A stretch of 64,000 nt of DNA from positions 930,001 to 994,000 of the forward strand of contig NZ_CP014232.1 in assembly GCF_001553935.1 (NCBI RefSeq). Reading direction: 5' to 3'. A model generated the notes under the pieces. That model saw only the letters and a program-made list of their open reading frames with translations. It did no database searches and was not told the DNA's origin. A program made the translations under genes and the position numbers. This document shows, piece by piece, positions 1 to 64,000 of this stretch; the first letter of the stretch is position 1; each line of letters begins with the position of its first letter. The stretch comes from Actinomyces oris (GTDB lineage: Bacteria > Actinomycetota > Actinomycetes > Actinomycetales > Actinomycetaceae).

Positions 1-1
1 A

Positions 2-1150
2 GAGACGCTCCTGGCCGAGGAGGTGCGCCGCCGGGTGCCGGCCGCACAGAAGGTGCGCTTCGTGTCCACCGGCACCGAGGCGACGATGACGGCCGTGCGC
101 CTGGCCCGCGGCGCCACGGGCCGCGACCTGGTGGTGAAGTTCGCCGGCTGCTACCACGGGCACAGTGACGGCCTGCTCGCGGCGGCCGGCTCGGGCCTGG
201 CCACCGGCGGCCTGCCGGGCAGCGCCGGCGTACCCGCGGCGGTGGCCGCCCAGACCATCGTCCTGCCCTATAACGACGTCGCCGCCCTGGAGGCCTGCTT
301 CGCCGAGCGCGGCGCCGAGATCGCCGCAGTCATCACCGAGGGCGCCCCGGCCAACATGGGGATCGTGCCACCGGCGCCCGGCTTCAACGCCGCGATCCGC
401 CGCATCACCGCCGAGCACGGCGCGCTCATGATCCTCGATGAGGTCCTCACTGGCTTCCGCGTGGGCCCGGCCGGCTGGTGGGGCCTGGAGGCCGTCGACG
501 GCTGGACCTCGGACCTGCCGGTCTTCGCCACCGCCGGCGCCGCTGCTTCTGAGCGCGCCGACGTCGCAGCCCCCTCCTGGCCGGGCGCCGAATGGCGCGA
601 GCGCGCCACCTGGGTGCCGGACCTGGTGACCTTCGGGAAGGTCGTGGGCGGCGGGATGCCGCTGGCCGCCGTCGGCGGGCGCATGGAGGTCATGGACCTG
701 CTGGCGCCGGACGGCCCCGTCTACCAGGCGGGCACGCTCTCGGGGAACCCGCTGGCCACGGCGGCCGGCCTGGCCACGCTCCAGCGGGCCGACGACGCCG
801 TCTACGCCTCGGTGGCCGAGCATGCCCGGACCATCGGAGAGGTGGTCTCGGCGGCCCTGAACGAGCAGGGCGTGCCCCACCGCGTGCAGCGGGCGGGCTC
901 GCTGTTCTCCTTCATGTTCGGGCAGCGGGCCGCCGAGCAGGGCGTGAGCGACTACGAGGCCGCTCGCGCCCAGGAGACCTGGCGCTACGGGCCCTTCTTC
1001 CACGCCTTCCTCGAGGCGGGGGTGGGCCTGCCGCCGTCGGTCTTCGAGGCCTGGTTCGTCTCGGCCGCGCACAGCGAGGCGGAGCTGGAGGCGATTGCGG
1101 CCGCGGCCCCGGCGGCCGCCCGCGCCGCCGCCCAGGCCCAGGCGAGCTGA
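2..1150 (+). CDS. hemL: Glutamate-1-semialdehyde 2,1-aminomutase, 5'-truncated by window edge
   Basis: This PLP enzyme converts glutamate-1-semialdehyde to 5-aminolevulinate in tetrapyrrole synthesis. The frame is open from base 2, so the N-terminus lies outside the window; the stop is TGA at 1148-1150. Family motifs are present in order: [15 protein letters not shown], the [11 protein letters not shown] segment, [11 protein letters not shown], the PLP lysine in [17 protein letters not shown], and the [17 protein letters not shown] block. Between GWWGLE and PDLVTFGK there is about 40 residues of Ala/Trp-rich sequence where most HemL proteins go almost directly from one to the other. The gene is convergent with the macrodomain gene downstream. 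Confidence 0.95.
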
Positions 1151-1167
1151 TCGCCCTCCGTGGATCT

Positions 1168-1180
1168 GGTCCGACGTCGG
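1168..1180. promoter_or_regulatory. 13-mer GGTCCGACGTCGG, copy 1
   Basis: The 13-mer holds the perfect palindrome CCGACGTCGG and lies 18 bases after the hemL stop. Identical 13-mers occur at 11620-11632 and 37758-37770, all intergenic. The function is unknown; a protein-binding site is possible. Confidence 0.35.
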
Positions 1181-1197
1181 AGCCCAGAACTGCCCAC

Positions 1198-1308
1198 ACT
1201 GCACGAGGTTGGGGACCTACTGGCCAGGGGTTGTGCATACTGCACGAACCCCCGCACCGCGTGGAGTACACCCACCTGTCGGCCAGTGGAGCCCGACCCT
1301 CGTGCAGT
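1198..1308. repeat. Nested inverted repeat family, copy 1
   Basis: The outer arms ACTGCACGAGG (1198) and CCTCGTGCAGT (ending 1308) are perfect complements. Inside them ACTGGCC pairs with GGCCAGT, and the centre is a GTGCATACTGCAC hairpin flanked by runs of G and C. A second copy with strong identity over its centre lies at 41348-41458. This copy sits between the convergent hemL and macrodomain genes, so it may also end transcription, but no T-run follows. Confidence 0.7.
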
Positions 1309-1359
1309 GCGCCGCCTCAGGCGCACTGCGGACGGCGAGGCACGGCGGACCCCAGTCCC

Positions 1360-2301
1360 CTACGGCCGCCAGGGCGGCGGGGCGAGGGCGGCCTCGTAGG
1401 CGGCGACGTCGACGTCGGCGTTGAGGCTGATGACGATGCGCATCCGGGAGTCGGGGTGGGCCGCCAGCCAGCGGCCGATCGTCTCCAACGTCACCAGCGC
1501 GGCCTGCCGCTTGGGGTAGCCGAAGACGCCCGTGGACAGCGAGCACAGGCCGACGCTGCCCAGCCCCGCGGCGTGCGCGACGTTGAGGACGCTCGTGTAG
1601 CACGAGGACAGCAGGCGCCGATCATGCAGGGTCGGTTTGCGCCCGTCCTCGATGACGGGCCCCACCGAGTGGATGACGTGCTGGGCCGGCAGGTGGTAGC
1701 CGCCGGTGAAGACGGCTCGGCCGGCGGGCTCCCCGCCCTGGCGACGGGTGGGGTCGAAGGTCTCCGCCCAGGTCATGTAGCGGGCGCACTCGGCGCGCAG
1801 GGCCGGCCCGGCGACGGCGTGGATGATGTTGTCGATGCAGCGGTGCCCGGGGGCGAAGCAGCCGAGCATCCCGGAGTTCGCGGCATTGAGGACGGCGCCA
1901 GCGCGCAGCCGGGTGAGGTCGCCGCGCCAGAAGGCCACGTTGCGGCCCAGCAGGCCGGGAACGTGATCGGTGATGGCCAGGGGCGGGATCTCGGTGGCGT
2001 CGACCATGCCGCGCTCGGCGGCCTCGGCCTCCAGGAGGGTGTCGAGGTCGGCGGCAATGTCCTCGGGCAGGGGGGCCGGGGGGCGGGCAGTGAGGAGGAA
2101 GTCGAGCATGGTGCGCAGCTCGTCGGGGTCGGTGGGGACCGTCGAGTCGATCCAGTCCGTGGCCCCCTCGGGGTCGGAGCGCAGGAAGGCGTAGACGAGG
2201 TGGCGCACCAACGCGTCGCGGCCCGAGGCACCGACGGGGACTGCCCATCGGGCTCTGACAGCGTGGCTGACGTGGGACTCCAACTTCACGCGGGCCATCA
2301 T
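1360..2301 (-). CDS. Zinc-type macrodomain protein (protein ADP-ribosylhydrolase)
   Basis: Macrodomains of this class remove ADP-ribose from modified proteins. The first ~110 residues are a helical extension and the macrodomain follows. NAANSGMLGCF (139-149) gives the ADP-ribose loop. C148, H153 and C155 form the zinc signature GCFxPxHxC, followed by IDNIIH; later SVGPVIEDGR and STGVFGYP are typical. The 313-residue length and N-terminal extension match Zn-macro hydrolases. In staphylococci and streptococci these sit beside a SirTM ADP-ribosyltransferase and lipoylation genes, none of which is next to it here. The start is the first of two consecutive ATG codons. Confidence 0.85.
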   Translation of the reverse strand: MMARVKLESHVSHAVRARWAVPVGASGRDALVRHLVYAFLRSDPEGATDWIDSTVPTDPDELRTMLDFLLTARPPAPLPEDIAADLDTLLEAEAAERGMVDATEIPPLAITDHVPGLLGRNVAFWRGDLTRLRAGAVLNAANSGMLGCFAPGHRCIDNIIHAVAGPALRAECARYMTWAETFDPTRRQGGEPAGRAVFTGGYHLPAQHVIHSVGPVIEDGRKPTLHDRRLLSSCYTSVLNVAHAAGLGSVGLCSLSTGVFGYPKRQAALVTLETIGRWLAAHPDSRMRIVISLNADVDVAAYEAALAPPPWRP

Positions 2302-2439
2302 AGGATATCAAAACGTAATGTTCTGCCCTTGGGCGGGCGAGCCGGGTAACAGACGACGACGTCGCCCGGAAACGGCAGGTTCCCGGGCGACGTCGACAAG
2401 CCTCAGGGGCCGGCAGGCGGCCCCGCGGTACCTGACAGA

Positions 2440-2820
2440 TCAGGCCTGAGCGCCGGAGGCGGCCTCCTCCTCGGCGATCTTGGCCTTGAGCTCGTCCATG
2501 TCGAGCTCGCGCACCTGCGTGATGAGGGAGTCCAGCGCGGGGGCGGGCAGGGCGCCGGCCTCACGGTAGACCAGAACATTGTCACGGAAGACCATGAGCG
2601 TGGGGATCGAGGAGATGCCCAGGGCCCCGGCGAGGTCCTGCTCGGCCTCGGTGTCGACCTTGGCGAAGGTGATGTCCGGGTTGGCCTCGGAGGCCTTCTC
2701 GTAGATGGGGGCGAAGCGCATGCACGGACCGCACCAGGAGGCCCAGAAGTCGACGATGGTGATGCCCTCGCCGTGGATGGTGTCCTTGAACTCGGGGCCG
2801 GTGATGTTCTTGGTGGCCAT
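2440..2820 (-). CDS. trxA: Thioredoxin
   Basis: A 126-residue cytoplasmic disulfide reductase with the WCGPC active site in the segment VDFWASWCGPCMRFAP, cis-proline in SSIPTLMVF, and the FAKVDTEAE strand. The longer open frame to 2952 is rejected because ATG at 2820 is preceded by AAAGGA at proper spacing and begins the normal thioredoxin fold. A 20-residue charged Ala/Glu tail (KAKIAEEEAASGAQA) extends past the usual C-terminus. Confidence 0.93.
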   Translation of the reverse strand: MATKNITGPEFKDTIHGEGITIVDFWASWCGPCMRFAPIYEKASEANPDITFAKVDTEAEQDLAGALGISSIPTLMVFRDNVLVYREAGALPAPALDSLITQVRELDMDELKAKIAEEEAASGAQA

Positions 2821-3027
2821 GAGTGTTCCTTTCAAGACTGGAGACAGATGGGTTCCACTGCGGCCAACACAGCCCGGGCCCAACCTATTCCTGGGGCCGG
2901 CGATCCTTGTGTCGGGGCGCCCGGCCTCGCAGCTGCCTGCACCGCCGCCCACCTACCAGCACCACCCGCGCCATCACCTCCGGCCGATGCAGCACCCCTT
3001 CTGCCGATGCCAGTCGACCTCCTACCT

Positions 3028-3190
3028 CCTGCGGCCGGGGACATTCCACGCGACCGGGTGCGCGCCATCCCGGCCGGGGACACCCCACGCGTCCGGGGAC
3101 AGGATTCCGGTCCCCGACGGCGTCGAACGCCCCCGACCGCACAGAAATGTCCCCGACGGCATCAAATGCCACCCGGGGAGAACGGTCCCC
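3028..3190. repeat. GGGGACA intergenic repeat, copy A
   Basis: Part of the 2821-3271 gap. The unit reads, in order: GCGGCCGGGGACATTCC, a second GGGGACA, GCGTCCGGGGACAGGATTCC, GGTCCCCGACGGCGTCGAAC, then GAAATGTCCCCGACGGC. The GGGGAC...GTCCCC core is an inverted repeat, and the outer GGGGACATT/AAATGTCCCC form another. Copies B-E lie at 4382, 5884, 7185 and 8573; F-H at 44953, 46138 and 50603. It ends about 80 bases before the next start codon. Confidence 0.85.
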
Positions 3191-3271
3191 ATGGGCGTGA
3201 GGCACCCGCCACCCCCAGACTTAACTCGCCAGCCACTACCGACCTGCCGACAGTTTTCAGGAGGGCACCCC

Positions 3272-4258
3272 ATGGCGATCTACCTCCGCACCTGCCCCAC
3301 TACGAAGACCAGGGTGCTCGGGTACCTGGGCGCCCTGGCCGCCGCCGGCATCGCACTCCTCTACCCGCTGATCCTGCTCATAACCGCCTTCGCCCTGGGC
3401 TCTCTGGACGAGGCCGTCGCCTACCCGGAGGACAACGAATCGATAGCCAATGCCGCAACTGCGGTAGGCGCGACACCACTCATTTTCAGCTTCGTGCTGA
3501 CGGCCATCATCTTCGGTGCGACCTCCTGCTTCACAGGTACCGACCGGTGGCTCGCCAAAGATGCGATGGTCACCCATCGCGATATCGCATCGGCACGGTT
3601 CCTTCATATCGCCCGGGACCCCAACAGCCGCGCCGTGGGCATGCTGTGGGCGATGCTCGCGGGCATGCTGGTGACGGCCTCCCCCTTCACCATGATGTCT
3701 ATCCCGCACTCCCTGATCTACAGCGATTCCACTCAAGATCTGGCCGTGGGGGCCACCTGGATTCTCGGACTGGCCCACATCGGGTTGTTCATGGCACTGA
3801 AACGCGCTGCCGCACACCGGCGGGCAAGCGCGGTACGCCTGAGAACGTACGGCATGGCGGTCGCGGACCCGAAGTCCTTCTCCCTCCCCCTACCTGCTGG
3901 GCGCAACAACTTCAGCATCCAGGAGGTCCCGGCGCGCTGGGGGCGCGTGAAAGTACAGGCCGTCTACGCCCCACCTACCGGAGGTGCCGAGTCGGGCAGA
4001 CCGGTCATCATCCCACGACTCAGTCTGACAGTGAGACCCTCACGGCTCGACGACGCCCGCTCCCGGGTCGAGGCCCGGCTCGACGAGATCTGGCGGGCCA
4101 CCCAGCTGGTGCGCACCCCACCCGAGCAGGAGGAGACAACCACCGCCCCGACGTCGGAGCATGAGCCGAATCCGACTCACCAGTCATCACCCGCACCACG
4201 GCACCACGATGCAGCCCCTGAGCACATCCAGTCCCAGGCAGGGAACCCCCTCCCATGA
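3272..4258 (+). CDS. 4-TM membrane protein, tandem paralog 1
   Basis: I do not recognise a named family. The 328-residue protein starts with MAIYLRTCPTTKTRVLGYLG, then a TM helix (about 16-38), a second near 65-90, a conserved cytoplasmic stretch (KDAMVTHRDIASARFLHIAR), two more TM helices (about 125-150 and 168-185), and a soluble C-terminal domain with FSIQEVPARWGRVKVQAVYAPP and a hydrophilic tail rich in Glu, Thr and Pro. ATG 3272 is chosen over the longer frame because CAGGAGGG precedes it and the two paralogs (6085, 7448) start at the same place with the same leader. Function unknown. Confidence 0.8.
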   Translation: MAIYLRTCPTTKTRVLGYLGALAAAGIALLYPLILLITAFALGSLDEAVAYPEDNESIANAATAVGATPLIFSFVLTAIIFGATSCFTGTDRWLAKDAMVTHRDIASARFLHIARDPNSRAVGMLWAMLAGMLVTASPFTMMSIPHSLIYSDSTQDLAVGATWILGLAHIGLFMALKRAAAHRRASAVRLRTYGMAVADPKSFSLPLPAGRNNFSIQEVPARWGRVKVQAVYAPPTGGAESGRPVIIPRLSLTVRPSRLDDARSRVEARLDEIWRATQLVRTPPEQEETTTAPTSEHEPNPTHQSSPAPRHHDAAPEHIQSQAGNPLP

Positions 4259-4381
4259 GTGGCGCATCCATCGCTTGATCCCACCGTCGACGCCCGACAC
4301 AGACACTGACCACGACCAGCCCCGACAGACAACACCCCTCCCACGAATGGCGCCTCCACCACCTCACCCAGCCCTGCACAG
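4259..4381. repeat. Conserved downstream segment of the paralog array
   Basis: This stretch (AGTGGCGCATCCATC, then CGACCACGACCAGCCCC-like sequence, then CACCCAGCCCTGCACAGTG) is nearly repeated at 7063-7184 and partly at 8420-8520. It marks the duplicated unit, which consists of gene, this spacer, GGGGACA repeat and leader. No ORF here is believable. Confidence 0.7.
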
Positions 4382-4551
4382 TGCGGCCGGGGACATTCCA
4401 CGCGGCCGGGTGCGCACCACTCCGGGCGGGGACAAGCTGCGCGTCCGGGGACAGGATTCCGGTCCCCGACGGCGTCGAACGCCCCCGACCGCGCAGAAAT
4501 GTCCCCGCCGGCGTCAAATGCCACCCTGGGTGAACCGTCCCCCACGGCAGT
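4382..4551. repeat. GGGGACA intergenic repeat, copy B
   Basis: Same order of elements as copy A, including CCGGGGACAGGATTCCGG and GTCCCCGACGGCGTCGAACG. It lies just before the Fic gene rather than before a paralog, so the Fic gene is flanked by repeat copies B and C. Confidence 0.85.
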
Positions 4552-4676
4552 GGCTCTCTGCATCCGTACACACATGGCGGTTTCCAGACACACACCCACC
4601 CGCGATACCCAACAATCCGACATTGTGTGCAATCCACCCTCTTTAGATGTCACACAACTACCCCTAAACTGACATC

Positions 4677-5867
4677 ATGGACGTGAGCATGTTCGTTGAC
4701 GACACCATGGGGGAACTGGTCGACATCACCGGCTCCGACCCGGTGACCGGCAGCTGGCAGCACAAGGCCTTCATCCCCACCCCACTCGGCTCCGATGAGC
4801 CATCCATCAGCGGAGGCACCTACCGGATGGTGGCAGCAGCCGGGCGCGCACTGGCCGCCCTCGACGCCACGGCCCAGCAGCTGCCGAACCCCTACCTGCT
4901 GCGAACCCCCTCTCTACGGCGCGAGGCTCAGTCGACGTCGGCCCTGGAGGGCACATACGCCCCCCTTCGCGAGGTGCTCACCGCCGACGACGACGCCCCC
5001 GCGACCGCCGAGATGACAGAGATCCTCAACTACGTCCGCATGGCCAACAGCGGTTTCCTGTGGGCGCAGGAGGGGCGTCCTATCACCCTGTCGCTGATCG
5101 AGGATCTTCAAGGCGAGCTCATGCGGGGCACTCCCCTTGAGTCCGCTTCAGGTCGCCTGCGCGACACCCAGGTCATGATCGGCCGCCGCACCGGTGCGCA
5201 CAGCACGAACCCGATCCATGCGTCCCAGTTCGTTCCCGTACCGCCCGGGGATCCTCTTCGCGCCGGCATGCGAGCCCTCGTCGACTGGCTGCATCAGGAC
5301 CACACGGGAGACATCGACCCGGTCATCGCCGCAGGCATGGCCCACTACCAGTTCGAGACGCTTCACCCCTTCCGGGACGGCAACGGGCGCCTGGGGCGGT
5401 TCCTCGTCGTGCTCACTCTCCTGAGCTCGGGTGTTCTCAGCGAACCCACGCTGACGGTCTCGCCGTGGTTCGAGGAGCGTCGCGCCGAGTACTACGACGC
5501 GTTGCTGCGAGTCAGCACCCACGGCGACTGGGACACCTTCCTGGCCTTCTTCTCGCAGGGACTGGCCGCGGCGGCCACCAGCACACGTCATCAGATGCTC
5601 GCCCTGTCCGCGGCGCACCAGAGCCTCAAGGAGACGGTGCGCGCCTCCAGCCTGCGGTCCGCGCACGCTCTTGACCTTGTCGACTTCGCGGTCGCGAATC
5701 CGAGCTTCACGGTGCGTAAGGTTGAGGCGGCCCTCGGCATCTCGTACGGGCGAGCCAATGGCCTGGTTGCCCAGCTGACTGACATCGGGGTGCTCGACGT
5801 CGTCGAGACCGGCTCGCAGCCTCGCCGCTTCGCCGCCCCTGCCGTCCTGAAGGTCCTGCTCGCCTGA
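4677..5867 (+). CDS. Fic family protein (AMPylator), class II with wHTH tail
   Basis: Fic enzymes transfer AMP, or another nucleotide part, to target proteins. The active-site motif HPFRDGNGRLGR spans 230-241 and matches HxFx(D/E)GNGRxxR fully, so it looks catalytically intact. T87-S-A-L-E91-G92 matches the N-terminal inhibitory motif (S/T)xxxE(G/N), which holds class II Fic proteins off until relieved. The last ~80 residues (HALDLVDFAVANPSFTVRKV onward) resemble a winged helix with RANGLVAQLTDIGVLD, possibly DNA-binding. ATG 4677 is the only start near the upstream AT-rich stretch. A 7-bp inverted repeat TTGTGTG (4623) / CACACAA (4651) lies upstream and could be an operator. It interrupts an array of membrane-protein paralogs. 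Confidence 0.92.
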   Translation: MDVSMFVDDTMGELVDITGSDPVTGSWQHKAFIPTPLGSDEPSISGGTYRMVAAAGRALAALDATAQQLPNPYLLRTPSLRREAQSTSALEGTYAPLREVLTADDDAPATAEMTEILNYVRMANSGFLWAQEGRPITLSLIEDLQGELMRGTPLESASGRLRDTQVMIGRRTGAHSTNPIHASQFVPVPPGDPLRAGMRALVDWLHQDHTGDIDPVIAAGMAHYQFETLHPFRDGNGRLGRFLVVLTLLSSGVLSEPTLTVSPWFEERRAEYYDALLRVSTHGDWDTFLAFFSQGLAAAATSTRHQMLALSAAHQSLKETVRASSLRSAHALDLVDFAVANPSFTVRKVEAALGISYGRANGLVAQLTDIGVLDVVETGSQPRRFAAPAVLKVLLA

Positions 5868-5883
5868 GCCCGCCCGCCCCGCC

Positions 5884-6032
5884 TCTTGCGGCCGGGGACA
5901 TTCCACGCGGCCGGATGCACGCCGCCCCGGGCGGGGACACCTTGCGCGTCCGGGGACAGGATTGCTGTCCCCGACGGCGTCGAACGCCCCCGGCCGTCCA
6001 GAAACGTCCCCAACGGCGTCGAACGCCCCCAC
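5884..6032. repeat. GGGGACA intergenic repeat, copy C
   Basis: Follows the Fic stop by 17 bases. It has GCGGCCGGGGACATTCC, CGTCCGGGGACAGGATT, CTGTCCCCGACGGCGTCGAA, and a second ACGGCGTCGAACGCCCCC. Confidence 0.85.
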
Positions 6033-6084
6033 CGATCCAACTATGCTGCAACTGACCTGCTATCAATTTTCAGGAGGGTGACTC

Positions 6085-7062
6085 GTGGCGATCTACATCC
6101 GCACCCGCCCCACCACCAAGACCAAGGTACTCGGGGGCCTGTGTGCCCTGGCCACCATCGGGGCTATATGCCTCTACATACTCGCCGCGTTTCCGCTCGG
6201 CTCTTCCCTGACCTCTCTTGAGACGGCTATCGCCAACAACGATAGGGATCTGGAACTGCAGTCATTATTCGTCCTCATCGGCATCCCGACCGTCTTCGGC
6301 GTCGCACTGACCGGTTTCTACTTCGGGATGAACTCCTGCCTCAAAGGCACGGACCGGCGGCTGCCCAAGGACACGACAGCGATCCACCGCGATATCACGT
6401 CGGCACAGTTCCTCCATATCGCCCAGAGTCCAAGCAGGCGCACCATGGGCATGCTGCAGTGGACACTCGCAAGCATACTGCTAGCGACCTCCCCAGTTGA
6501 CGTACCATTCATCCCACTCCTCCTGACCCCCAACAATTCCACCCCGGAACTGGAGAAGAGCACCTTTTTGGGTGTGGCTGCCCTTGTCATGGTTCTAATC
6601 GTGGCATTGACATTGGCATGGGCTGGCACGCGCCGGCGGTTGGGTTCGGTGTGTATGACGCCACGGGGCATGGCGGTCGTCAAACCGTTTCCATCCGGCC
6701 TCCCCCTGCCTTCCAGCCGTAGCAACCTCAGCATCCAGGAGGTTCCAGCACTCTGGGGTCGCGTGACAGTCCGAGCCGTCTACGCCCCACCCGCCGGAAA
6801 CGCCGAGCAAAGGTGGCCAGTCATCATCCCGCGGCTCGGCCTGACGGTAAAGCCCTCGCGGCTCGACGACGCCCGCTCCCAGGTCGAGGCCCGGCTCGAC
6901 GAGGTCTGGCGGGCCGCCCAGCTGGTGCGCACCCCACCCGAGCAGGAGGAGACAACCACCGCCCCGACGTCGGAACCCGCACCAAATCCGACTCACCAGC
7001 CACCACATCAGGACGCGGACCCCGGTCACGACCAGCGTCAGGCAAAGACCTCTCTCCCATGA
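6085..7062 (+). CDS. 4-TM membrane protein, tandem paralog 2
   Basis: A 325-residue paralog of the 3272 gene, starting at GTG behind TTTTCAGGAGGG. The protein begins MAIYIRTRPTTKTKVLGGL. The central block KGTDRRLPKDTTAIHRDIT and SAQFLHIAQSPSRR are strongly conserved among the three copies, and the C-terminal domain (SIQEVPALWGRVTVRAVYAPP, then SRLDDARSQVEARLDEVW) is the most conserved part, while the TM segments differ more. That pattern suggests the cytoplasmic parts carry the function and the membrane parts diverge. Function unknown. Confidence 0.8.
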   Translation: MAIYIRTRPTTKTKVLGGLCALATIGAICLYILAAFPLGSSLTSLETAIANNDRDLELQSLFVLIGIPTVFGVALTGFYFGMNSCLKGTDRRLPKDTTAIHRDITSAQFLHIAQSPSRRTMGMLQWTLASILLATSPVDVPFIPLLLTPNNSTPELEKSTFLGVAALVMVLIVALTLAWAGTRRRLGSVCMTPRGMAVVKPFPSGLPLPSSRSNLSIQEVPALWGRVTVRAVYAPPAGNAEQRWPVIIPRLGLTVKPSRLDDARSQVEARLDEVWRAAQLVRTPPEQEETTTAPTSEPAPNPTHQPPHQDADPGHDQRQAKTSLP

Positions 7063-7184
7063 GTGGCGCATCCATCACTTGACCCTACCGTCGCCGCCCG
7101 ACGCAGACGCCGACCACGACCAGCCCCGACAGACAACACCCTTCCCACGAACGGCGCATCCGCCACCCCACCCAGCCCTGCACA

Positions 7185-7369
7185 GTGCGGCCGGGGGCAT
7201 TCCACGCGGCCGGGTGCACGCTGCCCCGGGCGGGGACATCCTGCGCGTCCGGGGACAGGATTTCGGTCCCCGACGGCGTCGAACGCCCCCGGCCGGAAGG
7301 ACACGCCCCCGGCCGCGCAGAAATGCCCCCGACGGCGTCAAATGCCACCCGGGGAGAACGGTCCCCATG
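7185..7369. repeat. GGGGACA intergenic repeat, copy D
   Basis: Same element, slightly longer because an extra block GGCCGGAAGGACACGCCCCC is inserted before the GAAATG(C)CCCC end. It occupies the 7063-7447 gap with the conserved spacer before it and the leader after it. Confidence 0.8.
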
Positions 7370-7447
7370 GGCGTGAGGCGCCCACCACCCCCAGACTGGA
7401 CTCGCCAGCCACAACCGACCCGCCATCAGTTCTCAGGAAGGCACCCC

Positions 7448-8419
7448 ATGGAGATCTACATCCGTTCACACCCGACCACTAAATCTAAGGCGCTCGGGAG
7501 CCTGTGTGCTCTCACTACCGTCGGTATGATATTCCTCTACCCGGCCGCCCTGCTCCTGACCCCCTCCATCCCGAACCCTCTGACCGAACTCGTCGCCAAC
7601 GAAAACGGGAATCTGGAGTTGCAGTCCTTATCCGTTCTGATCGGCGTCATGACCGTCTACAATTTCATACTGTTCGCCACGATCTTCGGTGCACTCTCCG
7701 GATTCAGGGGCACGGACCAGCGCTTACCCAAGGACTCGACGGTCACCCATCGCGATATCGCATCGGCACGGTTCCTTCACATCTCCCAGAGCCCAAGCAG
7801 GCGCGTCGTGGGCATGCTGTTGGCGGTGCTTGCGGTCATGCTGGCCGAGGTATACCCAGCTATCGCAATAACCATCCCACACCTCCTGATCCCCGACGAT
7901 TCAACCCCAGCGCTGGAGCAGGCTGCCGTCATAGGCACGGTCTGCCTTACCATCGGACTGTTTGCGGCATTGGTGTCGGCCTCCTCGCGTCGGGAGAAGA
8001 TCGCGGTGTGCCTGACGCCGCAGTGCATGGCGGTTGTCAAATCATTTCCTCTCTTCCTCCCCCTGCCTTCCGGCCGCAACGACCTCAGCATCCAGGAGGT
8101 CCCGGCATACTGGGGTCGCGTGAAGGTCCAAGCCGTCTATGCCCCACCCACCGGCGCCGCCCAGCCGGCCAGACCAGTTCTCCTCTCGCAGCTCGGCCTG
8201 ACGGTGAAGTCCTCACAGCTCAACGACGCCCGTTCCCGGGTCGAGGCCCGGATCGACGACGTCTGGCGGGCCGCACAGCTGATACGAGCCTCAGTCGAGC
8301 AGGAAGAGACGGCCGACGCCCCGACATCGGAGGCTGAGACGAATCCGACTCACCAACCACCACATCACGACACGGACCCCGGTCACGAGCAGTCCCAGAC
8401 AGGGACCCCTCTCCCATGA
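7448..8419 (+). CDS. 4-TM membrane protein, tandem paralog 3
   Basis: A 323-residue third paralog starting at ATG 7448 (MEIYIRSHPTTKSKALGSL), behind TTCTCAGGAAGGCACCCC. It has the same four predicted TM helices, the KGSTVTHRD-type cytoplasmic block (here RLPKDSTVTHRDIASARFLH, close to paralog 1), and the SIQEVPAYWGRVKVQAVYAP C-terminal domain with a Glu/Thr/His-rich tail. Gene conversion with paralog 1 is suggested by near-identical DNA at 7741-7780 and 3568-3607. Function unknown. Confidence 0.8.
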   Translation: MEIYIRSHPTTKSKALGSLCALTTVGMIFLYPAALLLTPSIPNPLTELVANENGNLELQSLSVLIGVMTVYNFILFATIFGALSGFRGTDQRLPKDSTVTHRDIASARFLHISQSPSRRVVGMLLAVLAVMLAEVYPAIAITIPHLLIPDDSTPALEQAAVIGTVCLTIGLFAALVSASSRREKIAVCLTPQCMAVVKSFPLFLPLPSGRNDLSIQEVPAYWGRVKVQAVYAPPTGAAQPARPVLLSQLGLTVKSSQLNDARSRVEARIDDVWRAAQLIRASVEQEETADAPTSEAETNPTHQPPHHDTDPGHEQSQTGTPLP

Positions 8420-8572
8420 GTGGCGCATCCACCACTTGGCCCCACCGTCGACGCCCGACGCAGACGCTGACCACGACCAGCCCCGGGAAGAGAACCCCCT
8501 CCCATGAGATGTACACCCATCACTTAACGCTGACGCCCGCATTTCTGCCGGCGCTGTCCGACCTCCCGCCCC

Positions 8573-8720
8573 TTGCGGCCAGGGACATTCCGCGCGGCCG
8601 GGTGCGCGCCGCTCCGGACGGGGACACCCGGCGCGTCCGGGGACAGGATTCCGGTCCCCGACCGCGTCGAACACCCCCGACCACAACGAAATGTCCCCGA
8701 CGGCGTCGAAGGCCCCCAGT
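8573..8720. repeat. GGGGACA intergenic repeat, copy E
   Basis: Lies within the 8420-8987 gap, beginning TTGCGGCCAGGGACATTCC and holding CCGGGGACAGGATTCCGG and CCCCGACGGCGTCGAAGG. The rest of the gap (8721-8987) holds no convincing gene; a 6-bp-arm hairpin GTGAAG/CTTCAC lies at 8865-8882. Confidence 0.8.
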
Positions 8721-8987
8721 CGGGACGAGCAGCCCCCACGAGAGGGTGATATCCGCCGCCCCTGAGACGCCTGCCTCCGCATCACAGGCCCCTGCCCCTC
8801 GCGCGGCAACGGCAGTTGTCCCGACATCATCGCTTTCCATTATTCGGTAGACGCACACTCCGACGTGAAGGAGTTTCTTCACTACACTTTTCGACGACAT
8901 CCCAGGGCGGTTGAACGCAACCGCACATGCGCTCCGATCCCCCACGGCCAGCACCTGCGCACCTTCATAAAAAAAGAGAGATACGAC

Positions 8988-9788
8988 ATGGGCGATAGCA
9001 ATCCTCTTCAGTCACTTCGGGCGCCGATCACGGTAGTCCTCAGTATTTTTATCGTATTCGCCGTCACCAACTTACATGAGGCTGACGCCGACCCCAATAG
9101 GACAAACTTTAAGTTCTATGTTTTCTCCATCATTTTCTGGGCGCTATGCATCAGCGTCGCAGCCTGGAAATCTCCACAAGCTCAAGCAGCCTCAAGCATG
9201 ACATTTACATTGACGGCTTTCCTAGCAACTAAACTGCAATCAGAACTCGCTTTAACGGCCTTCGAAGCAAGACGGATGCAACGAGAATCTGGATTTACTC
9301 CCGACATCGAGTACGGCGATTTCGGTTCGATCGGACCAACATTGTGGACTCTTTCTAGGATTATGTGCGGGGCAACATTTGCCACCGCTTGGACCTTATC
9401 CCATCACGCCGATCGAACCCCAGACGAGATCGACAGCATCTTCCACCTCGATAGAATCATCGGCGCCACACTGGCCTGCATCTTCCCACTCATAGGGATA
9501 ATAGCTTCTAGCTCCTACTACTCAGGCGCCCACACAATCAATGCGGGAACTGTGATATTAATGTTCCTCTCGGGCTTCTCCCTGACTGCGCTCGCAGTCA
9601 TCTCACCCATAGGCCCAGCCGCCTTCCTGGCAATCACACTGACATGGATTCACATCACACACAGCTCGGAGCAAAATCGAGATGTCAGCGTTGAAGTAAT
9701 CTCTTTCCCGCTGATCGCGATAGCGGCTACCGTCGGCCTCTTCACCATGTACAGCCTCAGAAATCCATGGTCACGCAAGTCGAGCTGA
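8988..9788 (+). CDS. Multi-TM membrane protein, second paralog family, member 1
   Basis: Unrecognised 266-residue hydrophobic protein. It begins MGDSNPLQSLRAPITVVLS and has several predicted TM helices (about 15-32, 45-60, 110-130, 165-185, 190-212, 245-258), with the motif WKSPQAQAASSMTFTLTAFL after the second. The same layout occurs at 9895 (YNSPQAQGATSAVFTVAALV) and 12006 (WNHPPSLATSGAMLLTVSIL). ATG 8988 is preferred over GTG 8865 because it matches the paralogs' N-termini. Its base composition is visibly less GC-rich than the flanking genes. Confidence 0.7.
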   Translation: MGDSNPLQSLRAPITVVLSIFIVFAVTNLHEADADPNRTNFKFYVFSIIFWALCISVAAWKSPQAQAASSMTFTLTAFLATKLQSELALTAFEARRMQRESGFTPDIEYGDFGSIGPTLWTLSRIMCGATFATAWTLSHHADRTPDEIDSIFHLDRIIGATLACIFPLIGIIASSSYYSGAHTINAGTVILMFLSGFSLTALAVISPIGPAAFLAITLTWIHITHSSEQNRDVSVEVISFPLIAIAATVGLFTMYSLRNPWSRKSS

Positions 9789-9894
9789 GTCGCAGATCCT
9801 CACACTCGCCAGGCCATAAGGGCGCGGCGAGCAGTGAGGAATCTTTCAGACAGCACGCCAACCTCTCAAACTCTAGGAAGAGCAGCATCGCCAC

Positions 9895-10698
9895 ATGAAT
9901 GAGATCCAACCGTTCCGGCCACTGCAGGCGCCGGTCGCAGTTGCGCTCAGCGCCTTCGCCATCATCGCACTCACGGAACTGCATAGCCTCGACCCCGACT
10001 CCACATCATTTTCAATCGACTCATTCAACGCATTGTCCGCCGTTGTTTTCTGGATAGTCTCCGCAGGGGTGGTCACCTACAATTCCCCGCAAGCACAAGG
10101 GGCGACAAGCGCAGTATTCACTGTCGCCGCCCTCGTGGGTGAGATCATGCCAGCAGACAGTGAACATAGACGGAGCACCCTCTCGGAGATCTCTCCCATC
10201 CTGTGGATCCTGGCTGGAATCATGTGCGGATCGGCCGCGGCAACATGCACCACCATCAGCCGCACGAGCAAGCATCACTCAACTCTCAGCATCACGGACC
10301 AGCTCCTTGGGAGAATCGCGGTCGCAGTACTTGCCAGCCTCCTGGCGTCCGCACCACTCGTGAGCACCTCACCCTCTCGCTTATGGGCGACACCCGGACA
10401 GACCAGCATGTCTATTATCACATTCCTCTGCGGTTTCGCAATGACCTCGCTTGCCGGCATGGTGCCCTTCATCTCGTGGATCTATCTGGCTATCACCCTC
10501 GGCCGCTACTACACCTTCGACAACGCAGAGGCGGCGGGTACCTACCTGGCCGACATTCTCCCCATCCCACTTCTCGCCATCTCCGCCACAGCCGGGCTGC
10601 TCACCATGTACCACTACAAGAAGCCACGACCGATCACGTCGAGCCAAGCCACAGGCTCTCAGATCTCCCCACAGGGAAAGGACACCCATGAAGAATGA
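9895..10698 (+). CDS. Multi-TM membrane protein, second paralog family, member 2
   Basis: A 267-residue paralog of the 8988 gene, starting MNEIQPFRPLQAPVAVALS. It shares the SPQAQ motif after TM2, ISPILWILAGIMCGSAAAT (compare IGPTLWTLSRIMCGATFAT), and a final helix PLLAISATAGLLTMYHYKK (compare PLIAIAATVGLFTMYSLRN). The stop overlaps the start of the mini-ORF at 10688. Function unknown. Confidence 0.72.
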   Translation: MNEIQPFRPLQAPVAVALSAFAIIALTELHSLDPDSTSFSIDSFNALSAVVFWIVSAGVVTYNSPQAQGATSAVFTVAALVGEIMPADSEHRRSTLSEISPILWILAGIMCGSAAATCTTISRTSKHHSTLSITDQLLGRIAVAVLASLLASAPLVSTSPSRLWATPGQTSMSIITFLCGFAMTSLAGMVPFISWIYLAITLGRYYTFDNAEAAGTYLADILPIPLLAISATAGLLTMYHYKKPRPITSSQATGSQISPQGKDTHEE

Positions 10699-10807
10699 CA
10701 TCTCTTTTCAGCATCTACGCACCACACATGAAGCCGAGGATTCCGCCACCGGGGCCGACAACGCCGGCGTCGACGGCCCGGGCCGCGCAAAAATGCCCCA
10801 CCGGTGA
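10688..10807 (+). pseudogene. Internally deleted member of the second membrane-protein family
   Basis: A 39-residue ORF whose ATG overlaps the upstream stop, with GGAAAGG before it. Its first 11 residues (MKNDISFQHLR) match the family N-terminus (compare MKSNESLQQVR at 12006), and the following HEAEDSATG matches the C-terminus of the 12006 protein (HEAEESDTS). The DNA at 10728-10760 is also close to 12701-12735. All TM segments are missing, so an internal deletion joined the two ends. The last residues come from a GGGGACA-repeat fragment. Whether it is translated is unknown. Confidence 0.6.
10752..10802. repeat. GGGGACA repeat, fragment
   Basis: GGCGTCGACGGCCCGGGCCG followed by CGCAAAAATGCCCCACCG corresponds to the 3' half of the repeat (GGCGTCGAACGCCCCCGACC, then GCAGAAATGTCCCCGACG). 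It ends the deleted mini-gene. Confidence 0.5.
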
Positions 10808-10849
10808 GGCCTACACAGTTTTAACCGAGGCGCCGTCTACCATCGAAAC

Positions 10850-11605
10850 ATGCCGACTGACATCAGCCCGGACGCTCGGCTGCGGGCGTGGGAGCGGGCC
10901 GCGGAGTGGCCGCTGGCCGGCGCCGCCGTCGTCTTCCTGGGCGCCTACGCCTGGGAGGTACTCACCAACGCACAGGGCGGCGCCAAGGAGACGGCCGAGT
11001 TCGTGATCGGCGCCGTGTGGGCACTGTTCGGCCTCGACTATCTTGTCCGCCTGGTCCTGGCGCCGAGCCGGGGCCGCTGGTTCCTCCGCCACCTGCCCGA
11101 CCTGGCGATCATTGTCCTGCCGATCCTGCGGCCGCTTAGGCTCCTGCGCCTGGTGACGCTCGTGAGCATCATGCAGCGCAGCGCCGGCACCGCGCTGCGG
11201 GGGCGCATCACCCTGTATACGGCCGGCAGCGCCGCCCTGCTCATCTTCACCTCGGCACTGGCCGTGCTGGATGCGGAGCGTCATGAGCCGGGCTCCTCGA
11301 TCCAGTCCTTCGGCCAGGCCCTGTGGTGGGCGCTGACGACGATCACCACCGTCGGCTACGGCGACACCTTCCCGCTCTCCACGCAGGGTCGTTTCATCGC
11401 GGCGCTGCTCATGATCGGTGGGGTGGCACTCGCCGGCGTCGTCACGGCGACCCTGGCCTCGTGGATCGTCTCGCTGGTCGAGGAGGAGAACGCCGAGCAG
11501 GAGGCCGCCACGCAGGCGCAGGTGGCAGCCCTGCAGCAGCAGGTCAGCGAGCTGAGTGAGCGTATCGACCGTCTTCTGGCGGAACGCGACTCGGACCGTG
11601 GATAG
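10850..11605 (+). CDS. Voltage-gated-type potassium channel
   Basis: A 251-residue inner-membrane ion channel. The selectivity filter TTVGYGD lies at 166-172 between the last two TM helices. An S4-like segment with Arg about every third residue (LRPLRLLRLVTLVSIMQR, 93-110) suggests voltage sensing. The C-terminal ~45 residues (EEENAEQEAATQAQVAALQQ onward) are a heptad-patterned coiled coil suited to tetramer assembly. The length and S1-S6 layout match bacterial Kv-type channels. It sits between members of the membrane-protein family without a clear operon link. Confidence 0.9.
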   Translation: MPTDISPDARLRAWERAAEWPLAGAAVVFLGAYAWEVLTNAQGGAKETAEFVIGAVWALFGLDYLVRLVLAPSRGRWFLRHLPDLAIIVLPILRPLRLLRLVTLVSIMQRSAGTALRGRITLYTAGSAALLIFTSALAVLDAERHEPGSSIQSFGQALWWALTTITTVGYGDTFPLSTQGRFIAALLMIGGVALAGVVTATLASWIVSLVEEENAEQEAATQAQVAALQQQVSELSERIDRLLAERDSDRG

Positions 11606-11619
11606 CAGTCGACACTTCC

Positions 11620-11632
11620 GGTCCGACGTCGG
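11620..11632. promoter_or_regulatory. 13-mer GGTCCGACGTCGG, copy 2
   Basis: Identical to 1168-1180 and 37758-37770. It lies 15 bases after the K+ channel stop. Confidence 0.35.
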
Positions 11633-11739
11633 TCTATCTCCTCGAGTCGGTGTCCAACCCGCTGAAAGGCCATAACCATCACCCTGGACGGTTTACGCTA
11701 CTCATCGAGGAACCGACCGCGCCTGCACTGACGGCGGTA

Positions 11740-11960
11740 CCTTGCAGACTGGACACATCCTCCGCAGCCGTCTGAGAAGAACGGCATCGCCATACGAACA
11801 ACGAGGAAAAGCGCTCCACGCACTTCGCATACCAGCAGCCATCGTGGGCACTGTCATCACAGCCACCGTCTGACTCCTCACCGCATTCAGCCACAAGAAA
11901 CTCAGGTCTGTCACACAGAAATTCCCCGAAGAACGCGAGCACATTCATGGCTCAGGCGCC
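11740..11960 (+). pseudogene. Possible decayed 3' end of a second-family membrane protein
   Basis: In one frame the region reads IPAAIVGTVITATV, a stop, then LLTAFSHKKLRS. This matches the family's last helix (PLLAISATAGLLTMYHYKK) at its spacing, with an in-frame TGA at 11871-11873. Upstream the similarity is too weak to follow. The 11606-12005 gap holds no intact gene. Confidence 0.4.
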
Positions 11961-12005
11961 ACCGCACCGTCAACCACACCTCGAGGTAACGACGAAAGGA
12001 GATTC

Positions 12006-12758
12006 ATGAAGAGCAACGAGTCACTTCAACAGGTGCGACCCCCATTCGCTATGGCGCTCACAGCAGTTTTCGCGTCGCTACTCGCCTCCACGACAAGCGC
12101 GGATCACCCCGGAAACCCATTGATCCTCATCCCTCTTCTGATGCTTCTCCCATGGGTCACCTGGAATCACCCACCCAGCCTGGCAACCTCTGGGGCGATG
12201 CTGTTGACAGTGAGCATCCTGGCACCCTATAGCAGCGACGGGCCGAGCGACCTTTATCTCGCTTACAGGACTCTATGGTTCTTCGCCGGCCTGCTCCTGG
12301 GAGCGGCGCTCGCTCTCATTATGGGAGAGCGCATACGCTCGTGGCACCCGCGCATACGTGGGTGGCGATACACTCTCCATCCTGCACGGATCGCCGCAGC
12401 CGCAACCGGAATCATCGTCGTTCTCGCCCTCTTTAAACCATCACCCCAGTCATCGCAGATCGAACAGACTCAGGCAGCCACGAACAACGACACAGTAATA
12501 TTTTGGCTCGCAGCCGGCCTGTTCATCACTTTACTGGCGTCCATCTCCCCCACAGCGACCATGATCTGCTTGATCGCCTTCATCTCCATCCACGGTGTCA
12601 CTACCCATGCACCTTTTCCGAACGCAAGCGCCGTCTTCGTTCTCATTCTCTTCACGCCAGCGATCATCGGCCCCCTATTCCTTCCTCGGGACCTCACCGC
12701 GCATGAGGCCGAGGAATCCGACACCAGCTCCGAGACCTCACCAAAGGAGGCATCGTGA
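12006..12758 (+). CDS. Multi-TM membrane protein, second paralog family, member 3
   Basis: A 250-residue diverged member starting at ATG 12006, seven bases after AAAGGAG. It begins MKSNESLQQVRPPFAMALTA, has about six hydrophobic segments, the WNHPPSLATSGAMLL motif corresponding to the family's SPQAQ motif, and ends in an acidic Ser/Thr tail (HEAEESDTSSETSPKEAS). Function unknown. Confidence 0.68.
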   Translation: MKSNESLQQVRPPFAMALTAVFASLLASTTSADHPGNPLILIPLLMLLPWVTWNHPPSLATSGAMLLTVSILAPYSSDGPSDLYLAYRTLWFFAGLLLGAALALIMGERIRSWHPRIRGWRYTLHPARIAAAATGIIVVLALFKPSPQSSQIEQTQAATNNDTVIFWLAAGLFITLLASISPTATMICLIAFISIHGVTTHAPFPNASAVFVLILFTPAIIGPLFLPRDLTAHEAEESDTSSETSPKEAS

Positions 12759-12788
12759 ACTTCAGATCGGACGCCTAGTCCGCAGGCA

Positions 12789-12857
12789 CCGAGCCGGGCA
12801 CGTCTCGCGCAGCCCGACCGTAGAACGGTCGCCTCACGCGAAAAGTGCCCGGCTCGG
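12789..12857. terminator. Nested hairpin between convergent genes
   Basis: Perfect 13-base arms CCGAGCCGGGCAC (12789-12801) and GTGCCCGGCTCGG (12845-12857) enclose a second hairpin GACCGT-AGA-ACGGTC (12816-12830). It lies between the end of the 12006 gene and the end of asd, so it could stop transcription from both sides. There is only a short A/T stretch beside the stem. Confidence 0.5.
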
Positions 12858-12874
12858 CGAAAGAGAGGACCCAG

Positions 12875-15453
<2,579 letters not shown>

Positions 15454-15585
15454 GTGGCGCTCCTCGGGTCCTGGAATCAGTGCGTGTCTAGCATCAGGTG
15501 CTCCGCGCCGGTGCGGGCGTCCTGGCAGGGGCTTCCGGGGATGGAGCCGTCGCAGCGCGGCGCCCACGACGACGTGGCTGGGGCA

Positions 15586-15591
15586 ATCATA
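15586..15591 (-). promoter_or_regulatory. Possible -10 box for lysC-asd
   Basis: On the minus strand TATGAT lies 17 bases downstream of TGTGCA, a weak -35, and about 130 bases before the lysC start. The 15454-15787 gap otherwise holds only the palindromic repeat. Confidence 0.3.
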
Positions 15592-15686
15592 CGGCGTGCC
15601 GTGTTGCCTGCACATCACGCGGCACGCAGCGCCCAGTCCACGGACCGCCGCGCTGCCCCACACCCCACGACTCACACCCCGCGACT

Positions 15687-15754
15687 CACACTTCGACAGA
15701 ATCTTCAAAATCGACCCGGAGCCGCGTCGTTTCTGAAGTTTTGGTCGAAGTGTG
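15687..15754. repeat. Palindromic repeat family, copy 1 (inverted orientation)
   Basis: A 68-base near-perfect palindrome: CACACTTCGACAGAATCTTC at the left and its complement GAAGTTTTGGTCGAAGTGTG at the right, with loop CCGGAGCCGCG. The loop is the reverse complement of the loop in copies 2 and 3 (CGCGGCTCCGG), so this copy lies the other way round. It sits between recR and lysC. Confidence 0.75.
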
Positions 15755-15787
15755 CCGGGCCTGGCCCTCCCGCCCTGACCGGGGCGG

Positions 15788-16396
15788 TCAGTCCTCGACG
15801 CGGCGTCGGCCCTCGAAGGCCCGCCCGAGGGTGACCTCGTCGGCGTACTCCAGGTCGGCGCCCACGGGCAGGCCGGAGGCGAGCCGGGAGACGGGCACGG
15901 CCATGGTGCGCAGCATGCGTGTGAGGTAGGCGGCGGTCGCCTCGCCGACGACGTCGGGGTCGGTGGCCAGGATGACCTCCTCGACCTCGCCGTCCCCCAG
16001 ACGGCTGAAGAGCTCGCGCACGCGCAGGTCGTCGGGGCCGACGCCGTTGATGGGGTCGATGGCGCCGCCGAGCACGTGGTAAAGCCCCCGGTACTCGCGG
16101 GTGCGCTCGATGGCGACGACGTCCTTGGGCTCCTCGACGACGCAGATGACGCGCTGGTCGCGGCGGGGGTCGCGGCAGATGGCGCACTGGGGGGCCTCGG
16201 CGATGTTGCCGCAGGTCTCGCAGAAACGGACCTTGGCCTTGACGGCGCGCAGGGCCTCGATGAGGCGCTCGACGGCGGCCGCGTCGGCGGCAAGCACGTG
16301 GAAGGCCATGCGCTGGGCGGACTTGGGGCCGATACCGGGCAGCTCGCCGAACTCGTCGATGAGGTCCTGGACGGCGCCTTCGTAGACGGCGGGCAT
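15788..16396 (-). CDS. recR: Recombination mediator protein RecR
   Basis: Works with RecF and RecO to load RecA at gaps. The 202-residue protein has an N-terminal helix-hairpin-helix ([18 protein letters not shown]), a four-cysteine zinc finger ([18 protein letters not shown]) and a Toprim domain ([19 protein letters not shown]). The start ATG is one base past the dnaX stop, giving the usual dnaX-recR operon. Confidence 0.96.
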
Positions 16397-16397
16397 G

Positions 16398-19300
16398 TCA
16401 GCGTCCTTCCTGAGTCACGGTGACCTCTTCGATGATCTGGGCGCCGAGGATCCGTTTGACGACCTCGAGCCCGACGACGCCGGCGTCCTCGGCGTCGGGG
16501 TCGTCCTCACTGGGGGTGTCGTCGGCCAGGGAGTCGGTGTCGGCCTCCTGGGCGGCGGCGCGGGCGGCGGCCATGGCGGCGGCCAGTCGCGAGCCGGCGA
16601 TACCCGACGGCGCCCAGGTGGACTCGTCCTCGGGTGGGGCGCTCGAGGCGCTGGGCTCCTCGGGAGGCGGGCCCGGGCTGAAGGGGCTCGACGCCGTCCC
16701 CTCCCAGGTGACGGGGGCCAGGCCGGGGGATCCGGCAGTGGTCTCCGAGGAGCCGGGGGCGCGTGGTGCGCTGCCGGCTCCGGGCGCCTGCGGGGACGGG
16801 GAGGAGGGCGTCTGCTGGAAGGACTGGGGGGCCGCCGGAGCGGACGCGGCCCCGCCGGGAATCTCCGGCAGGGCGCGCAGACGGTGGACGGTGGCCAGGG
16901 GCGCCTCGTCGGGCGCCTGCGCGGCGGGGGCGGAGCGGGACTGGGCGGGTGAGGCTGAGGCCGCCGGGGCCGAGGTGGGGGCCGGAGCGGACTGGGGGTC
17001 GGTGGGGGCGGGGGACGCAGGCAATCCTGAGCCTGCGCCTGAGGAGGGCCCGGGCGGCGGGGACGAGGGCGCGGAGGCGGATGCCGACTGGGCGGGCACG
17101 GTTCCGCCGCCGGGGACGGCGACCGGGCCCCAGCCGTCGTCCAGGTCGGCACCGCCCGCGGCGGCGGCGGGCGCGGAGACCGGGGCCGGGGCCGACCCGC
17201 CGCCGGGGATGGCGACGGGCCCCCAACCGTCGTCGGGATCGGTGGGGTTCGCGTGAGCGGGGGATGCCGGCGACGCCATGGGAGCAGCGGCGGGCGCCGG
17301 GGACTTGGAGGCGGTCGAGGATGCTGGGGAGACCGCCTGGAACTCGGTGGGGGCGGCGGGATCGACGCCGACCTGGGCCGGCTGCAACTCGGGCGAGGTC
17401 GCGGCCTCCTGGGCGACGACGGCCGGGGCTGGAGCGGCGGAGTACCCAGCAGAGCCGCTGGGCTCATCAACACTGAGAGCCCCACTGACGTACCCGAAGT
17501 CCTCGGCGTAGGGATCGGCACCCCAGTCGTCCTCGGGCGGGGGCGCGGGGATCGGGGAGCCGTCGTCCCAGGTGGTGGAGACGGGCCGGTGCGCGCCGGG
17601 GCGGTCGGCCGGCTCGACGTCGGTTGGCCGCGAAGGTGCTGCAGCGGGCGACTGCGCGGCCGGGCCCTGGGCGGGGCGGCCGGCGTCATGGACAGCGCTA
17701 CTGGGGTCGTGGGTGGCAAGCGCCTGGGGGTCGGGAGCGGATGCGGCGACCGGCTCACCGGTGGAGCTGCGCGGCACCGCACCTGCCGCGCCGGAGCTGT
17801 CAGCGCCACTGCCGACGACCGGAGCCGCCACGTCGGCTTCGGCCGGGCCTTGGCCGCCGGAATGCGTCCCGGCGCCGTTGACGTCCTGCGCCACGCTGCT
17901 GGCGGCCGAGCCCGCCGAGTCGAAAGCGCCGGCCTGTGGTCCCGGTCCGCTCGGGCCTGCGCCCGGGGCGCCGCCACCGTCGAAGCCCTGCGGCCCGCCG
18001 TGACCGGCGTCGTGGCCGACGGCGGAGCTGACGCTGGGGCCGGGGTTGTGCGCCGCCTCCGCTCCGGAGGGGGCAGCGCCGGGGCCACCCATGCCTTGCG
18101 GTCCACGCGGGCCGCCTGAGCCGCCCGGGCCGCCAGGGCCTCCGGAACCGCCCGGCCCGTCGTCGCCGGCAACGATGGCATGCACCTCGAGACGCAGGCC
18201 GAGGGCCTGGTGGAGGGCCGCGGAGAAGATGGGGCCGTGTCCGCCGTTCTCGAAGGCGCCCACGAGGCCGGGGGCGGCGAACAGGAGCGTGAAGACGCCC
18301 CCGGAGACGGTGCCCGGTCGGGAGTTGGGGCCGACCAGCGCCCAGGTGGCGCGCCGCGAGCGCTTGGCCGCCTCGAGGACTTCCTCCCAGCGGGTGCGGA
18401 TCATCTCCGCGTCAGCCGCCTCGCCCCCGCCCGAGCTGCCAGCAGCGGCGCCTCCCTGGGCGACGGGTGCTGAGGCCGCAGCAGAGGCTGCCCCCCAACC
18501 GGCGCCTGCCTGGGCAGCGGGTGCTGAGGGAGCGACGGGCGCGCTCGGGGCGGCTGGGGCGCTGGCCGGCTCGGCTGCGCGTGGCGGCTGCTCGACCGGT
18601 CGTGAGGCCGCCGCGGCCGAGGGTGCGGAGGGCCCCGGCGAGGCGACGGCGCCGTCAAGCGGGCCGTCCCAGCTGACGGCGGGGCCGGCCTGTGAGGCCG
18701 GTGCGGTCGACGTCGGGCCCACGGCGGGCGCTGAGGGCGCGGGAGGGGCCTCCCCCCAGCCGGCGTGGGACTGAGGCGCCTGAGGGGCGGTGGGCACCGC
18801 GCTCCCGACTCCCTCTGGTCCTCCAGCGTTCTCGGGCCGCTGGCCTCCACGCCGTCCGGCGGCCTCTGCGGAGGCCTGGCGGGCGATCCGGGCGGCCATC
18901 TCGCGTCCGGACCCGGCGGGCACGGCACCGGCGGTGCTGCCGGCCGCTCCCATGCCCGCGCCGGCGCCCGCACCACCGGGGGCGGGCGAGGCCATCGGTC
19001 CGGCGCTCCCGGCTGCTCCAGCCGGGCCTCCCACCGCAGCTGCGCCGACAGCACCCCCCGCTCTGGCGGCGCCGCCGGCGGGGATGAGCAGGCGGGCCAC
19101 GAGCAGCTCGAGCTGGAGGCGCGGGGAGGTGGCGCCAACCATGGCGGTCAGGGCCTGAGCGGTGGTGTCGGCGGCCCGCGAGAGGGCGGCGGCCCCCATG
19201 GTGCGGGCCTGAAGGTCCATGCGCTCGAGCTCGTCGACCGGCAGGGAGCCGAGCGCCGCGCCGGCCTCGGATCCGGCCAGGGCGATGACGAGCAGGTCGC

Positions 19301-20174
19301 GCAGCCGAGCCAGCAGATCCTCCACGAAGCGGCGCGGGTCGTGCCCGGAGGAGACGACCCGGTCCACCACCCGGAAGACGCCGGCGCCGTCGCCCGCCGC
19401 GATGGCGTCAACGCACTGGTCGAGCATGGTGGTGTCGGTGTAGCCCAGCAGGGCGACGGCCCGCTGGTAGTCGACGCCGCCGTCGTGAGCCCCACCGATG
19501 AGCTGGTCCATGACCGAGAGGGTGTCGCGCACAGAGCCGCCGCCGGCGCGCACCACGAGGGGGAAGACGCCAGGGCCGATCTCGACGCCCTCGGCCTGGC
19601 ACAGGTGGGCGAGGTAGCCCTCGAGGACGTCGGGCGGGACGAGACGGAAGGGGTAGTGGTGGGTGCGCGAGCGGATGGTGCCGATGACCTTCTCCGGCTC
19701 AGTGGTGGCGAAGATGAACTTCACGTGCGCCGGCGGCTCCTCGACGAGCTTGAGCAGCGCGTTGAAGCCCTGCGCGGTGACCATGTGGGCCTCGTCTAGG
19801 ATGAAGATCTTGTAGCGGTCGCGGGCCGGGGCGAAGGCGGCGCGCTCACGCAGGTCGCGGGCGTCGTCGACACCGTTGTGGCTGGCGGCGTCGATCTCGA
19901 CGACGTCGAGGCTGCCGGGGCCGCCGGTGGCGAGGTCCCGGCAGGAGGGGCAGGTGCCGCAGGGGGTGTCGGTGGGGGCCTGGGCGCAGTTGAGGCAGCG
20001 GGCCAGGATGCGCGCCGACGTCGTCTTGCCGCAGCCGCGCGGGCCGGAGAAGAGGTAGGCGTGGGTGACGCGGTCGGCCCGCAGCGCCGCCATGAGCGGA
20101 GCGGTGACATGGTCCTGCCCGATGACCTCCTGGAAGGTGTCGGGGCGGTAGCGGCGGTACAGAGCGGTGGTCAC
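16398..20174 (-). CDS. dnaX: DNA polymerase III gamma/tau subunit with giant low-complexity tail
   Basis: Clamp-loader ATPase. Walker A GPRGCGKT is at 44-51, zinc cysteines at C60/C72/C75/C78 or C63 nearby, Walker B in FILDEAHMV, sensor-1 [10 protein letters not shown], and the [12 protein letters not shown] motif follows. The start is GTG 20174 ([20 protein letters not shown]). At 1258 residues it is roughly twice the usual length. From about residue 375 it is mostly Ala, Pro, Gly and Ser, broken only by a short folded block ([20 protein letters not shown], about 590-660) that fits the tau oligomer or polymerase-binding domain. A repeated motif DDGWGPVA(I/V)PGGG occurs twice near 990-1030. 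Confidence 0.95.
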
Positions 20175-20285
20175 GACCCGAGCCTAATCGGCCGGGCCGA
20201 CACCGTGCGAGGGACCGGGCGGGTCGGGTTCCGTCTGGCACGATGGGAGGGCCGGCGCGTCGCCGCCTGAAGGAACGGAGGAACC

Positions 20286-20792
20286 ATGACCATCACCGAG
20301 GCTCTTGTCTCCCGCAACGCCGCCTACTCCGCCGACGTCCTCTCCCGCGGTGGCCTGGCGGCCAAGGGCACGCAGAAGGTCGCGGTCGTGGCCTGCATGG
20401 ACTCGCGCGTGGACGTCTTCGCGGCGCTGGGACTCGCCCCGGGCGAGGCGCATGTCATCCGCAACGCCGGCGGCCTGGTCACCGAGGACACGATCCGCTC
20501 CCTGGCGATCAGCCAGCACCTGATGGGCACCGAGGAGATCCTCGTCATCCACCACACCGGCTGCGGCATGCTCTCCTTCACCGACGAGGAGCTGTGCTCC
20601 GTCCTGGAGGCTCAGACCGGCGCGCGGCCGACCTGGGCGCCGGGGGCCTTCACCGACCTGGCCGACAGCGTGCGCCAGTCGATCGCCCGCATCACGGCCT
20701 CGCCCTTCATCCCCCGCACCGACGCCGTGCGTGGCTTCGTCCTGGACCTGGCCACCGGCCGCCTGGCGGAGGTCGACGCCGCCCGAGCCTGA
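20286..20792 (+). CDS. Beta-class carbonic anhydrase
   Basis: Interconverts CO2 and bicarbonate. The 168-residue length and the zinc ligands fit the small beta-class enzymes similar to mycobacterial Rv1284: C37 in VVACMDSR (with D39 and R41 as the catalytic dyad), H90 and C93 in IHHTGCGM. ATG 20286 is preceded by GGAACGGAGG. Divergent from dnaX. Confidence 0.93.
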   Translation: MTITEALVSRNAAYSADVLSRGGLAAKGTQKVAVVACMDSRVDVFAALGLAPGEAHVIRNAGGLVTEDTIRSLAISQHLMGTEEILVIHHTGCGMLSFTDEELCSVLEAQTGARPTWAPGAFTDLADSVRQSIARITASPFIPRTDAVRGFVLDLATGRLAEVDAARA

Positions 20793-20815
20793 CCCTCCGC
20801 CGCCCGGGCACGTGA

Positions 20816-20902
20816 GGACCCCTCGCGCACCCGCCAGAGCCTGCTTACCCTTGCTACCTTCCGGTCCTGGGGGATTCGCTGGATGACGCCGCACGAGGGG
20901 CC
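20816..20902 (-). ncRNA. ffs: Signal recognition particle RNA (4.5S type)
   Basis: On the minus strand the universal SRP loop reads CAGGACCGGAAGGTAGCAAG, followed by GGTAAGCAGG. The ends pair (GGCCCCTCGTGCGGCGT with GCGGGTGCGCGAGGGGTCC), giving one long hairpin of about 87 nt with no Alu domain, as in most actinobacteria. It lies between carbonic anhydrase and tRNA-Ser. End positions are judged from the pairing. Confidence 0.93.
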
Positions 20903-21052
20903 GAGCGAGAGACTACCCGATCCGGCCCCCGGTTGCGAACCGTCCCGACCGGCTTTGCGTGACAGATCCCACCGCCCCGGGCTGGCCCCGGGGATGGACG
21001 GTCCGATATATTCCTTTCTCGTTGCACGTGGCTGTCGCCGCGTGGAGCGCCT

Positions 21053-21140
21053 GGAGGATTCGCCTAGTGGCCTATGGCGCACGCTTGGAAAGCGTGTTGG
21101 GTGCAAGCCCTCGGGGGTTCGAATCCCCCATCCTCCGCCA
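21053..21140 (+). tRNA. tRNA-Ser (anticodon GGA), CCA encoded
   Basis: The acceptor stem GGAGGAT pairs with ATCCTCC; GGTTCGAATCC is the T-loop, the anticodon loop is CTTGGAAAG, and a long variable arm (TTGGGTGCAAGCCCTC) marks a class II tRNA. CCA is encoded at 21138-21140. Confidence 0.97.
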
Positions 21141-21142
21141 CC

Positions 21143-21173
21143 ACCCCGGAATCCTTGTGATTCCGGGGTTTTT
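21143..21173 (+). terminator. Rho-independent terminator after tRNA-Ser
   Basis: ACCCCGGAAT and ATTCCGGGGT form a perfect 10-bp stem around CCTTGTG, followed by TTTTT. Confidence 0.9.
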
Positions 21174-21258
21174 CAGTCGCCCCTCCGCAGCCCGCAGCAG
21201 GCACCTGGTCAGGCCTCTCCCCATCGACGCCACCTCCCGCCCCTGCCACGATGGCCCC

Positions 21259-21870
21259 ATGCGCACGAAAGCCTCACCCCTCATCGCCCTGCCGACCGCG
21301 CTCCTTCTCGCCGTGAGCCTCAGCGCCTGCGACGAGGAGGCGGCAAGCGCCCCCTCCGCCCACCCCTCCTCCTCAGTCAAGGCCACTCCCACAGAATCCC
21401 CACAGGGCAAGGACGCCCGGGGCTCCGACGGCGATTCCTCAGCCACCCCTCGGGCCGACGCCTCCACCTCCTCCAGCGCCACAGCGAAAGGCGGGGCCAC
21501 GACCGTGGACATCCAGGACCTCAAGACCGGCAACTGCATCTCCGAGATGGTCAACGGGACCGAGCAGGGCGGAACGCAGGCCACGGGCGCGAAGCTCGTA
21601 GACTGCGCTACTCCCCATCAGTACGAGGTGACTGGAACAGGGCAGTCCACAGCCTCCACCTACGCTGAGGCGACGACCTCCGATGAGGTCACCACCGTCT
21701 GCGCCCCGGTGCTGGAGAGCTACGTCGGCTCCCCCTCCAAGGCCAAGAAGTACCAGGCGGCGGCCCTGACCCCCTCGCAGTCCTCCTGGGACCAGGGGGA
21801 CCACTCGTTGACCTGCTTCGCCCAGAACCGGGATAACACACCATTGAATAATTCCATCAAGAACTCCTAG
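21259..21870 (+). CDS. Septum-formation-domain lipoprotein 1
   Basis: A 203-residue exported lipoprotein: signal peptide with lipobox LSAC (cysteine at about 24), then a Ser/Thr/Ala-rich linker of about 70 residues, and a C-terminal domain with four cysteines in the pattern LKTGNCI, VDCATPHQYEV, TTVCAPVL, DHSLTCFA. This is the pattern of the actinobacterial 'septum formation' domain. ATG 21259 gives the proper signal peptide; the longer frame crosses the tRNA. It is a paralog of the next gene. The precise role is not known from sequence. Confidence 0.75.
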   Translation: MRTKASPLIALPTALLLAVSLSACDEEAASAPSAHPSSSVKATPTESPQGKDARGSDGDSSATPRADASTSSSATAKGGATTVDIQDLKTGNCISEMVNGTEQGGTQATGAKLVDCATPHQYEVTGTGQSTASTYAEATTSDEVTTVCAPVLESYVGSPSKAKKYQAAALTPSQSSWDQGDHSLTCFAQNRDNTPLNNSIKNS

Positions 21871-22118
21871 TCTGTCCCCATCGAGCGGGACAGCCGCGTA
21901 CGGGCGTGCCACCACTGGAGAAGGCCCACTTCTCCCTTCCAGCGCCTCGCGAATACCGTCCTGCCTCCCACTCCGGCCGGGTGGCGACTCTCCGTTTCTC
22001 CGTCTCATGTCGCCACCCGGTCCTTATCCCGGATTTTTTCAGAATCCTCTCCGGCCGTGGCCAGAATCCTGCAGAAAACCGGCACAATCCAGCCATTCCG
22101 GCTGTTACGGTTCGATCC

Positions 22119-22592
22119 ATGCGCACCCGGACCACGCTCCTCACCCTTCCCGTCGCCGCCGCTGTCGCCCTGGGGCTGAGCTCCTGCAGCCTGTTCTCCT
22201 CAGGCACCACCACCGCCACCAAGGACCTCGAGGTCGGGCAGTGCTACAACACCGTGAGCAAGGACTCCGGCGGGGAGAACGCGATCGGCGAGGTCACCGT
22301 CGTCGACTGCTCCAAGGCGCACACCTACGAGGTCATCGCCCAGACCACCTTCGGCGACGACATCAAGAAGCTTCCCGAAGAGGGAGCACTCGCCTCCCTG
22401 GGCCAGGGATTCTGCCTGGGTGAGGACTTCACCAAGTACGTCGGGATCGAGTCCGGCAAGACCAGCTATCAGGTCGAGTACCTCACGCCGGGCGACGGCA
22501 CCTGGGCCCAGGGCGACCGCAAGATCACCTGCGTCGTCACCCAGGGTGACAAGTCGCAGGTCAAGGGATCGGCCAAGAACTCCAAGAAGTAG
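22119..22592 (+). CDS. Septum-formation-domain lipoprotein 2
   Basis: A 157-residue lipoprotein with lipobox LSSC and the same domain as the preceding gene: LEVGQCYNT, VDCSKAHTYEVIA, GFCLGED, WAQGDRKITCVV. It lacks the long linker. Both begin MRT and end in a short basic KNS tail, so they arose by duplication. Confidence 0.78.
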   Translation: MRTRTTLLTLPVAAAVALGLSSCSLFSSGTTTATKDLEVGQCYNTVSKDSGGENAIGEVTVVDCSKAHTYEVIAQTTFGDDIKKLPEEGALASLGQGFCLGEDFTKYVGIESGKTSYQVEYLTPGDGTWAQGDRKITCVVTQGDKSQVKGSAKNSKK

Positions 22593-22650
22593 CCCCACCC
22601 CCTCAGGAACCGCCACCCCGGGCGCCCGTGGCGCACTCCGGATTCCGTCA

Positions 22651-22665
22651 CGATATTGAATATCG
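22651..22665. promoter_or_regulatory. Likely operator for the TetR-family gene
   Basis: CGATATTGAATATCG is a perfect 15-base palindrome 147 bases before the TetR-family start, a common size and place for an autoregulatory site. Confidence 0.45.
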
Positions 22666-22811
22666 CGTCGATAGCCTTCCCTAAAATGAGGGCGGCCGTC
22701 ACCCTCTCCCGGGACCACCGACCCCGCCCAAGCGCCACGTTCTTCCGGAACTACTCGAGTCGGTCCGGCAGCGGCCGTCACGTGCAGCCGAGGCGCCCGT
22801 AACCTCCTGGA

Positions 22812-23519
22812 GTGACCAGTGATGTTCTTCGTGCACCGCAGCCCGGCGCCCCGCTCGACGACGAGCCCCCTGAGCCCCGCCCTGGCCGTGCGCGCCGTCG
22901 AGGCCCTAGACGTCGCCCCGGCGACGGCGGTGGCCGACCGACCTCCACCCAGGAAGCGATTCTGACCGCCGCGCGCGAGTCCTTCCTGACCCGGGGCTAT
23001 GAGGGCACCACCATTCGGGCGGTGGCCCGTACAGCCGGCGTGGACCCGGCACTCGTGTCCTATTACTTCGGCTCCAAGGGGGACCTGTTCGGCGCCGCGG
23101 TCAATCTGCGCACGCGGGCGAGCCAGGAGATCGCCACCGCCATCAACGGGGATCTCCTCTCAGCCGGCCCCCGCCTGGTACGTCTGTCTCTGACGGCCTG
23201 GGACGATGCCGACGACGGCGCGACCTTCCGCACCCTGTTGCAGTGGATGGCCGCCGATATCCGCAGTCCCGAGGCGATCCAGAACTACGCCACCGAGCAG
23301 ATCGCAACCCCAATGGCCGAGGCCCTCGAGCAGTCGGGCCTGCCCATCGCCTCGGCACGCGAACGGGCCGCCCTGATCGGTTCCCAGCTGGTGGGGTTGG
23401 CCATGACCCGCTATGTACTGCGCCTGGAGCCCATCGCCGGCGCAAGCATCGACCACCTCGAGGAGGTCGTCGGACCGACGATCCAGCACTACCTCACCGG
23501 TCCGCTGCAGCCCGCATGA
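22812..23519 (+). CDS. TetR-family transcriptional regulator
   Basis: A 235-residue repressor-type protein starting at GTG 22812. About 40 Arg/Pro-rich residues precede the HTH domain (TQEAILTAARESFLTRGYEG, TTIRAVARTAGVDPALVSYY, FGSKGDLFGAAV). The ligand-binding half ends GPTIQHYLTGPL; the MTRYVLRLEP segment is typical of the TetR_C 'MaM'-like actinobacterial group. The target is unknown; the 15-bp palindrome upstream is the best candidate. Confidence 0.88.
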   Translation: MTSDVLRAPQPGAPLDDEPPEPRPGRARRRGPRRRPGDGGGRPTSTQEAILTAARESFLTRGYEGTTIRAVARTAGVDPALVSYYFGSKGDLFGAAVNLRTRASQEIATAINGDLLSAGPRLVRLSLTAWDDADDGATFRTLLQWMAADIRSPEAIQNYATEQIATPMAEALEQSGLPIASARERAALIGSQLVGLAMTRYVLRLEPIAGASIDHLEEVVGPTIQHYLTGPLQPA

Positions 23520-23587
23520 ACCAGGTTCGCCCCGGCGACAGGTCACCGGGGCGAACGCAGGTGTTCCGAGGATGTCTCGGGTTCGAC

Positions 23588-24714
23588 TCAGAAGGTCTCG
23601 TAGCGCCCAGAGCTGAGGAAGACGCCGTGACCGGTCTCGGTGTTGCGGCAGGTCATGCCGGTCTCCTCGGAGCTGCACACCCAGGCACCGAAGGTGACGG
23701 ACTGGCCGTACTCCACCACCTGGGGCGAGGAGCCGCCACCGCGGAAGGCCTCGTCGAGCGAGAAGGCGCCCTCGCTACGGCCGGCGAGCTGCGGAGTCCC
23801 ACCGGAGCTGAGGTCGAACCACCACTTGGGCGAGCCCGCCTCATCCTTGCCGTAGGTGCCGTTGGAGCGGTAGGACAGCACGCCACAGCCTGCGTGGTGG
23901 GCCGACAGGTCACAGCCGATGTTGCCCGACGGCGACACAATCATGGCGGTCTTCTCCGAGACGAGGTTGTCCGGGACGAAGGACGTGGCCTGGCCGGGCT
24001 GCTCGTCAGCGGGGGCAGCCGGCTCAGCGGGCGCCTGGGCATCGGCGGGCTTGTCTGCCGGCTTGTCAGCCTGGGCGTCAGCGGGCTTGTCAGCCCCCTT
24101 GTCGGCCTGCTTGTCAGCAGGCTTGTCGGCCTGGGCATCAGCGGGCTTGTCTGCCGGCTTGTCGGCCTGGGTGTCGGCCGGCTTCTTGGCCTGCTTCTCA
24201 GCCTGCGTCTGATCCGAGGGCTTCTGCTGAGCCTCAGGGGTCGCGGACCGCGGCGCCTGAGTGGCTCCGGCGTAGTTCTTGCCGCCGTCGTCGGCCTTCC
24301 CCTGACTCTGGGGGCCTTGGAGGCACCACCGTTCTGCCGGCCCGGAGCGTCCGTATTGCCGGAGGCCAACGCCTTGGGGGCGCCGTTTCCGCTGGCGGCG
24401 GGACGAGGCTCACTGGCCCGCGGGCTGGCGGGACGGGACTGGGAGCCGGAGGGCTGCGACGCGGAGGAGTCGGCGGGACCCTTACCGGTGGGACTGGGAA
24501 TGCGAGGAGAGGCGTGCCCCGACTTCTGGCCGGAGGTCGCCTTGGCACTGGCCGTCGACTGCGCCTTCGCAGATGACGATGAACCCGTGGTGCCCTGCTG
24601 ATTGGCATTGGAGGCACCACCGGACTGACAACCGGCCAGAAGCATGGCGGTCGAGGTGAGAACGACAAGGGACAGGGGAATGGTGAAGCCGCTTCGGCGG
24701 ACCGCGATGGTCAT
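23588..24714 (-). pseudogene. Frameshifted lipoprotein with SPSGNI/Cys C-terminal domain
   Basis: The first part (24714 down to about 24315) has a signal peptide with lipobox LLAGC and a Ser/Ala/Pro/Gly linker ending GRQNGGASKAP. There the frame slips: in the wrong frame it becomes an Arg/Pro run and stops at 23941, while the next frame continues as KADDGGKNYAGATQAPRS, a repeated (A)DKPAD array (24200-24030), then TAMIVSPSGNIGCDLSAH, CRNTETGHGVFLSSGRYETF and a stop at 23588. The C-terminal domain has six cysteines and matches the actinobacterial exported 'SPSGNI...C' type (possibly DUF6636). One extra base in the G5 tract at 24310-24314 would restore it, so slippage, a recent mutation or an assembly error are all possible. 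Confidence 0.75.
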
Positions 24715-25102
24715 GGCTGCGGCATCCTTTCGGTCGAGGTCGGTGCAGCGAACACGGTACTAGAGCCCGGAAGACGAGGGGAACAGTCTGAAGGTCAGGC
24801 ATCCCGCCGATTTCCGGCATCAGACATCCCACCTTCCCAGTAAACCACCAGATATCACAGCGATAACGCCAATCACGGAGAGATGACGGAATCACCGTCC
24901 TGTTGGTTACATTCCAACTAGTGAGACAGATAACGGAAGGGTCTCCCCATTCCCGAGGGCCTGGACAGGGCGACCTCAGCAGTCCGGCACCCCGGCGGAG
25001 TCGGCACCGTCGACGCCGTCGACGCTGATCGATACCGTCGATGTTGGACGACCCGCGGCTCCCCCACGCACTTGTGGCCGCTTCATTCACTAGGATGTTG
25101 CC
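24715..25102. other. Intergenic region between divergent genes
   Basis: I see no gene here. GAAAGGAT before the lipoprotein start on the minus strand is its likely ribosome-binding site. Otherwise there are only short repeats of the CGTCGA type at 25005-25045. Confidence 0.5.
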
Positions 25103-25441
25103 GTGATCTTCAAGGCAGTACGCGAGAGGCCCCCCTACCCCGACCACGGGGTCACCACTCAGCGCGATTGGGCCGTCATCGCACCTCGACAGATCCGCCT
25201 GGCCGATCTCACCACCACCCGCGCGACCCTCGATCTGCGCAGCCTCCTGGATGACGACTCCACCTTCTACGGCGACCTGTTCGCTCATGTCGTCTCCTTC
25301 AAGGGGGACCTCTACCTGGAGACCGGGCTGCACCGGGCACTGCGCGCCGCCCTGCAGGGGCGCACCGCGATCCACGCCCGCATCCTGGAGGTCACCGAGG
25401 AAGGAGTGCCGCGGCTCGCCCCGGCACCGCCGAGCGCCTGA
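25103..25441 (+). CDS. Conserved actinobacterial protein, ParB-like motif
   Basis: A 112-residue cytoplasmic protein from GTG 25103. The sequence PRQIRLADLTTTRATLDLRS, then FYGDLFAHVVSFKGDLYLET, GLHRALRAALQGRTAIHARI recalls the N-terminal domain of ParB-like proteins (a 'DG.HR...A' type motif, here TGLHR). Database entries of this type are often called VapB-like, but no PIN toxin lies next to it, so I do not use that name. It is followed closely by the LytR_C gene, a pairing I recall from other actinobacteria. Confidence 0.6.
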   Translation: MIFKAVRERPPYPDHGVTTQRDWAVIAPRQIRLADLTTTRATLDLRSLLDDDSTFYGDLFAHVVSFKGDLYLETGLHRALRAALQGRTAIHARILEVTEEGVPRLAPAPPSA

Positions 25442-25567
25442 TCCTCACCGGAAGCACCCGGCAACCCGCTCGATAACCCACCTTGCACCCCGATCCACGG
25501 CTCGGTCCCATGTCACATCGAGCCCAGCACCACCCGATGAGCGCCGTCGTCCATTACCCTGGATCGC

Positions 25568-26185
25568 GTGAGTAGTCCCGCAGATCCGCGTGCCGAGTAC
25601 CGGCGGCACATGCAGCACCGTCAGGCCACCGTCATCGGCGCCATCCTGGCCGTCATGGTGGTCGCGGTCGCCGTGAGCCTCCTGGTATCGCTGGGCATCC
25701 TGCCCGCCTACAACCCGGGCTTCTCGCAGCCCAAGAGCACGGCGACCTACGTGCCCCAGACCTGCCCGCCGAGCGGCGCCAAGACCGTCGACGTCACCAC
25801 GATCGAGAAGATCAACGTCTACAACGGCTCGGAGACAGTGGGTCTGGCCGCCACGGTGCAGCAGGAGCTGGAGGAGGCGGGCCTGACCGTCACCTCGGCG
25901 AATGACTGGCCAGGGGGCATCTACAACGGCGAGGTCCAGATCATGGCCTCCAAGGGCGGCCTGACCAATGCCTACTCCCTGGCCCAGATCTTCCCCAAGT
26001 CCACAGTGCAGCTCGATAAAAGCCTGTCCGACGACGACACCACGGTCTCGGTGGTCCTGGGCAAGGAGTACCTGCAGAACGCCCTGAAGGCGGACGAGAT
26101 CAAGCTCCTCGGCGCCGGCAAGCCCATCACCGCCCCCAGCGACTGCGTTCCGGCGGACAAGGCCGCCACGAAGAAGCCCAGCTGA
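25568..26185 (+). CDS. LytR_C domain membrane protein
   Basis: A 205-residue protein from GTG 25568 with one TM helix (VIGAILAVMVVAVAVSLLVS, 21-40) and an extracytoplasmic domain starting INVYNGSETVGLAATVQQEL, the LytR C-terminal fold; DTTVSVVLGKEYLQ closes it. In LCP proteins this domain follows the phosphotransferase domain; here it stands alone, as is common in actinobacteria. It is probably cell-wall related. Confidence 0.85.
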   Translation: MSSPADPRAEYRRHMQHRQATVIGAILAVMVVAVAVSLLVSLGILPAYNPGFSQPKSTATYVPQTCPPSGAKTVDVTTIEKINVYNGSETVGLAATVQQELEEAGLTVTSANDWPGGIYNGEVQIMASKGGLTNAYSLAQIFPKSTVQLDKSLSDDDTTVSVVLGKEYLQNALKADEIKLLGAGKPITAPSDCVPADKAATKKPS

Positions 26186-26434
26186 TCCGGGCTCGCCCAG
26201 TCCGGGCGGGGCATCCCGACGACGGCTCCCTGCCCCCATGACTTCCCGCCTCGATCGAGGACGTCCCTCTCCGACGAGGACTGCGCTGTCCCCCAGACGA
26301 CTGGGGCCCGACCTCAGTCATCTGGAGGACAAGGACGTCCTGGGCGGGAAACGCAGTTCCCGATTCAGAGCGTCATAGCGTCTGAGACGCCGGCTTGCGT
26401 GCGGTTCCAGGATGGGGCCGGTCTCGCCTGGAGC

Positions 26435-26640
26435 GACAGCGAGCTCACGAAAGAACTGTGGCGCGCCAGCGGTGTCCACAGTGCTGACATTAACGGCACA
26501 CCGGCGCCGCACGCCGAGAAGAAACCGCAGAATGACAACGACCTCCACTGGCTGCTTGGACGGCTGGTTGCTCGATGTCAGCGCTGTGGACACTGGACTG
26601 CTGGCGCAGCTGACTCCGCGGGGAGCTCAGGCGCGACTGT
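26435..26640. repeat. Long imperfect inverted-repeat (MITE-like) element
   Basis: The gap 26186-26626 has no believable gene. Inner arms GTGTCCACAGTGCTGACAT (26470-26488) and ATGTCAGCGCTGTGGACAC (26575-26593) match at 18 of 19 bases. Further out, GCGCCAGC (left) and GCTGGCGC (right) and GAGCTC at both ends also match with small offsets. It lies just after the uracil permease stop side. Confidence 0.5.
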
Positions 26641-28084
26641 CACCGGCGCCCTCAGCGTCGTCGGTGCTCGACGACGTCGGAGCCTGGGCCGCCGAGGCGG
26701 CCGAGGGCGAGTGGGCGGCGCGGCTGGAGTAGGCCGGGCCCTCCAGCTCGGTCCCGGCGGGGGCCGAGGCCGGGGAGGCCTGCTCGAGGTTGGTGCCGCG
26801 CAGCTTCGAGATCCAGCGCATGGCGTGGTAGACGCCGATGGCGGCGGCCGACCCCAGGGCGATGCCCTTGAAGGTCATGTCGCCCCAGACCAGGGTGTAG
26901 TCGGCGATGGCCACCACCATGGACACGGCTGCCGTGTTGAGGTTGACCGGGTCGGAGAAGTCCACGCGGTTCTGCACCCAGATGCGCACCCCCAGCATGC
27001 CGATCATGCCGTAGAGGACCGTGGCGGCCCCGCCCAGGACGCCGGCCGGGATCGTGGCGATGATCTGGCCGAACTTCGGCAGGAGGGACAGTCCCAGGGC
27101 GCTGAGCGCCGCCACCACGTAGGCGGCGGTGGAGTAGACGCGGGTGGCGGCCATGACGCCGATGTTCTCCGCGTAGGTGGTGGTGCCCGAGCCGCCGCCG
27201 CTGCCGGCGAGCATGGTGGACAGACCGTCGGCGAACAGGGCGCGGCCGGTGATGTCGTCGAGGTCCTCCCCGGTCATGGCCGAGACGGACTTGACGTGGC
27301 CGATGTTCTCGGCGATGAGGACGAGCACCACGGGGATGAACAGGCCCAGGTAGCGCACATCGAAGGCCGGGGCGTGGAAGTCGGGAAGCCCCAGAACGGG
27401 GGCCTTGGCGACAGCGTCGAAGTCGACCTCCCCGCGCAGCACCGCGGTGGCGTAGCCGATGAGCACGCCGATGAGGATCGCCAGGCGCCCGATGATGCCC
27501 TTGAACAGCACCGTGATGACCAGGATCGAGACGATCGTGACGACCGCGGTCACGGGGCCCTTCGTGACATTGCCCCAGGCTGCGGGGGCCAGGTTGAAGC
27601 CGATGAGGGAGACGATCGCACCGGTGACGATCGGCGGCATGAGACGGTCGATCCAGGCCGAGCCGACCAGGTGGACGACGACGCCCACCACCAGCAGGCA
27701 CAGTCCCACCGAGATGATCCCGCCCTGCGCCAGGGCCGCCTTGTGGGGGTCAAGGGCGGCGCCGCTGTCTCGCGTATAAGCGGTCACCGCCCCGATGGGG
27801 GCGAGGAGGGCGAAGGAGGAGCCCAGGTAGCTGGGCAGACGACCGGAGGTGATGCCCAGGAACAGCAGGGTGCCCACGCCGGTGAAGAACAGCGTCGTCG
27901 CCGGGTCAAAGCCGGTCAACAGCGGCACCAGGAAGGTGGCGCCGAACATGGCGACGACGTGCTGGACACCGATGCCGATGGTTCGCGGCCAGGTGAGGCG
28001 CTCACCGGGGGCGACGACCTCACCCGGAGCGATGGACCGGCCATCGCCGTGCAGGCGCCAGCCACGAGAGGGAGAAGAGGACAC
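26627..28084 (-). CDS. Uracil/xanthine permease (NCS2 family)
   Basis: A 485-residue, roughly 14-helix transporter: GVQHVVAMFGATFLVPLLTG at the N-terminus, GSSFALLAPIGAV, ENIGHVKSVSAMTGEDLDDI and GSGGGSGTTTYAENIGVMAA are NCS2 signatures, the last with the substrate-binding Glu and the NIGVMA block. UraA-like uracil uptake is more likely than xanthine from the overall pattern. The longer frame to 28264 is rejected: GTG at 28084 has AGGAGA at proper spacing. A Ser/Ala/Pro-rich tail follows the last helix. Confidence 0.88.
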   Translation of the reverse strand: MSSSPSRGWRLHGDGRSIAPGEVVAPGERLTWPRTIGIGVQHVVAMFGATFLVPLLTGFDPATTLFFTGVGTLLFLGITSGRLPSYLGSSFALLAPIGAVTAYTRDSGAALDPHKAALAQGGIISVGLCLLVVGVVVHLVGSAWIDRLMPPIVTGAIVSLIGFNLAPAAWGNVTKGPVTAVVTIVSILVITVLFKGIIGRLAILIGVLIGYATAVLRGEVDFDAVAKAPVLGLPDFHAPAFDVRYLGLFIPVVLVLIAENIGHVKSVSAMTGEDLDDITGRALFADGLSTMLAGSGGGSGTTTYAENIGVMAATRVYSTAAYVVAALSALGLSLLPKFGQIIATIPAGVLGGAATVLYGMIGMLGVRIWVQNRVDFSDPVNLNTAAVSMVVAIADYTLVWGDMTFKGIALGSAAAIGVYHAMRWISKLRGTNLEQASPASAPAGTELEGPAYSSRAAHSPSAASAAQAPTSSSTDDAEGAGDSRA

Positions 28085-28172
28085 GAGTGATCTCCTGCCT
28101 AAGCAACGAGGGGATTGACTGTGTCCCGTGGGGGAATCCCCTCGCGGGAGATCCGCGGGACGCTTGGCAGGA

Positions 28173-28191
28173 CCCGGCAGAGCCTGCCGGG
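28173..28191. repeat. Hairpin in uracil-permease leader
   Basis: CCCGGCAG-AGC-CTGCCGGG is a perfect 8-bp stem about 90 bases before the permease start on the minus strand. It could be an attenuator, but there is no T-run and no riboswitch I recognise. Confidence 0.3.
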
Positions 28192-28358
28192 ACTTCAGCA
28201 TAGCCCCTGCTCGGGAGGTGCGCGGACCGGGCTTCTCACAGGCACCGACGGGCACCGCGGGCACCGGAGGGGGCTCTTCGCGGACATCTGCCGGGCAGCG
28301 CCCAATTCGTCCGCGGGAAGGATGTCAGCGGCAGGTGCCGACAGTGCATGATGTGGGC

Positions 28359-28742
28359 ATGAGCACCGTCGGAACCTCCCCTCCAGGACAGAGCGCACCG
28401 CGCTTCTCACCGGGCGCGGAGCAGTACGCCGACGGGCTCCCTGTCGGATTCGTCTTCCCCGGCACCGAGAACCTCGACCCAGCAGAAATCTTCTCCGGCC
28501 CCGGCTACACGGCACCCCGCCCCCGCAGCGACTCCGGGGCGACAGCCGCCCTGGTATGCGGACTGCTCAGCTTCATCCCCCTTGTCGGCGTCGCCGCGAT
28601 CATCCTGGGCATCAACGCGCTGCGGCGCCTGCATCACAGCTATAACTCCGGCGAGGGGTTGGCCTGGCTGGGGCTCATTCTGGGAGCCGTCTTCGTCATC
28701 CTGTGGCTCTGCGCCCTCATCCTCGTACTGCTCGTGGGCTAG
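28359..28742 (+). CDS. DUF4190 membrane protein
   Basis: A 127-residue protein. After a Pro/Gly-rich N-terminus of about 55 residues come two TM helices: ATAALVCGLLSFIPLVGVAA with IILGINALRRL, and GLAWLGLILGAVFVILWLCA. This is the DUF4190 pattern (AxxALvxGllsf...ilGhxAlrri). ATG 28359 is chosen on frame and domain; the longer frame gives no credible extension. Confidence 0.75.
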   Translation: MSTVGTSPPGQSAPRFSPGAEQYADGLPVGFVFPGTENLDPAEIFSGPGYTAPRPRSDSGATAALVCGLLSFIPLVGVAAIILGINALRRLHHSYNSGEGLAWLGLILGAVFVILWLCALILVLLVG

Positions 28743-28788
28743 AGGCCACACGGCCACACCAGGCCAGCCGGTCCCCTACAGTGGTCCC

Positions 28789-29526
28789 GTGAAGCCTTTC
28801 ATCATGGTGACCACGCGCCCCGAGCACGAGGCGGCGCAGGACGAGTACGAGTCCTTCCTGGCTCAGAGTGGCCTGTCGCGCGAGGACCTGCAGCACATCG
28901 CCCTGGAGGAGGTCGATTTCCTCGACTCCTTCACCGCAGCCGATGTCTCCGGGGTGCTCATCGGGGCCAGCCCCTACAACGCGGACACGCCGGCAGCCGA
29001 GAAGACCCGCAGTCAGCTCAACGTCGAGGAGCAGATCCGCGAGCTGCTCGGGGTGATCCTCAAGGAGGGCATCCCCCTTCTGGCCACCGGCGTCGCGCTC
29101 CAAGTCCTGGCTGCCTACCTCGGCACCGAGACGCATGAGGAGTTCGGTGAGGAACTGGGCGCCGTCGACCTGTTCCTGACGGCGGAGGGCCGCGAGGACC
29201 CGGTCCTGGAGGGACTCCCCCAGGTGGTCACGGTCTTCGCCGGCCACTACGAGGGCGTTGGGGAGGTGCCTGCGCATGCGACCCTACTGGCGAGCTCACC
29301 GGACTGCCCGGTCCAGATGCTGCGCGTGGGCAGGAACGTCTACGCCTGCCAGTTCAACCCCGAGCTCGACGCCCTCCGGTTCGAGCGCCGCGTCAGCATC
29401 TACGACGAGGCCGGTTACGGTGACCCGGACATGAGCGAGGACATCCTCACCCAGGCCCGCTCCTCCGAGGCGCACGACGCCGGACAGATCATCCGCAACT
29501 TCATCTCGCACTTCACCCGCAGCTGA
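28789..29526 (+). CDS. Class I glutamine-amidotransferase-like protein without catalytic residues
   Basis: A 245-residue paralog of the gene at 33933-34667 (both begin MKPF, then ATRxxxE, and have GxSPxNA(D/S)TP, VFQAFVAHKE/VFAGHYEG and QF(H/N)PELD). In the active paralog the nucleophile elbow reads PFFGACYGVGTLA; here the same place reads PLLATGVALQVLA, so the Cys becomes Gly at position 101. The catalytic His of QFHPE becomes Asn (N190). It therefore cannot hydrolyse glutamine by the known mechanism and may act as a binding or regulatory partner. The start is GTG 28789. Confidence 0.8.
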   Translation: MKPFIMVTTRPEHEAAQDEYESFLAQSGLSREDLQHIALEEVDFLDSFTAADVSGVLIGASPYNADTPAAEKTRSQLNVEEQIRELLGVILKEGIPLLATGVALQVLAAYLGTETHEEFGEELGAVDLFLTAEGREDPVLEGLPQVVTVFAGHYEGVGEVPAHATLLASSPDCPVQMLRVGRNVYACQFNPELDALRFERRVSIYDEAGYGDPDMSEDILTQARSSEAHDAGQIIRNFISHFTRS

Positions 29527-29616
29527 GCTGCCGCTCCGTGGGGCCGCACGCCCCGAACGACTCAGGGGCCCAGGCGCTGCCCTGGAGCTGAGGGCCACGA
29601 CCATCAGGACGTTGTC

Positions 29617-31056
29617 ATGACTTACCCGCCCGCCTATCCGCCGCCACAGGGATACAGCGGCCCACCGAGCCCGCAGTACCCGCCGCAGGCCGCCTATGGT
29701 TCTCCCCCGGTGAGCGCCCCACAGGGAGGGGCGACCTACGGGCAGCCGCCGACGCCGGCCGGTCACGGCGCGTACATGCCCCCTGCCCAGAGCGCGATTC
29801 CGACACAGTCGGTGATGCGCCCTCCCGGGGCTCCCACTTTCCCGGGTCAGCCCTATCCGCCTCCGTCCGTGCAGGCCTCCGCGCCGCAGTACCAGCCGTA
29901 CCAGTCGCATCAGCAGCAGTTCCAGCAGTTCCAACACGGCGCGGGCTCAGGCGCCGGTTCCGCGTACCTGAGCGGAGCGGTCACCGCACCGGGCTACGCC
30001 GCCTCCGCCAGACCGCCACAGGCGGCCGGCCTGCGCCCAGGAGCGGCCTCATCCCAGGCCTCGGGCGCACTGCAGCACGTGCCGTGGCGCGGTTTGAAAG
30101 CGGCGGCACTGGTCATGATGATCGTTGGCTGCGCCCTTGAGGTCGTCGTCTATGTCACCTACTTCCTCAGTTTGATGCGGGGCAACATATGGGTGTCAGG
30201 TGTCATCATCACGCTCTTATTCGTCGCCACGACACCAGTGATCTGGTGGCACTATTTTGGATTGCGCCACCTATTCCACGACCAGCCAGTCACTGAAATG
30301 TTGGGGCTCTCGCTGTGGTTCGGTTACGGGGTGCTCATGACACCTATTAGCAACACCGACGAGGCTCCATATGCAGGCGTGCAGAATGTCACCGAGATCC
30401 TCCTATTCATCGCCACCACAGTCGGCGCTATCCTCACTATACGCCTCAATCGACGCTTAAGGAATCCGCAGCCATGGCCGATCACTCTGGCCGTGGGTGC
30501 CTGTCATTTCGCGCTCATCAACAGCGCCGCACGCTTGTCACACTTTGGCCTCTTGATCTACTTACACCTATCGACGGGTAAGAGACTCGATCGGCTCACG
30601 ACCAACGCCTGGTTCATACTATCAGATTCAGGTGGAATGGGCCTCCCCTTAGTGCCAGGACTATTTATTCTCGCTATTATCACTTCACTGGCAGTCGCAG
30701 GCCTGTTCCTGGGAGTGAGGCGCCCTTCCAGCACATCCTTCCGAATCGTGTCGACAAGTGCCGTCTCACTTTTGACGCTATATAACATCATCATCGTCCT
30801 CGCCTACGGTTTACCCACGAACGGTGAGTTCACCTACCAACCGTCCAGCACAGGAATCGCGATAGCGATCGTCATCGCTCACGGGGCCTTCCTCATCGGT
30901 TCAACATTGGCGGCCGGACACAAATCTGCAGCCGCTCCTCCCGGTGGCCGCCAGCAGCACCACTATGGCGTCGTGAGCACAGCAGGCCCCCACGGCATGC
31001 AGAACCGCTTCAGCCGGCAGCATCGCTCCCAGTCGCAGTGGGGGAGCGGGCACTGA
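29617..31056 (+). CDS. Membrane protein with Pro/Gln/Tyr-rich N-terminal tail, paralog A
   Basis: A 479-residue protein. Residues 1-150 are a low-complexity Pro/Gly/Tyr/Gln-rich tail, presumably cytoplasmic, ending HVPWRGLKAAALVMM. Eight or so TM helices follow, interrupted by a loop with NTDEAPYAGVQN. The helices' coding DNA is clearly less GC-rich than the tail's. It is similar in layout to the gene at 31130 (WGRDRLAALVLTLLAVGVHV at the tail-helix junction). No family is recognised. Confidence 0.72.
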   Translation: MTYPPAYPPPQGYSGPPSPQYPPQAAYGSPPVSAPQGGATYGQPPTPAGHGAYMPPAQSAIPTQSVMRPPGAPTFPGQPYPPPSVQASAPQYQPYQSHQQQFQQFQHGAGSGAGSAYLSGAVTAPGYAASARPPQAAGLRPGAASSQASGALQHVPWRGLKAAALVMMIVGCALEVVVYVTYFLSLMRGNIWVSGVIITLLFVATTPVIWWHYFGLRHLFHDQPVTEMLGLSLWFGYGVLMTPISNTDEAPYAGVQNVTEILLFIATTVGAILTIRLNRRLRNPQPWPITLAVGACHFALINSAARLSHFGLLIYLHLSTGKRLDRLTTNAWFILSDSGGMGLPLVPGLFILAIITSLAVAGLFLGVRRPSSTSFRIVSTSAVSLLTLYNIIIVLAYGLPTNGEFTYQPSSTGIAIAIVIAHGAFLIGSTLAAGHKSAAAPPGGRQQHHYGVVSTAGPHGMQNRFSRQHRSQSQWGSGH

Positions 31057-31129
31057 TCCCGCCCCTCCACCGCAGGGTTGGCACACGACACCACCTCGGT
31101 CATCGACACAGACCGGCAGCTCGAGCACA

Positions 31130-32629
31130 ATGCCCACTATGCGGCAAGCACCTCATCCTCAGAGCAGCCCCACGCCGACGCCGTCGGACGCTGACGGACA
31201 CAGGTCGGCCATGTCATACGGCGTGATACCACACGGACCGTACACCCCCGCGTCGTCGCCGCATGCGGCCCTCACGCCGGGCTACGGCCCCCAGAGCGGG
31301 CAGCAGGTCGACTACCCCTATCTTTTCCAGGCCCAGACCGCTCCTCCGACGCAACCGGTGGCACCGCACCTGTCCGGCATCGGTCAGCCCGCCCGGAGCA
31401 TTGTCGCCAACGGGATTGATAGCGACCCCTACTCAGCCGGGCCCACCGCCAGCTTTCCCAGGTTTGCCCCCAGCCCACTCCCCACCCCTGCCCTCGCACC
31501 CCCGCAGCCGTTCGCGCCACCACCTCTGGTCAGCGCGCCGCTACTCGGCATCACCCGCAAGGCCACCTCGCCCTCACCGGCTCCCTGGGGACGCGACCGG
31601 CTGGCAGCCCTCGTACTGACACTGTTAGCGGTCGGGGTTCACGTGATTTGGACGATCAATGATACGTCCGCAAACACGAGTTTCCCTTCCTTGCATAATC
31701 CCACAACGCAAGACTACTACAATGCGCTGTATTACATTCCACACACGTTAGGCGCTTGGTGGCTCATTCTTGTCGCGATCCCCATCATCACCATCACCAG
31801 AAACCAGGCCAGCGCCATCACAACAGCAGCCTCACTTCAACTGTTCTTCATTGACATACTCATCTTCAACAACAGCCTCACCGGCAACCCCCTCCCTATC
31901 TTATGTCTTCTGGCCACTGGTGGAGCAGCAATCTTCACAACCCTGATGGGAAGAACTACTCAGCCCCCTCGACATTGGCTGGTAAGTCTCGGAATGGGAA
32001 TGAATATATTCCTCCTCGTGTCCATGCTCCACCGGCTCATGAGAATAATCCTGAGCGCAAAACAGTTTCGATCAGGTCAGATCAACCAAACAGTCAACAT
32101 ATGGATGTCCCCCGCCATCGCATCGAACGATCGAGGAATTCCGCTCACTGTCGGAGTGGCCATCACGATCATCGTGGTCATCATCGCCTCGATCAGCCTC
32201 TATCTAGGACTCTCATCCCCCACCAGTCGCACATTCCCCTACACCGTTGGAGCCGCCCCCACAATCATAGCGCTGGTCAATATGTACATTCTCTCCGCGT
32301 TCGGTCTTTCCCGCGCCATCGTCGCCTCAGCTCTCGGCGTGACCAGCATCGGCACGGGCAAGCATCCGCACACGGAACTGCGAGCATGGTTGGCGTCCAT
32401 CCTTCTCGCCCTTCTCGCCACGGGAGTGACAGCACTCCTGAGCCGCAGCTCCGCCGCCCAACGGCACATGCAGACGCCCCGGGGCACGGCGCAGCCCTTG
32501 GCCACCAGGGCACCCTGTTTCAGTGCTGCCGCCCCCGCATATCCAGGAGGACCTCAGGCACCCCAACAGGGAGTGACTGGCCTCACTAACTTCGCGCCAT
32601 CCGCTGTCCCATCGGCTCCGAACTCCTGA
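31130..32629 (+). CDS. Membrane protein with Pro-rich N-terminal tail, paralog B
   Basis: A 499-residue protein with the same layout as its upstream neighbour: a Pro/Ser/Ala-rich tail of about 160 residues, then about eight TM helices with a long cluster of polar Ser/Gln loops, and a Pro/Ala-rich C-terminus. ATG 31130 is used; ATG 31211 (MSYGVIPHGPYTP) aligns better with the MTYPPAYPP start of paralog A and may be the true one. Function unknown. Confidence 0.68.
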   Translation: MPTMRQAPHPQSSPTPTPSDADGHRSAMSYGVIPHGPYTPASSPHAALTPGYGPQSGQQVDYPYLFQAQTAPPTQPVAPHLSGIGQPARSIVANGIDSDPYSAGPTASFPRFAPSPLPTPALAPPQPFAPPPLVSAPLLGITRKATSPSPAPWGRDRLAALVLTLLAVGVHVIWTINDTSANTSFPSLHNPTTQDYYNALYYIPHTLGAWWLILVAIPIITITRNQASAITTAASLQLFFIDILIFNNSLTGNPLPILCLLATGGAAIFTTLMGRTTQPPRHWLVSLGMGMNIFLLVSMLHRLMRIILSAKQFRSGQINQTVNIWMSPAIASNDRGIPLTVGVAITIIVVIIASISLYLGLSSPTSRTFPYTVGAAPTIIALVNMYILSAFGLSRAIVASALGVTSIGTGKHPHTELRAWLASILLALLATGVTALLSRSSAAQRHMQTPRGTAQPLATRAPCFSAAAPAYPGGPQAPQQGVTGLTNFAPSAVPSAPNS

Positions 32630-32703
32630 TGACGGTGCACTACGTCGGTGCGCCACCACTCACCTGGCCACGTCGCCAGCCCATGTCACCAAGGAGTTCT
32701 CCC

Positions 32704-33006
32704 ATGCGTACTCGCAAGATCGTGTCAGCCGCCCTGATCGTTGCCGCCCTCGCCGTCGGCACCGCCGCCTGCGGCTCCATGAATGCCGACAAGGACAAGA
32801 TGGAGCAGACCTCCACCCCGAACGGCACCATGAGCGACGGCAAGATGTCCGATGGAAAGATGAGCGACGGAAAGACCGAGGACGGGAAGATGTCGGATAA
32901 CAAGATGTCCGACAGCCCCACCTCCGGCAGCATGTCGGACGGCAAGATGAGCGACGACAAGATGTCGGCCGCCCCCTCGGCCAGCGCTATGAGCGACGGC
33001 AAGTAG
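32704..33006 (+). CDS. Small lipoprotein with MSDGK repeats
   Basis: A 100-residue lipoprotein with a signal peptide ending in lipobox GTAAC. The mature part is almost entirely a repeat of (K)MSDGK, varied as KMSDNK, KMSDSP and KMSDDK: nine or so units of five residues. AAGGAG before ATG 32704 is a good ribosome-binding site. The repeat's charge pattern (Lys, Asp, Met) is unlike most known domains. It could act as a surface spacer or bind metal. Function unknown. Confidence 0.8.
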   Translation: MRTRKIVSAALIVAALAVGTAACGSMNADKDKMEQTSTPNGTMSDGKMSDGKMSDGKTEDGKMSDNKMSDSPTSGSMSDGKMSDDKMSAAPSASAMSDGK

Positions 33007-33026
33007 ACCTCACCATGACCCGAACG

Positions 33027-33071
33027 GGCTCCGGTCCACATTCACTCAATGAGTGCGGACCGGAGCCTTTC
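33027..33071. terminator. Bidirectional hairpin terminator
   Basis: GGCTCCGGTCC (33027-33037) pairs with GGACCGGAGCC (33057-33067), with an inner CACTC/GAGTG stem and a TTT run after it. It lies between the lipoprotein and the convergent SDR gene. Confidence 0.8.
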
Positions 33072-33097
33072 TGATGCCTACCCCACGAAGGTGGCGA

Positions 33098-33784
33098 TCA
33101 TGACAGGTCGGCGTACTCCTGCGGTACGTCAGCAACAGCCTGGGCTATGGGGGTGTCGCCGTCGTAGAAGGGGATGACCTTACCGATACTGGCCGGCTCG
33201 GCGAGCACGGCGGTGATAACGCGGGCGACGTTCCCACGCGACGTCGGCGCCTTCGAGGTCGGGGTGCCCTTGGGGACGCGAGCCACGGTGATGGCACCGG
33301 TGGGTTCATCCAGGGTCAGCAGGCCCGGCCCCAAGATCGTCCAGGCCAGGTCGGTGGTCTGCAGGTGTCGGTCTGCCGCGATCTTGGCAATGGCGTAGGC
33401 GCGCAGCGGGTGGTCGTCGGGAACCTCGCCGTAGGCGGTGAGGAAGGAGACCATGACGTAGCGCGTGACCCCGGCTGCGGCGGCGGCCTCCATGGAGCGG
33501 ATGGCGGCGGCGCGGTCGACGGCGTCGGTACGCTCCGGGCCTCCCTTGCCGCCGGCCCCGGCGGACCAGACGATCGCGTCAGCACCGGCGAAGACCCGGG
33601 TGAGCTCAGCGACGTCGGCTTCCTCGACGGACAGGACCAGCGGGGTGGCTCCGGTGGCGGCGACGTCGGCGGAGTGGTCAGGGTTGCGGATGAGGGAGAC
33701 GACCTCGTGGCCGGCGTCCACGAGCAGCGGGGCGGCCAGCAGCGCGACCTTGCCGTGACCTCCGATCATGACGATGCGGGGCAT
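33098..33784 (-). CDS. NAD(P)-binding atypical SDR protein
   Basis: A 228-residue Rossmann protein of the NmrA/YwnB type. The nucleotide motif is GGHGKVA (8-14), then WSAGAGGKGGPERTDAVDRA, the YVMVSFLTAYG strand (no classical YxxxK; AYAIAKIAADRHL has the nearest Y-K pair), and LGPGLLTLDEPTGAI. Probable activity: NAD(P)H-dependent reductase or redox sensor; substrate unknown. GAAAGGG precedes ATG 33784. Confidence 0.82.
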   Translation of the reverse strand: MPRIVMIGGHGKVALLAAPLLVDAGHEVVSLIRNPDHSADVAATGATPLVLSVEEADVAELTRVFAGADAIVWSAGAGGKGGPERTDAVDRAAAIRSMEAAAAAGVTRYVMVSFLTAYGEVPDDHPLRAYAIAKIAADRHLQTTDLAWTILGPGLLTLDEPTGAITVARVPKGTPTSKAPTSRGNVARVITAVLAEPASIGKVIPFYDGDTPIAQAVADVPQEYADLS

Positions 33785-33932
33785 AAGCGAGCCCTTTCTG
33801 TACGTTCCTGGAGCATTCGGGGCCGATCAGACACATCGCCCCGGGTGATGCCCCACTATCCACCCCACTTGCACCGTACGCATCCCCTTCCCGCGCTGCG
33901 CGAACTGGGGCATCGCGCCGACAGCGCGCCCG

Positions 33933-34667
33933 TCAGTCGCGGGCGTGGACGGCCACGAAGTTGGCCAGGAGCTTCCAGGAGTCGGAGACGTCGTCAAGGC
34001 GCACGCGGGCCTGAAGCTCGGCGAGCTCGTCGTCGGCGAAGTAGCCGTGACCGGAGTAGAAGCCGAGCCGGTGGGCGAGGTAGTCGCCGTCGAGCTCGGG
34101 ATGGAACTGGGTGGCGTACAGGTTGGACCCGATCCGGAACATTTGGACCGGGCACGCCTCACCGGTTCCTAGGACGACGGCGTGGGGCGGCAGCGTCGTC
34201 ACCGCCTCCTTGTGGGCGACGAAGGCCTGGAAGACCTTCGGGACGCCCGCGCAGATCGGGTCGGCCAGGCCGGCCTCGGTGAGAGTGACCTCGGGGGCGG
34301 TGACGGCCTCACCGTAGGTGGTATCGACGACGGCGCCCTGGTGGCAGGCGAGCGTACCGACGCCGTAGCAGGCGCCGAAGAAGGGGAAGTCGGCCTCGAC
34401 GACGCGGTCGAGCAGGCCGGAGAGCTCGGCCTCGACGCGCTTCTGGGTGGCGGACTTCTTCTCCGGCGGGGTGGAGGCGTTGAAGGGGGAGCCGCCCACG
34501 AGGATGCCGGACCAGTCGTCCAGGTCGATCTGCGGCAGGGACTGGGACTCCAGGCGCAGGCGGCGGAGCGTGGACTCCTCCAGGCCGGTGCGCTTGAGGA
34601 ACGCCTCGTACTCGGCGTCGGCAGGCTCGTCGTCGCTGCGGGTGGCCAGGAAGAGGAAGGGTTTCAC
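33933..34667 (-). CDS. Class I glutamine amidotransferase, intact
   Basis: A 244-residue GATase1 protein (GuaA-like) from GTG 34667. The catalytic triad is visible: C100 in FFGACYGVG, H189 and E191 in QFHPELD. The N-terminus (ATRSDDEPADAEYEAFLKRT) and ILVGGSPFNASTP place it in the stand-alone group often annotated 'glutamine amidotransferase', whose acceptor is not known. Its paralog at 28789 has lost the Cys and His. Confidence 0.88.
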   Translation of the reverse strand: MKPFLFLATRSDDEPADAEYEAFLKRTGLEESTLRRLRLESQSLPQIDLDDWSGILVGGSPFNASTPPEKKSATQKRVEAELSGLLDRVVEADFPFFGACYGVGTLACHQGAVVDTTYGEAVTAPEVTLTEAGLADPICAGVPKVFQAFVAHKEAVTTLPPHAVVLGTGEACPVQMFRIGSNLYATQFHPELDGDYLAHRLGFYSGHGYFADDELAELQARVRLDDVSDSWKLLANFVAVHARD

Positions 34668-34734
34668 GAGATGACCTTAACGGGGGCCGACAGCCTGGGC
34701 AGCATCCTTTTCCACGCCGTTCCCAGAATCACGT

Positions 34735-35556
34735 TCAGGAACCGGCCCGCAGGCCTCTGAGGATCTCCTCGACGGCGGCCAGGGTGACGCCGGAGGCCTG
34801 CCTCAGGGAGAGCTGCGCCCGCCCGAGGTTGCCGCCGGCGGCCGGGGCGTCGAGGTAGGTCAGGGCGGAGACCGCCACTCCCCTCGCGGCCAGGATCATG
34901 GCTTCGGCCACGGAGTCGGTGACGGCGGCGTCGGCCCCCAGGGAGACCAGGGCACGGGACTCGGCCGGGCTCGGACGCAGCGGCCCGGGCACGAGGGCGA
35001 CCACGGAGCTACCGCTCACGCCGCGAAGGCTCCCCAGGCGCTCGGTGAGCGTTGCGTCCCAGCCAGCCGAGACCATGCCGGGGGCCGGGAAGAGAGAGCC
35101 ACCGGAGAGGTTGAGGTGGTCGGCGACGACGCGCACCTGTCCTGGCGCCGAGCCGCCGGCCACGTCACCGGAGCCACGCAGCGGGGTGGCGCGGGTGACG
35201 AGCAGCGCGGCGCGCAGGCGGGCCCCGCTGGCGATCCGGGCCAGCGCCGTCGCACTACGGGCGGCCTCGCCCTCATACACGCTGGTGCGACCACGGGCGA
35301 CGAGGACGCCGAGGCCACCGCGCTCATAGGACATGAGCGCGTCCTCGTGGCCCGGGGCACTGGGAGCCTCGACGCCGGGCAGGAAGGACAGGCGCACCCG
35401 GGCCGAGGGGCGCCCCCAGGCCTGGTCGAGATCGCGCAGGAAGACGGGCTCGGCGACGACGAGGAGGTCGTGGCGAGCGCGCCCGGTGGCCAGGAGGATG
35501 GAGGCGCCGTCGGGGTCCTCGTCCCAGATTCCTGGTGGGGCGGACTGCTGGACCAT
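34735..35556 (-). CDS. Degenerate purine-nucleoside-phosphorylase-like protein
   Basis: A 273-residue protein that follows the class II PNP (PunA) layout: an early LSFLPGVEAPSAPGHEDALM segment, GRTSVYEGEA at 89-98 in place of GRFHxYEG, LLVTRATPLRG in place of the TNAAGGLN loop, VADHLNLSGG (compare DHINL), and VTDSVAEAMILAARGVAVSA in place of VGMSTVPEVxxARHxGxxVxG. The phosphate-site His is Ser (S92), and the Asn/Met/Glu purine-binding residues are replaced. It is probably not an active phosphorylase. The start is ATG 35556. Confidence 0.72.
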   Translation of the reverse strand: MVQQSAPPGIWDEDPDGASILLATGRARHDLLVVAEPVFLRDLDQAWGRPSARVRLSFLPGVEAPSAPGHEDALMSYERGGLGVLVARGRTSVYEGEAARSATALARIASGARLRAALLVTRATPLRGSGDVAGGSAPGQVRVVADHLNLSGGSLFPAPGMVSAGWDATLTERLGSLRGVSGSSVVALVPGPLRPSPAESRALVSLGADAAVTDSVAEAMILAARGVAVSALTYLDAPAAGGNLGRAQLSLRQASGVTLAAVEEILRGLRAGS

Positions 35557-35691
35557 GGATTCTCCTCGAGTGCGCCCGGGGCGGGCGGTGGGACAGGGAA
35601 CGACGACCGACGTGGGACGCCGGTCAGGGTGGAGCGAAGTCTACGCGAAGACGCCGACCGCCGCCGACCTGGGGCCCCATCCCTCACTCAC

Positions 35692-35745
35692 CGACAAAAT
35701 CTTCAGAATCGACGCGGCTCCGGGTCGATTCTGAAGTTTCGGTCG
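35692..35745. repeat. Palindromic repeat family, copy 2
   Basis: CGACAAAATCTTCAGAATCG and its near-complement CGATTCTGAAGTTTCGGTCG enclose the loop CGCGGCTCCGGG. It lies between the convergent ends... of the PNP-like gene's promoter side and the 35816 membrane gene's stop, in the 35557-35815 gap. Confidence 0.75.
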
Positions 35746-35815
35746 AAGTGTGTGCGGGGCGGCGGGCCGGGCAGGGCGGGCCGAGCGGCGGCAGGCTCGG
35801 ACACACCTCCACGAT

Positions 35816-36328
35816 CTACATGGTGCGGTTGAAGTAGATGTTCCCTCCGATGAAGCTGACCAGCTGGAGCCACAGGACGACCACCAGGGCCAGCTTCATC
35901 GACCCCCCGAAGGCACCCACGGCGCCGACGACAACGTTGCCGAACAACCCGACGACGCCGGCCAGAGCCCATGCCCGCTGCGAGGTGGCCCTGTCCCGCT
36001 CGTCCTTCCGCCTCTCGAGCCCACGGACGGCGAAGGTGTCGTGCCCACGTCTCTTCGCGATGATCAGGGCGATGTACACGAGCATCACGACTGACGCCCC
36101 GCTGGCGCCACCATAGAAGAAGTACAGAACGCCGTTGGACATCGGGATCGTCAACACAGCCGCCCACAGAAGGGTCACGACGGCGACAACGCAGGCCATG
36201 CCTCCAATGGCGGACCGCCGCCGCTTGGTGGCCTTCTGGCTTGCCCGAGCACTCGACGTCGAGCCCGGGGAGGACGAAGCGGCTGCCGCAGCGGAGGAAG
36301 GTGTAGGCGTGGGATCCGACTCAGACAT
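35816..36328 (-). CDS. Membrane protein in HTH-linked operon
   Basis: A 170-residue protein with a Ser/Ala/Pro-rich N-terminus (about 35 residues) and four TM helices (about 42-62, 70-90, 118-138, 145-162), with a charged loop GLERRKDERDRATSQRAWAL between helices 2 and 3 and a final NIYFNRTM. ATG 36328 is preceded by GAGGAGAT and overlaps the HTH gene's stop by eight bases. This layout, a short XRE regulator directly followed by a small membrane protein, is common in Gram-positives (YozG/DUF2178-like pairs). Confidence 0.75.
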   Translation of the reverse strand: MSESDPTPTPSSAAAAASSSPGSTSSARASQKATKRRRSAIGGMACVVAVVTLLWAAVLTIPMSNGVLYFFYGGASGASVVMLVYIALIIAKRRGHDTFAVRGLERRKDERDRATSQRAWALAGVVGLFGNVVVGAVGAFGGSMKLALVVVLWLQLVSFIGGNIYFNRTM

Positions 36329-36509
36329 GAAAGATCTCCTCAACAGCGGTCTCAAAGTAGCGGGCTATGGCGATGGCCAGAGGAAGGGAGGGGTCGTACT
36401 TGCCTTTTTCGATGGAGTTAACGCTCTGTCTGGAGACACCCAGGGCGGCTCCGAGCTGGGCCTGGGTGAGGCCTCGAGCCTCGCGCAGACTGCGCACGTC
36501 ATTATCCAT
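36321..36509 (-). CDS. Short XRE-family (Cro/CI) regulator
   Basis: A 62-residue HTH protein: LREARGLTQAQLGAALGVSR, QSVNSIEKGKYDPSLPLAIA, IARYFETAVEEIF. It is only the HTH domain, as in the YgzD/YozG type. ATG 36509 (MDNDVRSLRE) is chosen over an upstream frame. Likely the repressor of its own operon through the repeated GCTTGACA sites upstream. Confidence 0.88.
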   Translation of the reverse strand: MDNDVRSLREARGLTQAQLGAALGVSRQSVNSIEKGKYDPSLPLAIAIARYFETAVEEIFHV

Positions 36510-36545
36510 GAGCCTCACCACCCGCGGAGCGGCGAGACAACCCAC

Positions 36546-36941
36546 TCATGCCGCAGCCGCGTTCCGGACGGCACGCAGTCTCGGGGACAGCCACGCGACA
36601 CCGATGATGGACACGCTGACCATGGCGGCGCCTATGAGATGAACGACCAGCAGAAGTGGTCCGGTGGAGAGATGACTGGTCGCCGGGAACACGAAGCCCA
36701 CCATGATGCCTGTGGGGAGGGAGCAGACGAGACCGGCTTGCTGCCCGCTGAGCTTCTTGAGGAGCTCGGACGCCTCCTCGGCACGGACCTCGGGCAGATG
36801 GCGAGCCGAGTACCGGTAGACGAGCAGGTAGAGGACGATCCCGGCGACGATGCCACCGACCACCCCGGCAACGAAGGTGACAGCGGAGGAGGTCGACGAC
36901 GTGGCGGCCAGGACAGAAGGAGCGGAGACGGCGGAGAGCAT
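36546..36941 (-). CDS. Membrane protein, first gene of HTH-linked operon
   Basis: About 131 residues with two to three TM helices (AVTFVAGVVGGIVAGIVLYL; GLVCSLPTGIMVGFVFPAT; LLLVVHLIGAAMVSVSIIGV) and a charged loop HLPEVRAEEASELLKKLSGQ. ATG 36941 has AAGGGA at proper spacing; TTG 36965 and ATG 36950 are alternatives. It precedes the HTH gene by 36 bases. Confidence 0.65.
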   Translation of the reverse strand: MLSAVSAPSVLAATSSTSSAVTFVAGVVGGIVAGIVLYLLVYRYSARHLPEVRAEEASELLKKLSGQQAGLVCSLPTGIMVGFVFPATSHLSTGPLLLVVHLIGAAMVSVSIIGVAWLSPRLRAVRNAAAA

Positions 36942-36990
36942 GGCGATCATCCCTTGATTAGCCAACCACCCCGAGAGAGGGTGTCATGTT

Positions 36991-37035
36991 TGCTTGACAT
37001 GTCTAGTGTGCTTGACAGAGCCGACCATGTCAAGC
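36991..37035. promoter_or_regulatory. Repeated operator GCTTGACA x3
   Basis: TGCTTGACA at 36991-36999 and 37009-37017 and the inverted TGTCAAGC at 37028-37035 lie about 50-95 bases before the operon start on the minus strand. The sites also supply a TTGACA-type -35. Likely bound by the HTH regulator of this operon. Confidence 0.5.
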
Positions 37036-37086
37036 GTGCTTCACTCGAAGAGTCCGGGCCGCCAGCACCCACCTCAGACGAACTCT

Positions 37087-37142
37087 TCGACAGAATCTTC
37101 AGAATCGACGCGGCTCCGGGTCGATTCTGAAGATTCTGTCGA
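37087..37142. repeat. Palindromic repeat family, copy 3 (perfect)
   Basis: A perfect 23-base stem: it starts TCGACAGAATCTTCAGAATC (37087) and ends with its exact complement (ending 37142), around the loop GCGGCTCCGG. It lies between divergent promoters in the 36942-37292 gap. Confidence 0.85.
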
Positions 37143-37245
37143 TCTGAGTGCGGGCCAGGCCGGCGCGCCGCGTGCGTGCGGGCTGGCAGGCCGGCACACC
37201 GAGCACGTGCGGGCTGAGCGGCGCACCACCTTCACGCAAACGTTA

Positions 37246-37262
37246 TTGCACATAATGTGCAA
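37246..37262. promoter_or_regulatory. 17-bp perfect palindrome before the 37293 gene
   Basis: TTGCACATAATGTGCAA is a perfect palindrome 31 bases before ATG 37293, in locally AT-rich DNA. It looks like an operator. Confidence 0.5.
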
Positions 37263-37292
37263 GAACAATGAGAAGTCATTTAGCATCCCACC

Positions 37293-37661
37293 ATGACTGA
37301 GCGCTTGTACACCATTAATGCACCAATCGATCAAGTTCGATCAATCGTTACCGAGTTCTTCACTCAGGAGGGTTGGACCGTCGCGCCCTTCTCCGCCGAC
37401 ACCCTCCAGATCACCCGCGGCAAGAAGGGCATGTCCATCGCCTTCAGCGCCCTCATGGGCAGCAGCTTCTACCTTTCGCAGAACCTTCAGTTCGGGACCG
37501 GCCCGCACGGCGAGACCCTGGTGCGCTACCTCTCCTCAACGGGGTCGGCCATCATCGGCAGCGCCCTCGGCATGCGCAAGGCCGTCAAGACCCACGCCGA
37601 GTACGCCGAGAAGCTCGCCGACACCCTGCAGGCCCGAGACATCCTCATGAGCATCCGGTAG
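37293..37661 (+). CDS. Small conserved-type protein, unknown
   Basis: A 122-residue soluble protein starting MTERLYTINAPIDQVRSIVT. The pattern EFFTQEGWTVAPFSADTLQI, GKKGMSIAFSALMG, then GETLVRYLSSTGSAIIGSAL suggests an alpha/beta fold with a glycine-rich end, perhaps like small steroidogenic-acute-regulatory or 'DUF' proteins of firmicutes, but I cannot name the family. Single gene with its own operator-like palindrome. Confidence 0.65.
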   Translation: MTERLYTINAPIDQVRSIVTEFFTQEGWTVAPFSADTLQITRGKKGMSIAFSALMGSSFYLSQNLQFGTGPHGETLVRYLSSTGSAIIGSALGMRKAVKTHAEYAEKLADTLQARDILMSIR

Positions 37662-37757
37662 CCGCCGGCTCCTGCGCGTCTCCCCTCACCCCTATCCACC
37701 CACTGCGCCTCCGGTCCTCCACTGCCCGGAGGCCACCTGCTGCTCAGCTCCCGCTCC

Positions 37758-37770
37758 GGTCCGACGTCGG
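37758..37770. promoter_or_regulatory. 13-mer GGTCCGACGTCGG, copy 3
   Basis: Identical to 1168-1180 and 11620-11632. It lies 34 bases before the hrpB start. Confidence 0.35.
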
Positions 37771-37804
37771 CCCCATCCACTCCCCCACCGGGCACAATCG
37801 GGGC

Positions 37805-40729
37805 ATGACTCGCACCGGGCCGCAGGGCCGCACGCTGCCTCCGCAGACCGACCCCATCAGGGCGCTGCTCGCCTCGCCCCCGGACCTGCCGGTGGTCGAG
37901 GTGCTGACCGATCTGCGCGAGCTTCTCTCCGCCGCTCCCTCCGCCTCCGACGACGCAGGCGCCGGCGCCTGCCTGGTCCTCACCGCCCCGCCCGGCACCG
38001 GTAAGACGACGCTCGTCCCACCGCTCCTGGCCGACGTCCTTACCGACGTCCTGGCCGACGTCCTTGCCGACGCCCCACAGCGCGCCCAGGAACACCGGCC
38101 GGGCCGCGTCGTCGTCACCCAGCCGCGGCGCATCGCCGCCCGCGCGGCCGCCCGCCGCCTGGCCGACCTCCTGGGAGAGGAGGTCGGCGGCACCGTCGGA
38201 TACGCGGTGCGCGGGGAGCGGCGCGCCGGCCCGGCGACGCGGATCGAGGTCGTCACCGCCGGGCTCCTCCTGCGCCGTCTCCAGCGGGACCCGGAGCTGA
38301 GCGGCGTCGACGCCGTCATCCTCGACGAGGTCCACGAGCGCTCCTTGGACAGCGACCTGCTCCTGGCCCTCCTGGCGGACGCACGCGCCGCCCTTCGCGA
38401 GGACCTCACCCTCGTGGCCATGTCCGCCACGCTCGACGCCGACCGCCTGCGCCGCATCCTGGGCGGCTCCTCGGGCGGAGCCTCGCACGGCACGTCGGAC
38501 GAAGCCGCGCCGCTGGTGGAGGTGCCCGGTCGCCTCCATCCCCTTGAGGAGGTGTGGGCGCCGCCGGGGCGCACCGGTCGCCTGGGGCCGCGCGGGGTGC
38601 CGCGGGAGTTCCTCGCCCACGTCGCCGCCACCGTGGAGCGGGCCCTGGCCGAGCGCTCCGGCGACGTGCTGGTCTTCCTGCCCGGGGCCCGCGAGGTCGA
38701 CGACGTCGTCTCCCGCCTGCGCGCCAGCGCGCCCGGGAACGTGGACGTCCTGCCGCTGCACGGTCGCCTGCCCGCGAGCGCTCAGGATGCGGCCCTGGCC
38801 CCGAGCCCGGCGGGGCGGCGGCGCGTCGTGGTGGCCACGAACGTGGCGGAGTCCTCGCTGACGGTGCCCGGGGTGCGGGTGGTGGTGGACTCCACGCTGG
38901 CGCGCGAGCCGCGCCTGGACGTGGCCCGCTCCATGAGTGGTCTGGTGACGGTGGGGGTCTCGCGGGCGGCCGGGGTGCAGCGGTCCGGGCGGGCGGGGCG
39001 CGAGGGTCCCGGCGTCGTCTACCGCTGCTGCTCGCCGACGGACTGGGCGCGTTCGCCGCTGGCTCCGACCCCGGAGATCCTCTCGGCCGACCTCACCGGT
39101 GCGGCCCTGGAGCTGGCCGTGTGGGGTGTGCCCGACGGCGCGGGGCTGGCCTGGGTCGATGAGCCGCCGGCCGCGGTGCTGGCAGCCGCGCGGGAGGCCT
39201 TGGAGCGCCTGGGCCTGGCCGGCGCCGATGGCGTGACGCCCCTGGGTCGGGCGGTGTCCGGGCTGCCTGCGGGCGTGCGGGAGGCGCGGGCCCTGCTGGC
39301 GACGGCACCGGTGCTGGGGGCGCGGCAGGCGGCGCGGGCGACGGCGCTGCTGACCGCCGACCTGCGCGCGCCCGGCGGGGACCTGACGGCCCTGGCCCGA
39401 CAGGTACGCAGTGGTGGGGCCGGGTCGGGAGCCTGGAAGGCGGAGGCACGCCGACTGGAGCAGGCCTGTCGGCGCGCCGACGAGCAGTCGGGGGCCCCTG
39501 AGACCCCGGGTTCTGAGAGCGGTGGTCCTCAGGCGCCGGGCACCGGGCGCGGCCGAGAAGAGACTGGCAGCCCCGACGCCGTCGGCGAGGGCACCGGGGC
39601 GCATGACCTGGAGTCGGCGGTGGCACTGGTGGCCGGGACGGCGCAGCCGCAGTGGATCGCGCGTCGTCGGGGGCCGGCTCCGCAGGCGGGCAAGGAGGCG
39701 CACTACGCGAGCGTCGCCGGGACCGGGCTGCGCCTGCCGGCGGGTTCGGCGCTGGCGGAGTCCGAGTGGCTGGCGGTGGCCGGCGTGGACCTGACCAGTG
39801 GGCGCGGCGACGCACTCATCCGGGCCGCGGCGCCCCTCGCCGAGCAGGCGGCCCTGGAGCTGGCCGGGGCCTGGCTGACCGAGGAGGAGCGCACCGTCTG
39901 GGAGGGCGGACGCCTGCGCACGGAGCACCTGCGCCGTCTGGGGGCCATCACGCTCACCACCACCCCGGGTCCGCCGCCGGGTCCGACGGCGGTGGCGGAG
40001 GCCGTCGTCGCACGGGTGCGCGCCGAGGGTGCCGATGCCGGCCTGGCCGCGCTGCCGTGGGATGAGGAGGCGCTCGGCCTGCGCGCCCGACTGGCCCTGC
40101 TGCACGAGCACCTGGGTGAGCCCTGGCCGGATATGAGCGATGCGGCCCTGACCGAGCGGGCCGAGGAGTGGCTGGCACCGGCGGTGACGAGCCTGGCCGG
40201 ACAGGCCGGCGGGGCCAACGGAGCAAACGGGCCGGGCGGCTCGGCGTCGGGCCAGGGGAGTCGGCGTTTCAACCTGGAGCGGCTGGACGTGGCCCAGGCG
40301 CTGCGGGCGCTGCTGCCGTGGCCGCAGGCGTCGCGCCTGGACGAGCTGGTGCCCGAACGCATCGAGGTCCCCTCCGGCTCACAGGTGCGGGTGGACTACA
40401 CGGCGGCGGTCGGCGGGGCGGCCGGGGCAGCTGGCTCGGTGGACCCGGCCGAGGCCGGGCGGGCGGGTCGGCCGGTGCTGGCGGTACGGGTCCAGGAGTG
40501 CTTCGGCTGGGCGGCCACGCCGCGGATCGTCGAGGGCCGGGTGGCGGTGCTGCTGCACCTGCTCTCTCCGGCGCGCCGCCCGGTGGCGGTCACTGACGAC
40601 CTGGCCTCCTTCTGGGAGCAGGGCTACCCGCAGGTGCGCGCCGAGATGCGGGGCCGCTACCCCAAGCACGCCTGGCCGGAGGACCCGTGGAACGCACCCG
40701 CCACGAAAGGGACCGGACGACGTCGGTAG
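37805..40729 (+). CDS. hrpB: ATP-dependent helicase HrpB
   Basis: A 974-residue DEAH/RHA-type RNA helicase. Walker A is APPGTGKTT (61-69), then TQPRRIAARAAARRL, VTAGLLLRRLQRDP, the DEVHERSLDSDL box (DEVH in place of DEAH), AMSATLD, and VI motif QRSGRAGREGPGVVYR. The C-terminal ~450 residues with RLDELVPERIEVPSGSQVRV and ARRPVAVTDDLASFWEQGYP are the HrpB-specific end. ATG 37805 is chosen; the longer frame is a shadow. A short in-frame repeat (ADVLTDVLADVLADAP) lies after Walker A. The physiological role is poorly known. Confidence 0.93.
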   Translation: MTRTGPQGRTLPPQTDPIRALLASPPDLPVVEVLTDLRELLSAAPSASDDAGAGACLVLTAPPGTGKTTLVPPLLADVLTDVLADVLADAPQRAQEHRPGRVVVTQPRRIAARAAARRLADLLGEEVGGTVGYAVRGERRAGPATRIEVVTAGLLLRRLQRDPELSGVDAVILDEVHERSLDSDLLLALLADARAALREDLTLVAMSATLDADRLRRILGGSSGGASHGTSDEAAPLVEVPGRLHPLEEVWAPPGRTGRLGPRGVPREFLAHVAATVERALAERSGDVLVFLPGAREVDDVVSRLRASAPGNVDVLPLHGRLPASAQDAALAPSPAGRRRVVVATNVAESSLTVPGVRVVVDSTLAREPRLDVARSMSGLVTVGVSRAAGVQRSGRAGREGPGVVYRCCSPTDWARSPLAPTPEILSADLTGAALELAVWGVPDGAGLAWVDEPPAAVLAAAREALERLGLAGADGVTPLGRAVSGLPAGVREARALLATAPVLGARQAARATALLTADLRAPGGDLTALARQVRSGGAGSGAWKAEARRLEQACRRADEQSGAPETPGSESGGPQAPGTGRGREETGSPDAVGEGTGAHDLESAVALVAGTAQPQWIARRRGPAPQAGKEAHYASVAGTGLRLPAGSALAESEWLAVAGVDLTSGRGDALIRAAAPLAEQAALELAGAWLTEEERTVWEGGRLRTEHLRRLGAITLTTTPGPPPGPTAVAEAVVARVRAEGADAGLAALPWDEEALGLRARLALLHEHLGEPWPDMSDAALTERAEEWLAPAVTSLAGQAGGANGANGPGGSASGQGSRRFNLERLDVAQALRALLPWPQASRLDELVPERIEVPSGSQVRVDYTAAVGGAAGAAGSVDPAEAGRAGRPVLAVRVQECFGWAATPRIVEGRVAVLLHLLSPARRPVAVTDDLASFWEQGYPQVRAEMRGRYPKHAWPEDPWNAPATKGTGRRR

Positions 40730-40778
40730 GCGGGGCGAAGCTCACCCGGGCCACCCGGGGACGGTGGGCGACGGGGCC

Positions 40779-41240
40779 TCACCAGGTGGAGGCGTCCAGG
40801 CGGCTGAAGCGGAAGCCGGTGGGGTTGCGCTCGGTGTCGGGGTCGGCGTCGGGCACGACGTATCCGACGATCTGGAGGTTCCAGGTGCCGCGCCCTCCCC
40901 ACAGGGTGGCTGTGGTGCGGGTGCGGCCGCGCACCACCGGGAATCCGGCGATGGTGTCGGGCTGGACGGAGACCACCTCGTGGGAGTGGTAGCGCATGGC
41001 GCCGTTGGCGATGTCGCCGAGCCACTCGACCTTGGGCTGGGGGTAGCCGGTCATATGGGTCAGGACACAGTAGTCGGTGAGCAGGGCGTCGATCGCCTTG
41101 GTGTCAGCGGCGACCATGGCGTCGCACAGGAGCGAGTAGAGGTCAGCGGCCGCGCGCGGCGCGATCTCGGAGGCGTGGGGGTGCGGGACCTGAGTGCGGG
41201 AACGGGACGGGGTTCGGGATTCGTGGGGACGGCGACTCAT
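40779..41240 (-). CDS. SnoaL-like/NTF2-fold protein
   Basis: A 153-residue protein: after a basic tail of about 30 residues (MSRRPHESRTPSRSRTQVPH), ADLYSLLCDAMVAADTKAID, ALLTDYCVLTHMTGYPQPKV and RYHSHEVVSVQPDTIAGFPV match the DUF4440/SnoaL-like NTF2 fold. It ends VVPDADPDTERNPTGFRFSR. ATG 41240 is the last sensible start before GTG/ATG alternatives in the basic tail. No substrate can be inferred. Confidence 0.72.
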   Translation of the reverse strand: MSRRPHESRTPSRSRTQVPHPHASEIAPRAAADLYSLLCDAMVAADTKAIDALLTDYCVLTHMTGYPQPKVEWLGDIANGAMRYHSHEVVSVQPDTIAGFPVVRGRTRTTATLWGGRGTWNLQIVGYVVPDADPDTERNPTGFRFSRLDASTW

Positions 41241-41347
41241 AGGCCAAGAGTACGGCCCGACGTCGAATATGTGAGGGACCAAGAGCTCCGGCGGCCGGGC
41301 CGGGGCACGGGGCCGCAGCGAGCGGCAACGGGCCGCATGAGGCGGCG

Positions 41348-41458
41348 ACTCCACGAGGGTGAGGATCTACTGGCCGGGGGTTGTGCATACTGGACGAGCC
41401 CCCGACCCCCGTGGAGTACACCCGCCCCTCCCCCAGTGACCCCCGGCCCTCGTGCAGT
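41348..41458. repeat. Nested inverted repeat family, copy 2
   Basis: Same order as copy 1 at 1198-1308: ACTCCACGAGGG, GATCTACTGGCCGGGGGTTG, TGCATACTGGACGAGCCCCC, CGTGGAGTACACCC, and CCCTCGTGCAGT. The outer arms have one mismatch. It fills the gap between the SnoaL-like gene and tRNA-Ser. A fragment GGTTGGGGCGGGGTTGTGCA is at 46352. Confidence 0.7.
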
Positions 41459-41569
41459 ACAGGCGTCTCACGACGTCGAGCAGCCACAGGCCATCAACAC
41501 GGGCAACGCCGAAACGGGGAACGCGGAGGGCCCGCCGTACAGCTCCTGGCTGCTCGGCGGGCTCTCCCG

Positions 41570-41658
41570 TGGCGGTAGCGCTGGGATTCGAACCCAGGGT
41601 GGCTATGAACCACACAGACTTTCGAGATCTGCACCTTCGGCCGCTCGGACACGCTACC
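41570..41658 (-). tRNA. tRNA-Ser (anticodon CGA), CCA encoded
   Basis: On the minus strand GGTAGCG pairs with CGCTACC, the anticodon loop is TCTCGAAAG, GGTTCGAATCC is the T-loop, and a long variable arm (TGTGTGGTTCATAGCCACC) makes it class II. The 3' CCA is encoded at 41570-41572. Confidence 0.96.
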
Positions 41659-41775
41659 TCGCCCACGAGGTTACACGGACGTTGCCCCGCTCCCCAACGC
41701 AACGTCCTGCGGTATCAGTCACGACCGACGTCGTGCCCGGCAAGCCCCGGGGCTCACCGACCCCGGCGGGGCCCG

Positions 41776-42369
41776 TCAGCGGCGGTCGGCGAAGAAGGCG
41801 GTCAGGAGGTCCTGGGACTCCTGGGCGCGCAGGCCCGCGCGCACCTCGACCTGGTGGTTGGCGCGGGTGTCGCGCACGACGTCGCGCACCGAGCCGCAGG
41901 CCCCGGTCCTCGGCTCCCAGGCCCCCAGGACGAGTCGGGCCACCCGGGCCAGGACGATGGCGCCGGCGCACATGGTGCACGGCTCGAGGGTGACCACGAG
42001 GGTGCAGCCGTCCAGGTGGGAGTCGCCCAGAGCGGCTCCGGCGGCGCGCAGGGCGCGGATCTCGGCGTGCGCCGTCGGGTCGTGCTCGGCCTCGCGGGCG
42101 TTGGCGGCCTCGGCCAGGACCGCCCCCTCCGGCGAGAGCACGACGGCGCCCACCGGCACCTCCCCCGACTCGCCGGCCGCCCGGGCCAGTTCCAGAGCGC
42201 TCACCATGGCGGCGTCAATGACCGGACTGGCGGCCGGGCTGAGGGTCGGCTTGATGACCGTGCCGCCACCCCGCCCCGCGGCGACGCCCACCCACCCGCC
42301 GGGCGCGCCGGCGTCGGAGCCCGGGCTGAACGGGCTCGGCGGCTGCGCAGAAGAAGGTGAAGACGTCAC
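41776..42369 (-). CDS. tadA: tRNA-specific adenosine deaminase
   Basis: Deaminates A34 to inosine in tRNA-Arg. Zinc ligands are in HAEIRAL (His-Ala-Glu) and TLEPCTMCAGA (PCxxC); RTGACGSVRD and the preceding EVPVGAVVL are typical. The start is GTG 42369, giving a 54-residue Pro/Gly-rich extension before ATG (residue 55, MVSALELARAAG); the true start may be the internal ATG. Confidence 0.9.
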   Translation of the reverse strand: MTSSPSSAQPPSPFSPGSDAGAPGGWVGVAAGRGGGTVIKPTLSPAASPVIDAAMVSALELARAAGESGEVPVGAVVLSPEGAVLAEAANAREAEHDPTAHAEIRALRAAGAALGDSHLDGCTLVVTLEPCTMCAGAIVLARVARLVLGAWEPRTGACGSVRDVVRDTRANHQVEVRAGLRAQESQDLLTAFFADRR

Positions 42370-42537
42370 GAGTTCATTATCTCGTTATAGGCTCCCGACG
42401 ACATACCCGGGCTCGGACAGTCGCCTGCCCCCGCGGCCCCCGGCGGCCCCCGGCGCCGCACCCCGGGCCAGCACCCCAAGCCCCACGAAGACCCCAAGAA
42501 GCCCCCGCGAAGACCCCACGAAGAACGGAGCAGGTCG

Positions 42538-44760
42538 GTGAGCCGGTCCCCCGAATCGAGCGATGAGAGCGAGTCCGCGCCAGGCGGTTCCGTTCCGGGA
42601 GCCTCCCAGCCGGCCCCGTCCTCGGACCGCTTCTCAGTGCTGCGGCTCCCCGGCGGCTCCCTCCCCGGCACCCTGCTCGGCAAGGAGCCCCTCAACCCGG
42701 TGGTGTTCTTCGTGTCGGCCACCATCATCGCGATCGTCGCCCTGGCCGCGCTCATCGCCCCCGACCTCGTCAAGAGCGCCTTCGAGGCGGCCGTGACCTG
42801 GACGAGCCGATGGTTCGGCTCCTTCTACATCCTGCTCATCACGGCCGCACTGGTCTTCATCCTGGGGCTGGCCTTCTCCCGCTTCGGGCGCATCCGCCTG
42901 GGCCCGGACAACTCGACGCCGGACTTCTCCACCTTCGCCTGGACGGCCATGCTCTTCGCCGCCGGCATCGGCACCGAGATCCTGTTCTTCGCCGTCGCCG
43001 AGCCGGTCGACCAGTACGTGCACCCGCCCACCGGCGACGCCCAGGCCATCCCCCCGGCCGCCCGCGCCCGCGAGGCCATCGTCCTGTCCCTGTTCCACTA
43101 CGGCATCTCCGGCTGGGGCCTGTACGCCCTGGTGGGCCTGGCCATGGCCTACTTCGCCTACCGACGCCGCGACACCCTCACGCTGCGCTCCACCCTGCGC
43201 CCACTGCTGGGGCGGCACACCGAGGGCGTCATCGGCGACATCGTCGACGCCGCAGCCCTGGTCGGCGGGGTCTTCGGCATCGCGGCCTCGCTGGGGGTCG
43301 GCGTCGTCCAGCTGAACGTGGCCCTCAACATCCTGTTCGGGCTGCCGCAGGGCTTCCCCACCCAGATCGGGCTGACCGCCCTGGCCGTCATCATGGCCAC
43401 CGTCTCGGCCGTCTCCGGCGTCGACCGGGGCGTGCGCGTCCTGTCCACCATCAACGTGCTGCTGGCCATCGGCCTGGCCCTGTGGGTGCTCGTCACCGGT
43501 GACGCCGCCTTCCTCATCGACGCGCTCATCGGCTCCATCGGCGACTTCTTCACCCGCTTCCCGCAGCTGACGCTGGAGACCTACGCCTACAACCGCCCCG
43601 AGGACTGGCTCAACGCCTGGACCCTGTTCTTCTGGGCCTGGTGGATCGCCTGGGCGGCCTTCGTGGGCATGTTCCTGGCCCGCATCTCACGCGGGCGCAC
43701 CATCCGGCAGTTCGTGCTTGGCAGCCTCCTGCTGCCCTTCTGCTACATCCTCATGTGGGTGGCCATCTTCGGCAACCACGCCCTGGACCTGGTCATCCGC
43801 GGTAACGGCGAGTTCCGGAACATCACCCTGGAGCGGCCCGAGCAGGGGCTGTACTGGATCCTGGAGCACCTGCCGGGCCAGAAGATCCTCATCGCCCTGG
43901 CCCTGTTCGTGGGGATCCTCTTCTACGTCACCAGCGCCGACTCCGGCGCCCTGGTCATGGCCAACCTCTCCAGCCGCATCCGCTCGGCGCGTCAGGACGC
44001 CGCCGCCTGGCTGCGGATCTTCTGGGCCGCCCTGACCGGGATTCTCACCATCGCGATGCTCGTGGCCGGCGGCATCCCCATCCTGCAGCAGGCCACGATC
44101 GTCATGGCACTGCCCTTCTCCGGGGTCCTCATCCTCATCATGTACACCCTGTGGCGCTCCCTGAGCACCGAGGACACCTACAACCAGGCCCTGAGCCAGG
44201 CCGACCGCAACCGGGCCCTAGGCTTCAACGGCTCGGCCGCGGGGCTGGAGCAGACGCCCTGGCGCGAGCGCCTGACGCACACCCTCAACTCGGTGTCCCC
44301 CGACGAGGCCGGCAACGCCATGGAGCGGCGCATCGTGCCGGCCCTGGAGGCGGTGGCCACCGAGCTGCGCAAGGAGAACGTCTCCGCCGAGGTCTTCGTC
44401 GAGGGCCCCGAGGCCCAGGATCCCGACGACGAGCGCACCTTCCTGGGGCGCGCCAGCCTGGTGGTCTCCTCCCACCCGGCCACCGACAGCGGCGAGGAGC
44501 AGTCCAGCTCCATCGACTCCTTCCGCTACGTGGTGCGCATGGTGGTCACACCGGTGCCCGCCTACGGTTTCGCCGTCCACGAGGCCGACGACCTCACAGT
44601 GCGCCTCGAGGTGCGCCCGCACAGCGGCGGCCAGGGCTACGACGTCGTCGACTGGAACTCCGACCAGGTGGCCCACGACGTCCTCGACCACTACGAGCGC
44701 TGGCTGGAGTACGTGGGCACCTCCGAGAAGAGCGAGTCCCGGTTCTCCCGCCGGCTCTGA
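42538..44760 (+). CDS. BCCT-family (betaine/choline) transporter
   Basis: A 740-residue, 12-helix transporter for quaternary ammonium osmoprotectants. FFWAWWIAWAAFVGMFLARI followed by SRGRTIRQF is the BCCT signature; AAGIGTEILFFAVAEPVDQY is the first conserved block. A Ser-rich N-terminus (about 45 residues) and a C-terminal domain of about 190 residues (after HTLNSVSPDEAGNAM) flank the core; such C-terminal domains sense osmotic state in BetT types. GTG 42538 has GGAGCAGG upstream. Confidence 0.9.
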   Translation: MSRSPESSDESESAPGGSVPGASQPAPSSDRFSVLRLPGGSLPGTLLGKEPLNPVVFFVSATIIAIVALAALIAPDLVKSAFEAAVTWTSRWFGSFYILLITAALVFILGLAFSRFGRIRLGPDNSTPDFSTFAWTAMLFAAGIGTEILFFAVAEPVDQYVHPPTGDAQAIPPAARAREAIVLSLFHYGISGWGLYALVGLAMAYFAYRRRDTLTLRSTLRPLLGRHTEGVIGDIVDAAALVGGVFGIAASLGVGVVQLNVALNILFGLPQGFPTQIGLTALAVIMATVSAVSGVDRGVRVLSTINVLLAIGLALWVLVTGDAAFLIDALIGSIGDFFTRFPQLTLETYAYNRPEDWLNAWTLFFWAWWIAWAAFVGMFLARISRGRTIRQFVLGSLLLPFCYILMWVAIFGNHALDLVIRGNGEFRNITLERPEQGLYWILEHLPGQKILIALALFVGILFYVTSADSGALVMANLSSRIRSARQDAAAWLRIFWAALTGILTIAMLVAGGIPILQQATIVMALPFSGVLILIMYTLWRSLSTEDTYNQALSQADRNRALGFNGSAAGLEQTPWRERLTHTLNSVSPDEAGNAMERRIVPALEAVATELRKENVSAEVFVEGPEAQDPDDERTFLGRASLVVSSHPATDSGEEQSSSIDSFRYVVRMVVTPVPAYGFAVHEADDLTVRLEVRPHSGGQGYDVVDWNSDQVAHDVLDHYERWLEYVGTSEKSESRFSRRL

Positions 44761-44784
44761 GGCGCGCGCGCCGGCACCCGCTGT

Positions 44785-44936
44785 CGGGCCTGCCCCGGGC
44801 CACCGTCTCCTCACCACTCCTTCCCGCCGTCGACCGGTCTACCCCGGCCCCGCTCGCCGTCGCCTCCCGGGCAGTCCCCCGGTCTCCTCCCGGGCTGCCC
44901 CGGCCCACCGCCTCCTCCCCACTCCTTCCCGCCGTC
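44785..44936 (+). repeat. Direct repeat, two 46-47 bp units
   Basis: CACCACTCCTTCCCGCCGTC and the preceding CGGGCCTGCCCCGGGCCACC at 44785-44831 recur with about five changes at 44891-44936. It directly precedes GGGGACA copy F. Confidence 0.6.
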
Positions 44937-44952
44937 TCGCGCTCCGCCCCCA

Positions 44953-45100
44953 ACGCCGACGGGGACATCCTGCACGCCCGGGGACTTTTCCTCACAGCCG
45001 GGGGCATCCAGCGCGTGCGGGGACGGGATTCCTGTCCCCGACGGCGTCGAAGGTCCCCGGCCGGAGTAGACCGCACCCGGCCGCGTCGAATGTCCCCGCC
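44953..45100. repeat. GGGGACA intergenic repeat, copy F
   Basis: ACGGGGACATCCTGCACGCC, GGGGACGGGATTCCTGTCCC, CGACGGCGTCGAAGGTCCCC and GTCGAATGTCCCCGCCGG: same order as copies A-E though more diverged. It lies after the BCCT gene. Confidence 0.75.
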
Positions 45101-45145
45101 GGATGCGGCCGCCGGTAGCCGGATACGACCGCAGACGTCCGAGAG

Positions 45146-46009
45146 TCAGTCCGCCTCGACCGTGTAGGAGGCGAGACGCTCCTGGAAGGCGGGGTCGTAG
45201 TGGTTGACGACGCCCTGCCCCTCGTCGAGGGCGGCGATGGCCCGCATGTCGGCGTCGTCGAGCTGGAAGTCGGTGACGTCGAGGTTGGTGACCATGCGCT
45301 CGCGGTGGACCGTCTTGGGGATGACGATGATGTCGAGCTGGATGAGGTAGCGCAGGGCCACCTGGGCGGCGGTCTTGCCGTGCTTCTCGCCGACAGAGGT
45401 GAGCACCGGGTGGGTGAAGATGTTGTTGCGGCCCTGGGCAAGCGGCCCCCAGGACTCCAGGGCGGTGTCGTACTTGGTGTACCAGGCGCGGTTGTCGGCC
45501 TGCTGGTTGAAGACGTGGGTCTCCATCTGGTTGACGGCCGGCGGCACCTCGACGTGCTGCGCCAGGTCCACGAACCGGTCGGGGAAGAAGTTGGAGACGC
45601 CGATGGCGCGGACCTTGCCTGCGGCCAGGGCCTTCTCCATGGCGCGGTAGGTGCCGTAGTAGTCGCCGAAGGGCTGGTGGACGAGCAGCAGGTCGATGTA
45701 GTCGGCGCCCAGGCGGCGCAGGGAGCCGTCGATGGAGCGGGCGGCGCGCTCCTCCCCGGCGTTGGAGATCCACACCTTAGTAGTCAGGAAGATGTCCTCG
45801 CGGGGCAGTCCACTGGCGGCGACGGCCGCGCCCACGCCCTCCTCGTTGCGGTAGGCCTGGGCGGTGTCGATGTGGCGGTAGCCGACCTCGAAGGCCTCGA
45901 GCACGGCGCGCTCGGTCTCCTCCGGCGGGGTCAGGAAGACGCCGTAGCCGATCTGCGGGATGTCGACGCCATTGTTCAGAGTGATGGTGGGGGAGGAGCC
46001 GTTGGCCAT
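45146..46009 (-). CDS. Aldo/keto reductase
   Basis: A 287-residue NADPH-dependent carbonyl reductase. The catalytic tetrad is D48 and Y53 (HIDTAQAYRNEEGVG), K78 (TTKVW) and H111 (LLLVHQPF). KVRAIGVSNFFPDRF is the second AKR signature and IVIPKTVHRERMVTNL the cofactor loop. Substrate unknown; the 2,5-diketo-gluconate-reductase-like group is nearest. GAAGGAGAA precedes ATG 46009. Confidence 0.92.
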   Translation of the reverse strand: MANGSSPTITLNNGVDIPQIGYGVFLTPPEETERAVLEAFEVGYRHIDTAQAYRNEEGVGAAVAASGLPREDIFLTTKVWISNAGEERAARSIDGSLRRLGADYIDLLLVHQPFGDYYGTYRAMEKALAAGKVRAIGVSNFFPDRFVDLAQHVEVPPAVNQMETHVFNQQADNRAWYTKYDTALESWGPLAQGRNNIFTHPVLTSVGEKHGKTAAQVALRYLIQLDIIVIPKTVHRERMVTNLDVTDFQLDDADMRAIAALDEGQGVVNHYDPAFQERLASYTVEAD

Positions 46010-46137
46010 GAATTCTCCTTCGATGCGGTCCGTCTCAGCAACCTAGCCCCGCAGGCGGGCGCGATGTCGTCCCTTTCGCGCCGGGCCCAACTGGCGTGCG
46101 GGCCGCCCGACGTGCGCGTGGCGCCCTGGCCCGGCCG

Positions 46138-46284
46138 CCGACGGGGACATCCTGCGCGGCCGGTGACTTTTCCTTCCAGCCGGGGGCATCTCACGCGTGC
46201 GGGGACCGGACTCCTGTCCCCGGCGGCGTCGAATGCCCCCGCCCGGTGCGGACTGCACCCAGCCGCGCGGAATGTCCCCGACCG
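46138..46284. repeat. GGGGACA intergenic repeat, copy G
   Basis: ACGGGGACATCCTGCGCGGC, GCGGGGACCGGACTCCTGTC, CCCGGCGGCGTCGAATGCCC and GGAATGTCCCCGACC. It resembles copy F most and flanks the aldo/keto reductase gene on the other side. Confidence 0.75.
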
Positions 46285-46421
46285 TGCAACGCGGGACGGG
46301 GCCTGCGGGCGGACCCGCCACCCATGAGAGAGACGTTGGGTGTCTGGGACCGGTTGGGGCGGGGTTGTGCATCGGGATGCGGCGGCGCGCGGTGGCCGAA
46401 ACGGCCTCTACAGCGGACCCG

Positions 46422-46543
46422 ATGTCCAAATTGGATACAAAGGGCTTTGCCGGACTGAAACAGGCGAAATGAAACCGCATGATTCCGGGGGTCTGTTGCA
46501 GGCCTGAAGAACGCGAAGCGTCCTTTGTGTCCGATTTGGACAT
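46422..46543. mobile_element. 122-bp MITE-like inverted-repeat element
   Basis: The left arm starts ATGTCCAAATTGGATACAAA (46422-46443) and the right arm (46522-46543) is its reverse complement at 20 of 22 bases. The interior continues to pair partly (GGGCTTTGCCGG... with ...GAACGCGAAGCG). No transposase gene is near. It lies 150 bases before upp. Confidence 0.55.
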
Positions 46544-46692
46544 AACACAGTCAGCACCGCGAGATCTCAGCGGCGCCTCCGACGCCAGCGACACATCCAG
46601 TCCACCGGAGCGACGTGCCGACGCCGTGGGCGCGCACGAGGCCGGCACGCGTTGCGACGGTGCGAACCGGGCTACGGCATTAGGCTGTCCCC

Positions 46693-47331
46693 ATGCGCCT
46701 CCACGTTGCCGACCACCCCCTCATCGACCACAAGCTCTCCGTCCTGCGTGACGAGAGGACACCGTCGGCGGTCTTCCGCCAGCTGGTGGACGAGCTCGTC
46801 ACCCTGCTCGCCTACGAGGCCACCCGCGAGGTGCGCACCGAGGAGGTCGAGATCCGCACCCCCGTGGCGCTGGCCCAGTGCCGCCGCCTGGCCGACCCGC
46901 GGCCGATCGTGGTGCCGATCCTGCGCGCGGGCCTGGGGATGCTGGAGGGCATGACCCGCCTGCTGCCCACGGCGGAGGTCGGCTTCCTGGGGATGAAGCG
47001 CGACGAGGACACCCTGGAGGTGGAGACCTACGCCAACCGCCTGCCCGATGACCTCTCGGGCCGCCAGTGCTTCGTCGTCGACCCCATGCTCGCCACCGGT
47101 CACACCCTCGTGGCCGCCATCGACTACCTGCTGGAGCGCGGGGCGCGCGACGTCACCGCGCTGTGCCTCATCGCCGCGCCCGAGGGGGTCAAGACGCTGG
47201 AGGATGCGGTCGGCGAGCGCGCGAACGTCACGGTGGTGACCGCCGGGGTCGACGAGCGCCTCAACGAGCACGCCTACATCGTGCCCGGTCTGGGCGACGC
47301 CGGCGACCGCCTCTACGGCATCGTCGACTGA
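46693..47331 (+). CDS. upp: Uracil phosphoribosyltransferase
   Basis: Makes UMP from uracil and PRPP, a salvage step that would work with the NCS2 permease at 26627. The PRPP loop is [19 protein letters not shown]; other conserved blocks are [25 protein letters not shown] and [19 protein letters not shown] at the C-terminus. 212 residues, the normal length. Confidence 0.96.
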
Positions 47332-47400
47332 CGCACCGGCCCGCCGGCCGCGTCATTTCGCCGGTTTGGGCGGGAGGCTGATGTGCTCATTCTGTGACCT

Positions 47401-47431
47401 CGAGCCATAGATTTCGTTAGGCTCGGGAGAC
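47401..47431 (+). promoter_or_regulatory. Possible hairpin over the ribosome-binding site of the LRV gene
   Basis: CGAGCC (47401-47406) can pair with GGCTCG (47420-47425) just upstream of GGGAGA and the ATG at 47432. Confidence 0.3.
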
Positions 47432-49474
47432 ATGACGACGGGGCACTCACCTTCTGCTGGCGACTACGACGCGACGACGGCGCTCAGCAGGTTCGCTTCG
47501 CCGCGGGACCTCGAGCGGATCGCCGAGACTCGTCCCGATCTGCACTCGATCCTGGCGACCAACCCGTCGATCCCGCCTCGGGTCCGCGAGATGCTGGAGC
47601 AGTCCGACGACGCTGTCGTCCAGGAGGTGCTGGCGCGCCAGGCCGGTCGTGGCGCTCAGCCGGCGCCACCGACGCAGTCTCCTGTCCCGGGCGAGATCGG
47701 CCCGATGGCTCCGACGATGGCGGTGGGAACAGCTGCTGGGACGATGGGGGCGCCGCCCCAGCAGGCGGCGCCCACCAGCTCCGGGTACGCACAGGTTCCC
47801 CAGGAGTATGGCGGCAACCAGCAGGGGGCGCCCGGAGAGGCACCGCAGGGAGGGTCGCTTCATGGGTCCTCCGCTCAAGGGTATGGGGCCGTGGAGCCTC
47901 AGGGTCCGCAGGGCTCGCCCCCGCAGGTGCCTCAGGAGGCGCCGGCCTCTGCGGCGTCGCAGGCCGTCGCGCCACAGCCGGATGCCCAAGGGTATTCGGC
48001 GTCCTCGATGCAGGCAGCGGCTCAGCCCTTGGACCAGCAGACCGCGATGCCGCCCGGGGTGCCGAGCCGGGTGCCGTCAGAATACGTACTGGGTCACGGC
48101 CAGGCTTATGACTCAGGGCAGGCATACGGTCCGGGGCAGCTGGTCGCACCGGCCTATGGGACACCGATGTATGCACCACCGGCGCAGGCGCCGAAGAAAC
48201 GCCGTCTGCTCAAAGTGGTCGCCGTCGTTCTGCCGATCATTCTCGTTCTGGGCGCTGGAGGGGCGGCCGCCTGGTACTTCCTGGGGCGCAGCGAGGTCTA
48301 CTTGGGTTCAACGTACGTGACTCCGTCGAATGCCTGGACCAAAGGTGCGGACAAGGCCTGGAGCATCGACGTCGCATCCTTTGAGGATCCTTTTGTTTTC
48401 GGGGATCATCTCCTGACAGTCAACAAGAACACTGGAGAGATCACCGCTTACGGCCCGCTGGGCGATAACATCAAGGAAGCATGGAAGACCACCATTGACG
48501 ACGAGGACTTCACGTCATCATACGATGACTCACTCGCTCTCATGCAATGGGGCAACAACACACTGGTCTACAAGTCCACCCTCATTGACCTGAAAACCGG
48601 AAAGACCTCAAAGGCACCCTGGGGTAGCAGCAACTCCGCATTAATCGTCGGCGATACCGCCATTTTCTGCAAGGAGAGCGACAAGTGTACCGCCTGGGGT
48701 GCGGACAAGAAACAGAAGTGGTCGCGCACGATCGCCGGGGCGGGAAGACCCTTTGACTCACTGACCACATACAGTACGACCTTTCTGGTCAGAGACAATC
48801 AGCGTTATCTGGCACTGTTGAACGCCATCATCGACATCGATAGCGGAGAGACCCGGTTCCTCGGCGGAGGCTCGAAGGCCGACTCAGACTTCATAACCTG
48901 GTACTTCCAGGACGGTTGGGGAACTCTGGAGGCAGAGGACAAATCTGATTCCGATTCGAGTTCGTCAGCCGACCAGGAGTACAAAGTGACAGTTTATGAT
49001 TTCAAGGGGAAGAAACAGGGCAGCTATCGACAGACCCTGCCTTCAAAGGAGACTGTTGTCGAGGAAGATAAAAAGCTCCTCACAGCCGAGGAGCATCGCA
49101 CCTACTTCAAGGACCAGGACTTCAGTGACGCCAGCCTGACTGCAAGATCAAACAGCGACGGCTGCGTCACTCGGATCAAGCCCAAGCAAGGCAGTTCCTT
49201 CAGTGTTCCGGAGGCGGACACAAACACCATATCCTCCGGATGCCCGTCTGTAGCGAAGAGTTCTCAAGATGGCAGCATCGTCAAGCTGATGATACTGGGC
49301 AAAGGGGACGTCAACCGGATCAGTGCGCTCATGAACGTTAAGACCGGGAAGGAAATTAAGTTCAGCGGAATCGACTTGGAGAATGAGGATACGCTCATCA
49401 TCGCCAAGCCCGACCTCGTCATCGGCTACAACAAGTTTGACGGCAAGGTCATCGGTTTCAAGCCAGCCTCCTAG
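47432..49474 (+). CDS. Membrane-anchored propeller-like protein with LRV N-terminus
   Basis: A 680-residue protein. Residues 1-70 (TALSRFASPRDLERIAETRP, DLHSILATNPSIPPRVREML) are an LRV-type variant Leu-rich domain. A Pro/Gln/Ala-rich linker follows to about 245, one TM helix (VVAVVLPIILVLGAGGAAAW) at about 250-272, then an extracytoplasmic part of about 400 residues with Trp/Gly-spaced strands (DKAWSIDVASFEDPFVFGDH, ITAYGPLGDNIKEAWKTTID) resembling PQQ/WD-type propellers. The DNA from about 48330 is noticeably less GC-rich than the N-terminal half. ATG 47432. Function unknown. Confidence 0.72.
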   Translation: MTTGHSPSAGDYDATTALSRFASPRDLERIAETRPDLHSILATNPSIPPRVREMLEQSDDAVVQEVLARQAGRGAQPAPPTQSPVPGEIGPMAPTMAVGTAAGTMGAPPQQAAPTSSGYAQVPQEYGGNQQGAPGEAPQGGSLHGSSAQGYGAVEPQGPQGSPPQVPQEAPASAASQAVAPQPDAQGYSASSMQAAAQPLDQQTAMPPGVPSRVPSEYVLGHGQAYDSGQAYGPGQLVAPAYGTPMYAPPAQAPKKRRLLKVVAVVLPIILVLGAGGAAAWYFLGRSEVYLGSTYVTPSNAWTKGADKAWSIDVASFEDPFVFGDHLLTVNKNTGEITAYGPLGDNIKEAWKTTIDDEDFTSSYDDSLALMQWGNNTLVYKSTLIDLKTGKTSKAPWGSSNSALIVGDTAIFCKESDKCTAWGADKKQKWSRTIAGAGRPFDSLTTYSTTFLVRDNQRYLALLNAIIDIDSGETRFLGGGSKADSDFITWYFQDGWGTLEAEDKSDSDSSSSADQEYKVTVYDFKGKKQGSYRQTLPSKETVVEEDKKLLTAEEHRTYFKDQDFSDASLTARSNSDGCVTRIKPKQGSSFSVPEADTNTISSGCPSVAKSSQDGSIVKLMILGKGDVNRISALMNVKTGKEIKFSGIDLENEDTLIIAKPDLVIGYNKFDGKVIGFKPAS

Positions 49475-49604
49475 GGCGGTGCCGCAGCGGCACTGATGCG
49501 GCGCTTCCAGTGACGTTCCGTGTGGCCGGGCACGGTCTACTCCAGCCTGGGATGCCTCGCGCGCAGAGTGAGTGGCTTCCCGTCCCTGACGGCGTCGAAC
49601 GCCC

Positions 49605-50423
49605 TCACTCTCGCAGCTCCACGCCGGCCCTGGTCAGGAGACTCCGTACCCAAGTGATGGAGTAGCCCGATTGAGTCGAGATCTGCTGAACTGACGCTCC
49701 CTTCGCGTACTCATCAGCCAGGATCCGGGCGACACGATCCGAGAGCCAGTCGCTCATCTGCTCGTTGAGCTCCAAGTCCGGCAGAGGATCGATATTGCCG
49801 CCGGCGTATCCCCGCTGAGCCTTCCCCTGCGGCGTGATCTCTTCATCCGACTCATTGCCCCACACGGACCAGCCCGGTCGCGCGTAGCGGGCGAACATCT
49901 CCAGGTACGGACCCGGCGAGCAGGACTCAATGAGGTCATACTGCTCGTCGGGCTTGCGGCTGTGCTCACGCTTGCGCGTCTCGATCATATTGACCGTTGA
50001 GCGCCCCGGCGCCAGCGTTCTCATCGAGCCTTTGACACCGAACAGGATCGGCTCCGTGACATTGCGGAAGTAGAAGCCGACACCGCGGCCGTCTGGCCCA
50101 CCGTCTTTGCGGCGCTTGGCCCAGATGATATTCGAGACGTAGCGGAATCCCCACGCCTGCATGACCTCCAGGCCCTCCGGAAGCAAGGCGTTGGGAACCC
50201 ACAGGTACAGGTGGGCGTTCGCTGCGGTCACATCACCGACCGGGAGCTCCTTGATCTCCTCGAGAGACATCGTCCCGTACCTGCCCAGACGACGGTGCTC
50301 GGGAGCGACCTTGCCGGTTCGATTGGTGAACCGCCACGGAGGGTCGGCCAGAACGGTCTGGAATCCTCCTTCCACTGTAGGAAGTGGAGCGATTTCCGCA
50401 GAGGATCCCAGAGCCTTGGACAC
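49605..50423 (-). CDS. MT-A70-family adenine methyltransferase
   Basis: A 272-residue N6-adenine methyltransferase of the MT-A70 type. The catalytic DPPW is at 27-30, followed by RFTNRTGKVAPEHRRLGRYG; YLWVPNALLPEGLEVMQAWG and EMFARYARPGWSVWGNESDE are family blocks. The C-terminal ~60 residues may be a small HTH (ASVQQISTQSGYSITWVRSL) for target recognition. The GTG at 50423 has its ribosome-binding site too close (AAGGA directly before), so the true start is uncertain. It lies divergent from hsdM and shares the island. Confidence 0.85.
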   Translation of the reverse strand: MSKALGSSAEIAPLPTVEGGFQTVLADPPWRFTNRTGKVAPEHRRLGRYGTMSLEEIKELPVGDVTAANAHLYLWVPNALLPEGLEVMQAWGFRYVSNIIWAKRRKDGGPDGRGVGFYFRNVTEPILFGVKGSMRTLAPGRSTVNMIETRKREHSRKPDEQYDLIESCSPGPYLEMFARYARPGWSVWGNESDEEITPQGKAQRGYAGGNIDPLPDLELNEQMSDWLSDRVARILADEYAKGASVQQISTQSGYSITWVRSLLTRAGVELRE

Positions 50424-50602
50424 TCCTTAGATGTACCAGAAATAGATCTGGTTTGTCACCCATGGGTCTTTTATGCAGATGGGTACCGCTCGCGTCCCAC
50501 ATCTTCCAGCCGGACTCCCGACCGTTCCGTGCTGGGGGCCGGCGGGACTGGCGCGGATCGCGCGCTACCGCGGCGGTCTCAGACGACCGTGTCTTCGACG
50601 CC

Positions 50603-50760
50603 GACGGGGACATTCCGCGTGGCCGGGTGCGATCTGCTCCAGACGGGGACAGTCCGCGCGTTCGGGGACCGGATTCCCGTCCCCGACGGCGTCGAAGGTC
50701 CCCGGCCGCGCAGGATGTCCCCACCCGCGCAGGATGTCCCCGGACGCGCGGCGTACGCCT
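50603..50760. repeat. GGGGACA intergenic repeat, copy H
   Basis: GACGGGGACATTCCGCGTGG, GACGGGGACAGTCCGCGC, GTTCGGGGACCGGATTCCCG, TCCCCGACGGCGTCGAAGGT, then two GCGCAGGATGTCCCC units. It occupies part of the 50424-51071 gap; a perfect hairpin CCGCACCT-C-AGGTGCGG lies at 50891-50907. Confidence 0.75.
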
Positions 50761-51071
50761 GCCCGTGCCGTAGGCCCCGACCATGAGGGGGGGGCACTCA
50801 CACAGACCGTCCCTTCGCCGTACCTCCGGCGGCCGGCACGCCGCCCTTCCCAACCACCACGGGCCGGCCAGCGACACAAACAAGCGGGCCCCGCACCTCA
50901 GGTGCGGAGCCGCCGGAGTATGCGCACCGGTCCAAGCCCGATGCTCGCTGTCTGGCGAAGACTGTAGCCGCCATCCCCCAACACCCCAACCTCAGCGCGT
51001 GGTCATCGGACGTCCTCGGTTGGTGGGATACTTCTGCCCGATCCCCCATCCTGACGACGAAGAGGCCGACT

Positions 51072-52631
51072 GTGAGTAAAGAGACTGAGCGCGCTGCGCT
51101 TCACCGTGCGATCTGGCAGGTTGCCAACGACCTGCGCGGGAGCGTGGACGGATGGGACTTCAAGGCCTACGTCCTGGGCTTTCTTTTCTACCGGTTCATC
51201 TCCGAGAACCTCACCGAGTACATCAACGCCGGCGAGCGCGAGGCCGGGGACCCGGACTTCGACTACCGCTTCCTGTCTCATGCCGACGCCGAGGGCGCCC
51301 GCGAGGGCATCATTGAGGAGAAGGGCTTCTTCATCGCCCCTGGGGACCTCTTCGACAACGTGCGCGAGCGGGCACCGCGCGACGAGAACCTCAACGAGAC
51401 CCTCTCGCGCATCTTCAAGAGCATCGAGGCCTCCGCGACCGGCACGGGCTCGGAGTCGGATCTTCGGGGCCTGTTCGACGACGTGGACGTCAACTCCACG
51501 AAACTGGGCCGCACGGTGGCCCAGCGCAATGACAAGCTCACGCGGCTCATGCAGGCGATCGGGGACCTGGACCTGTCCTACGGAGAGTCCTCGATCGACA
51601 CCTTCGGCGACGCCTACGAGTACCTCATGACGATGTACGCCTCGAACGCGGGCAAGTCGGGCGGCGAGTTCTTCACCCCGCAGGAGGTCAGCGAGGTACT
51701 GGCCCGTATCACGGTCATGGGCAAGACGAGCGTCAACCGCGTCTACGACCCGGCCTGCGGCTCGGGCTCCCTGCTGCTGAAGTTCGCAAAGGTCCTCGGT
51801 AAGGAGAACGTGCGCGGCGGGTTCTTCGGCCAGGAGATCAACCTGACGACCTACAACCTGTGCCGGATCAACATGTTCCTGCACGACATCAACTTCGCCG
51901 ACTTCAGCATCGCCCACGGGGACACGCTCACGGACCCGGCGCACTGGGATGACGAGCCCTTCGAGGCGATCGTCTCCAACCCGCCGTACTCGACAAAGTG
52001 GATCGGCAAGGACGATCCGGCTCTCATCAACGACCCACGCTTCTCCCCGGCGGGCGTGCTGGCCCCGAAGTCGAGAGCAGACCTGGCCTTCACCATGCAC
52101 ATGCTGTCCTGGCTGGCGGTGGATGGCACAGCGGCAATCGTCGAATTCCCAGGCGTGCTCTCCCGCGGCGGTACTGAGGCCAAGATCCGCCAGTGCCTGG
52201 TGGAGAACAACTATGTTGACGCCGTCATCCAACTTCCGCCGGACCTGTTCTTCGGGACGACGATCGGCACGTGCATCATCGTTCTCAAGAAGTCGAAGCA
52301 GGACAACAGTGTCCTGTTCGTGGACGCCTCGAAGCAGTTCGTACGGGAGGGCAACAAAAACAAACTCTCGGCGGAGAACCAGGAGATGATCCTGGAGACG
52401 CTCGCCAAGCGCGCCGACGTCGGTCACGTGGCCGCGCTGGTGAGTGCGGAGACGATCAGGGAGAACGGTTTCAACTTGTCGGTGTCCTCCTACGTGGAGG
52501 CGGAGGACACTCGCGAGGAGGTCGACATCGTGGAGCTCAATGCCCGGATCAAGGAGATCGTGGAGCGGCAGGCGGTGCTGCGCGCCAGCATCGATGAGAT
52601 CGTCGCCGACCTCGAAGGTGGTGCCCGGTGA
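51072..52631 (+). CDS. hsdM: Type I restriction-modification methylase subunit
   Basis: Methylates adenine in the target set by HsdS. The 519-residue protein has DPACGSGSLLLKF (motif I, 226-238), NPPY (303-306) and the N-terminal HsdM helical domain (AIWQVANDLRGSVDGWDFKA). The start is GTG 51072. The stop overlaps the hsdS start by four bases (GTGA). Confidence 0.95.
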   Translation: MSKETERAALHRAIWQVANDLRGSVDGWDFKAYVLGFLFYRFISENLTEYINAGEREAGDPDFDYRFLSHADAEGAREGIIEEKGFFIAPGDLFDNVRERAPRDENLNETLSRIFKSIEASATGTGSESDLRGLFDDVDVNSTKLGRTVAQRNDKLTRLMQAIGDLDLSYGESSIDTFGDAYEYLMTMYASNAGKSGGEFFTPQEVSEVLARITVMGKTSVNRVYDPACGSGSLLLKFAKVLGKENVRGGFFGQEINLTTYNLCRINMFLHDINFADFSIAHGDTLTDPAHWDDEPFEAIVSNPPYSTKWIGKDDPALINDPRFSPAGVLAPKSRADLAFTMHMLSWLAVDGTAAIVEFPGVLSRGGTEAKIRQCLVENNYVDAVIQLPPDLFFGTTIGTCIIVLKKSKQDNSVLFVDASKQFVREGNKNKLSAENQEMILETLAKRADVGHVAALVSAETIRENGFNLSVSSYVEAEDTREEVDIVELNARIKEIVERQAVLRASIDEIVADLEGGAR

Positions 52632-53830
52632 GCCGCATTGACGACCTCATCCGTGACCTCTGCCCCGACGGCGTGGAGTTCCGGACACTGGAGGAAATTT
52701 TCGAGACTCGAAACGGTTACACCCCCTCGAAAAGTGATCCTGAAGCATGGGCGGGAAACGATGTCCCCTGGTTCAGAATGGATGACATTCGCTCTCGCGG
52801 ACGAATCCTACGGGATTCAACTCAACGAATTTCCGCATCTGCAGTCAAGGGCAATAAAACCTTCCCAGCAGACTCGATTCTCGTCGCCACATCCGCCACT
52901 ATTGGTGAGCATGCACTCGTTCGAGTGCCACACCTTTCAAACCAGAGGTTTACAAATCTTGCAATCAAGGACAACTTCAAGGATTCCTTTGACGTAAAGT
53001 TCCTCTTTTACTACTGCTTCAAATTGGATGAGTGGTGCATCAAAAACACAACCACCTCCAGCTTCTCTTCAGTCGACATGAAAGGGTTCAAAAAATTCAA
53101 GTTCCCAATCCCTCCTCTCGAAGTGCAGCACGAGGTCGCGAAGACGCTAGACCAGTTCACTCAGCTGGAGGCGGAGCTGGAGGCAGAGCTGGAGGCCCGC
53201 CGACAGCAGTATTCGCACTTCGCCAATTCCGCAACGCACTCAGAACACACAATCACTCTTGGGAGCGTAGCCACTTTCGATTACGGACTCACAGCTAAAG
53301 CAAAAAACACAGGAACGCACAGATTCATACGAATCACCGACATCTCCCCGAACGGCCACCTACTACCAAACAACGCAAAATATGTCGACATAACCCCAGA
53401 CAGCAATCGCTTCATAGTAAATGACCGAGACATTCTTGTTGCCAGAACCGGGGCTTCCTATGGAAAAACCCTCCTTGTCCGTTCCGAGATTCCAATGTCG
53501 TTTGCATCCTACCTCATTCGCATCAATCTCAACCCTTTTCAAGTAGACCCAGAGTTCTACTGGCATTTCACACATAGTCGAGACTATTGGAAGCAGGCGG
53601 AATCTCTCGTCAGCAAAGGTGGGCAGCAACAGTTTAACTCCAATGCCCTAAAACGTATCAAAATACCCATCCCGCCACTCACTCAACAACGAGAAATAGC
53701 CGAATCACTTAATCATCTAAGCTCTCTTGCACATGATCTAACCTCTGGCCTCCCCGCGGAGATCGAGGCTCGTCGCAAGCAGTACGAGTACTACCGTGAC
53801 CGCCTCCTCAGCTTCCCCGAGAAGAAGTGA
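52628..53830 (+). CDS. hsdS: Type I restriction-modification specificity subunit
   Basis: A 400-residue two-domain recognition subunit from GTG 52628. Each half has a target recognition domain then a coiled coil: first TRD with NGYTPSKSDPEAWAGNDVPW, coil IPPLEVQHEVAKTLDQFTQL and EAELEAELEARRQQY; second TRD from about 210, coil IPPLTQQREIAESLNHLSSL ending EIEARRKQYEYYRDRLLSF. The TRD DNA is AT-rich compared with the coils, as expected from horizontal exchange. The target sequence cannot be read from it. Confidence 0.93.
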   Translation: MSRIDDLIRDLCPDGVEFRTLEEIFETRNGYTPSKSDPEAWAGNDVPWFRMDDIRSRGRILRDSTQRISASAVKGNKTFPADSILVATSATIGEHALVRVPHLSNQRFTNLAIKDNFKDSFDVKFLFYYCFKLDEWCIKNTTTSSFSSVDMKGFKKFKFPIPPLEVQHEVAKTLDQFTQLEAELEAELEARRQQYSHFANSATHSEHTITLGSVATFDYGLTAKAKNTGTHRFIRITDISPNGHLLPNNAKYVDITPDSNRFIVNDRDILVARTGASYGKTLLVRSEIPMSFASYLIRINLNPFQVDPEFYWHFTHSRDYWKQAESLVSKGGQQQFNSNALKRIKIPIPPLTQQREIAESLNHLSSLAHDLTSGLPAEIEARRKQYEYYRDRLLSFPEKK

Positions 53831-53834
53831 CCTC

Positions 53835-54731
53835 ATGAGCGGAAAACACATCGAGCTCTTCCTCGTTGATGGGGAGCCCGGAGGCATCACGACCGCAAAC
53901 GTCTCGGGGTGGACCGGCCATATCCTCTCAGGCCCTCGCACAGCCCTCACTCGCATCCTCGCTCGAGACGAGGCTCACCGCAACGGCGTCTATCTCCTCC
54001 TTGGTGACGACCCTGATGCGATCGATAATGTCGCCTGTTATATCGGCAGAACTGAAGACTTCTCTGCTCGATTCCGTCAGCACGACCGTCAAAAAGACTG
54101 GTGGAACCGGGCCATCCTCGTCAGCAGCCGTGACGACTCCTTCAACGAAGGACACTGGGGCTACCTCGAGGCCCGGCTTGTTGAAATCGCCAACACCACC
54201 AAGCGCTGCTCGCTACCAGACAACACCCAGACACCGCTGCCCCGGAAACTCTCGGAGGCCCAGCAGTCCGATGCTGAGGTGTTTCTCGAGCAGATCCGCG
54301 GCGTTCTTCCGGTCCTCGGAGTCAACATTCTCCGTGGCACTCACAGGGCTCCTGAACGGCAAACACCTCCACCTGATATCGACTCTCCGATTTTCACACT
54401 CACTGCCCCTAAGCGCGGAGTTAAAGCTCGGGCTCGCGTAGTCGGGGACGAGTTCATCATGCTAGAAGGATCCCGCGTCGTCGGCGAATGGACCAACGCC
54501 GGGCGCACGTCAAGCACCCGCAGATCCTACGAATCCCTCTGCGCTCAACACACCAAACTCGTCGATGACGGAAGTATCGCTGTCGAGGGAGAAATCGGCA
54601 CTCTCACACGGGACGTCCCCTTCCCCTCACCATCCGCCGCCGGCTCTATTGCTGTCGGCTACTCCTGCAACGGCCGTATCGCCTGGACCTGGGAGGGCGG
54701 CACCTACAAGGACTGGGAGAACGGGACCTGA
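53835..54731 (+). CDS. GIY-YIG nuclease-type protein within the type I operon
   Basis: A 298-residue protein starting at ATG 53835, five bases after hsdS. GVYLLLGDD (51-59) and CYIGRTEDFSARFRQH (68-83) give the GIY-YIG pattern (GVY and YIG), and E112 in GYLEARLVEIAN is the metal-binding Glu. The second half (FTLTAPKRGVKARARVVGDE, VGEWTNAGRTSSTRRSYESL) fits the DUF4357 domain (SxAAxxvxG...), ending GSIAVGYSCNGRIAWTWEGG. It may add DNA cleavage or regulate the system. It sits between hsdS and hsdR, 56 bases before the latter. Confidence 0.82.
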   Translation: MSGKHIELFLVDGEPGGITTANVSGWTGHILSGPRTALTRILARDEAHRNGVYLLLGDDPDAIDNVACYIGRTEDFSARFRQHDRQKDWWNRAILVSSRDDSFNEGHWGYLEARLVEIANTTKRCSLPDNTQTPLPRKLSEAQQSDAEVFLEQIRGVLPVLGVNILRGTHRAPERQTPPPDIDSPIFTLTAPKRGVKARARVVGDEFIMLEGSRVVGEWTNAGRTSSTRRSYESLCAQHTKLVDDGSIAVEGEIGTLTRDVPFPSPSAAGSIAVGYSCNGRIAWTWEGGTYKDWENGT

Positions 54732-54787
54732 CCGCTGGTTCCACCACCCCAGAAGATTCTCTCCACCCCTGACGAAAGCGTCCTCCC

Positions 54788-57700
54788 ATGACCATTCGTG
54801 AAGCCTCCGCCGTCGGAGTCGAACCGGTTGTTCTCACCAGTGAGAGCACCGTCGTCGGACTCTATGAGCCTGAGGAGACCGACCGCGCCGGCTACCAGTC
54901 AGAGGCCGAGCTGGAGGCGGCCTTCATCCGCCAGCTGCAGGCTCAGGCCTACGAGTACGTCACCTTCGCCAGCGAGGACGAGCTCGTCGCCAACCTGCGC
55001 ACCCAGCTCGGAGCCCTCAACGACTACACCTTCACCGATGAGGAGTGGGAGCGCTTCTTCGCCCAGTCGATCCGTACCCGCTCAGGCGGCGGGGACGAGA
55101 TCGCGGAGAAGACGCGTCGCATCCAGGAGGACCACGTCCAGACCCTCATCCGGGACAACGGCGAGTCCAAGAACATCCGGCTCATCGACAAGCAGCACAT
55201 CCACAACAACCGCCTGCAGGTCACCAATCAGTACGTCGTCGATACCGGCGCCCACCACACCCGCTATGACGTCACCGTTCTCGTCAACGGCCTACCGCTG
55301 GTGCACATCGAGCTCAAGCGCCGCGGCGTGCCCATCCGCGAAGCCTTCAACCAGATCAACCGCTACCAGCGTGACTCCTTCTGGGCGGGCGCCGGCCTGT
55401 TCGGCTACGTCCAGATCTTCGTCATCTCCAACGGCACCCAGACCAAGTACTACTCGAACACCACCCGCTTCGACCACGTCACCGAGTCCACGCGGGGCAA
55501 GCGCGAGTCCAAGGCCGCTAACTCCGACTCCTTCGAGTTCACCTCCTGGTGGTCCGACGCCGCCAACAAGCCGATCACGGACCTGGTCGACTTCACCCGG
55601 ACCTTCTTCGCCAAGCACACGCTGCTGGCCCTGCTGACCCGCTACTGCGTTTTCACCACCGCGCAGAAGCTGCTGGTCATGCGGCCCTACCAGATCGCCG
55701 CAACCGAGGCGATCCTCCAGAGGATCCTCACGGCGTCGGCCAACAAACAGACTGGCACCGTGGCCGGCGGCGGCTACATCTGGCACACCACCGGCTCGGG
55801 CAAGACCCTCACCTCCTTCAAGACCGCCAAGCTGGCCGCCGGGATGGAGGGGATCGACAAGGTCATCTTCGTCGTCGACCGCAAGGACCTGGACCACCAG
55901 ACCATCAAGGAGTACAACCGCTTCGCCGAGGGCACGGTCTCCGCGAACCAGTCCACCAACCAGCTGAGCCGGCAGATCAACGACCCGGATACGAGCATCA
56001 TCGTCACCACGATCCAGAAGCTCTCCAACTTCGTGGGGCACAACCGCAAGCACGCCATCTACACCGGGCACGTGGTCCTCATCTTCGACGAGTGTCACCG
56101 CAGCCAGTTCGGGGACATGCACACGGCCATCACCAAGGCCTTCCGCAACTACCACCTCTTCGGGTTCACGGGAACGCCGATCTTCGCGGCGAACTCCGGC
56201 TCCAGCGGGAACGTCCAGCTGCGCACCACCGCGCAGGCCTTCGGTGACCAGCTGCACACGTACACGATTGTGGACGCGATCCGGGACAAGAACGTGCTGC
56301 CGTTCCGCATCGACTACATCGACACGATCAAGATGCCCGACGTCGTGCGTGACGCGGAGATCAGTGGCATCGACACCGAACGGGCGCTGCTGGCGCCTGA
56401 GCGGCTGGCCCAGGTGGTGGGCTACATCCGTGAGCACTTCGACCAGAAGACGCGGCGCAACTCCTCCTACACGCTGGGGCAGAAGCGGGTGCTGGGTTTC
56501 AACTCGCTGTTCGCGACGGCATCGATCCGGGCGGCGCGCGCCTACTACATGGAGTTCAAGCGGCAGCAAGAGGGACTGGTCCCGGACCGACGCTTGAGCG
56601 TCGGCATCGTCTACTCCTACGCACCCAACACCGATTCGCCCGGGGAGACGCTGGCCGATGAGGCCGTGGACCCCTCGCAGCTGACCGCCGACGACCGTGC
56701 CTTCCTCGATGAGGCGATCCGCGACTACAACGCGCAGTTCGGCACCGCCTACGACACGAGCGCGCAGGGCTTCGAGGGCTACTACGAGGACATCTCACGG
56801 CGGCTGGCGGAGCGGACCATCGACCTGGTCATCGTGGTCAACATGTTCCTCACCGGGTTCGACTCCAAGACCCTCAACACCCTGTGGGTAGACAAGTCGC
56901 TGCGCACGCACGGGCTCATCCAGGCGTTCTCGCGCACGAACCGGATCCTCAACTCAGTCAAGACCTACGGCAACGTGGTCTGCTTCCGGGACCTGCAGGA
57001 GGACACCGATGAGGCCATCGCCCTGTTCGGCAACAAGGCCGCCGGTGGGCTGGTGCTCCTCAAGCCGTACAAGGAGTACCTGGAGGAGTATCTGGAGAAG
57101 ATTGGCGAACTGCGGGCCAGGTTCGAGCCGGGGCAGATGATCGCCTCGGAGGCCGAGCAGAAGGAGTTCATCCGGCAGTTCGGGAAGATCCTGCGGCTGC
57201 GCAATATCCTGGCGAGCTTTGACAACTTCGGAGACGACGACGTCATCGGCGAGGCCGAGTTCCAGGACTACCGCAGCGTGTACGTGGACCTGTACACCGA
57301 GATGCGGCGAGGGGCCGACGTGGAGAAGGAAGTCGTCAACGACGATCTTGTCTTCGAGATTGAGCTGGTCAAGCAGGTTGAGGTGGGAGTCGACTACGTC
57401 CTCATGCTGGTGGAAAAGCACCGCGAGGAGGCGGGCGACGGCGAGGACAAGGAGATCCCGGTGGAGATTCGCCGGGCAGTGATGTCCAGTCCCAGCCTGC
57501 ACAACAAGCGGGACCTCATTGAGGAGTTCGTGCACGCGGTGTCCGCCTTCGGGGACGTGGACGAGCAGTGGCGGGCATTCATTGAGCAGCGGCGCAGTGA
57601 GGAGCTGGCGGCGATCATCCGCGACGAAAGGCTGCGCGAGGGGCCGGCGAAGGCACTGGTGGAGGCCGCCATGAGGAACGGGTACGTGCCCACTGAGGGG

Positions 57701-57841
57701 ACCGCGATCACAAGGATCCTGCCACCCACCCCCAGATTCCGCAGCTCGGCCAACGACAGCCACGACGAGAAGAAGCGCCGCGTCCAAGCCGCCCTCGCCG
57801 CCTACGTCGAGAGGTTCCGGGGATTGGGAGCGACGGAATAG
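54788..57841 (+). CDS. hsdR: Type I restriction endonuclease/translocase subunit
   Basis: A 1017-residue motor and nuclease. The PD-(D/E)xK nuclease has D161 and E175-L-K177 in HIELKRRG. The helicase has Walker A TTGSGKTLTSFK (about 333-344), VVDRKDLDHQTIKEYN, DECHRSQFGDM (DEAD-like box), FGFTGTPI and MFLTGFDSKTLNTLW, IQAFSRTNRI (motif VI). The C-terminus (ELARF... EKKRRVQAALAAYV) binds HsdM in other systems. Complete. Confidence 0.95.
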   Translation: MTIREASAVGVEPVVLTSESTVVGLYEPEETDRAGYQSEAELEAAFIRQLQAQAYEYVTFASEDELVANLRTQLGALNDYTFTDEEWERFFAQSIRTRSGGGDEIAEKTRRIQEDHVQTLIRDNGESKNIRLIDKQHIHNNRLQVTNQYVVDTGAHHTRYDVTVLVNGLPLVHIELKRRGVPIREAFNQINRYQRDSFWAGAGLFGYVQIFVISNGTQTKYYSNTTRFDHVTESTRGKRESKAANSDSFEFTSWWSDAANKPITDLVDFTRTFFAKHTLLALLTRYCVFTTAQKLLVMRPYQIAATEAILQRILTASANKQTGTVAGGGYIWHTTGSGKTLTSFKTAKLAAGMEGIDKVIFVVDRKDLDHQTIKEYNRFAEGTVSANQSTNQLSRQINDPDTSIIVTTIQKLSNFVGHNRKHAIYTGHVVLIFDECHRSQFGDMHTAITKAFRNYHLFGFTGTPIFAANSGSSGNVQLRTTAQAFGDQLHTYTIVDAIRDKNVLPFRIDYIDTIKMPDVVRDAEISGIDTERALLAPERLAQVVGYIREHFDQKTRRNSSYTLGQKRVLGFNSLFATASIRAARAYYMEFKRQQEGLVPDRRLSVGIVYSYAPNTDSPGETLADEAVDPSQLTADDRAFLDEAIRDYNAQFGTAYDTSAQGFEGYYEDISRRLAERTIDLVIVVNMFLTGFDSKTLNTLWVDKSLRTHGLIQAFSRTNRILNSVKTYGNVVCFRDLQEDTDEAIALFGNKAAGGLVLLKPYKEYLEEYLEKIGELRARFEPGQMIASEAEQKEFIRQFGKILRLRNILASFDNFGDDDVIGEAEFQDYRSVYVDLYTEMRRGADVEKEVVNDDLVFEIELVKQVEVGVDYVLMLVEKHREEAGDGEDKEIPVEIRRAVMSSPSLHNKRDLIEEFVHAVSAFGDVDEQWRAFIEQRRSEELAAIIRDERLREGPAKALVEAAMRNGYVPTEGTAITRILPPTPRFRSSANDSHDEKKRRVQAALAAYVERFRGLGATE

Positions 57842-58238
57842 AGGCATATGGGCCCATATGGGACACTCCCCAATAGGGCAGCGAGAAGGTATGTCAGAGA
57901 CGACCAAATACCACAACAACTCACCAACATTATGAACTATAAGTATCCACAATGAAGAAATATGGGGATGCGCTAAGTTCTCAACTAATTTTATGGTGAG
58001 TACGTTTCTATATCGACACCTCCAGAGTCACTACCGCCTGCCCGGATTGATGGTAGACTGAATCCGAGAGCGTAGTTCTTAAACATTTCCAAAACTTCAA
58101 TGTCGCACTTATTAAAAATTACATTACTATCAATTTTATTGACACTAATCGATAACTTAGGTGCACATCCTCTTTAACGTCACTCCCCTGCAACACTTAG
58201 GGAATTACAGCAGCAATCCTAGAAAGGCTACTTTGACC
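57842..58238. other. AT-rich intergenic stretch
   Basis: Begins with the perfect 16-base palindrome CATATGGGCCCATATG (57845-57860), just after hsdR. The rest is unusually AT-rich (for example AAAATTACATTACTATCAAT near 58114) and probably carries the promoter of the next two genes. I see no gene here. Confidence 0.6.
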
Positions 58239-59144
58239 ATGGTTAAATCTAAACTCAATCGCACAATTAAGTTTTTTGAACTTCAGGCTGTCGATAACGA
58301 CGGCAAAGAGGTCATCAATGTGGCTGACAGAGTATTTAGCCACGTACATCATTCATGTCAGCAAGTTACTTTAGGCTATCAGGATATTCGCCGCAATGGA
58401 ATTGACTATCGAGGATGGTCAGGCTCCACTCAAGTAACCCAAGAAGATTTTCTTCTCATAGGCAAACGTCGCCTACCGGTAGATAATCCAGGAGTAGATC
58501 GCGGCGACAAGCTTCCATCACCGCTCGAGTTAGAGGCTGGCGGCCAGTTGGTTGAACCCGCTTATGTAGTCCCCGTTCTCGGAACTCCTTATATTGCTGT
58601 TCTCGGCACCTCTAACTGCCCCAGAAGCGGCGCCTTAGCGGAGTGGATGACAGTTGTCGGCGGCTACAGAGATAAAGATCTAGAAATTCACCTAGCCCCG
58701 GTTCTGCGACAGGATGCACGAGAGAAACTACGCCATGCTAAGGGTGCACTTGGCTTTACTGTCAAGATTCCCGTCAACGCATCTAAATCTATTCACGGCC
58801 GTCTCGGCGACGCATTTCGTGCTGCAGAAGGGTTTGCCGGAGGAGATGGGTCTCTCCTCTTTGAGTTCAGCCTCGGGCGCCACAAGAAAGGGCGAGATAG
58901 CGAAACACTTCTCCTGAACGAAATCTCAAAGGTCGCAGATATCCCTGAAACAGAACAGGCCAAAGCTCGTCTTCGCATCGACGACCACAATGGAACTACA
59001 ACCCACATCGTGGACTTCATTCAGGACAAACTCACCGCTCGCACCACAATTGTGTGCGATAATGAGGTTCCACTTTCTCACGATACCGCCGTGAGCGAGC
59101 TGAAGAGTGCGATCTCTCAGAATAGAGAGCATCTGCGAAACTAA
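58239..59144 (+). CDS. Unrecognised 301-residue protein, first gene of AT-rich cassette
   Basis: A soluble 301-residue protein of no family I can name. ATG 58239 (MVKSKLNRTIKFFELQAVDN) has AGAAAGG upstream; an open frame from 58161 is less likely. Visible parts: an N-terminal domain with HSCQQVTLGYQDIRRNGIDY, DFLLIGKRRLPVDNPG, a strand-rich middle (LGTPYIAVLGTSNCPRSGAL), a central block LRHAKGALGFTVKIPVNASK and FEFSLGRHKKGRDSETLLLN, and a C-terminal segment with THIVDFIQDKLTARTTIVCD. DNA is far less GC-rich than the host average. It is followed after 22 bases by a small membrane protein, which suggests a sensor-plus-effector pair. Confidence 0.75.
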   Translation: MVKSKLNRTIKFFELQAVDNDGKEVINVADRVFSHVHHSCQQVTLGYQDIRRNGIDYRGWSGSTQVTQEDFLLIGKRRLPVDNPGVDRGDKLPSPLELEAGGQLVEPAYVVPVLGTPYIAVLGTSNCPRSGALAEWMTVVGGYRDKDLEIHLAPVLRQDAREKLRHAKGALGFTVKIPVNASKSIHGRLGDAFRAAEGFAGGDGSLLFEFSLGRHKKGRDSETLLLNEISKVADIPETEQAKARLRIDDHNGTTTHIVDFIQDKLTARTTIVCDNEVPLSHDTAVSELKSAISQNREHLRN

Positions 59145-59166
59145 GTCAGCGCGAGGAGGACGTGTC

Positions 59167-59679
59167 ATGCCTAGGCAGTTCAGTCTGTTCGACCACCCAC
59201 ATGTTATCGCCTTTGGAAGCCTGCTTACTCCTAGCATACACGGCCTTCTTGCATCATTTAAATGGATTTCCCTAAAGCAACCTCAAAATGGTTTTGCCGA
59301 TCTAGTCAACGCTACGCTAACTGCCTCAGGATTCCTAGCATCCATGGCAGGTATCGTTGTCGTTTTCTTACTCTCAGAACGGGGGCAGGTGTTTCGGAAA
59401 GTTCGAGAAACACTCGGCACTACGTTCCGACCGCAGATGGTCGGACTATTTGCACTACCCGCCACAGGCATGGTGTTATCTATCTCAGCACTCCTACCCC
59501 TCCCCGGAGCTTTGACCGTACTGCTATTAGAAACTGCCGCCGGTCTTCTCGTTATCAGCCTTGTATATGAATTCTGTTTCCTCTCACTAAGCATCACTGC
59601 CAGCGCGACTCAAGACCGAGACGACAAGAACCAGCTAAAAGTCGCCGACCTTCACCGGAAAAATATGAATTCGACCTGA
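59167..59679 (+). CDS. Small 3-TM membrane protein, second gene of AT-rich cassette
   Basis: A 170-residue protein from ATG 59167, preceded by GAGGAGG. TM helices lie at about 50-72 (ATLTASGFLASMAGIVVVFL), 88-108 (MVGLFALPATGMVLSISALL) and 115-140 (LTVLLLETAAGLLVISLVYE), with a basic loop (SERGQVFRKVRETLG) and a hydrophilic tail. Short multi-TM proteins beside a soluble protein are a recurring layout of membrane-acting defence effectors; this is inference only. Confidence 0.72.
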   Translation: MPRQFSLFDHPHVIAFGSLLTPSIHGLLASFKWISLKQPQNGFADLVNATLTASGFLASMAGIVVVFLLSERGQVFRKVRETLGTTFRPQMVGLFALPATGMVLSISALLPLPGALTVLLLETAAGLLVISLVYEFCFLSLSITASATQDRDDKNQLKVADLHRKNMNST

Positions 59680-59871
59680 TTAATTATTCATTTGCCTAAC
59701 TACGACTTGCACATAAATGAGCGTTAATTAAACTGCAACTCATCGAAGGTAGCCAACTTTTCCGCAAACTAAGTGCGGACCTATAGTGCCATATTTTCAC
59801 GTCACCTAATCTAAAACCTCTACAGAAAGTTTTAATTACAATTCACGTCTCTTGAGGCTTCATGTATCGGA

Positions 59872-60564
59872 TCAATTACAGCCTTTGTACCAGGCGACGG
59901 CGATTTGGACGCGGTCGCGCAGGTGGAGCTTGGCCAGGATGCGGCTGACGTTGCGGCGCACGGAGGCGGGCTGCAGCACGAGCCGCTCGGCGATCTCCTC
60001 GTTCGACACCCCCTCCGCAATGAGCCGAGCCACGTCGAGCTCCCTGGGCGTGAGCACCCCGAACCTCTCCCGCAGCCCTTCGCGCTGCGCCCCAGACAGC
60101 GCTCGTGGAACCCCACGCGAGATGAGCTCCTTGGTGACGCGCGGCGTGAGTACGGCATCGCCCTGCGCCACCGCCCGCACCGCCTGAGCCAGTTGCGCCG
60201 CGCGCACATCCTTGAGCAGGAACCCCGATGCCCCCACCTCCAGCGCCCCGAAGGCGTAGTCATCCTCGTCATAGGTGGTCAGCACCAGGACCTTCACCGT
60301 CGGGAACCGCCGCGCCATCGCCCGGGTCGCGCTGATCCCGTCCATCCCCGGCATGCGCACATCCATGAGCACGACGTCGGGCAGCCCCGTTGACCGGTTC
60401 AGCCGCTCCAGGATCTCCAGCGCCTCCTGCCCGTCACCGGCCTCCGCCACTACGTGCAGGTCCGGCGCCTTGCGGATCATGAGCGCCAGCCCCAGGCGCG
60501 CGTAGCGCTGGTCGTCCACGATCATGACCGATGTCGGCCTCAGCCCCTCCGACTCCACGCCCAC
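59872..60564 (-). CDS. NarL/FixJ-type response regulator
   Basis: A 230-residue regulator from GTG 60564. Receiver: acidic pair D17/D18 (VMIVDDQRYARLG), phosphoacceptor D68 (VVLMDVRMPGMDG), TTYDEDDYAFGALEVGASGF with LLKDV. LuxR-type HTH: FGVLTPRELDVARLIAEGVS, NEEIAERLVLQPASVRRNVS. It is cotranscribed with the kinase gene, three bases apart. Confidence 0.95.
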   Translation of the reverse strand: MGVESEGLRPTSVMIVDDQRYARLGLALMIRKAPDLHVVAEAGDGQEALEILERLNRSTGLPDVVLMDVRMPGMDGISATRAMARRFPTVKVLVLTTYDEDDYAFGALEVGASGFLLKDVRAAQLAQAVRAVAQGDAVLTPRVTKELISRGVPRALSGAQREGLRERFGVLTPRELDVARLIAEGVSNEEIAERLVLQPASVRRNVSRILAKLHLRDRVQIAVAWYKGCN

Positions 60565-60567
60565 ACC

Positions 60568-61839
60568 TCAACCCTCACCGCGAGTTCTCGGCACCGTCGC
60601 AGCCACCCGCCAGCCGCCGTCGGCCTCCGACCCCCAGTCCAGCGAGCCTCCCGCCGCCTCGATCCGGTCCCGCAGCCGCGGCAGGCCGGTCCCCTCCGCA
60701 GCCCCACCACAGCAACCGTTGTCTTCCCCGCCACGGTCACCCGAGGCGCCATCGTTGCGAACCGTCACCGTCACCGCCGACTCACCGTGGTCCCAGGACA
60801 CCTGCACCTGCGACAGCGCGGGCGCGTGCCGCACTGCGTTGGTGAGCGCCTCCCGGGTGAGCGCGAAGCACAGCTCGGCCTGCCCGGCGTCGTCGGCCCG
60901 CTGCCCGGTCTCGGTGAAGACGACCGTGACGCCCAGCGACCGGACCCTGCCGACGACGCTCCTGATCTCATCCCAAGACCGGTGCCCGGCATCGTCCCGG
61001 TCCGGTAAGTCCGCCGGCTCATCCTCGCCGTCGGCCAGGGCCCTCACCGCCCGGCGCGTCTGCTCCAGGCACTCCCGCGCCACCTCGTTGATGCCGCCGA
61101 GCGCCTCATCGATCTCCGGGTCGGCCCCACCAGCCAGCCCCTCGGACAGGGCGATGATCGTGGTCAGGCCGTGCCCCACGGAGTCGTGCAGCTCGGCGGC
61201 GATACCGGCCCGGCTCACCGCGCGGTCGCGCTCGGCCCGAAGCACCCGGAAGCGCTCCCGCTCGGCTCTGGCCCCGGCTTGCGCCGCCCGCCAGTTCGCA
61301 ACGCTGCGCGCCAGCATCGCGACGATGACCGTCAGCAGGACGGCGACCACCTGGCTGAGCCACTCCTCCATCAGGACCCCGGGCGGGGCCACCAGGACCG
61401 CACTGGCCGTCGCCATGAGGCAGGCCGCGCCGATCACCGCGAGGTGCTGCCACAGTGGGAGCCGGCTCACCGCACTCCCCAACGCCACCAGCATCGGGAC
61501 GAGGAAGAAGTTGTTGAGCCCCAGCGCCGAAGCCGCCACGTACACGGCACCCTCGACCAGGAAGACCGCCAGCGGGTGCCTGCGTCGTGCAGTGAGGAGT
61601 GCCGTCGACCCAACGGCCGCCAGGATGAGAATCGCGAAGCCGATTCTGGTCGGGGCGATCCCCGCAACCAGGCCGCCGTCACCGACGCGGCCGGTCAGCA
61701 CCGCACTGCCGATCATGTCGCCCTGGTAGGTGGCGCACAGGATGAGGAGCAGCGTGGACAGGATGCCGGGGCCGGCCTGCGCGGGCGCCGGCTGGCGCAC
61801 CCACTCCCCCAGCGTCCGCCAGTCGACCCGAATCCTCAT
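60568..61839 (-). CDS. Sensor histidine kinase (HisKA_3)
   Basis: A 423-residue membrane kinase with about six TM helices (30-175), H218 in IAAELHDSVGHGLTTIIALS, and HATPase with ALTNAVRHAPALSQVQV and GTGLPRLRDRIEAAGGSLDW. ATG 61839 (MRIRVDWRTLGEW) is preferred over the frame from 61953, which runs through Gly/Arg-rich shadow sequence. The DesK-type layout means it likely senses a membrane or cell-wall signal; the neighbouring ABC permease may be its target. Confidence 0.92.
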   Translation of the reverse strand: MRIRVDWRTLGEWVRQPAPAQAGPGILSTLLLILCATYQGDMIGSAVLTGRVGDGGLVAGIAPTRIGFAILILAAVGSTALLTARRRHPLAVFLVEGAVYVAASALGLNNFFLVPMLVALGSAVSRLPLWQHLAVIGAACLMATASAVLVAPPGVLMEEWLSQVVAVLLTVIVAMLARSVANWRAAQAGARAERERFRVLRAERDRAVSRAGIAAELHDSVGHGLTTIIALSEGLAGGADPEIDEALGGINEVARECLEQTRRAVRALADGEDEPADLPDRDDAGHRSWDEIRSVVGRVRSLGVTVVFTETGQRADDAGQAELCFALTREALTNAVRHAPALSQVQVSWDHGESAVTVTVRNDGASGDRGGEDNGCCGGAAEGTGLPRLRDRIEAAGGSLDWGSEADGGWRVAATVPRTRGEG

Positions 61840-61996
61840 CACCGACGACGAGCCGCGCTCTGCACCGAACACCAGCACCCCTCCTCCCCGTTGCGTCCGT
61901 ACCCTACGCCCCGAGATCTGAACCCCGACCACAGTCAGCGGGCCGCCAAGCACGGTTGCGGCGGGAACCGAATGACGCGAGACAACTTCCGACGCC

Positions 61997-62584
61997 TTAG
62001 AGTGTCAGCTCCTGACGGCAGGCGGCGACGAAGTCGTTCAGTTTCTCTTTCTCGAGGCGGGTGAGCAGGTCATCGACAGTCCAGCGAGGCCCTTTACGGC
62101 CGGTCCGGGACACCACTGTTGTGAACACGTTTTGAACCGCTTCGGGATACAGCCCCAGCACATCGAGAAGAAACTCATCTGGAGATTGGGCGAACAACTC
62201 ACCAGGAAGAGCTGCGTCGTCGAAGTCCTTGAGATTGAACGTCACGATGACGTCCGCGCGTCCCATGAGAGCCGCTGCGACGACGTGCCGGTCTCCTGGA
62301 TCCGGGAGACCGGGGACCGAAGGGAGAAGAGTCTCCCAGTCCTGCACCTGGGCATCTGGCAGCGCCAGGTTCATCTGCCGCCGAAGTCGTTTGACGTAGC
62401 CACGGGACTCCCCTTCGTCCTTGCCACGCAGTGCATGCAGCCGAAGTATCGTTCTCTCAACCTCCTCCTCAATCTTCTCGCTCCACAAAGGCCTGTAGAC
62501 CTTCCGGACGGCAATCTCAAGAAGAACGTCTCGCAGCGCGCTGGGGACCAGCACGCAGGCATCGAGTACTGCGCAGAACGCCAT
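61997..62584 (-). CDS. PIN-domain toxin (VapC-like)
   Basis: A 195-residue PIN protein: D8 in MAFCAVLDACVLVPS, the EEEVER acidic helix, LPDPGDRHVVAAALMGRADV and VTFNLKDFDDAALP carry the acidic metal-binding residues. It is larger than typical VapC (about 130) through a C-terminal ~60 residues (PRWTVDDLLTRLEKEKLNDF). Three bases after the HTH gene, so a toxin-antitoxin pair. Confidence 0.88.
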   Translation of the reverse strand: MAFCAVLDACVLVPSALRDVLLEIAVRKVYRPLWSEKIEEEVERTILRLHALRGKDEGESRGYVKRLRRQMNLALPDAQVQDWETLLPSVPGLPDPGDRHVVAAALMGRADVIVTFNLKDFDDAALPGELFAQSPDEFLLDVLGLYPEAVQNVFTTVVSRTGRKGPRWTVDDLLTRLEKEKLNDFVAACRQELTL

Positions 62585-62587
62585 CGG

Positions 62588-63073
62588 TCAGTCCTGGGAG
62601 CGGAGGTCCTTGAGGACTTGGCGCACCTCGGCAGGGTCGTCATCGTAGGCGCCCATCGCCTGAGCGTCGGCCACCATGTCCGACAGGGCCTCATTCGCTG
62701 CCCGACGCTGACGCTCACGGAACTCCAGCACGTCAGTGAGGAACAAGCGACGATGCCGTCTGACCTTCTCAAACGGGATCTCGCCGGCCTCCAACATCCT
62801 GACCAGCGTCGGCCGCGAGATACCCAGCATATCAGCAGCCTCCTGCGTCGTCAGACGCTGGTCCTGCGGCGCCACCGTGACCGCCAGACCTCGACGCATC
62901 GCATCCACGACCTGAAGAAGGGCCTCAGCCACGGCGGGTGGGAGGTCAATCGTCTCGCCATTGATGGTCAGCGCCGCACCGGAGGACGCCTCAAGCTCCG
63001 TCACCAGCTCGGTGAAGCGCCCGGCGACATCCTCCTCGGGAAGGTAGGTCTTGCTCTCAATCGTCACGGTCAT
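62588..63073 (-). CDS. HTH antitoxin (excisionase-family DNA-binding) of the PIN pair
   Basis: A 161-residue protein. TTQEAADMLGISRPTLVRML is an excisionase/MerR-type HTH, followed by EAGEIPFEKVRRHRRLFLTD. The first ~90 residues are a helical dimer-type domain; the tail AYDDDPAEVRQVLKDLRSQD is the likely toxin-binding part. ATG 63073. Confidence 0.88.
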   Translation of the reverse strand: MTVTIESKTYLPEEDVAGRFTELVTELEASSGAALTINGETIDLPPAVAEALLQVVDAMRRGLAVTVAPQDQRLTTQEAADMLGISRPTLVRMLEAGEIPFEKVRRHRRLFLTDVLEFRERQRRAANEALSDMVADAQAMGAYDDDPAEVRQVLKDLRSQD

Positions 63074-63082
63074 GGCGCACTC

Positions 63083-63140
63083 CTACACTGCTGTTCGTTC
63101 GCTGTTTTCGAGTTGATCGTTTTGAGCGATTTGAGTGTAG
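63083..63140. promoter_or_regulatory. Operator candidate of the toxin-antitoxin operon
   Basis: CTACACT (63083-63089) and AGTGTAG (63134-63140) are perfect inverted repeats flanking AT-richer DNA (TTGATCGTTTTGAGCGATTT) just before the antitoxin start. Confidence 0.45.
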
Positions 63141-63241
63141 GGCTCGGTGGGCGTTGACACAAGACGGGGCGCTATCACTTCTGCCAGCCTCCTCGAGCCC
63201 CAGGCAACCAGAGGCCTCTGCTCGACCTGCTCCGGCCCGTC

Positions 63242-64000
63242 TCACTCGGCCGCCAGGACGGCGCCGATCGGGGCCCGGGTGGCACCCCGGATCGGAGCGA
63301 GTAGCACCGCGACCAGGGCCAGGAAGGACAGGAGGGCCACGAGCAGCACTGGCCCGATGCCGGGGCGCACTACCAGCGGCATCCCCGCTCTGGCGTAGAA
63401 GAGGGACTCGCCGGCTGTTGTCACCACTAGCGGTAGGAGCGAGATCAGCAGCGCCGTCCCCACGTACAGCGCCGCCTCGATGACCACCTGTCGGCGCACG
63501 CCGCGCACCGTGCTCCCGGCGCAGCGCAGCACCGCGAGCTCACGCTGCCGGGACCGGGAGGACATGCCGACGACGGCCACGGCCCCCAGTAGCGCCTCCA
63601 CCCCGAGGATCGTCGCCAGCACCAGTGAGTCCACCTGGTTGATGGTTACGTTCAGGTGCGCCGCCTCCACCACTGCCTGCCCCGTGGCGAGACTGGTCGT
63701 GAGTGCCGCGGTGAAGGAGATCGCCAGGGCCAGCAGGCCGATGGCACTTGCCGACGACTCGCTGCGCCACAGCGCCGAACGGCGCGCGATGAGCCACGGC
63801 CCACCCAGCCGCGCCAGCGGCGCCGACCACAGCCGCAGCAGTCCCGGGATGAGCGCGGGTGCGAGCAGCACCACGAGGACCGCGAGCAGGAGGGACGCCA
63901 GGATTGCCTGGCCCCCACCGGTCGGCCATCCGTCGATCTTCTTCCCGGGCGGGGCCAGGAAGGCGACGAGCAGCTGCCCCGCGGATGCGAGCGCCCACAG
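63242..64000 (-). CDS. FtsX-like ABC transporter permease, C-terminal part
   Basis: The frame is open to 64000, so the N-terminus lies beyond the window; 252 residues are visible. TM helices and the loop SSRSRQRELAVLRCAGSTVR with RQVVIEAALYVGTALL are the FtsX/MacB permease pattern; the end is APIRGATRAPIGAVLAAE. Such permeases usually export antimicrobial peptides or lipoproteins and often lie beside a two-component system, as here. Confidence 0.85.
   Translation of the reverse strand: MWALASAGQLLVAFLAPPGKKIDGWPTGGGQAILASLLLAVLVVLLAPALIPGLLRLWSAPLARLGGPWLIARRSALWRSESSASAIGLLALAISFTAALTTSLATGQAVVEAAHLNVTINQVDSLVLATILGVEALLGAVAVVGMSSRSRQRELAVLRCAGSTVRGVRRQVVIEAALYVGTALLISLLPLVVTTAGESLFYARAGMPLVVRPGIGPVLLVALLSFLALVAVLLAPIRGATRAPIGAVLAAE

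Follow-up and report, generated by a model that had tools for sequence, protein, structure and literature searches.

Dispersed intergenic palindromes in Actinomyces that look like portable borders for gene exchange

REP units have a head of the GTAG/GGAG type, attC sites have the core sites RYYYAAC and GTTRRRY, and clusters of attC sites without an integrase are known as CALIN. The neisserial intergenic mosaic elements (NIME), composed of dRS3 and RS repeats, are described as intergenic arrays of inverted-repeat units of about 20 bp, and identical repeats were proposed as the site of insertion or deletion of the gene pilC1 (PMC3898611). The same source describes minimal mobile elements (MMEs) as strain-specific whole-gene cassettes found between two conserved genes and exchanged via homologous recombination (PMC3898611). 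ERIC (enterobacterial repetitive intergenic consensus) is presented as an intergenic palindromic repeat confined to one group of bacteria, present in tens to hundreds of copies and forming one long stem-loop (PMC10969869; PMC2267715), and MITEs have been described as hotspots for homologous recombination (PMC10969869). Here we analyse a repeat family present in a stretch of Actinomyces DNA of 64,000 nucleotides (the window). From comparisons between genomes, its copies look like portable borders for gene exchange.

Architecture and range of the element family

The initial annotation had claimed eight copies of a repeat in the window; all of them are present, can be aligned over a core of 133 columns and have their motifs in the order given there (Table 1). 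The length proposed, 150-185 bases, is slightly above that of the full core (145 columns), and some copies, including the one at 7185, carry extra modules of about 20 bp. Two further places had been called fragments. The one at 49580 does hold an element, which is a diverged near-full copy, and the one at 10752 has no match of its own, a partial element being found at the corresponding place of another genome. The gene context was correctly described as an array of paralogues with a Fic gene, an aldo/keto reductase and hsdM, the sole match of the paralogues being DUF6338, below cut-off.

Table 1. Positions of elements and genes in the window.
Feature	Position	Strand	Remarks
Element copy 1	3033..3165	+	133-column core; outermost right module reaches about 12 bases beyond; between the flank on the trxA side and paralogue 1
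Gene block, membrane-type paralogue 1	3272..4258	+	Without Pfam or NCBIfam match
Element copy 2	4385..4517	+	133-column core
Gene block, Fic/DOC protein	4677..5867	+	Domains Fic_N and Fic
Element copy 3	5890..6022	+	23 bases past Fic stop codon
Gene block, paralogue 2	6085..7062	+	DUF6338 match, below cut-off
Element copy 4	7189..7321	+	Carries one extra module of about 20 bp
Gene block, paralogue 3	7448..8419	+	
Element copy 5	8577..8709	+	133-column core
Decayed element remnant	10752..10805	+	Not matched at E<=1e-3; G100 has a partial element (29 bits) at the equivalent place
Element copy 6	44957..45089	+	133-column core
Gene block, aldo/keto reductase	45146..46009	-	
Element copy 7	46139..46271	+	G100 has two direct copies here, flanking about 5.5 kb
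Diverged element copy 9	49505..49637	+	57.9 bits; matched part 49508-49614
MT-A70 family methyltransferase gene	49605..50375	-	Between copies 9 and 8
Element copy 8	50602..50733	+	Upstream of hsdM; G100 has two direct copies here, flanking a 4.77-kb three-gene block
hsdM	51072..52631	+	Right neighbour of copy 8

The window has 38 occurrences of the motif GGGGACA versus 15.3 expected, a number reached by none of 100 shuffles. As 27 of the 38 occurrences are inside the eight copies and 11 elsewhere, the enrichment is confined to the arrays. The possibility that the motifs are chance GC-rich words can thus be set aside, such words not being enriched outside the arrays; neither does the repeat belong to a known Rfam or REP family, since neither Rfam nor the RAYT family fits.

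Searches with nhmmer identified at least 54 copies in the genome that contains the window (the source genome), the window's eight among them. These 54 are the matches above 50 bits in stretches picked from genome-wide searches; beyond these stretches, the genome was covered by the genome-wide searches, a search of 49 Actinomyces genomes and 20 control stretches. The 49-genome search gave 74 matches in the source genome, where a single place may count on both strands, and at most 68 candidates scored. The eight window copies had been said to be intergenic; genome-wide, 52 of the 54 stay clear of called genes or overlap one by at most 30 bp, the remaining two exceeding this, with gene positions taken from a simple gene caller of our own that missed some A+T-richer genes.

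The element is an imperfect palindrome of 145 columns made of eight modules of about 19.5 bp, four forward and four reverse, with the consensus modules CGGGGACAT / ATGTCCCCG. Many copies have terminal inverted repeats (left CGGGGACATTCC..., right ...GGAATGTCCCCG); the first bases are GGCC in 15 of the 54 copies, CGAC in 10 and others in the remainder, and the weakest module is the outermost right one (0.74 bits per column). Length is constant: 101 copies out of 109 are without indels in a multi-genome alignment from which L051, L052 and L058 were omitted as duplicates of G170, G100 and G156, and the other eight are out of register. Copies are often just 70-90% alike over the 145 bp, and when copies were sorted into arm classes, 28 of the 101 fell in none.

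Element matches were obtained in 15 of the 49 Actinomyces genomes and in none of 163 genomes from other genera of the family. Among the genomes searched, the element is therefore found only in the genus Actinomyces, and within part of it. No element match was present in 50,697 phage records, IMG/VR contigs gave no exact pattern match, and the one matching record of a plasmid collection looks chromosomal; spread by phages or plasmids was dropped on these results.

Gene blocks between direct copies

The source genome was compared with genome G100 (A. oris) over 636 kb, and 45 indels of at least 600 bp were counted. Four of them, near 976, 980, 1011 and 1233 kb, begin and end no more than 70 bp from an element, versus 0.18 expected, and none of 1,500 random placements into intergenic gaps reached four; at a distance of 30 bp, three were observed versus 0.13 expected. 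In every one of the four, the G100 pair forms direct repeats and the source genome has one element, and in two of them the alignment overlap of 141-142 bases is the element itself. The G100 block at the site of copy 7 contains five called genes (FtsX-type permease, ABC ATPase, small ORF, histidine kinase and response regulator). Beside hsdM, G100 carries a block of three genes (sensor kinase, Na/sulfate-citrate type symporter and glycerate kinase) between two elements, at a place where the source genome and G112 show a single element. The same 4,765 bp (96.0% DNA identity) begins in G112 3 bases past the element of a different site, at which the source genome and G100 have one element; about 6 kb further on, the rear part of an element and the former right flank reappear, and the DNA that interrupts the right border of the block contains two ORFs without Pfam match. 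In G100 and G112, two elements enclose a one-gene block near 1011 kb that the source genome lacks, and a gene plus element unit at 848/849 kb is present twice in the source genome and once in G100. As judged from these alignments, blocks do lie between direct copies, the same site exists in filled and single states, and one block is found at two element sites.

The Fic locus was compared across nine genomes, which differ in how many units it has and in how these are arranged; the regulator-malic enzyme pair precedes Fic in L053 and follows it in L054 and L057. The left border is trxA in all nine genomes and the right border is an ion-channel gene in eight, with another conserved gene in L057. 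Gene order thus varies by genome and, as far as can be read from the alignments, neighbouring copies often resemble one another more than orthologues do. Of 14 orthologous pairs, 7 have a source copy that is closer to another copy of its own genome than to its G100 orthologue, with one tie; the flanks of orthologous copies are mostly 86-98% alike. Adjacent copies less than 1.8 kb apart form 22 pairs versus 4.2 expected (maximum 12 in 2,000 simulation runs), and 18 of the 22 have the same orientation.

We consider it fairly probable that the elements are genus-limited dispersed intergenic repeats whose direct copies act as homology for the loss, gain, duplication and relocation of blocks. Direct copies would provide short, portable homology; recombination between two copies of the same chromosome, or of a chromosomal copy with one carried by incoming DNA, would then delete, duplicate, insert or relocate the intervening block, usually of one to a few genes. 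We infer ordinary homologous recombination of the RecA type as the mode of exchange, and gene transfer as the route by which the DNA would have entered. The source genome follows the left G100 copy up to a switch point and the right copy thereafter; in data that are noisy, some events place this point close to the left end and others close to the right end or past it. Such differing crossover points favour homologous recombination, and one shared crossover site for every event is still conceivable. If dispersed homology does serve as block borders, a group of Actinomyces that includes oral species swaps genes or short operons between fixed sites via built-in borders, with no need for an integrase, a transposase or a phage. 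The content swapped would comprise Fic proteins, restriction enzymes, two-component systems and metabolic enzymes, and simple dispersed homology could yield integron-like modular gene content. The reciprocal filled and single sites render the mechanism testable.

Several observations were counted against this explanation. Just 4 of the 45 indels are element-bounded, and taken as a whole indels show no excess at elements. In addition, 145 bp at the likeness often found is a short and imperfect RecA substrate, the right border of the G112 block is broken by about 6 kb, and the 976 event involved more than a single crossover in the element, because likeness to the source genome's right flank is also seen in about 320 bp that follow the first G100 element. 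Turnover is also slow, as 34 of the 35 resolvable copies of the source genome are kept in G100. The initial annotation had suggested a recombination hotspot. Direct copies do bound blocks that were lost, gained, duplicated or moved; a general indel hotspot was rejected, large indels near elements not being above expectation in the comparison with G100 (7 versus 12.3 relative to random intergenic gaps, in a test whose expectation is raised by placing elements in each genome independently, and 5 versus 6.3 for indels with at least one edge at an element).

Alternative origins and functions

The elements may be MITE-like non-autonomous transposons mobilised in the past by a lost or unrecognised transposase, with later recombination between copies as a by-product; we regard this as possible, though on balance doubtful. 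The inverted-repeat ends, the high copy number, the confinement to part of one genus and the intergenic position around stop codons (within 60 bp of 28 of 61 neighbouring 3' ends versus 7 of 47 5' ends) fit such an origin. Against it, no clean empty site and no target duplication were seen between the source genome and G100 over the 636 kb, nor at 344489 and 917447. Of 44 source copies tested against G100, 34 were shared, one lay in a replaced stretch and nine were ambiguous; reciprocally, 46 G100 copies gave 32 shared, two tandem element copies, one fragment and 11 ambiguous cases. The search for a mobilising enzyme covered the Y1 and integron integrase families, and a Y1 transposase (PF01797) was found in none of the 49 Actinomyces genomes, compared to 5 of 14 control genomes. 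The earlier proposal of a non-autonomous element thus stands as to its inverted-repeat ends and lacks an empty site, a target duplication and a Y1 partner in the 49 genomes. A MITE-like origin and the use of copies as homology borders can be true together.

It is improbable that the elements are sites of a dedicated integron-like system in which a recombinase or DNA-binding protein reads the module array without classical attC or IntI. The cassette-like units in direct orientation, the reciprocal filled and single sites, the regular modules of constant length and the avoidance of identity between the two arms agree with such a system. In contrast, the integron integrase (TIGR02249) exceeded its curated cut-off in none of the 49 genomes, the matches below cut-off in all 49 and in the 14 control genomes being those expected of Xer-type enzymes. 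Moreover, none of the 54 copies has an attC-like core pair, switch points vary between events and no recombinase gene is present among 29 neighbouring proteins scanned. We give similarly little weight to a dispersed gene-cassette system without an integron, in which a candidate protein would recognise the eight-module palindrome and promote exchange between element-marked sites, arm inequality and origin confinement being functional. The conserved arm inequality would then set direction or protect the palindrome from destruction, and origin-proximal confinement would be part of its working.

A structured RNA, terminator or mRNA-stability element at gene ends appears unlikely as well. One strand of copy 1 folds far beyond shuffles (z -4.46; -1.82 for the other strand), the palindrome keeps register (pairing in 70.6% of cells versus 38-49% when slid), and 3' ends are preferred, divergent gaps holding 8 of the 54 copies versus 25 of 106 background gaps. 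However, these eight copies do lie between divergent genes, no Rfam match was obtained, and Watson-Crick pairing in 101 copies is about that given by independent columns or lower. In a covariation alignment (A4, 38 of the 54 copies), all five measures were below all 500 shuffles; cells changed on both arms numbered 21 versus 69.4 in shuffles, every one of the 500 reaching at least the observed number. Covariation below the shuffles is evidence against a conserved RNA hairpin and, together with the lack of an Rfam match, led us to drop the regulatory RNA family proposed initially as the main reading. The strong deficit of matched arm changes is an unusual and measurable constraint on the palindrome.

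Least probable, and in our view very unlikely, is that the elements are arrays bound by a protein that organises the chromosome, comparable to SlmA, Noc or parS sites, and are retained near the origin; we know of no candidate for such a protein. The origin-proximal half, with dnaA as guide because GC skew was too weak, holds 49 of 54 copies in the source genome, 19 of 21 in G204 and 36 of 39 in G166 (genome lengths rounded in the latter two), none of 20,000 random cluster placements was equally close to the origin, 20 control stretches of 20 kb had no match, and modules are conserved as sequence and not as pairs; against this, 34 of the 49 genomes have no element match and an unrelated intergenic repeat of the source genome is also origin-proximal (18 of 19 places, p 0.004 by clusters). 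As this family shows the bias too, the bias is not special to the element, and an origin-proximal function is weakened. That two unrelated repeat families crowd around the origin invites a test in other genomes. Combined, the results partly support the interpretation in the initial annotation.

Comparison with described systems

The attC sites of CALIN are likewise imperfect palindromes that part units of one or a few genes varying in number and order by strain, whereas the Actinomyces sites are scattered in small groups and the order of blocks is not tied to one platform; integron or CALIN membership is ruled out by attC cores in 0 of 54 copies and IntI above cut-off in 0 of 49 genomes. REP/BIME are also intergenic palindromes, some paired and often by gene 3' ends, and differ in that REP units are short compared to the 145 columns. 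The REP-type head (GTAG/GGAG pattern) is absent from the 54 copies, and RAYT/REP membership is ruled out since the 49 genomes have no Y1 transposase. Like MITEs, the element is short and intergenic with terminal inverted repeats, and it differs from them in that no Y1 partner was found in the 49 genomes and no target duplication or clean empty site among the copies that could be placed against G100. With ERIC it shares the form of a long intergenic imperfect palindrome in many copies. ERIC primer sequences, used for the comparison in place of the full consensus, match it no better than shuffled ones (13 of 22 bases). It also differs by its modular 4+4 structure and by bordering exchanged genes.

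NIME resemble the Actinomyces element in forming intergenic arrays of inverted-repeat units of about 20 bp. They belong to another phylum and form a variable mosaic of about 700 copies, compared to a fixed eight-module dyad of 145 columns in about 54 copies, and the dRS3 pattern given for them, ATTCCC(N8)GGGAAT (PMC3898611), is unrelated to the Actinomyces modules. The likeness to MMEs lies in the Fic locus, where differing whole-gene cassettes are found between conserved genes in the nine genomes; MMEs are exchanged solely by homologous recombination, and the variation of switch points between events in Actinomyces is compatible with this.

An intergenic family of imperfect palindromes

All eight element copies reported from the window were recovered in place and aligned along their entire length. 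The objection that GGGGACA is a chance word was tested: the word occurs 38 times in the window compared to 15.3 expected, a count reached in 0/100 shuffles, and the eight copies account for 27 of these occurrences. An iterated profile, run on selected stretches of the genome (3.04 Mb, one contig), identified 54 copies above 50 bits, including a ninth, diverged copy of the window at positions 49508-49614. Copy 1 used as a blastn query had 64 matches in this genome, a number in which the two strands of a palindromic place count separately; the core pattern had 69 forward matches and its reversed control 17.

Of 109 copies taken from this genome and related ones, 101 stack over 145 columns without gaps; their forward and reverse modules (Table) recur every 19 to 20 bases, with a GCGC-type word conserved between several of them. 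The second module of each side is of the GGGGAC or GGGTGC type, and copies mostly carry one of each (40 + 20 mixed and 7 + 6 alike, with 28/101 copies unclassified; Fisher p 3e-7); the tendency was also seen in this genome with one copy per cluster (n=30, p 0.017). The two arms of the element are under a constraint. In register, 70.6% of the cells of the palindrome are paired compared to 38-49% when it is slid, and copy 1 folds much better than its shuffles on one strand (z -4.46), the other giving z -1.82. Covariation in 38 copies was below all 500 shuffles by every measure (cells with changes on both sides, for instance, number 21 compared to 69.4 in shuffles), and pairing across the 101 copies was close to or below the level expected of independent columns. 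Combined, these results indicate that the palindrome is due to conserved modules and not to conserved pairs; the covariation speaks against a conserved RNA hairpin and thus against the regulatory RNA family suggested in the initial annotation. The elements seem to avoid matched arms, and a likely reason is the instability of long perfect palindromes in bacteria.

The search of other Actinomycetaceae proposed beforehand found the strict core, with no more than 1 mismatch allowed, in 12/200 genomes, all within the 37 of the same genus, and in 0/163 outside it. A sequence-only model derived from 38 copies, run under strict filters with scoring limited to 68 candidates per genome, matched in 15/49 Actinomyces genomes (Table) and in none of the remaining 34. 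The 415-kb 'plasmid unnamed1' of A. oris WVU627 (NZ_CP116225.1, 1-50000) carries elements together with groL, cysS, rlmB and clpB and looks like a chromosome piece.

Table. Positions of modules and other features, and matches to the sequence-only model (G-numbers, Actinomyces genomes compared; own, the genome holding the window)
Feature	Position or number	Strand
Forward modules, CGGGGACAT type	columns 4-12, 23-31, 43-51, 62-70	
Reverse modules, ATGTCCCCG type	columns 76-84, 95-103, 115-123, 134-142	
Second inverted-repeat family	window 15688-15760, 35686-35758, 37082-37154	
DNA (~6 kb) between moved three-gene block and element rear part	G112 C7 (reversed) about 23,930-30,000	
Small SRP RNA	window 20811-20905	minus
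tRNA near small SRP RNA	window 21053-21137	
Short tandem coding repeats, 12 and 15 bases	window 23997-24206 and 32823-33003	
Model matches per genome	own 74, G168 78, G112 75, G100 74, G166 71	
Model matches per genome (continued)	G170 54, G154 47, G160 45, G204 45, G156 43, G138 37, G162 26	
Model matches per genome (end)	G083 7, G131 4, G201 4	

Gene blocks between direct copies

Comparison of this genome with G100 over 636 kb gave 45 indels with a length of 600 bp or more. The elements had been proposed as a recombination hotspot, and this was not supported for indels in general, which are not enriched near elements (7 compared to 12.3 expected) or in the class having one or both edges at an element (5 compared to 6.3). 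In contrast, it was supported for indels bounded by elements: four have both edges at elements compared to 0.18 expected, and 0/1500 random placements reach four. All four show one element in this genome and two direct elements around extra genes in G100. At the 976-kb event, ~320 bp past the first G100 element are also similar to this genome, which indicates that more than one clean exchange took place there. A tandem element copy, two near-consensus elements 192 bp apart (G100 C1, 210457 and 210649), corresponds to a single element here.

In the clearest case, seen across three genomes, a block of three genes (sensor kinase, symporter and glycerate kinase) lies between two elements adjoining hsdM in G100, while this hsdM-side site has a single element in this genome and in G112. 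The G112 version of the block (4,765 bp, 96.0% identical) begins 3 bases after the element of a different site, whose two flanking genes adjoin one element in this genome and G100; it stops at the last gene and is followed by the intervening DNA (Table), the rear part of the element and the old right flank. G100 and G112 also share a one-gene block near 1011 kb, flanked in each by two elements and absent from this genome. These comparisons indicate that element sites are where blocks have been acquired as well as lost, or relocated.

The arrangement of the Fic locus fits the same picture. Across nine genomes, the gene and element units beside the conserved trxA vary in number and order; an ion-channel gene follows them in 8/9, and a regulator-malic enzyme pair precedes Fic in one stretch (L053) and follows it in two others (L054, L057). 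A unit near 848 kb is doubled in this genome. The window Fic protein is 94-96% identical to the Fic proteins of the four A. oris records listed, which marks the organism as closely related to A. oris. In this genome, genes for Fic proteins adjoin elements at three separate loci (window 4677, L031:6923, L044:2778); further neighbours of elements are an McrBC component and a Schlafen AlbA_2 protein. Window 8865-10698, in the Fic locus, holds two genes of unusual composition, mostly missed by the gene caller and without Pfam match, which are possibly recent arrivals.

Relations among copies and their place in the chromosome

Adjacent copies lie less than 1.8 kb apart in 22 cases compared to 4.2 expected, and in 18 of the 22 they share one orientation; in 7 of 14 orthologous pairs (1 tie) the copy of this genome is closer to another copy of this genome than to its orthologue. 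The point where similarity of this genome's copy passes from the left G100 copy to the right one varies among events in noisy data, which fits homologous recombination and not a fixed crossover site. Blocks would be exchanged by homologous recombination between elements, and we infer a dependence on RecA. No integron integrase over the cut-off and no Y1 transposase were found in 49 genomes, no attC core pair in 54 copies, and no transposase or integrase domain in the 29 neighbouring proteins scanned. Solo insertion of an element was not seen, as 34/35 resolvable copies are common to G100; the unshared cases comprise replacements together with one tandem copy and one fragment.

With the origin marked by the position of dnaA, the origin-proximal half holds 49/54 copies in this genome, 19/21 in G204 and 36/39 in G166. 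This closeness was matched by 0/20000 random cluster placements, and 20 control stretches contained no element. A second, unrelated intergenic inverted-repeat family (~73-86 bp, CTTCGACAGAATCTTC...GAAGATTCTGTCGAAG type) occupies 19 genomic places, and 18 of these are in the origin-proximal half (p 0.004). Since an unrelated family is origin-proximal too, this bias probably belongs to the chromosome rather than to the element.

Comparison with known repeats

The element is a real, new intergenic repeat family and, as judged from aligned genomes, its direct copies border exchangeable gene blocks. Searches of the open-access literature on palindromic, intergenic or miniature repeats of Actinomyces, PMC3672468 included, gave no description of the family; one may exist elsewhere in print. 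The nearest analogues found are the NIME arrays and minimal mobile elements of neisseriae (PMC3898611), together with ERIC and MITEs (PMC10969869, PMC2267715); none of them agrees with it in sequence or in every defining feature.
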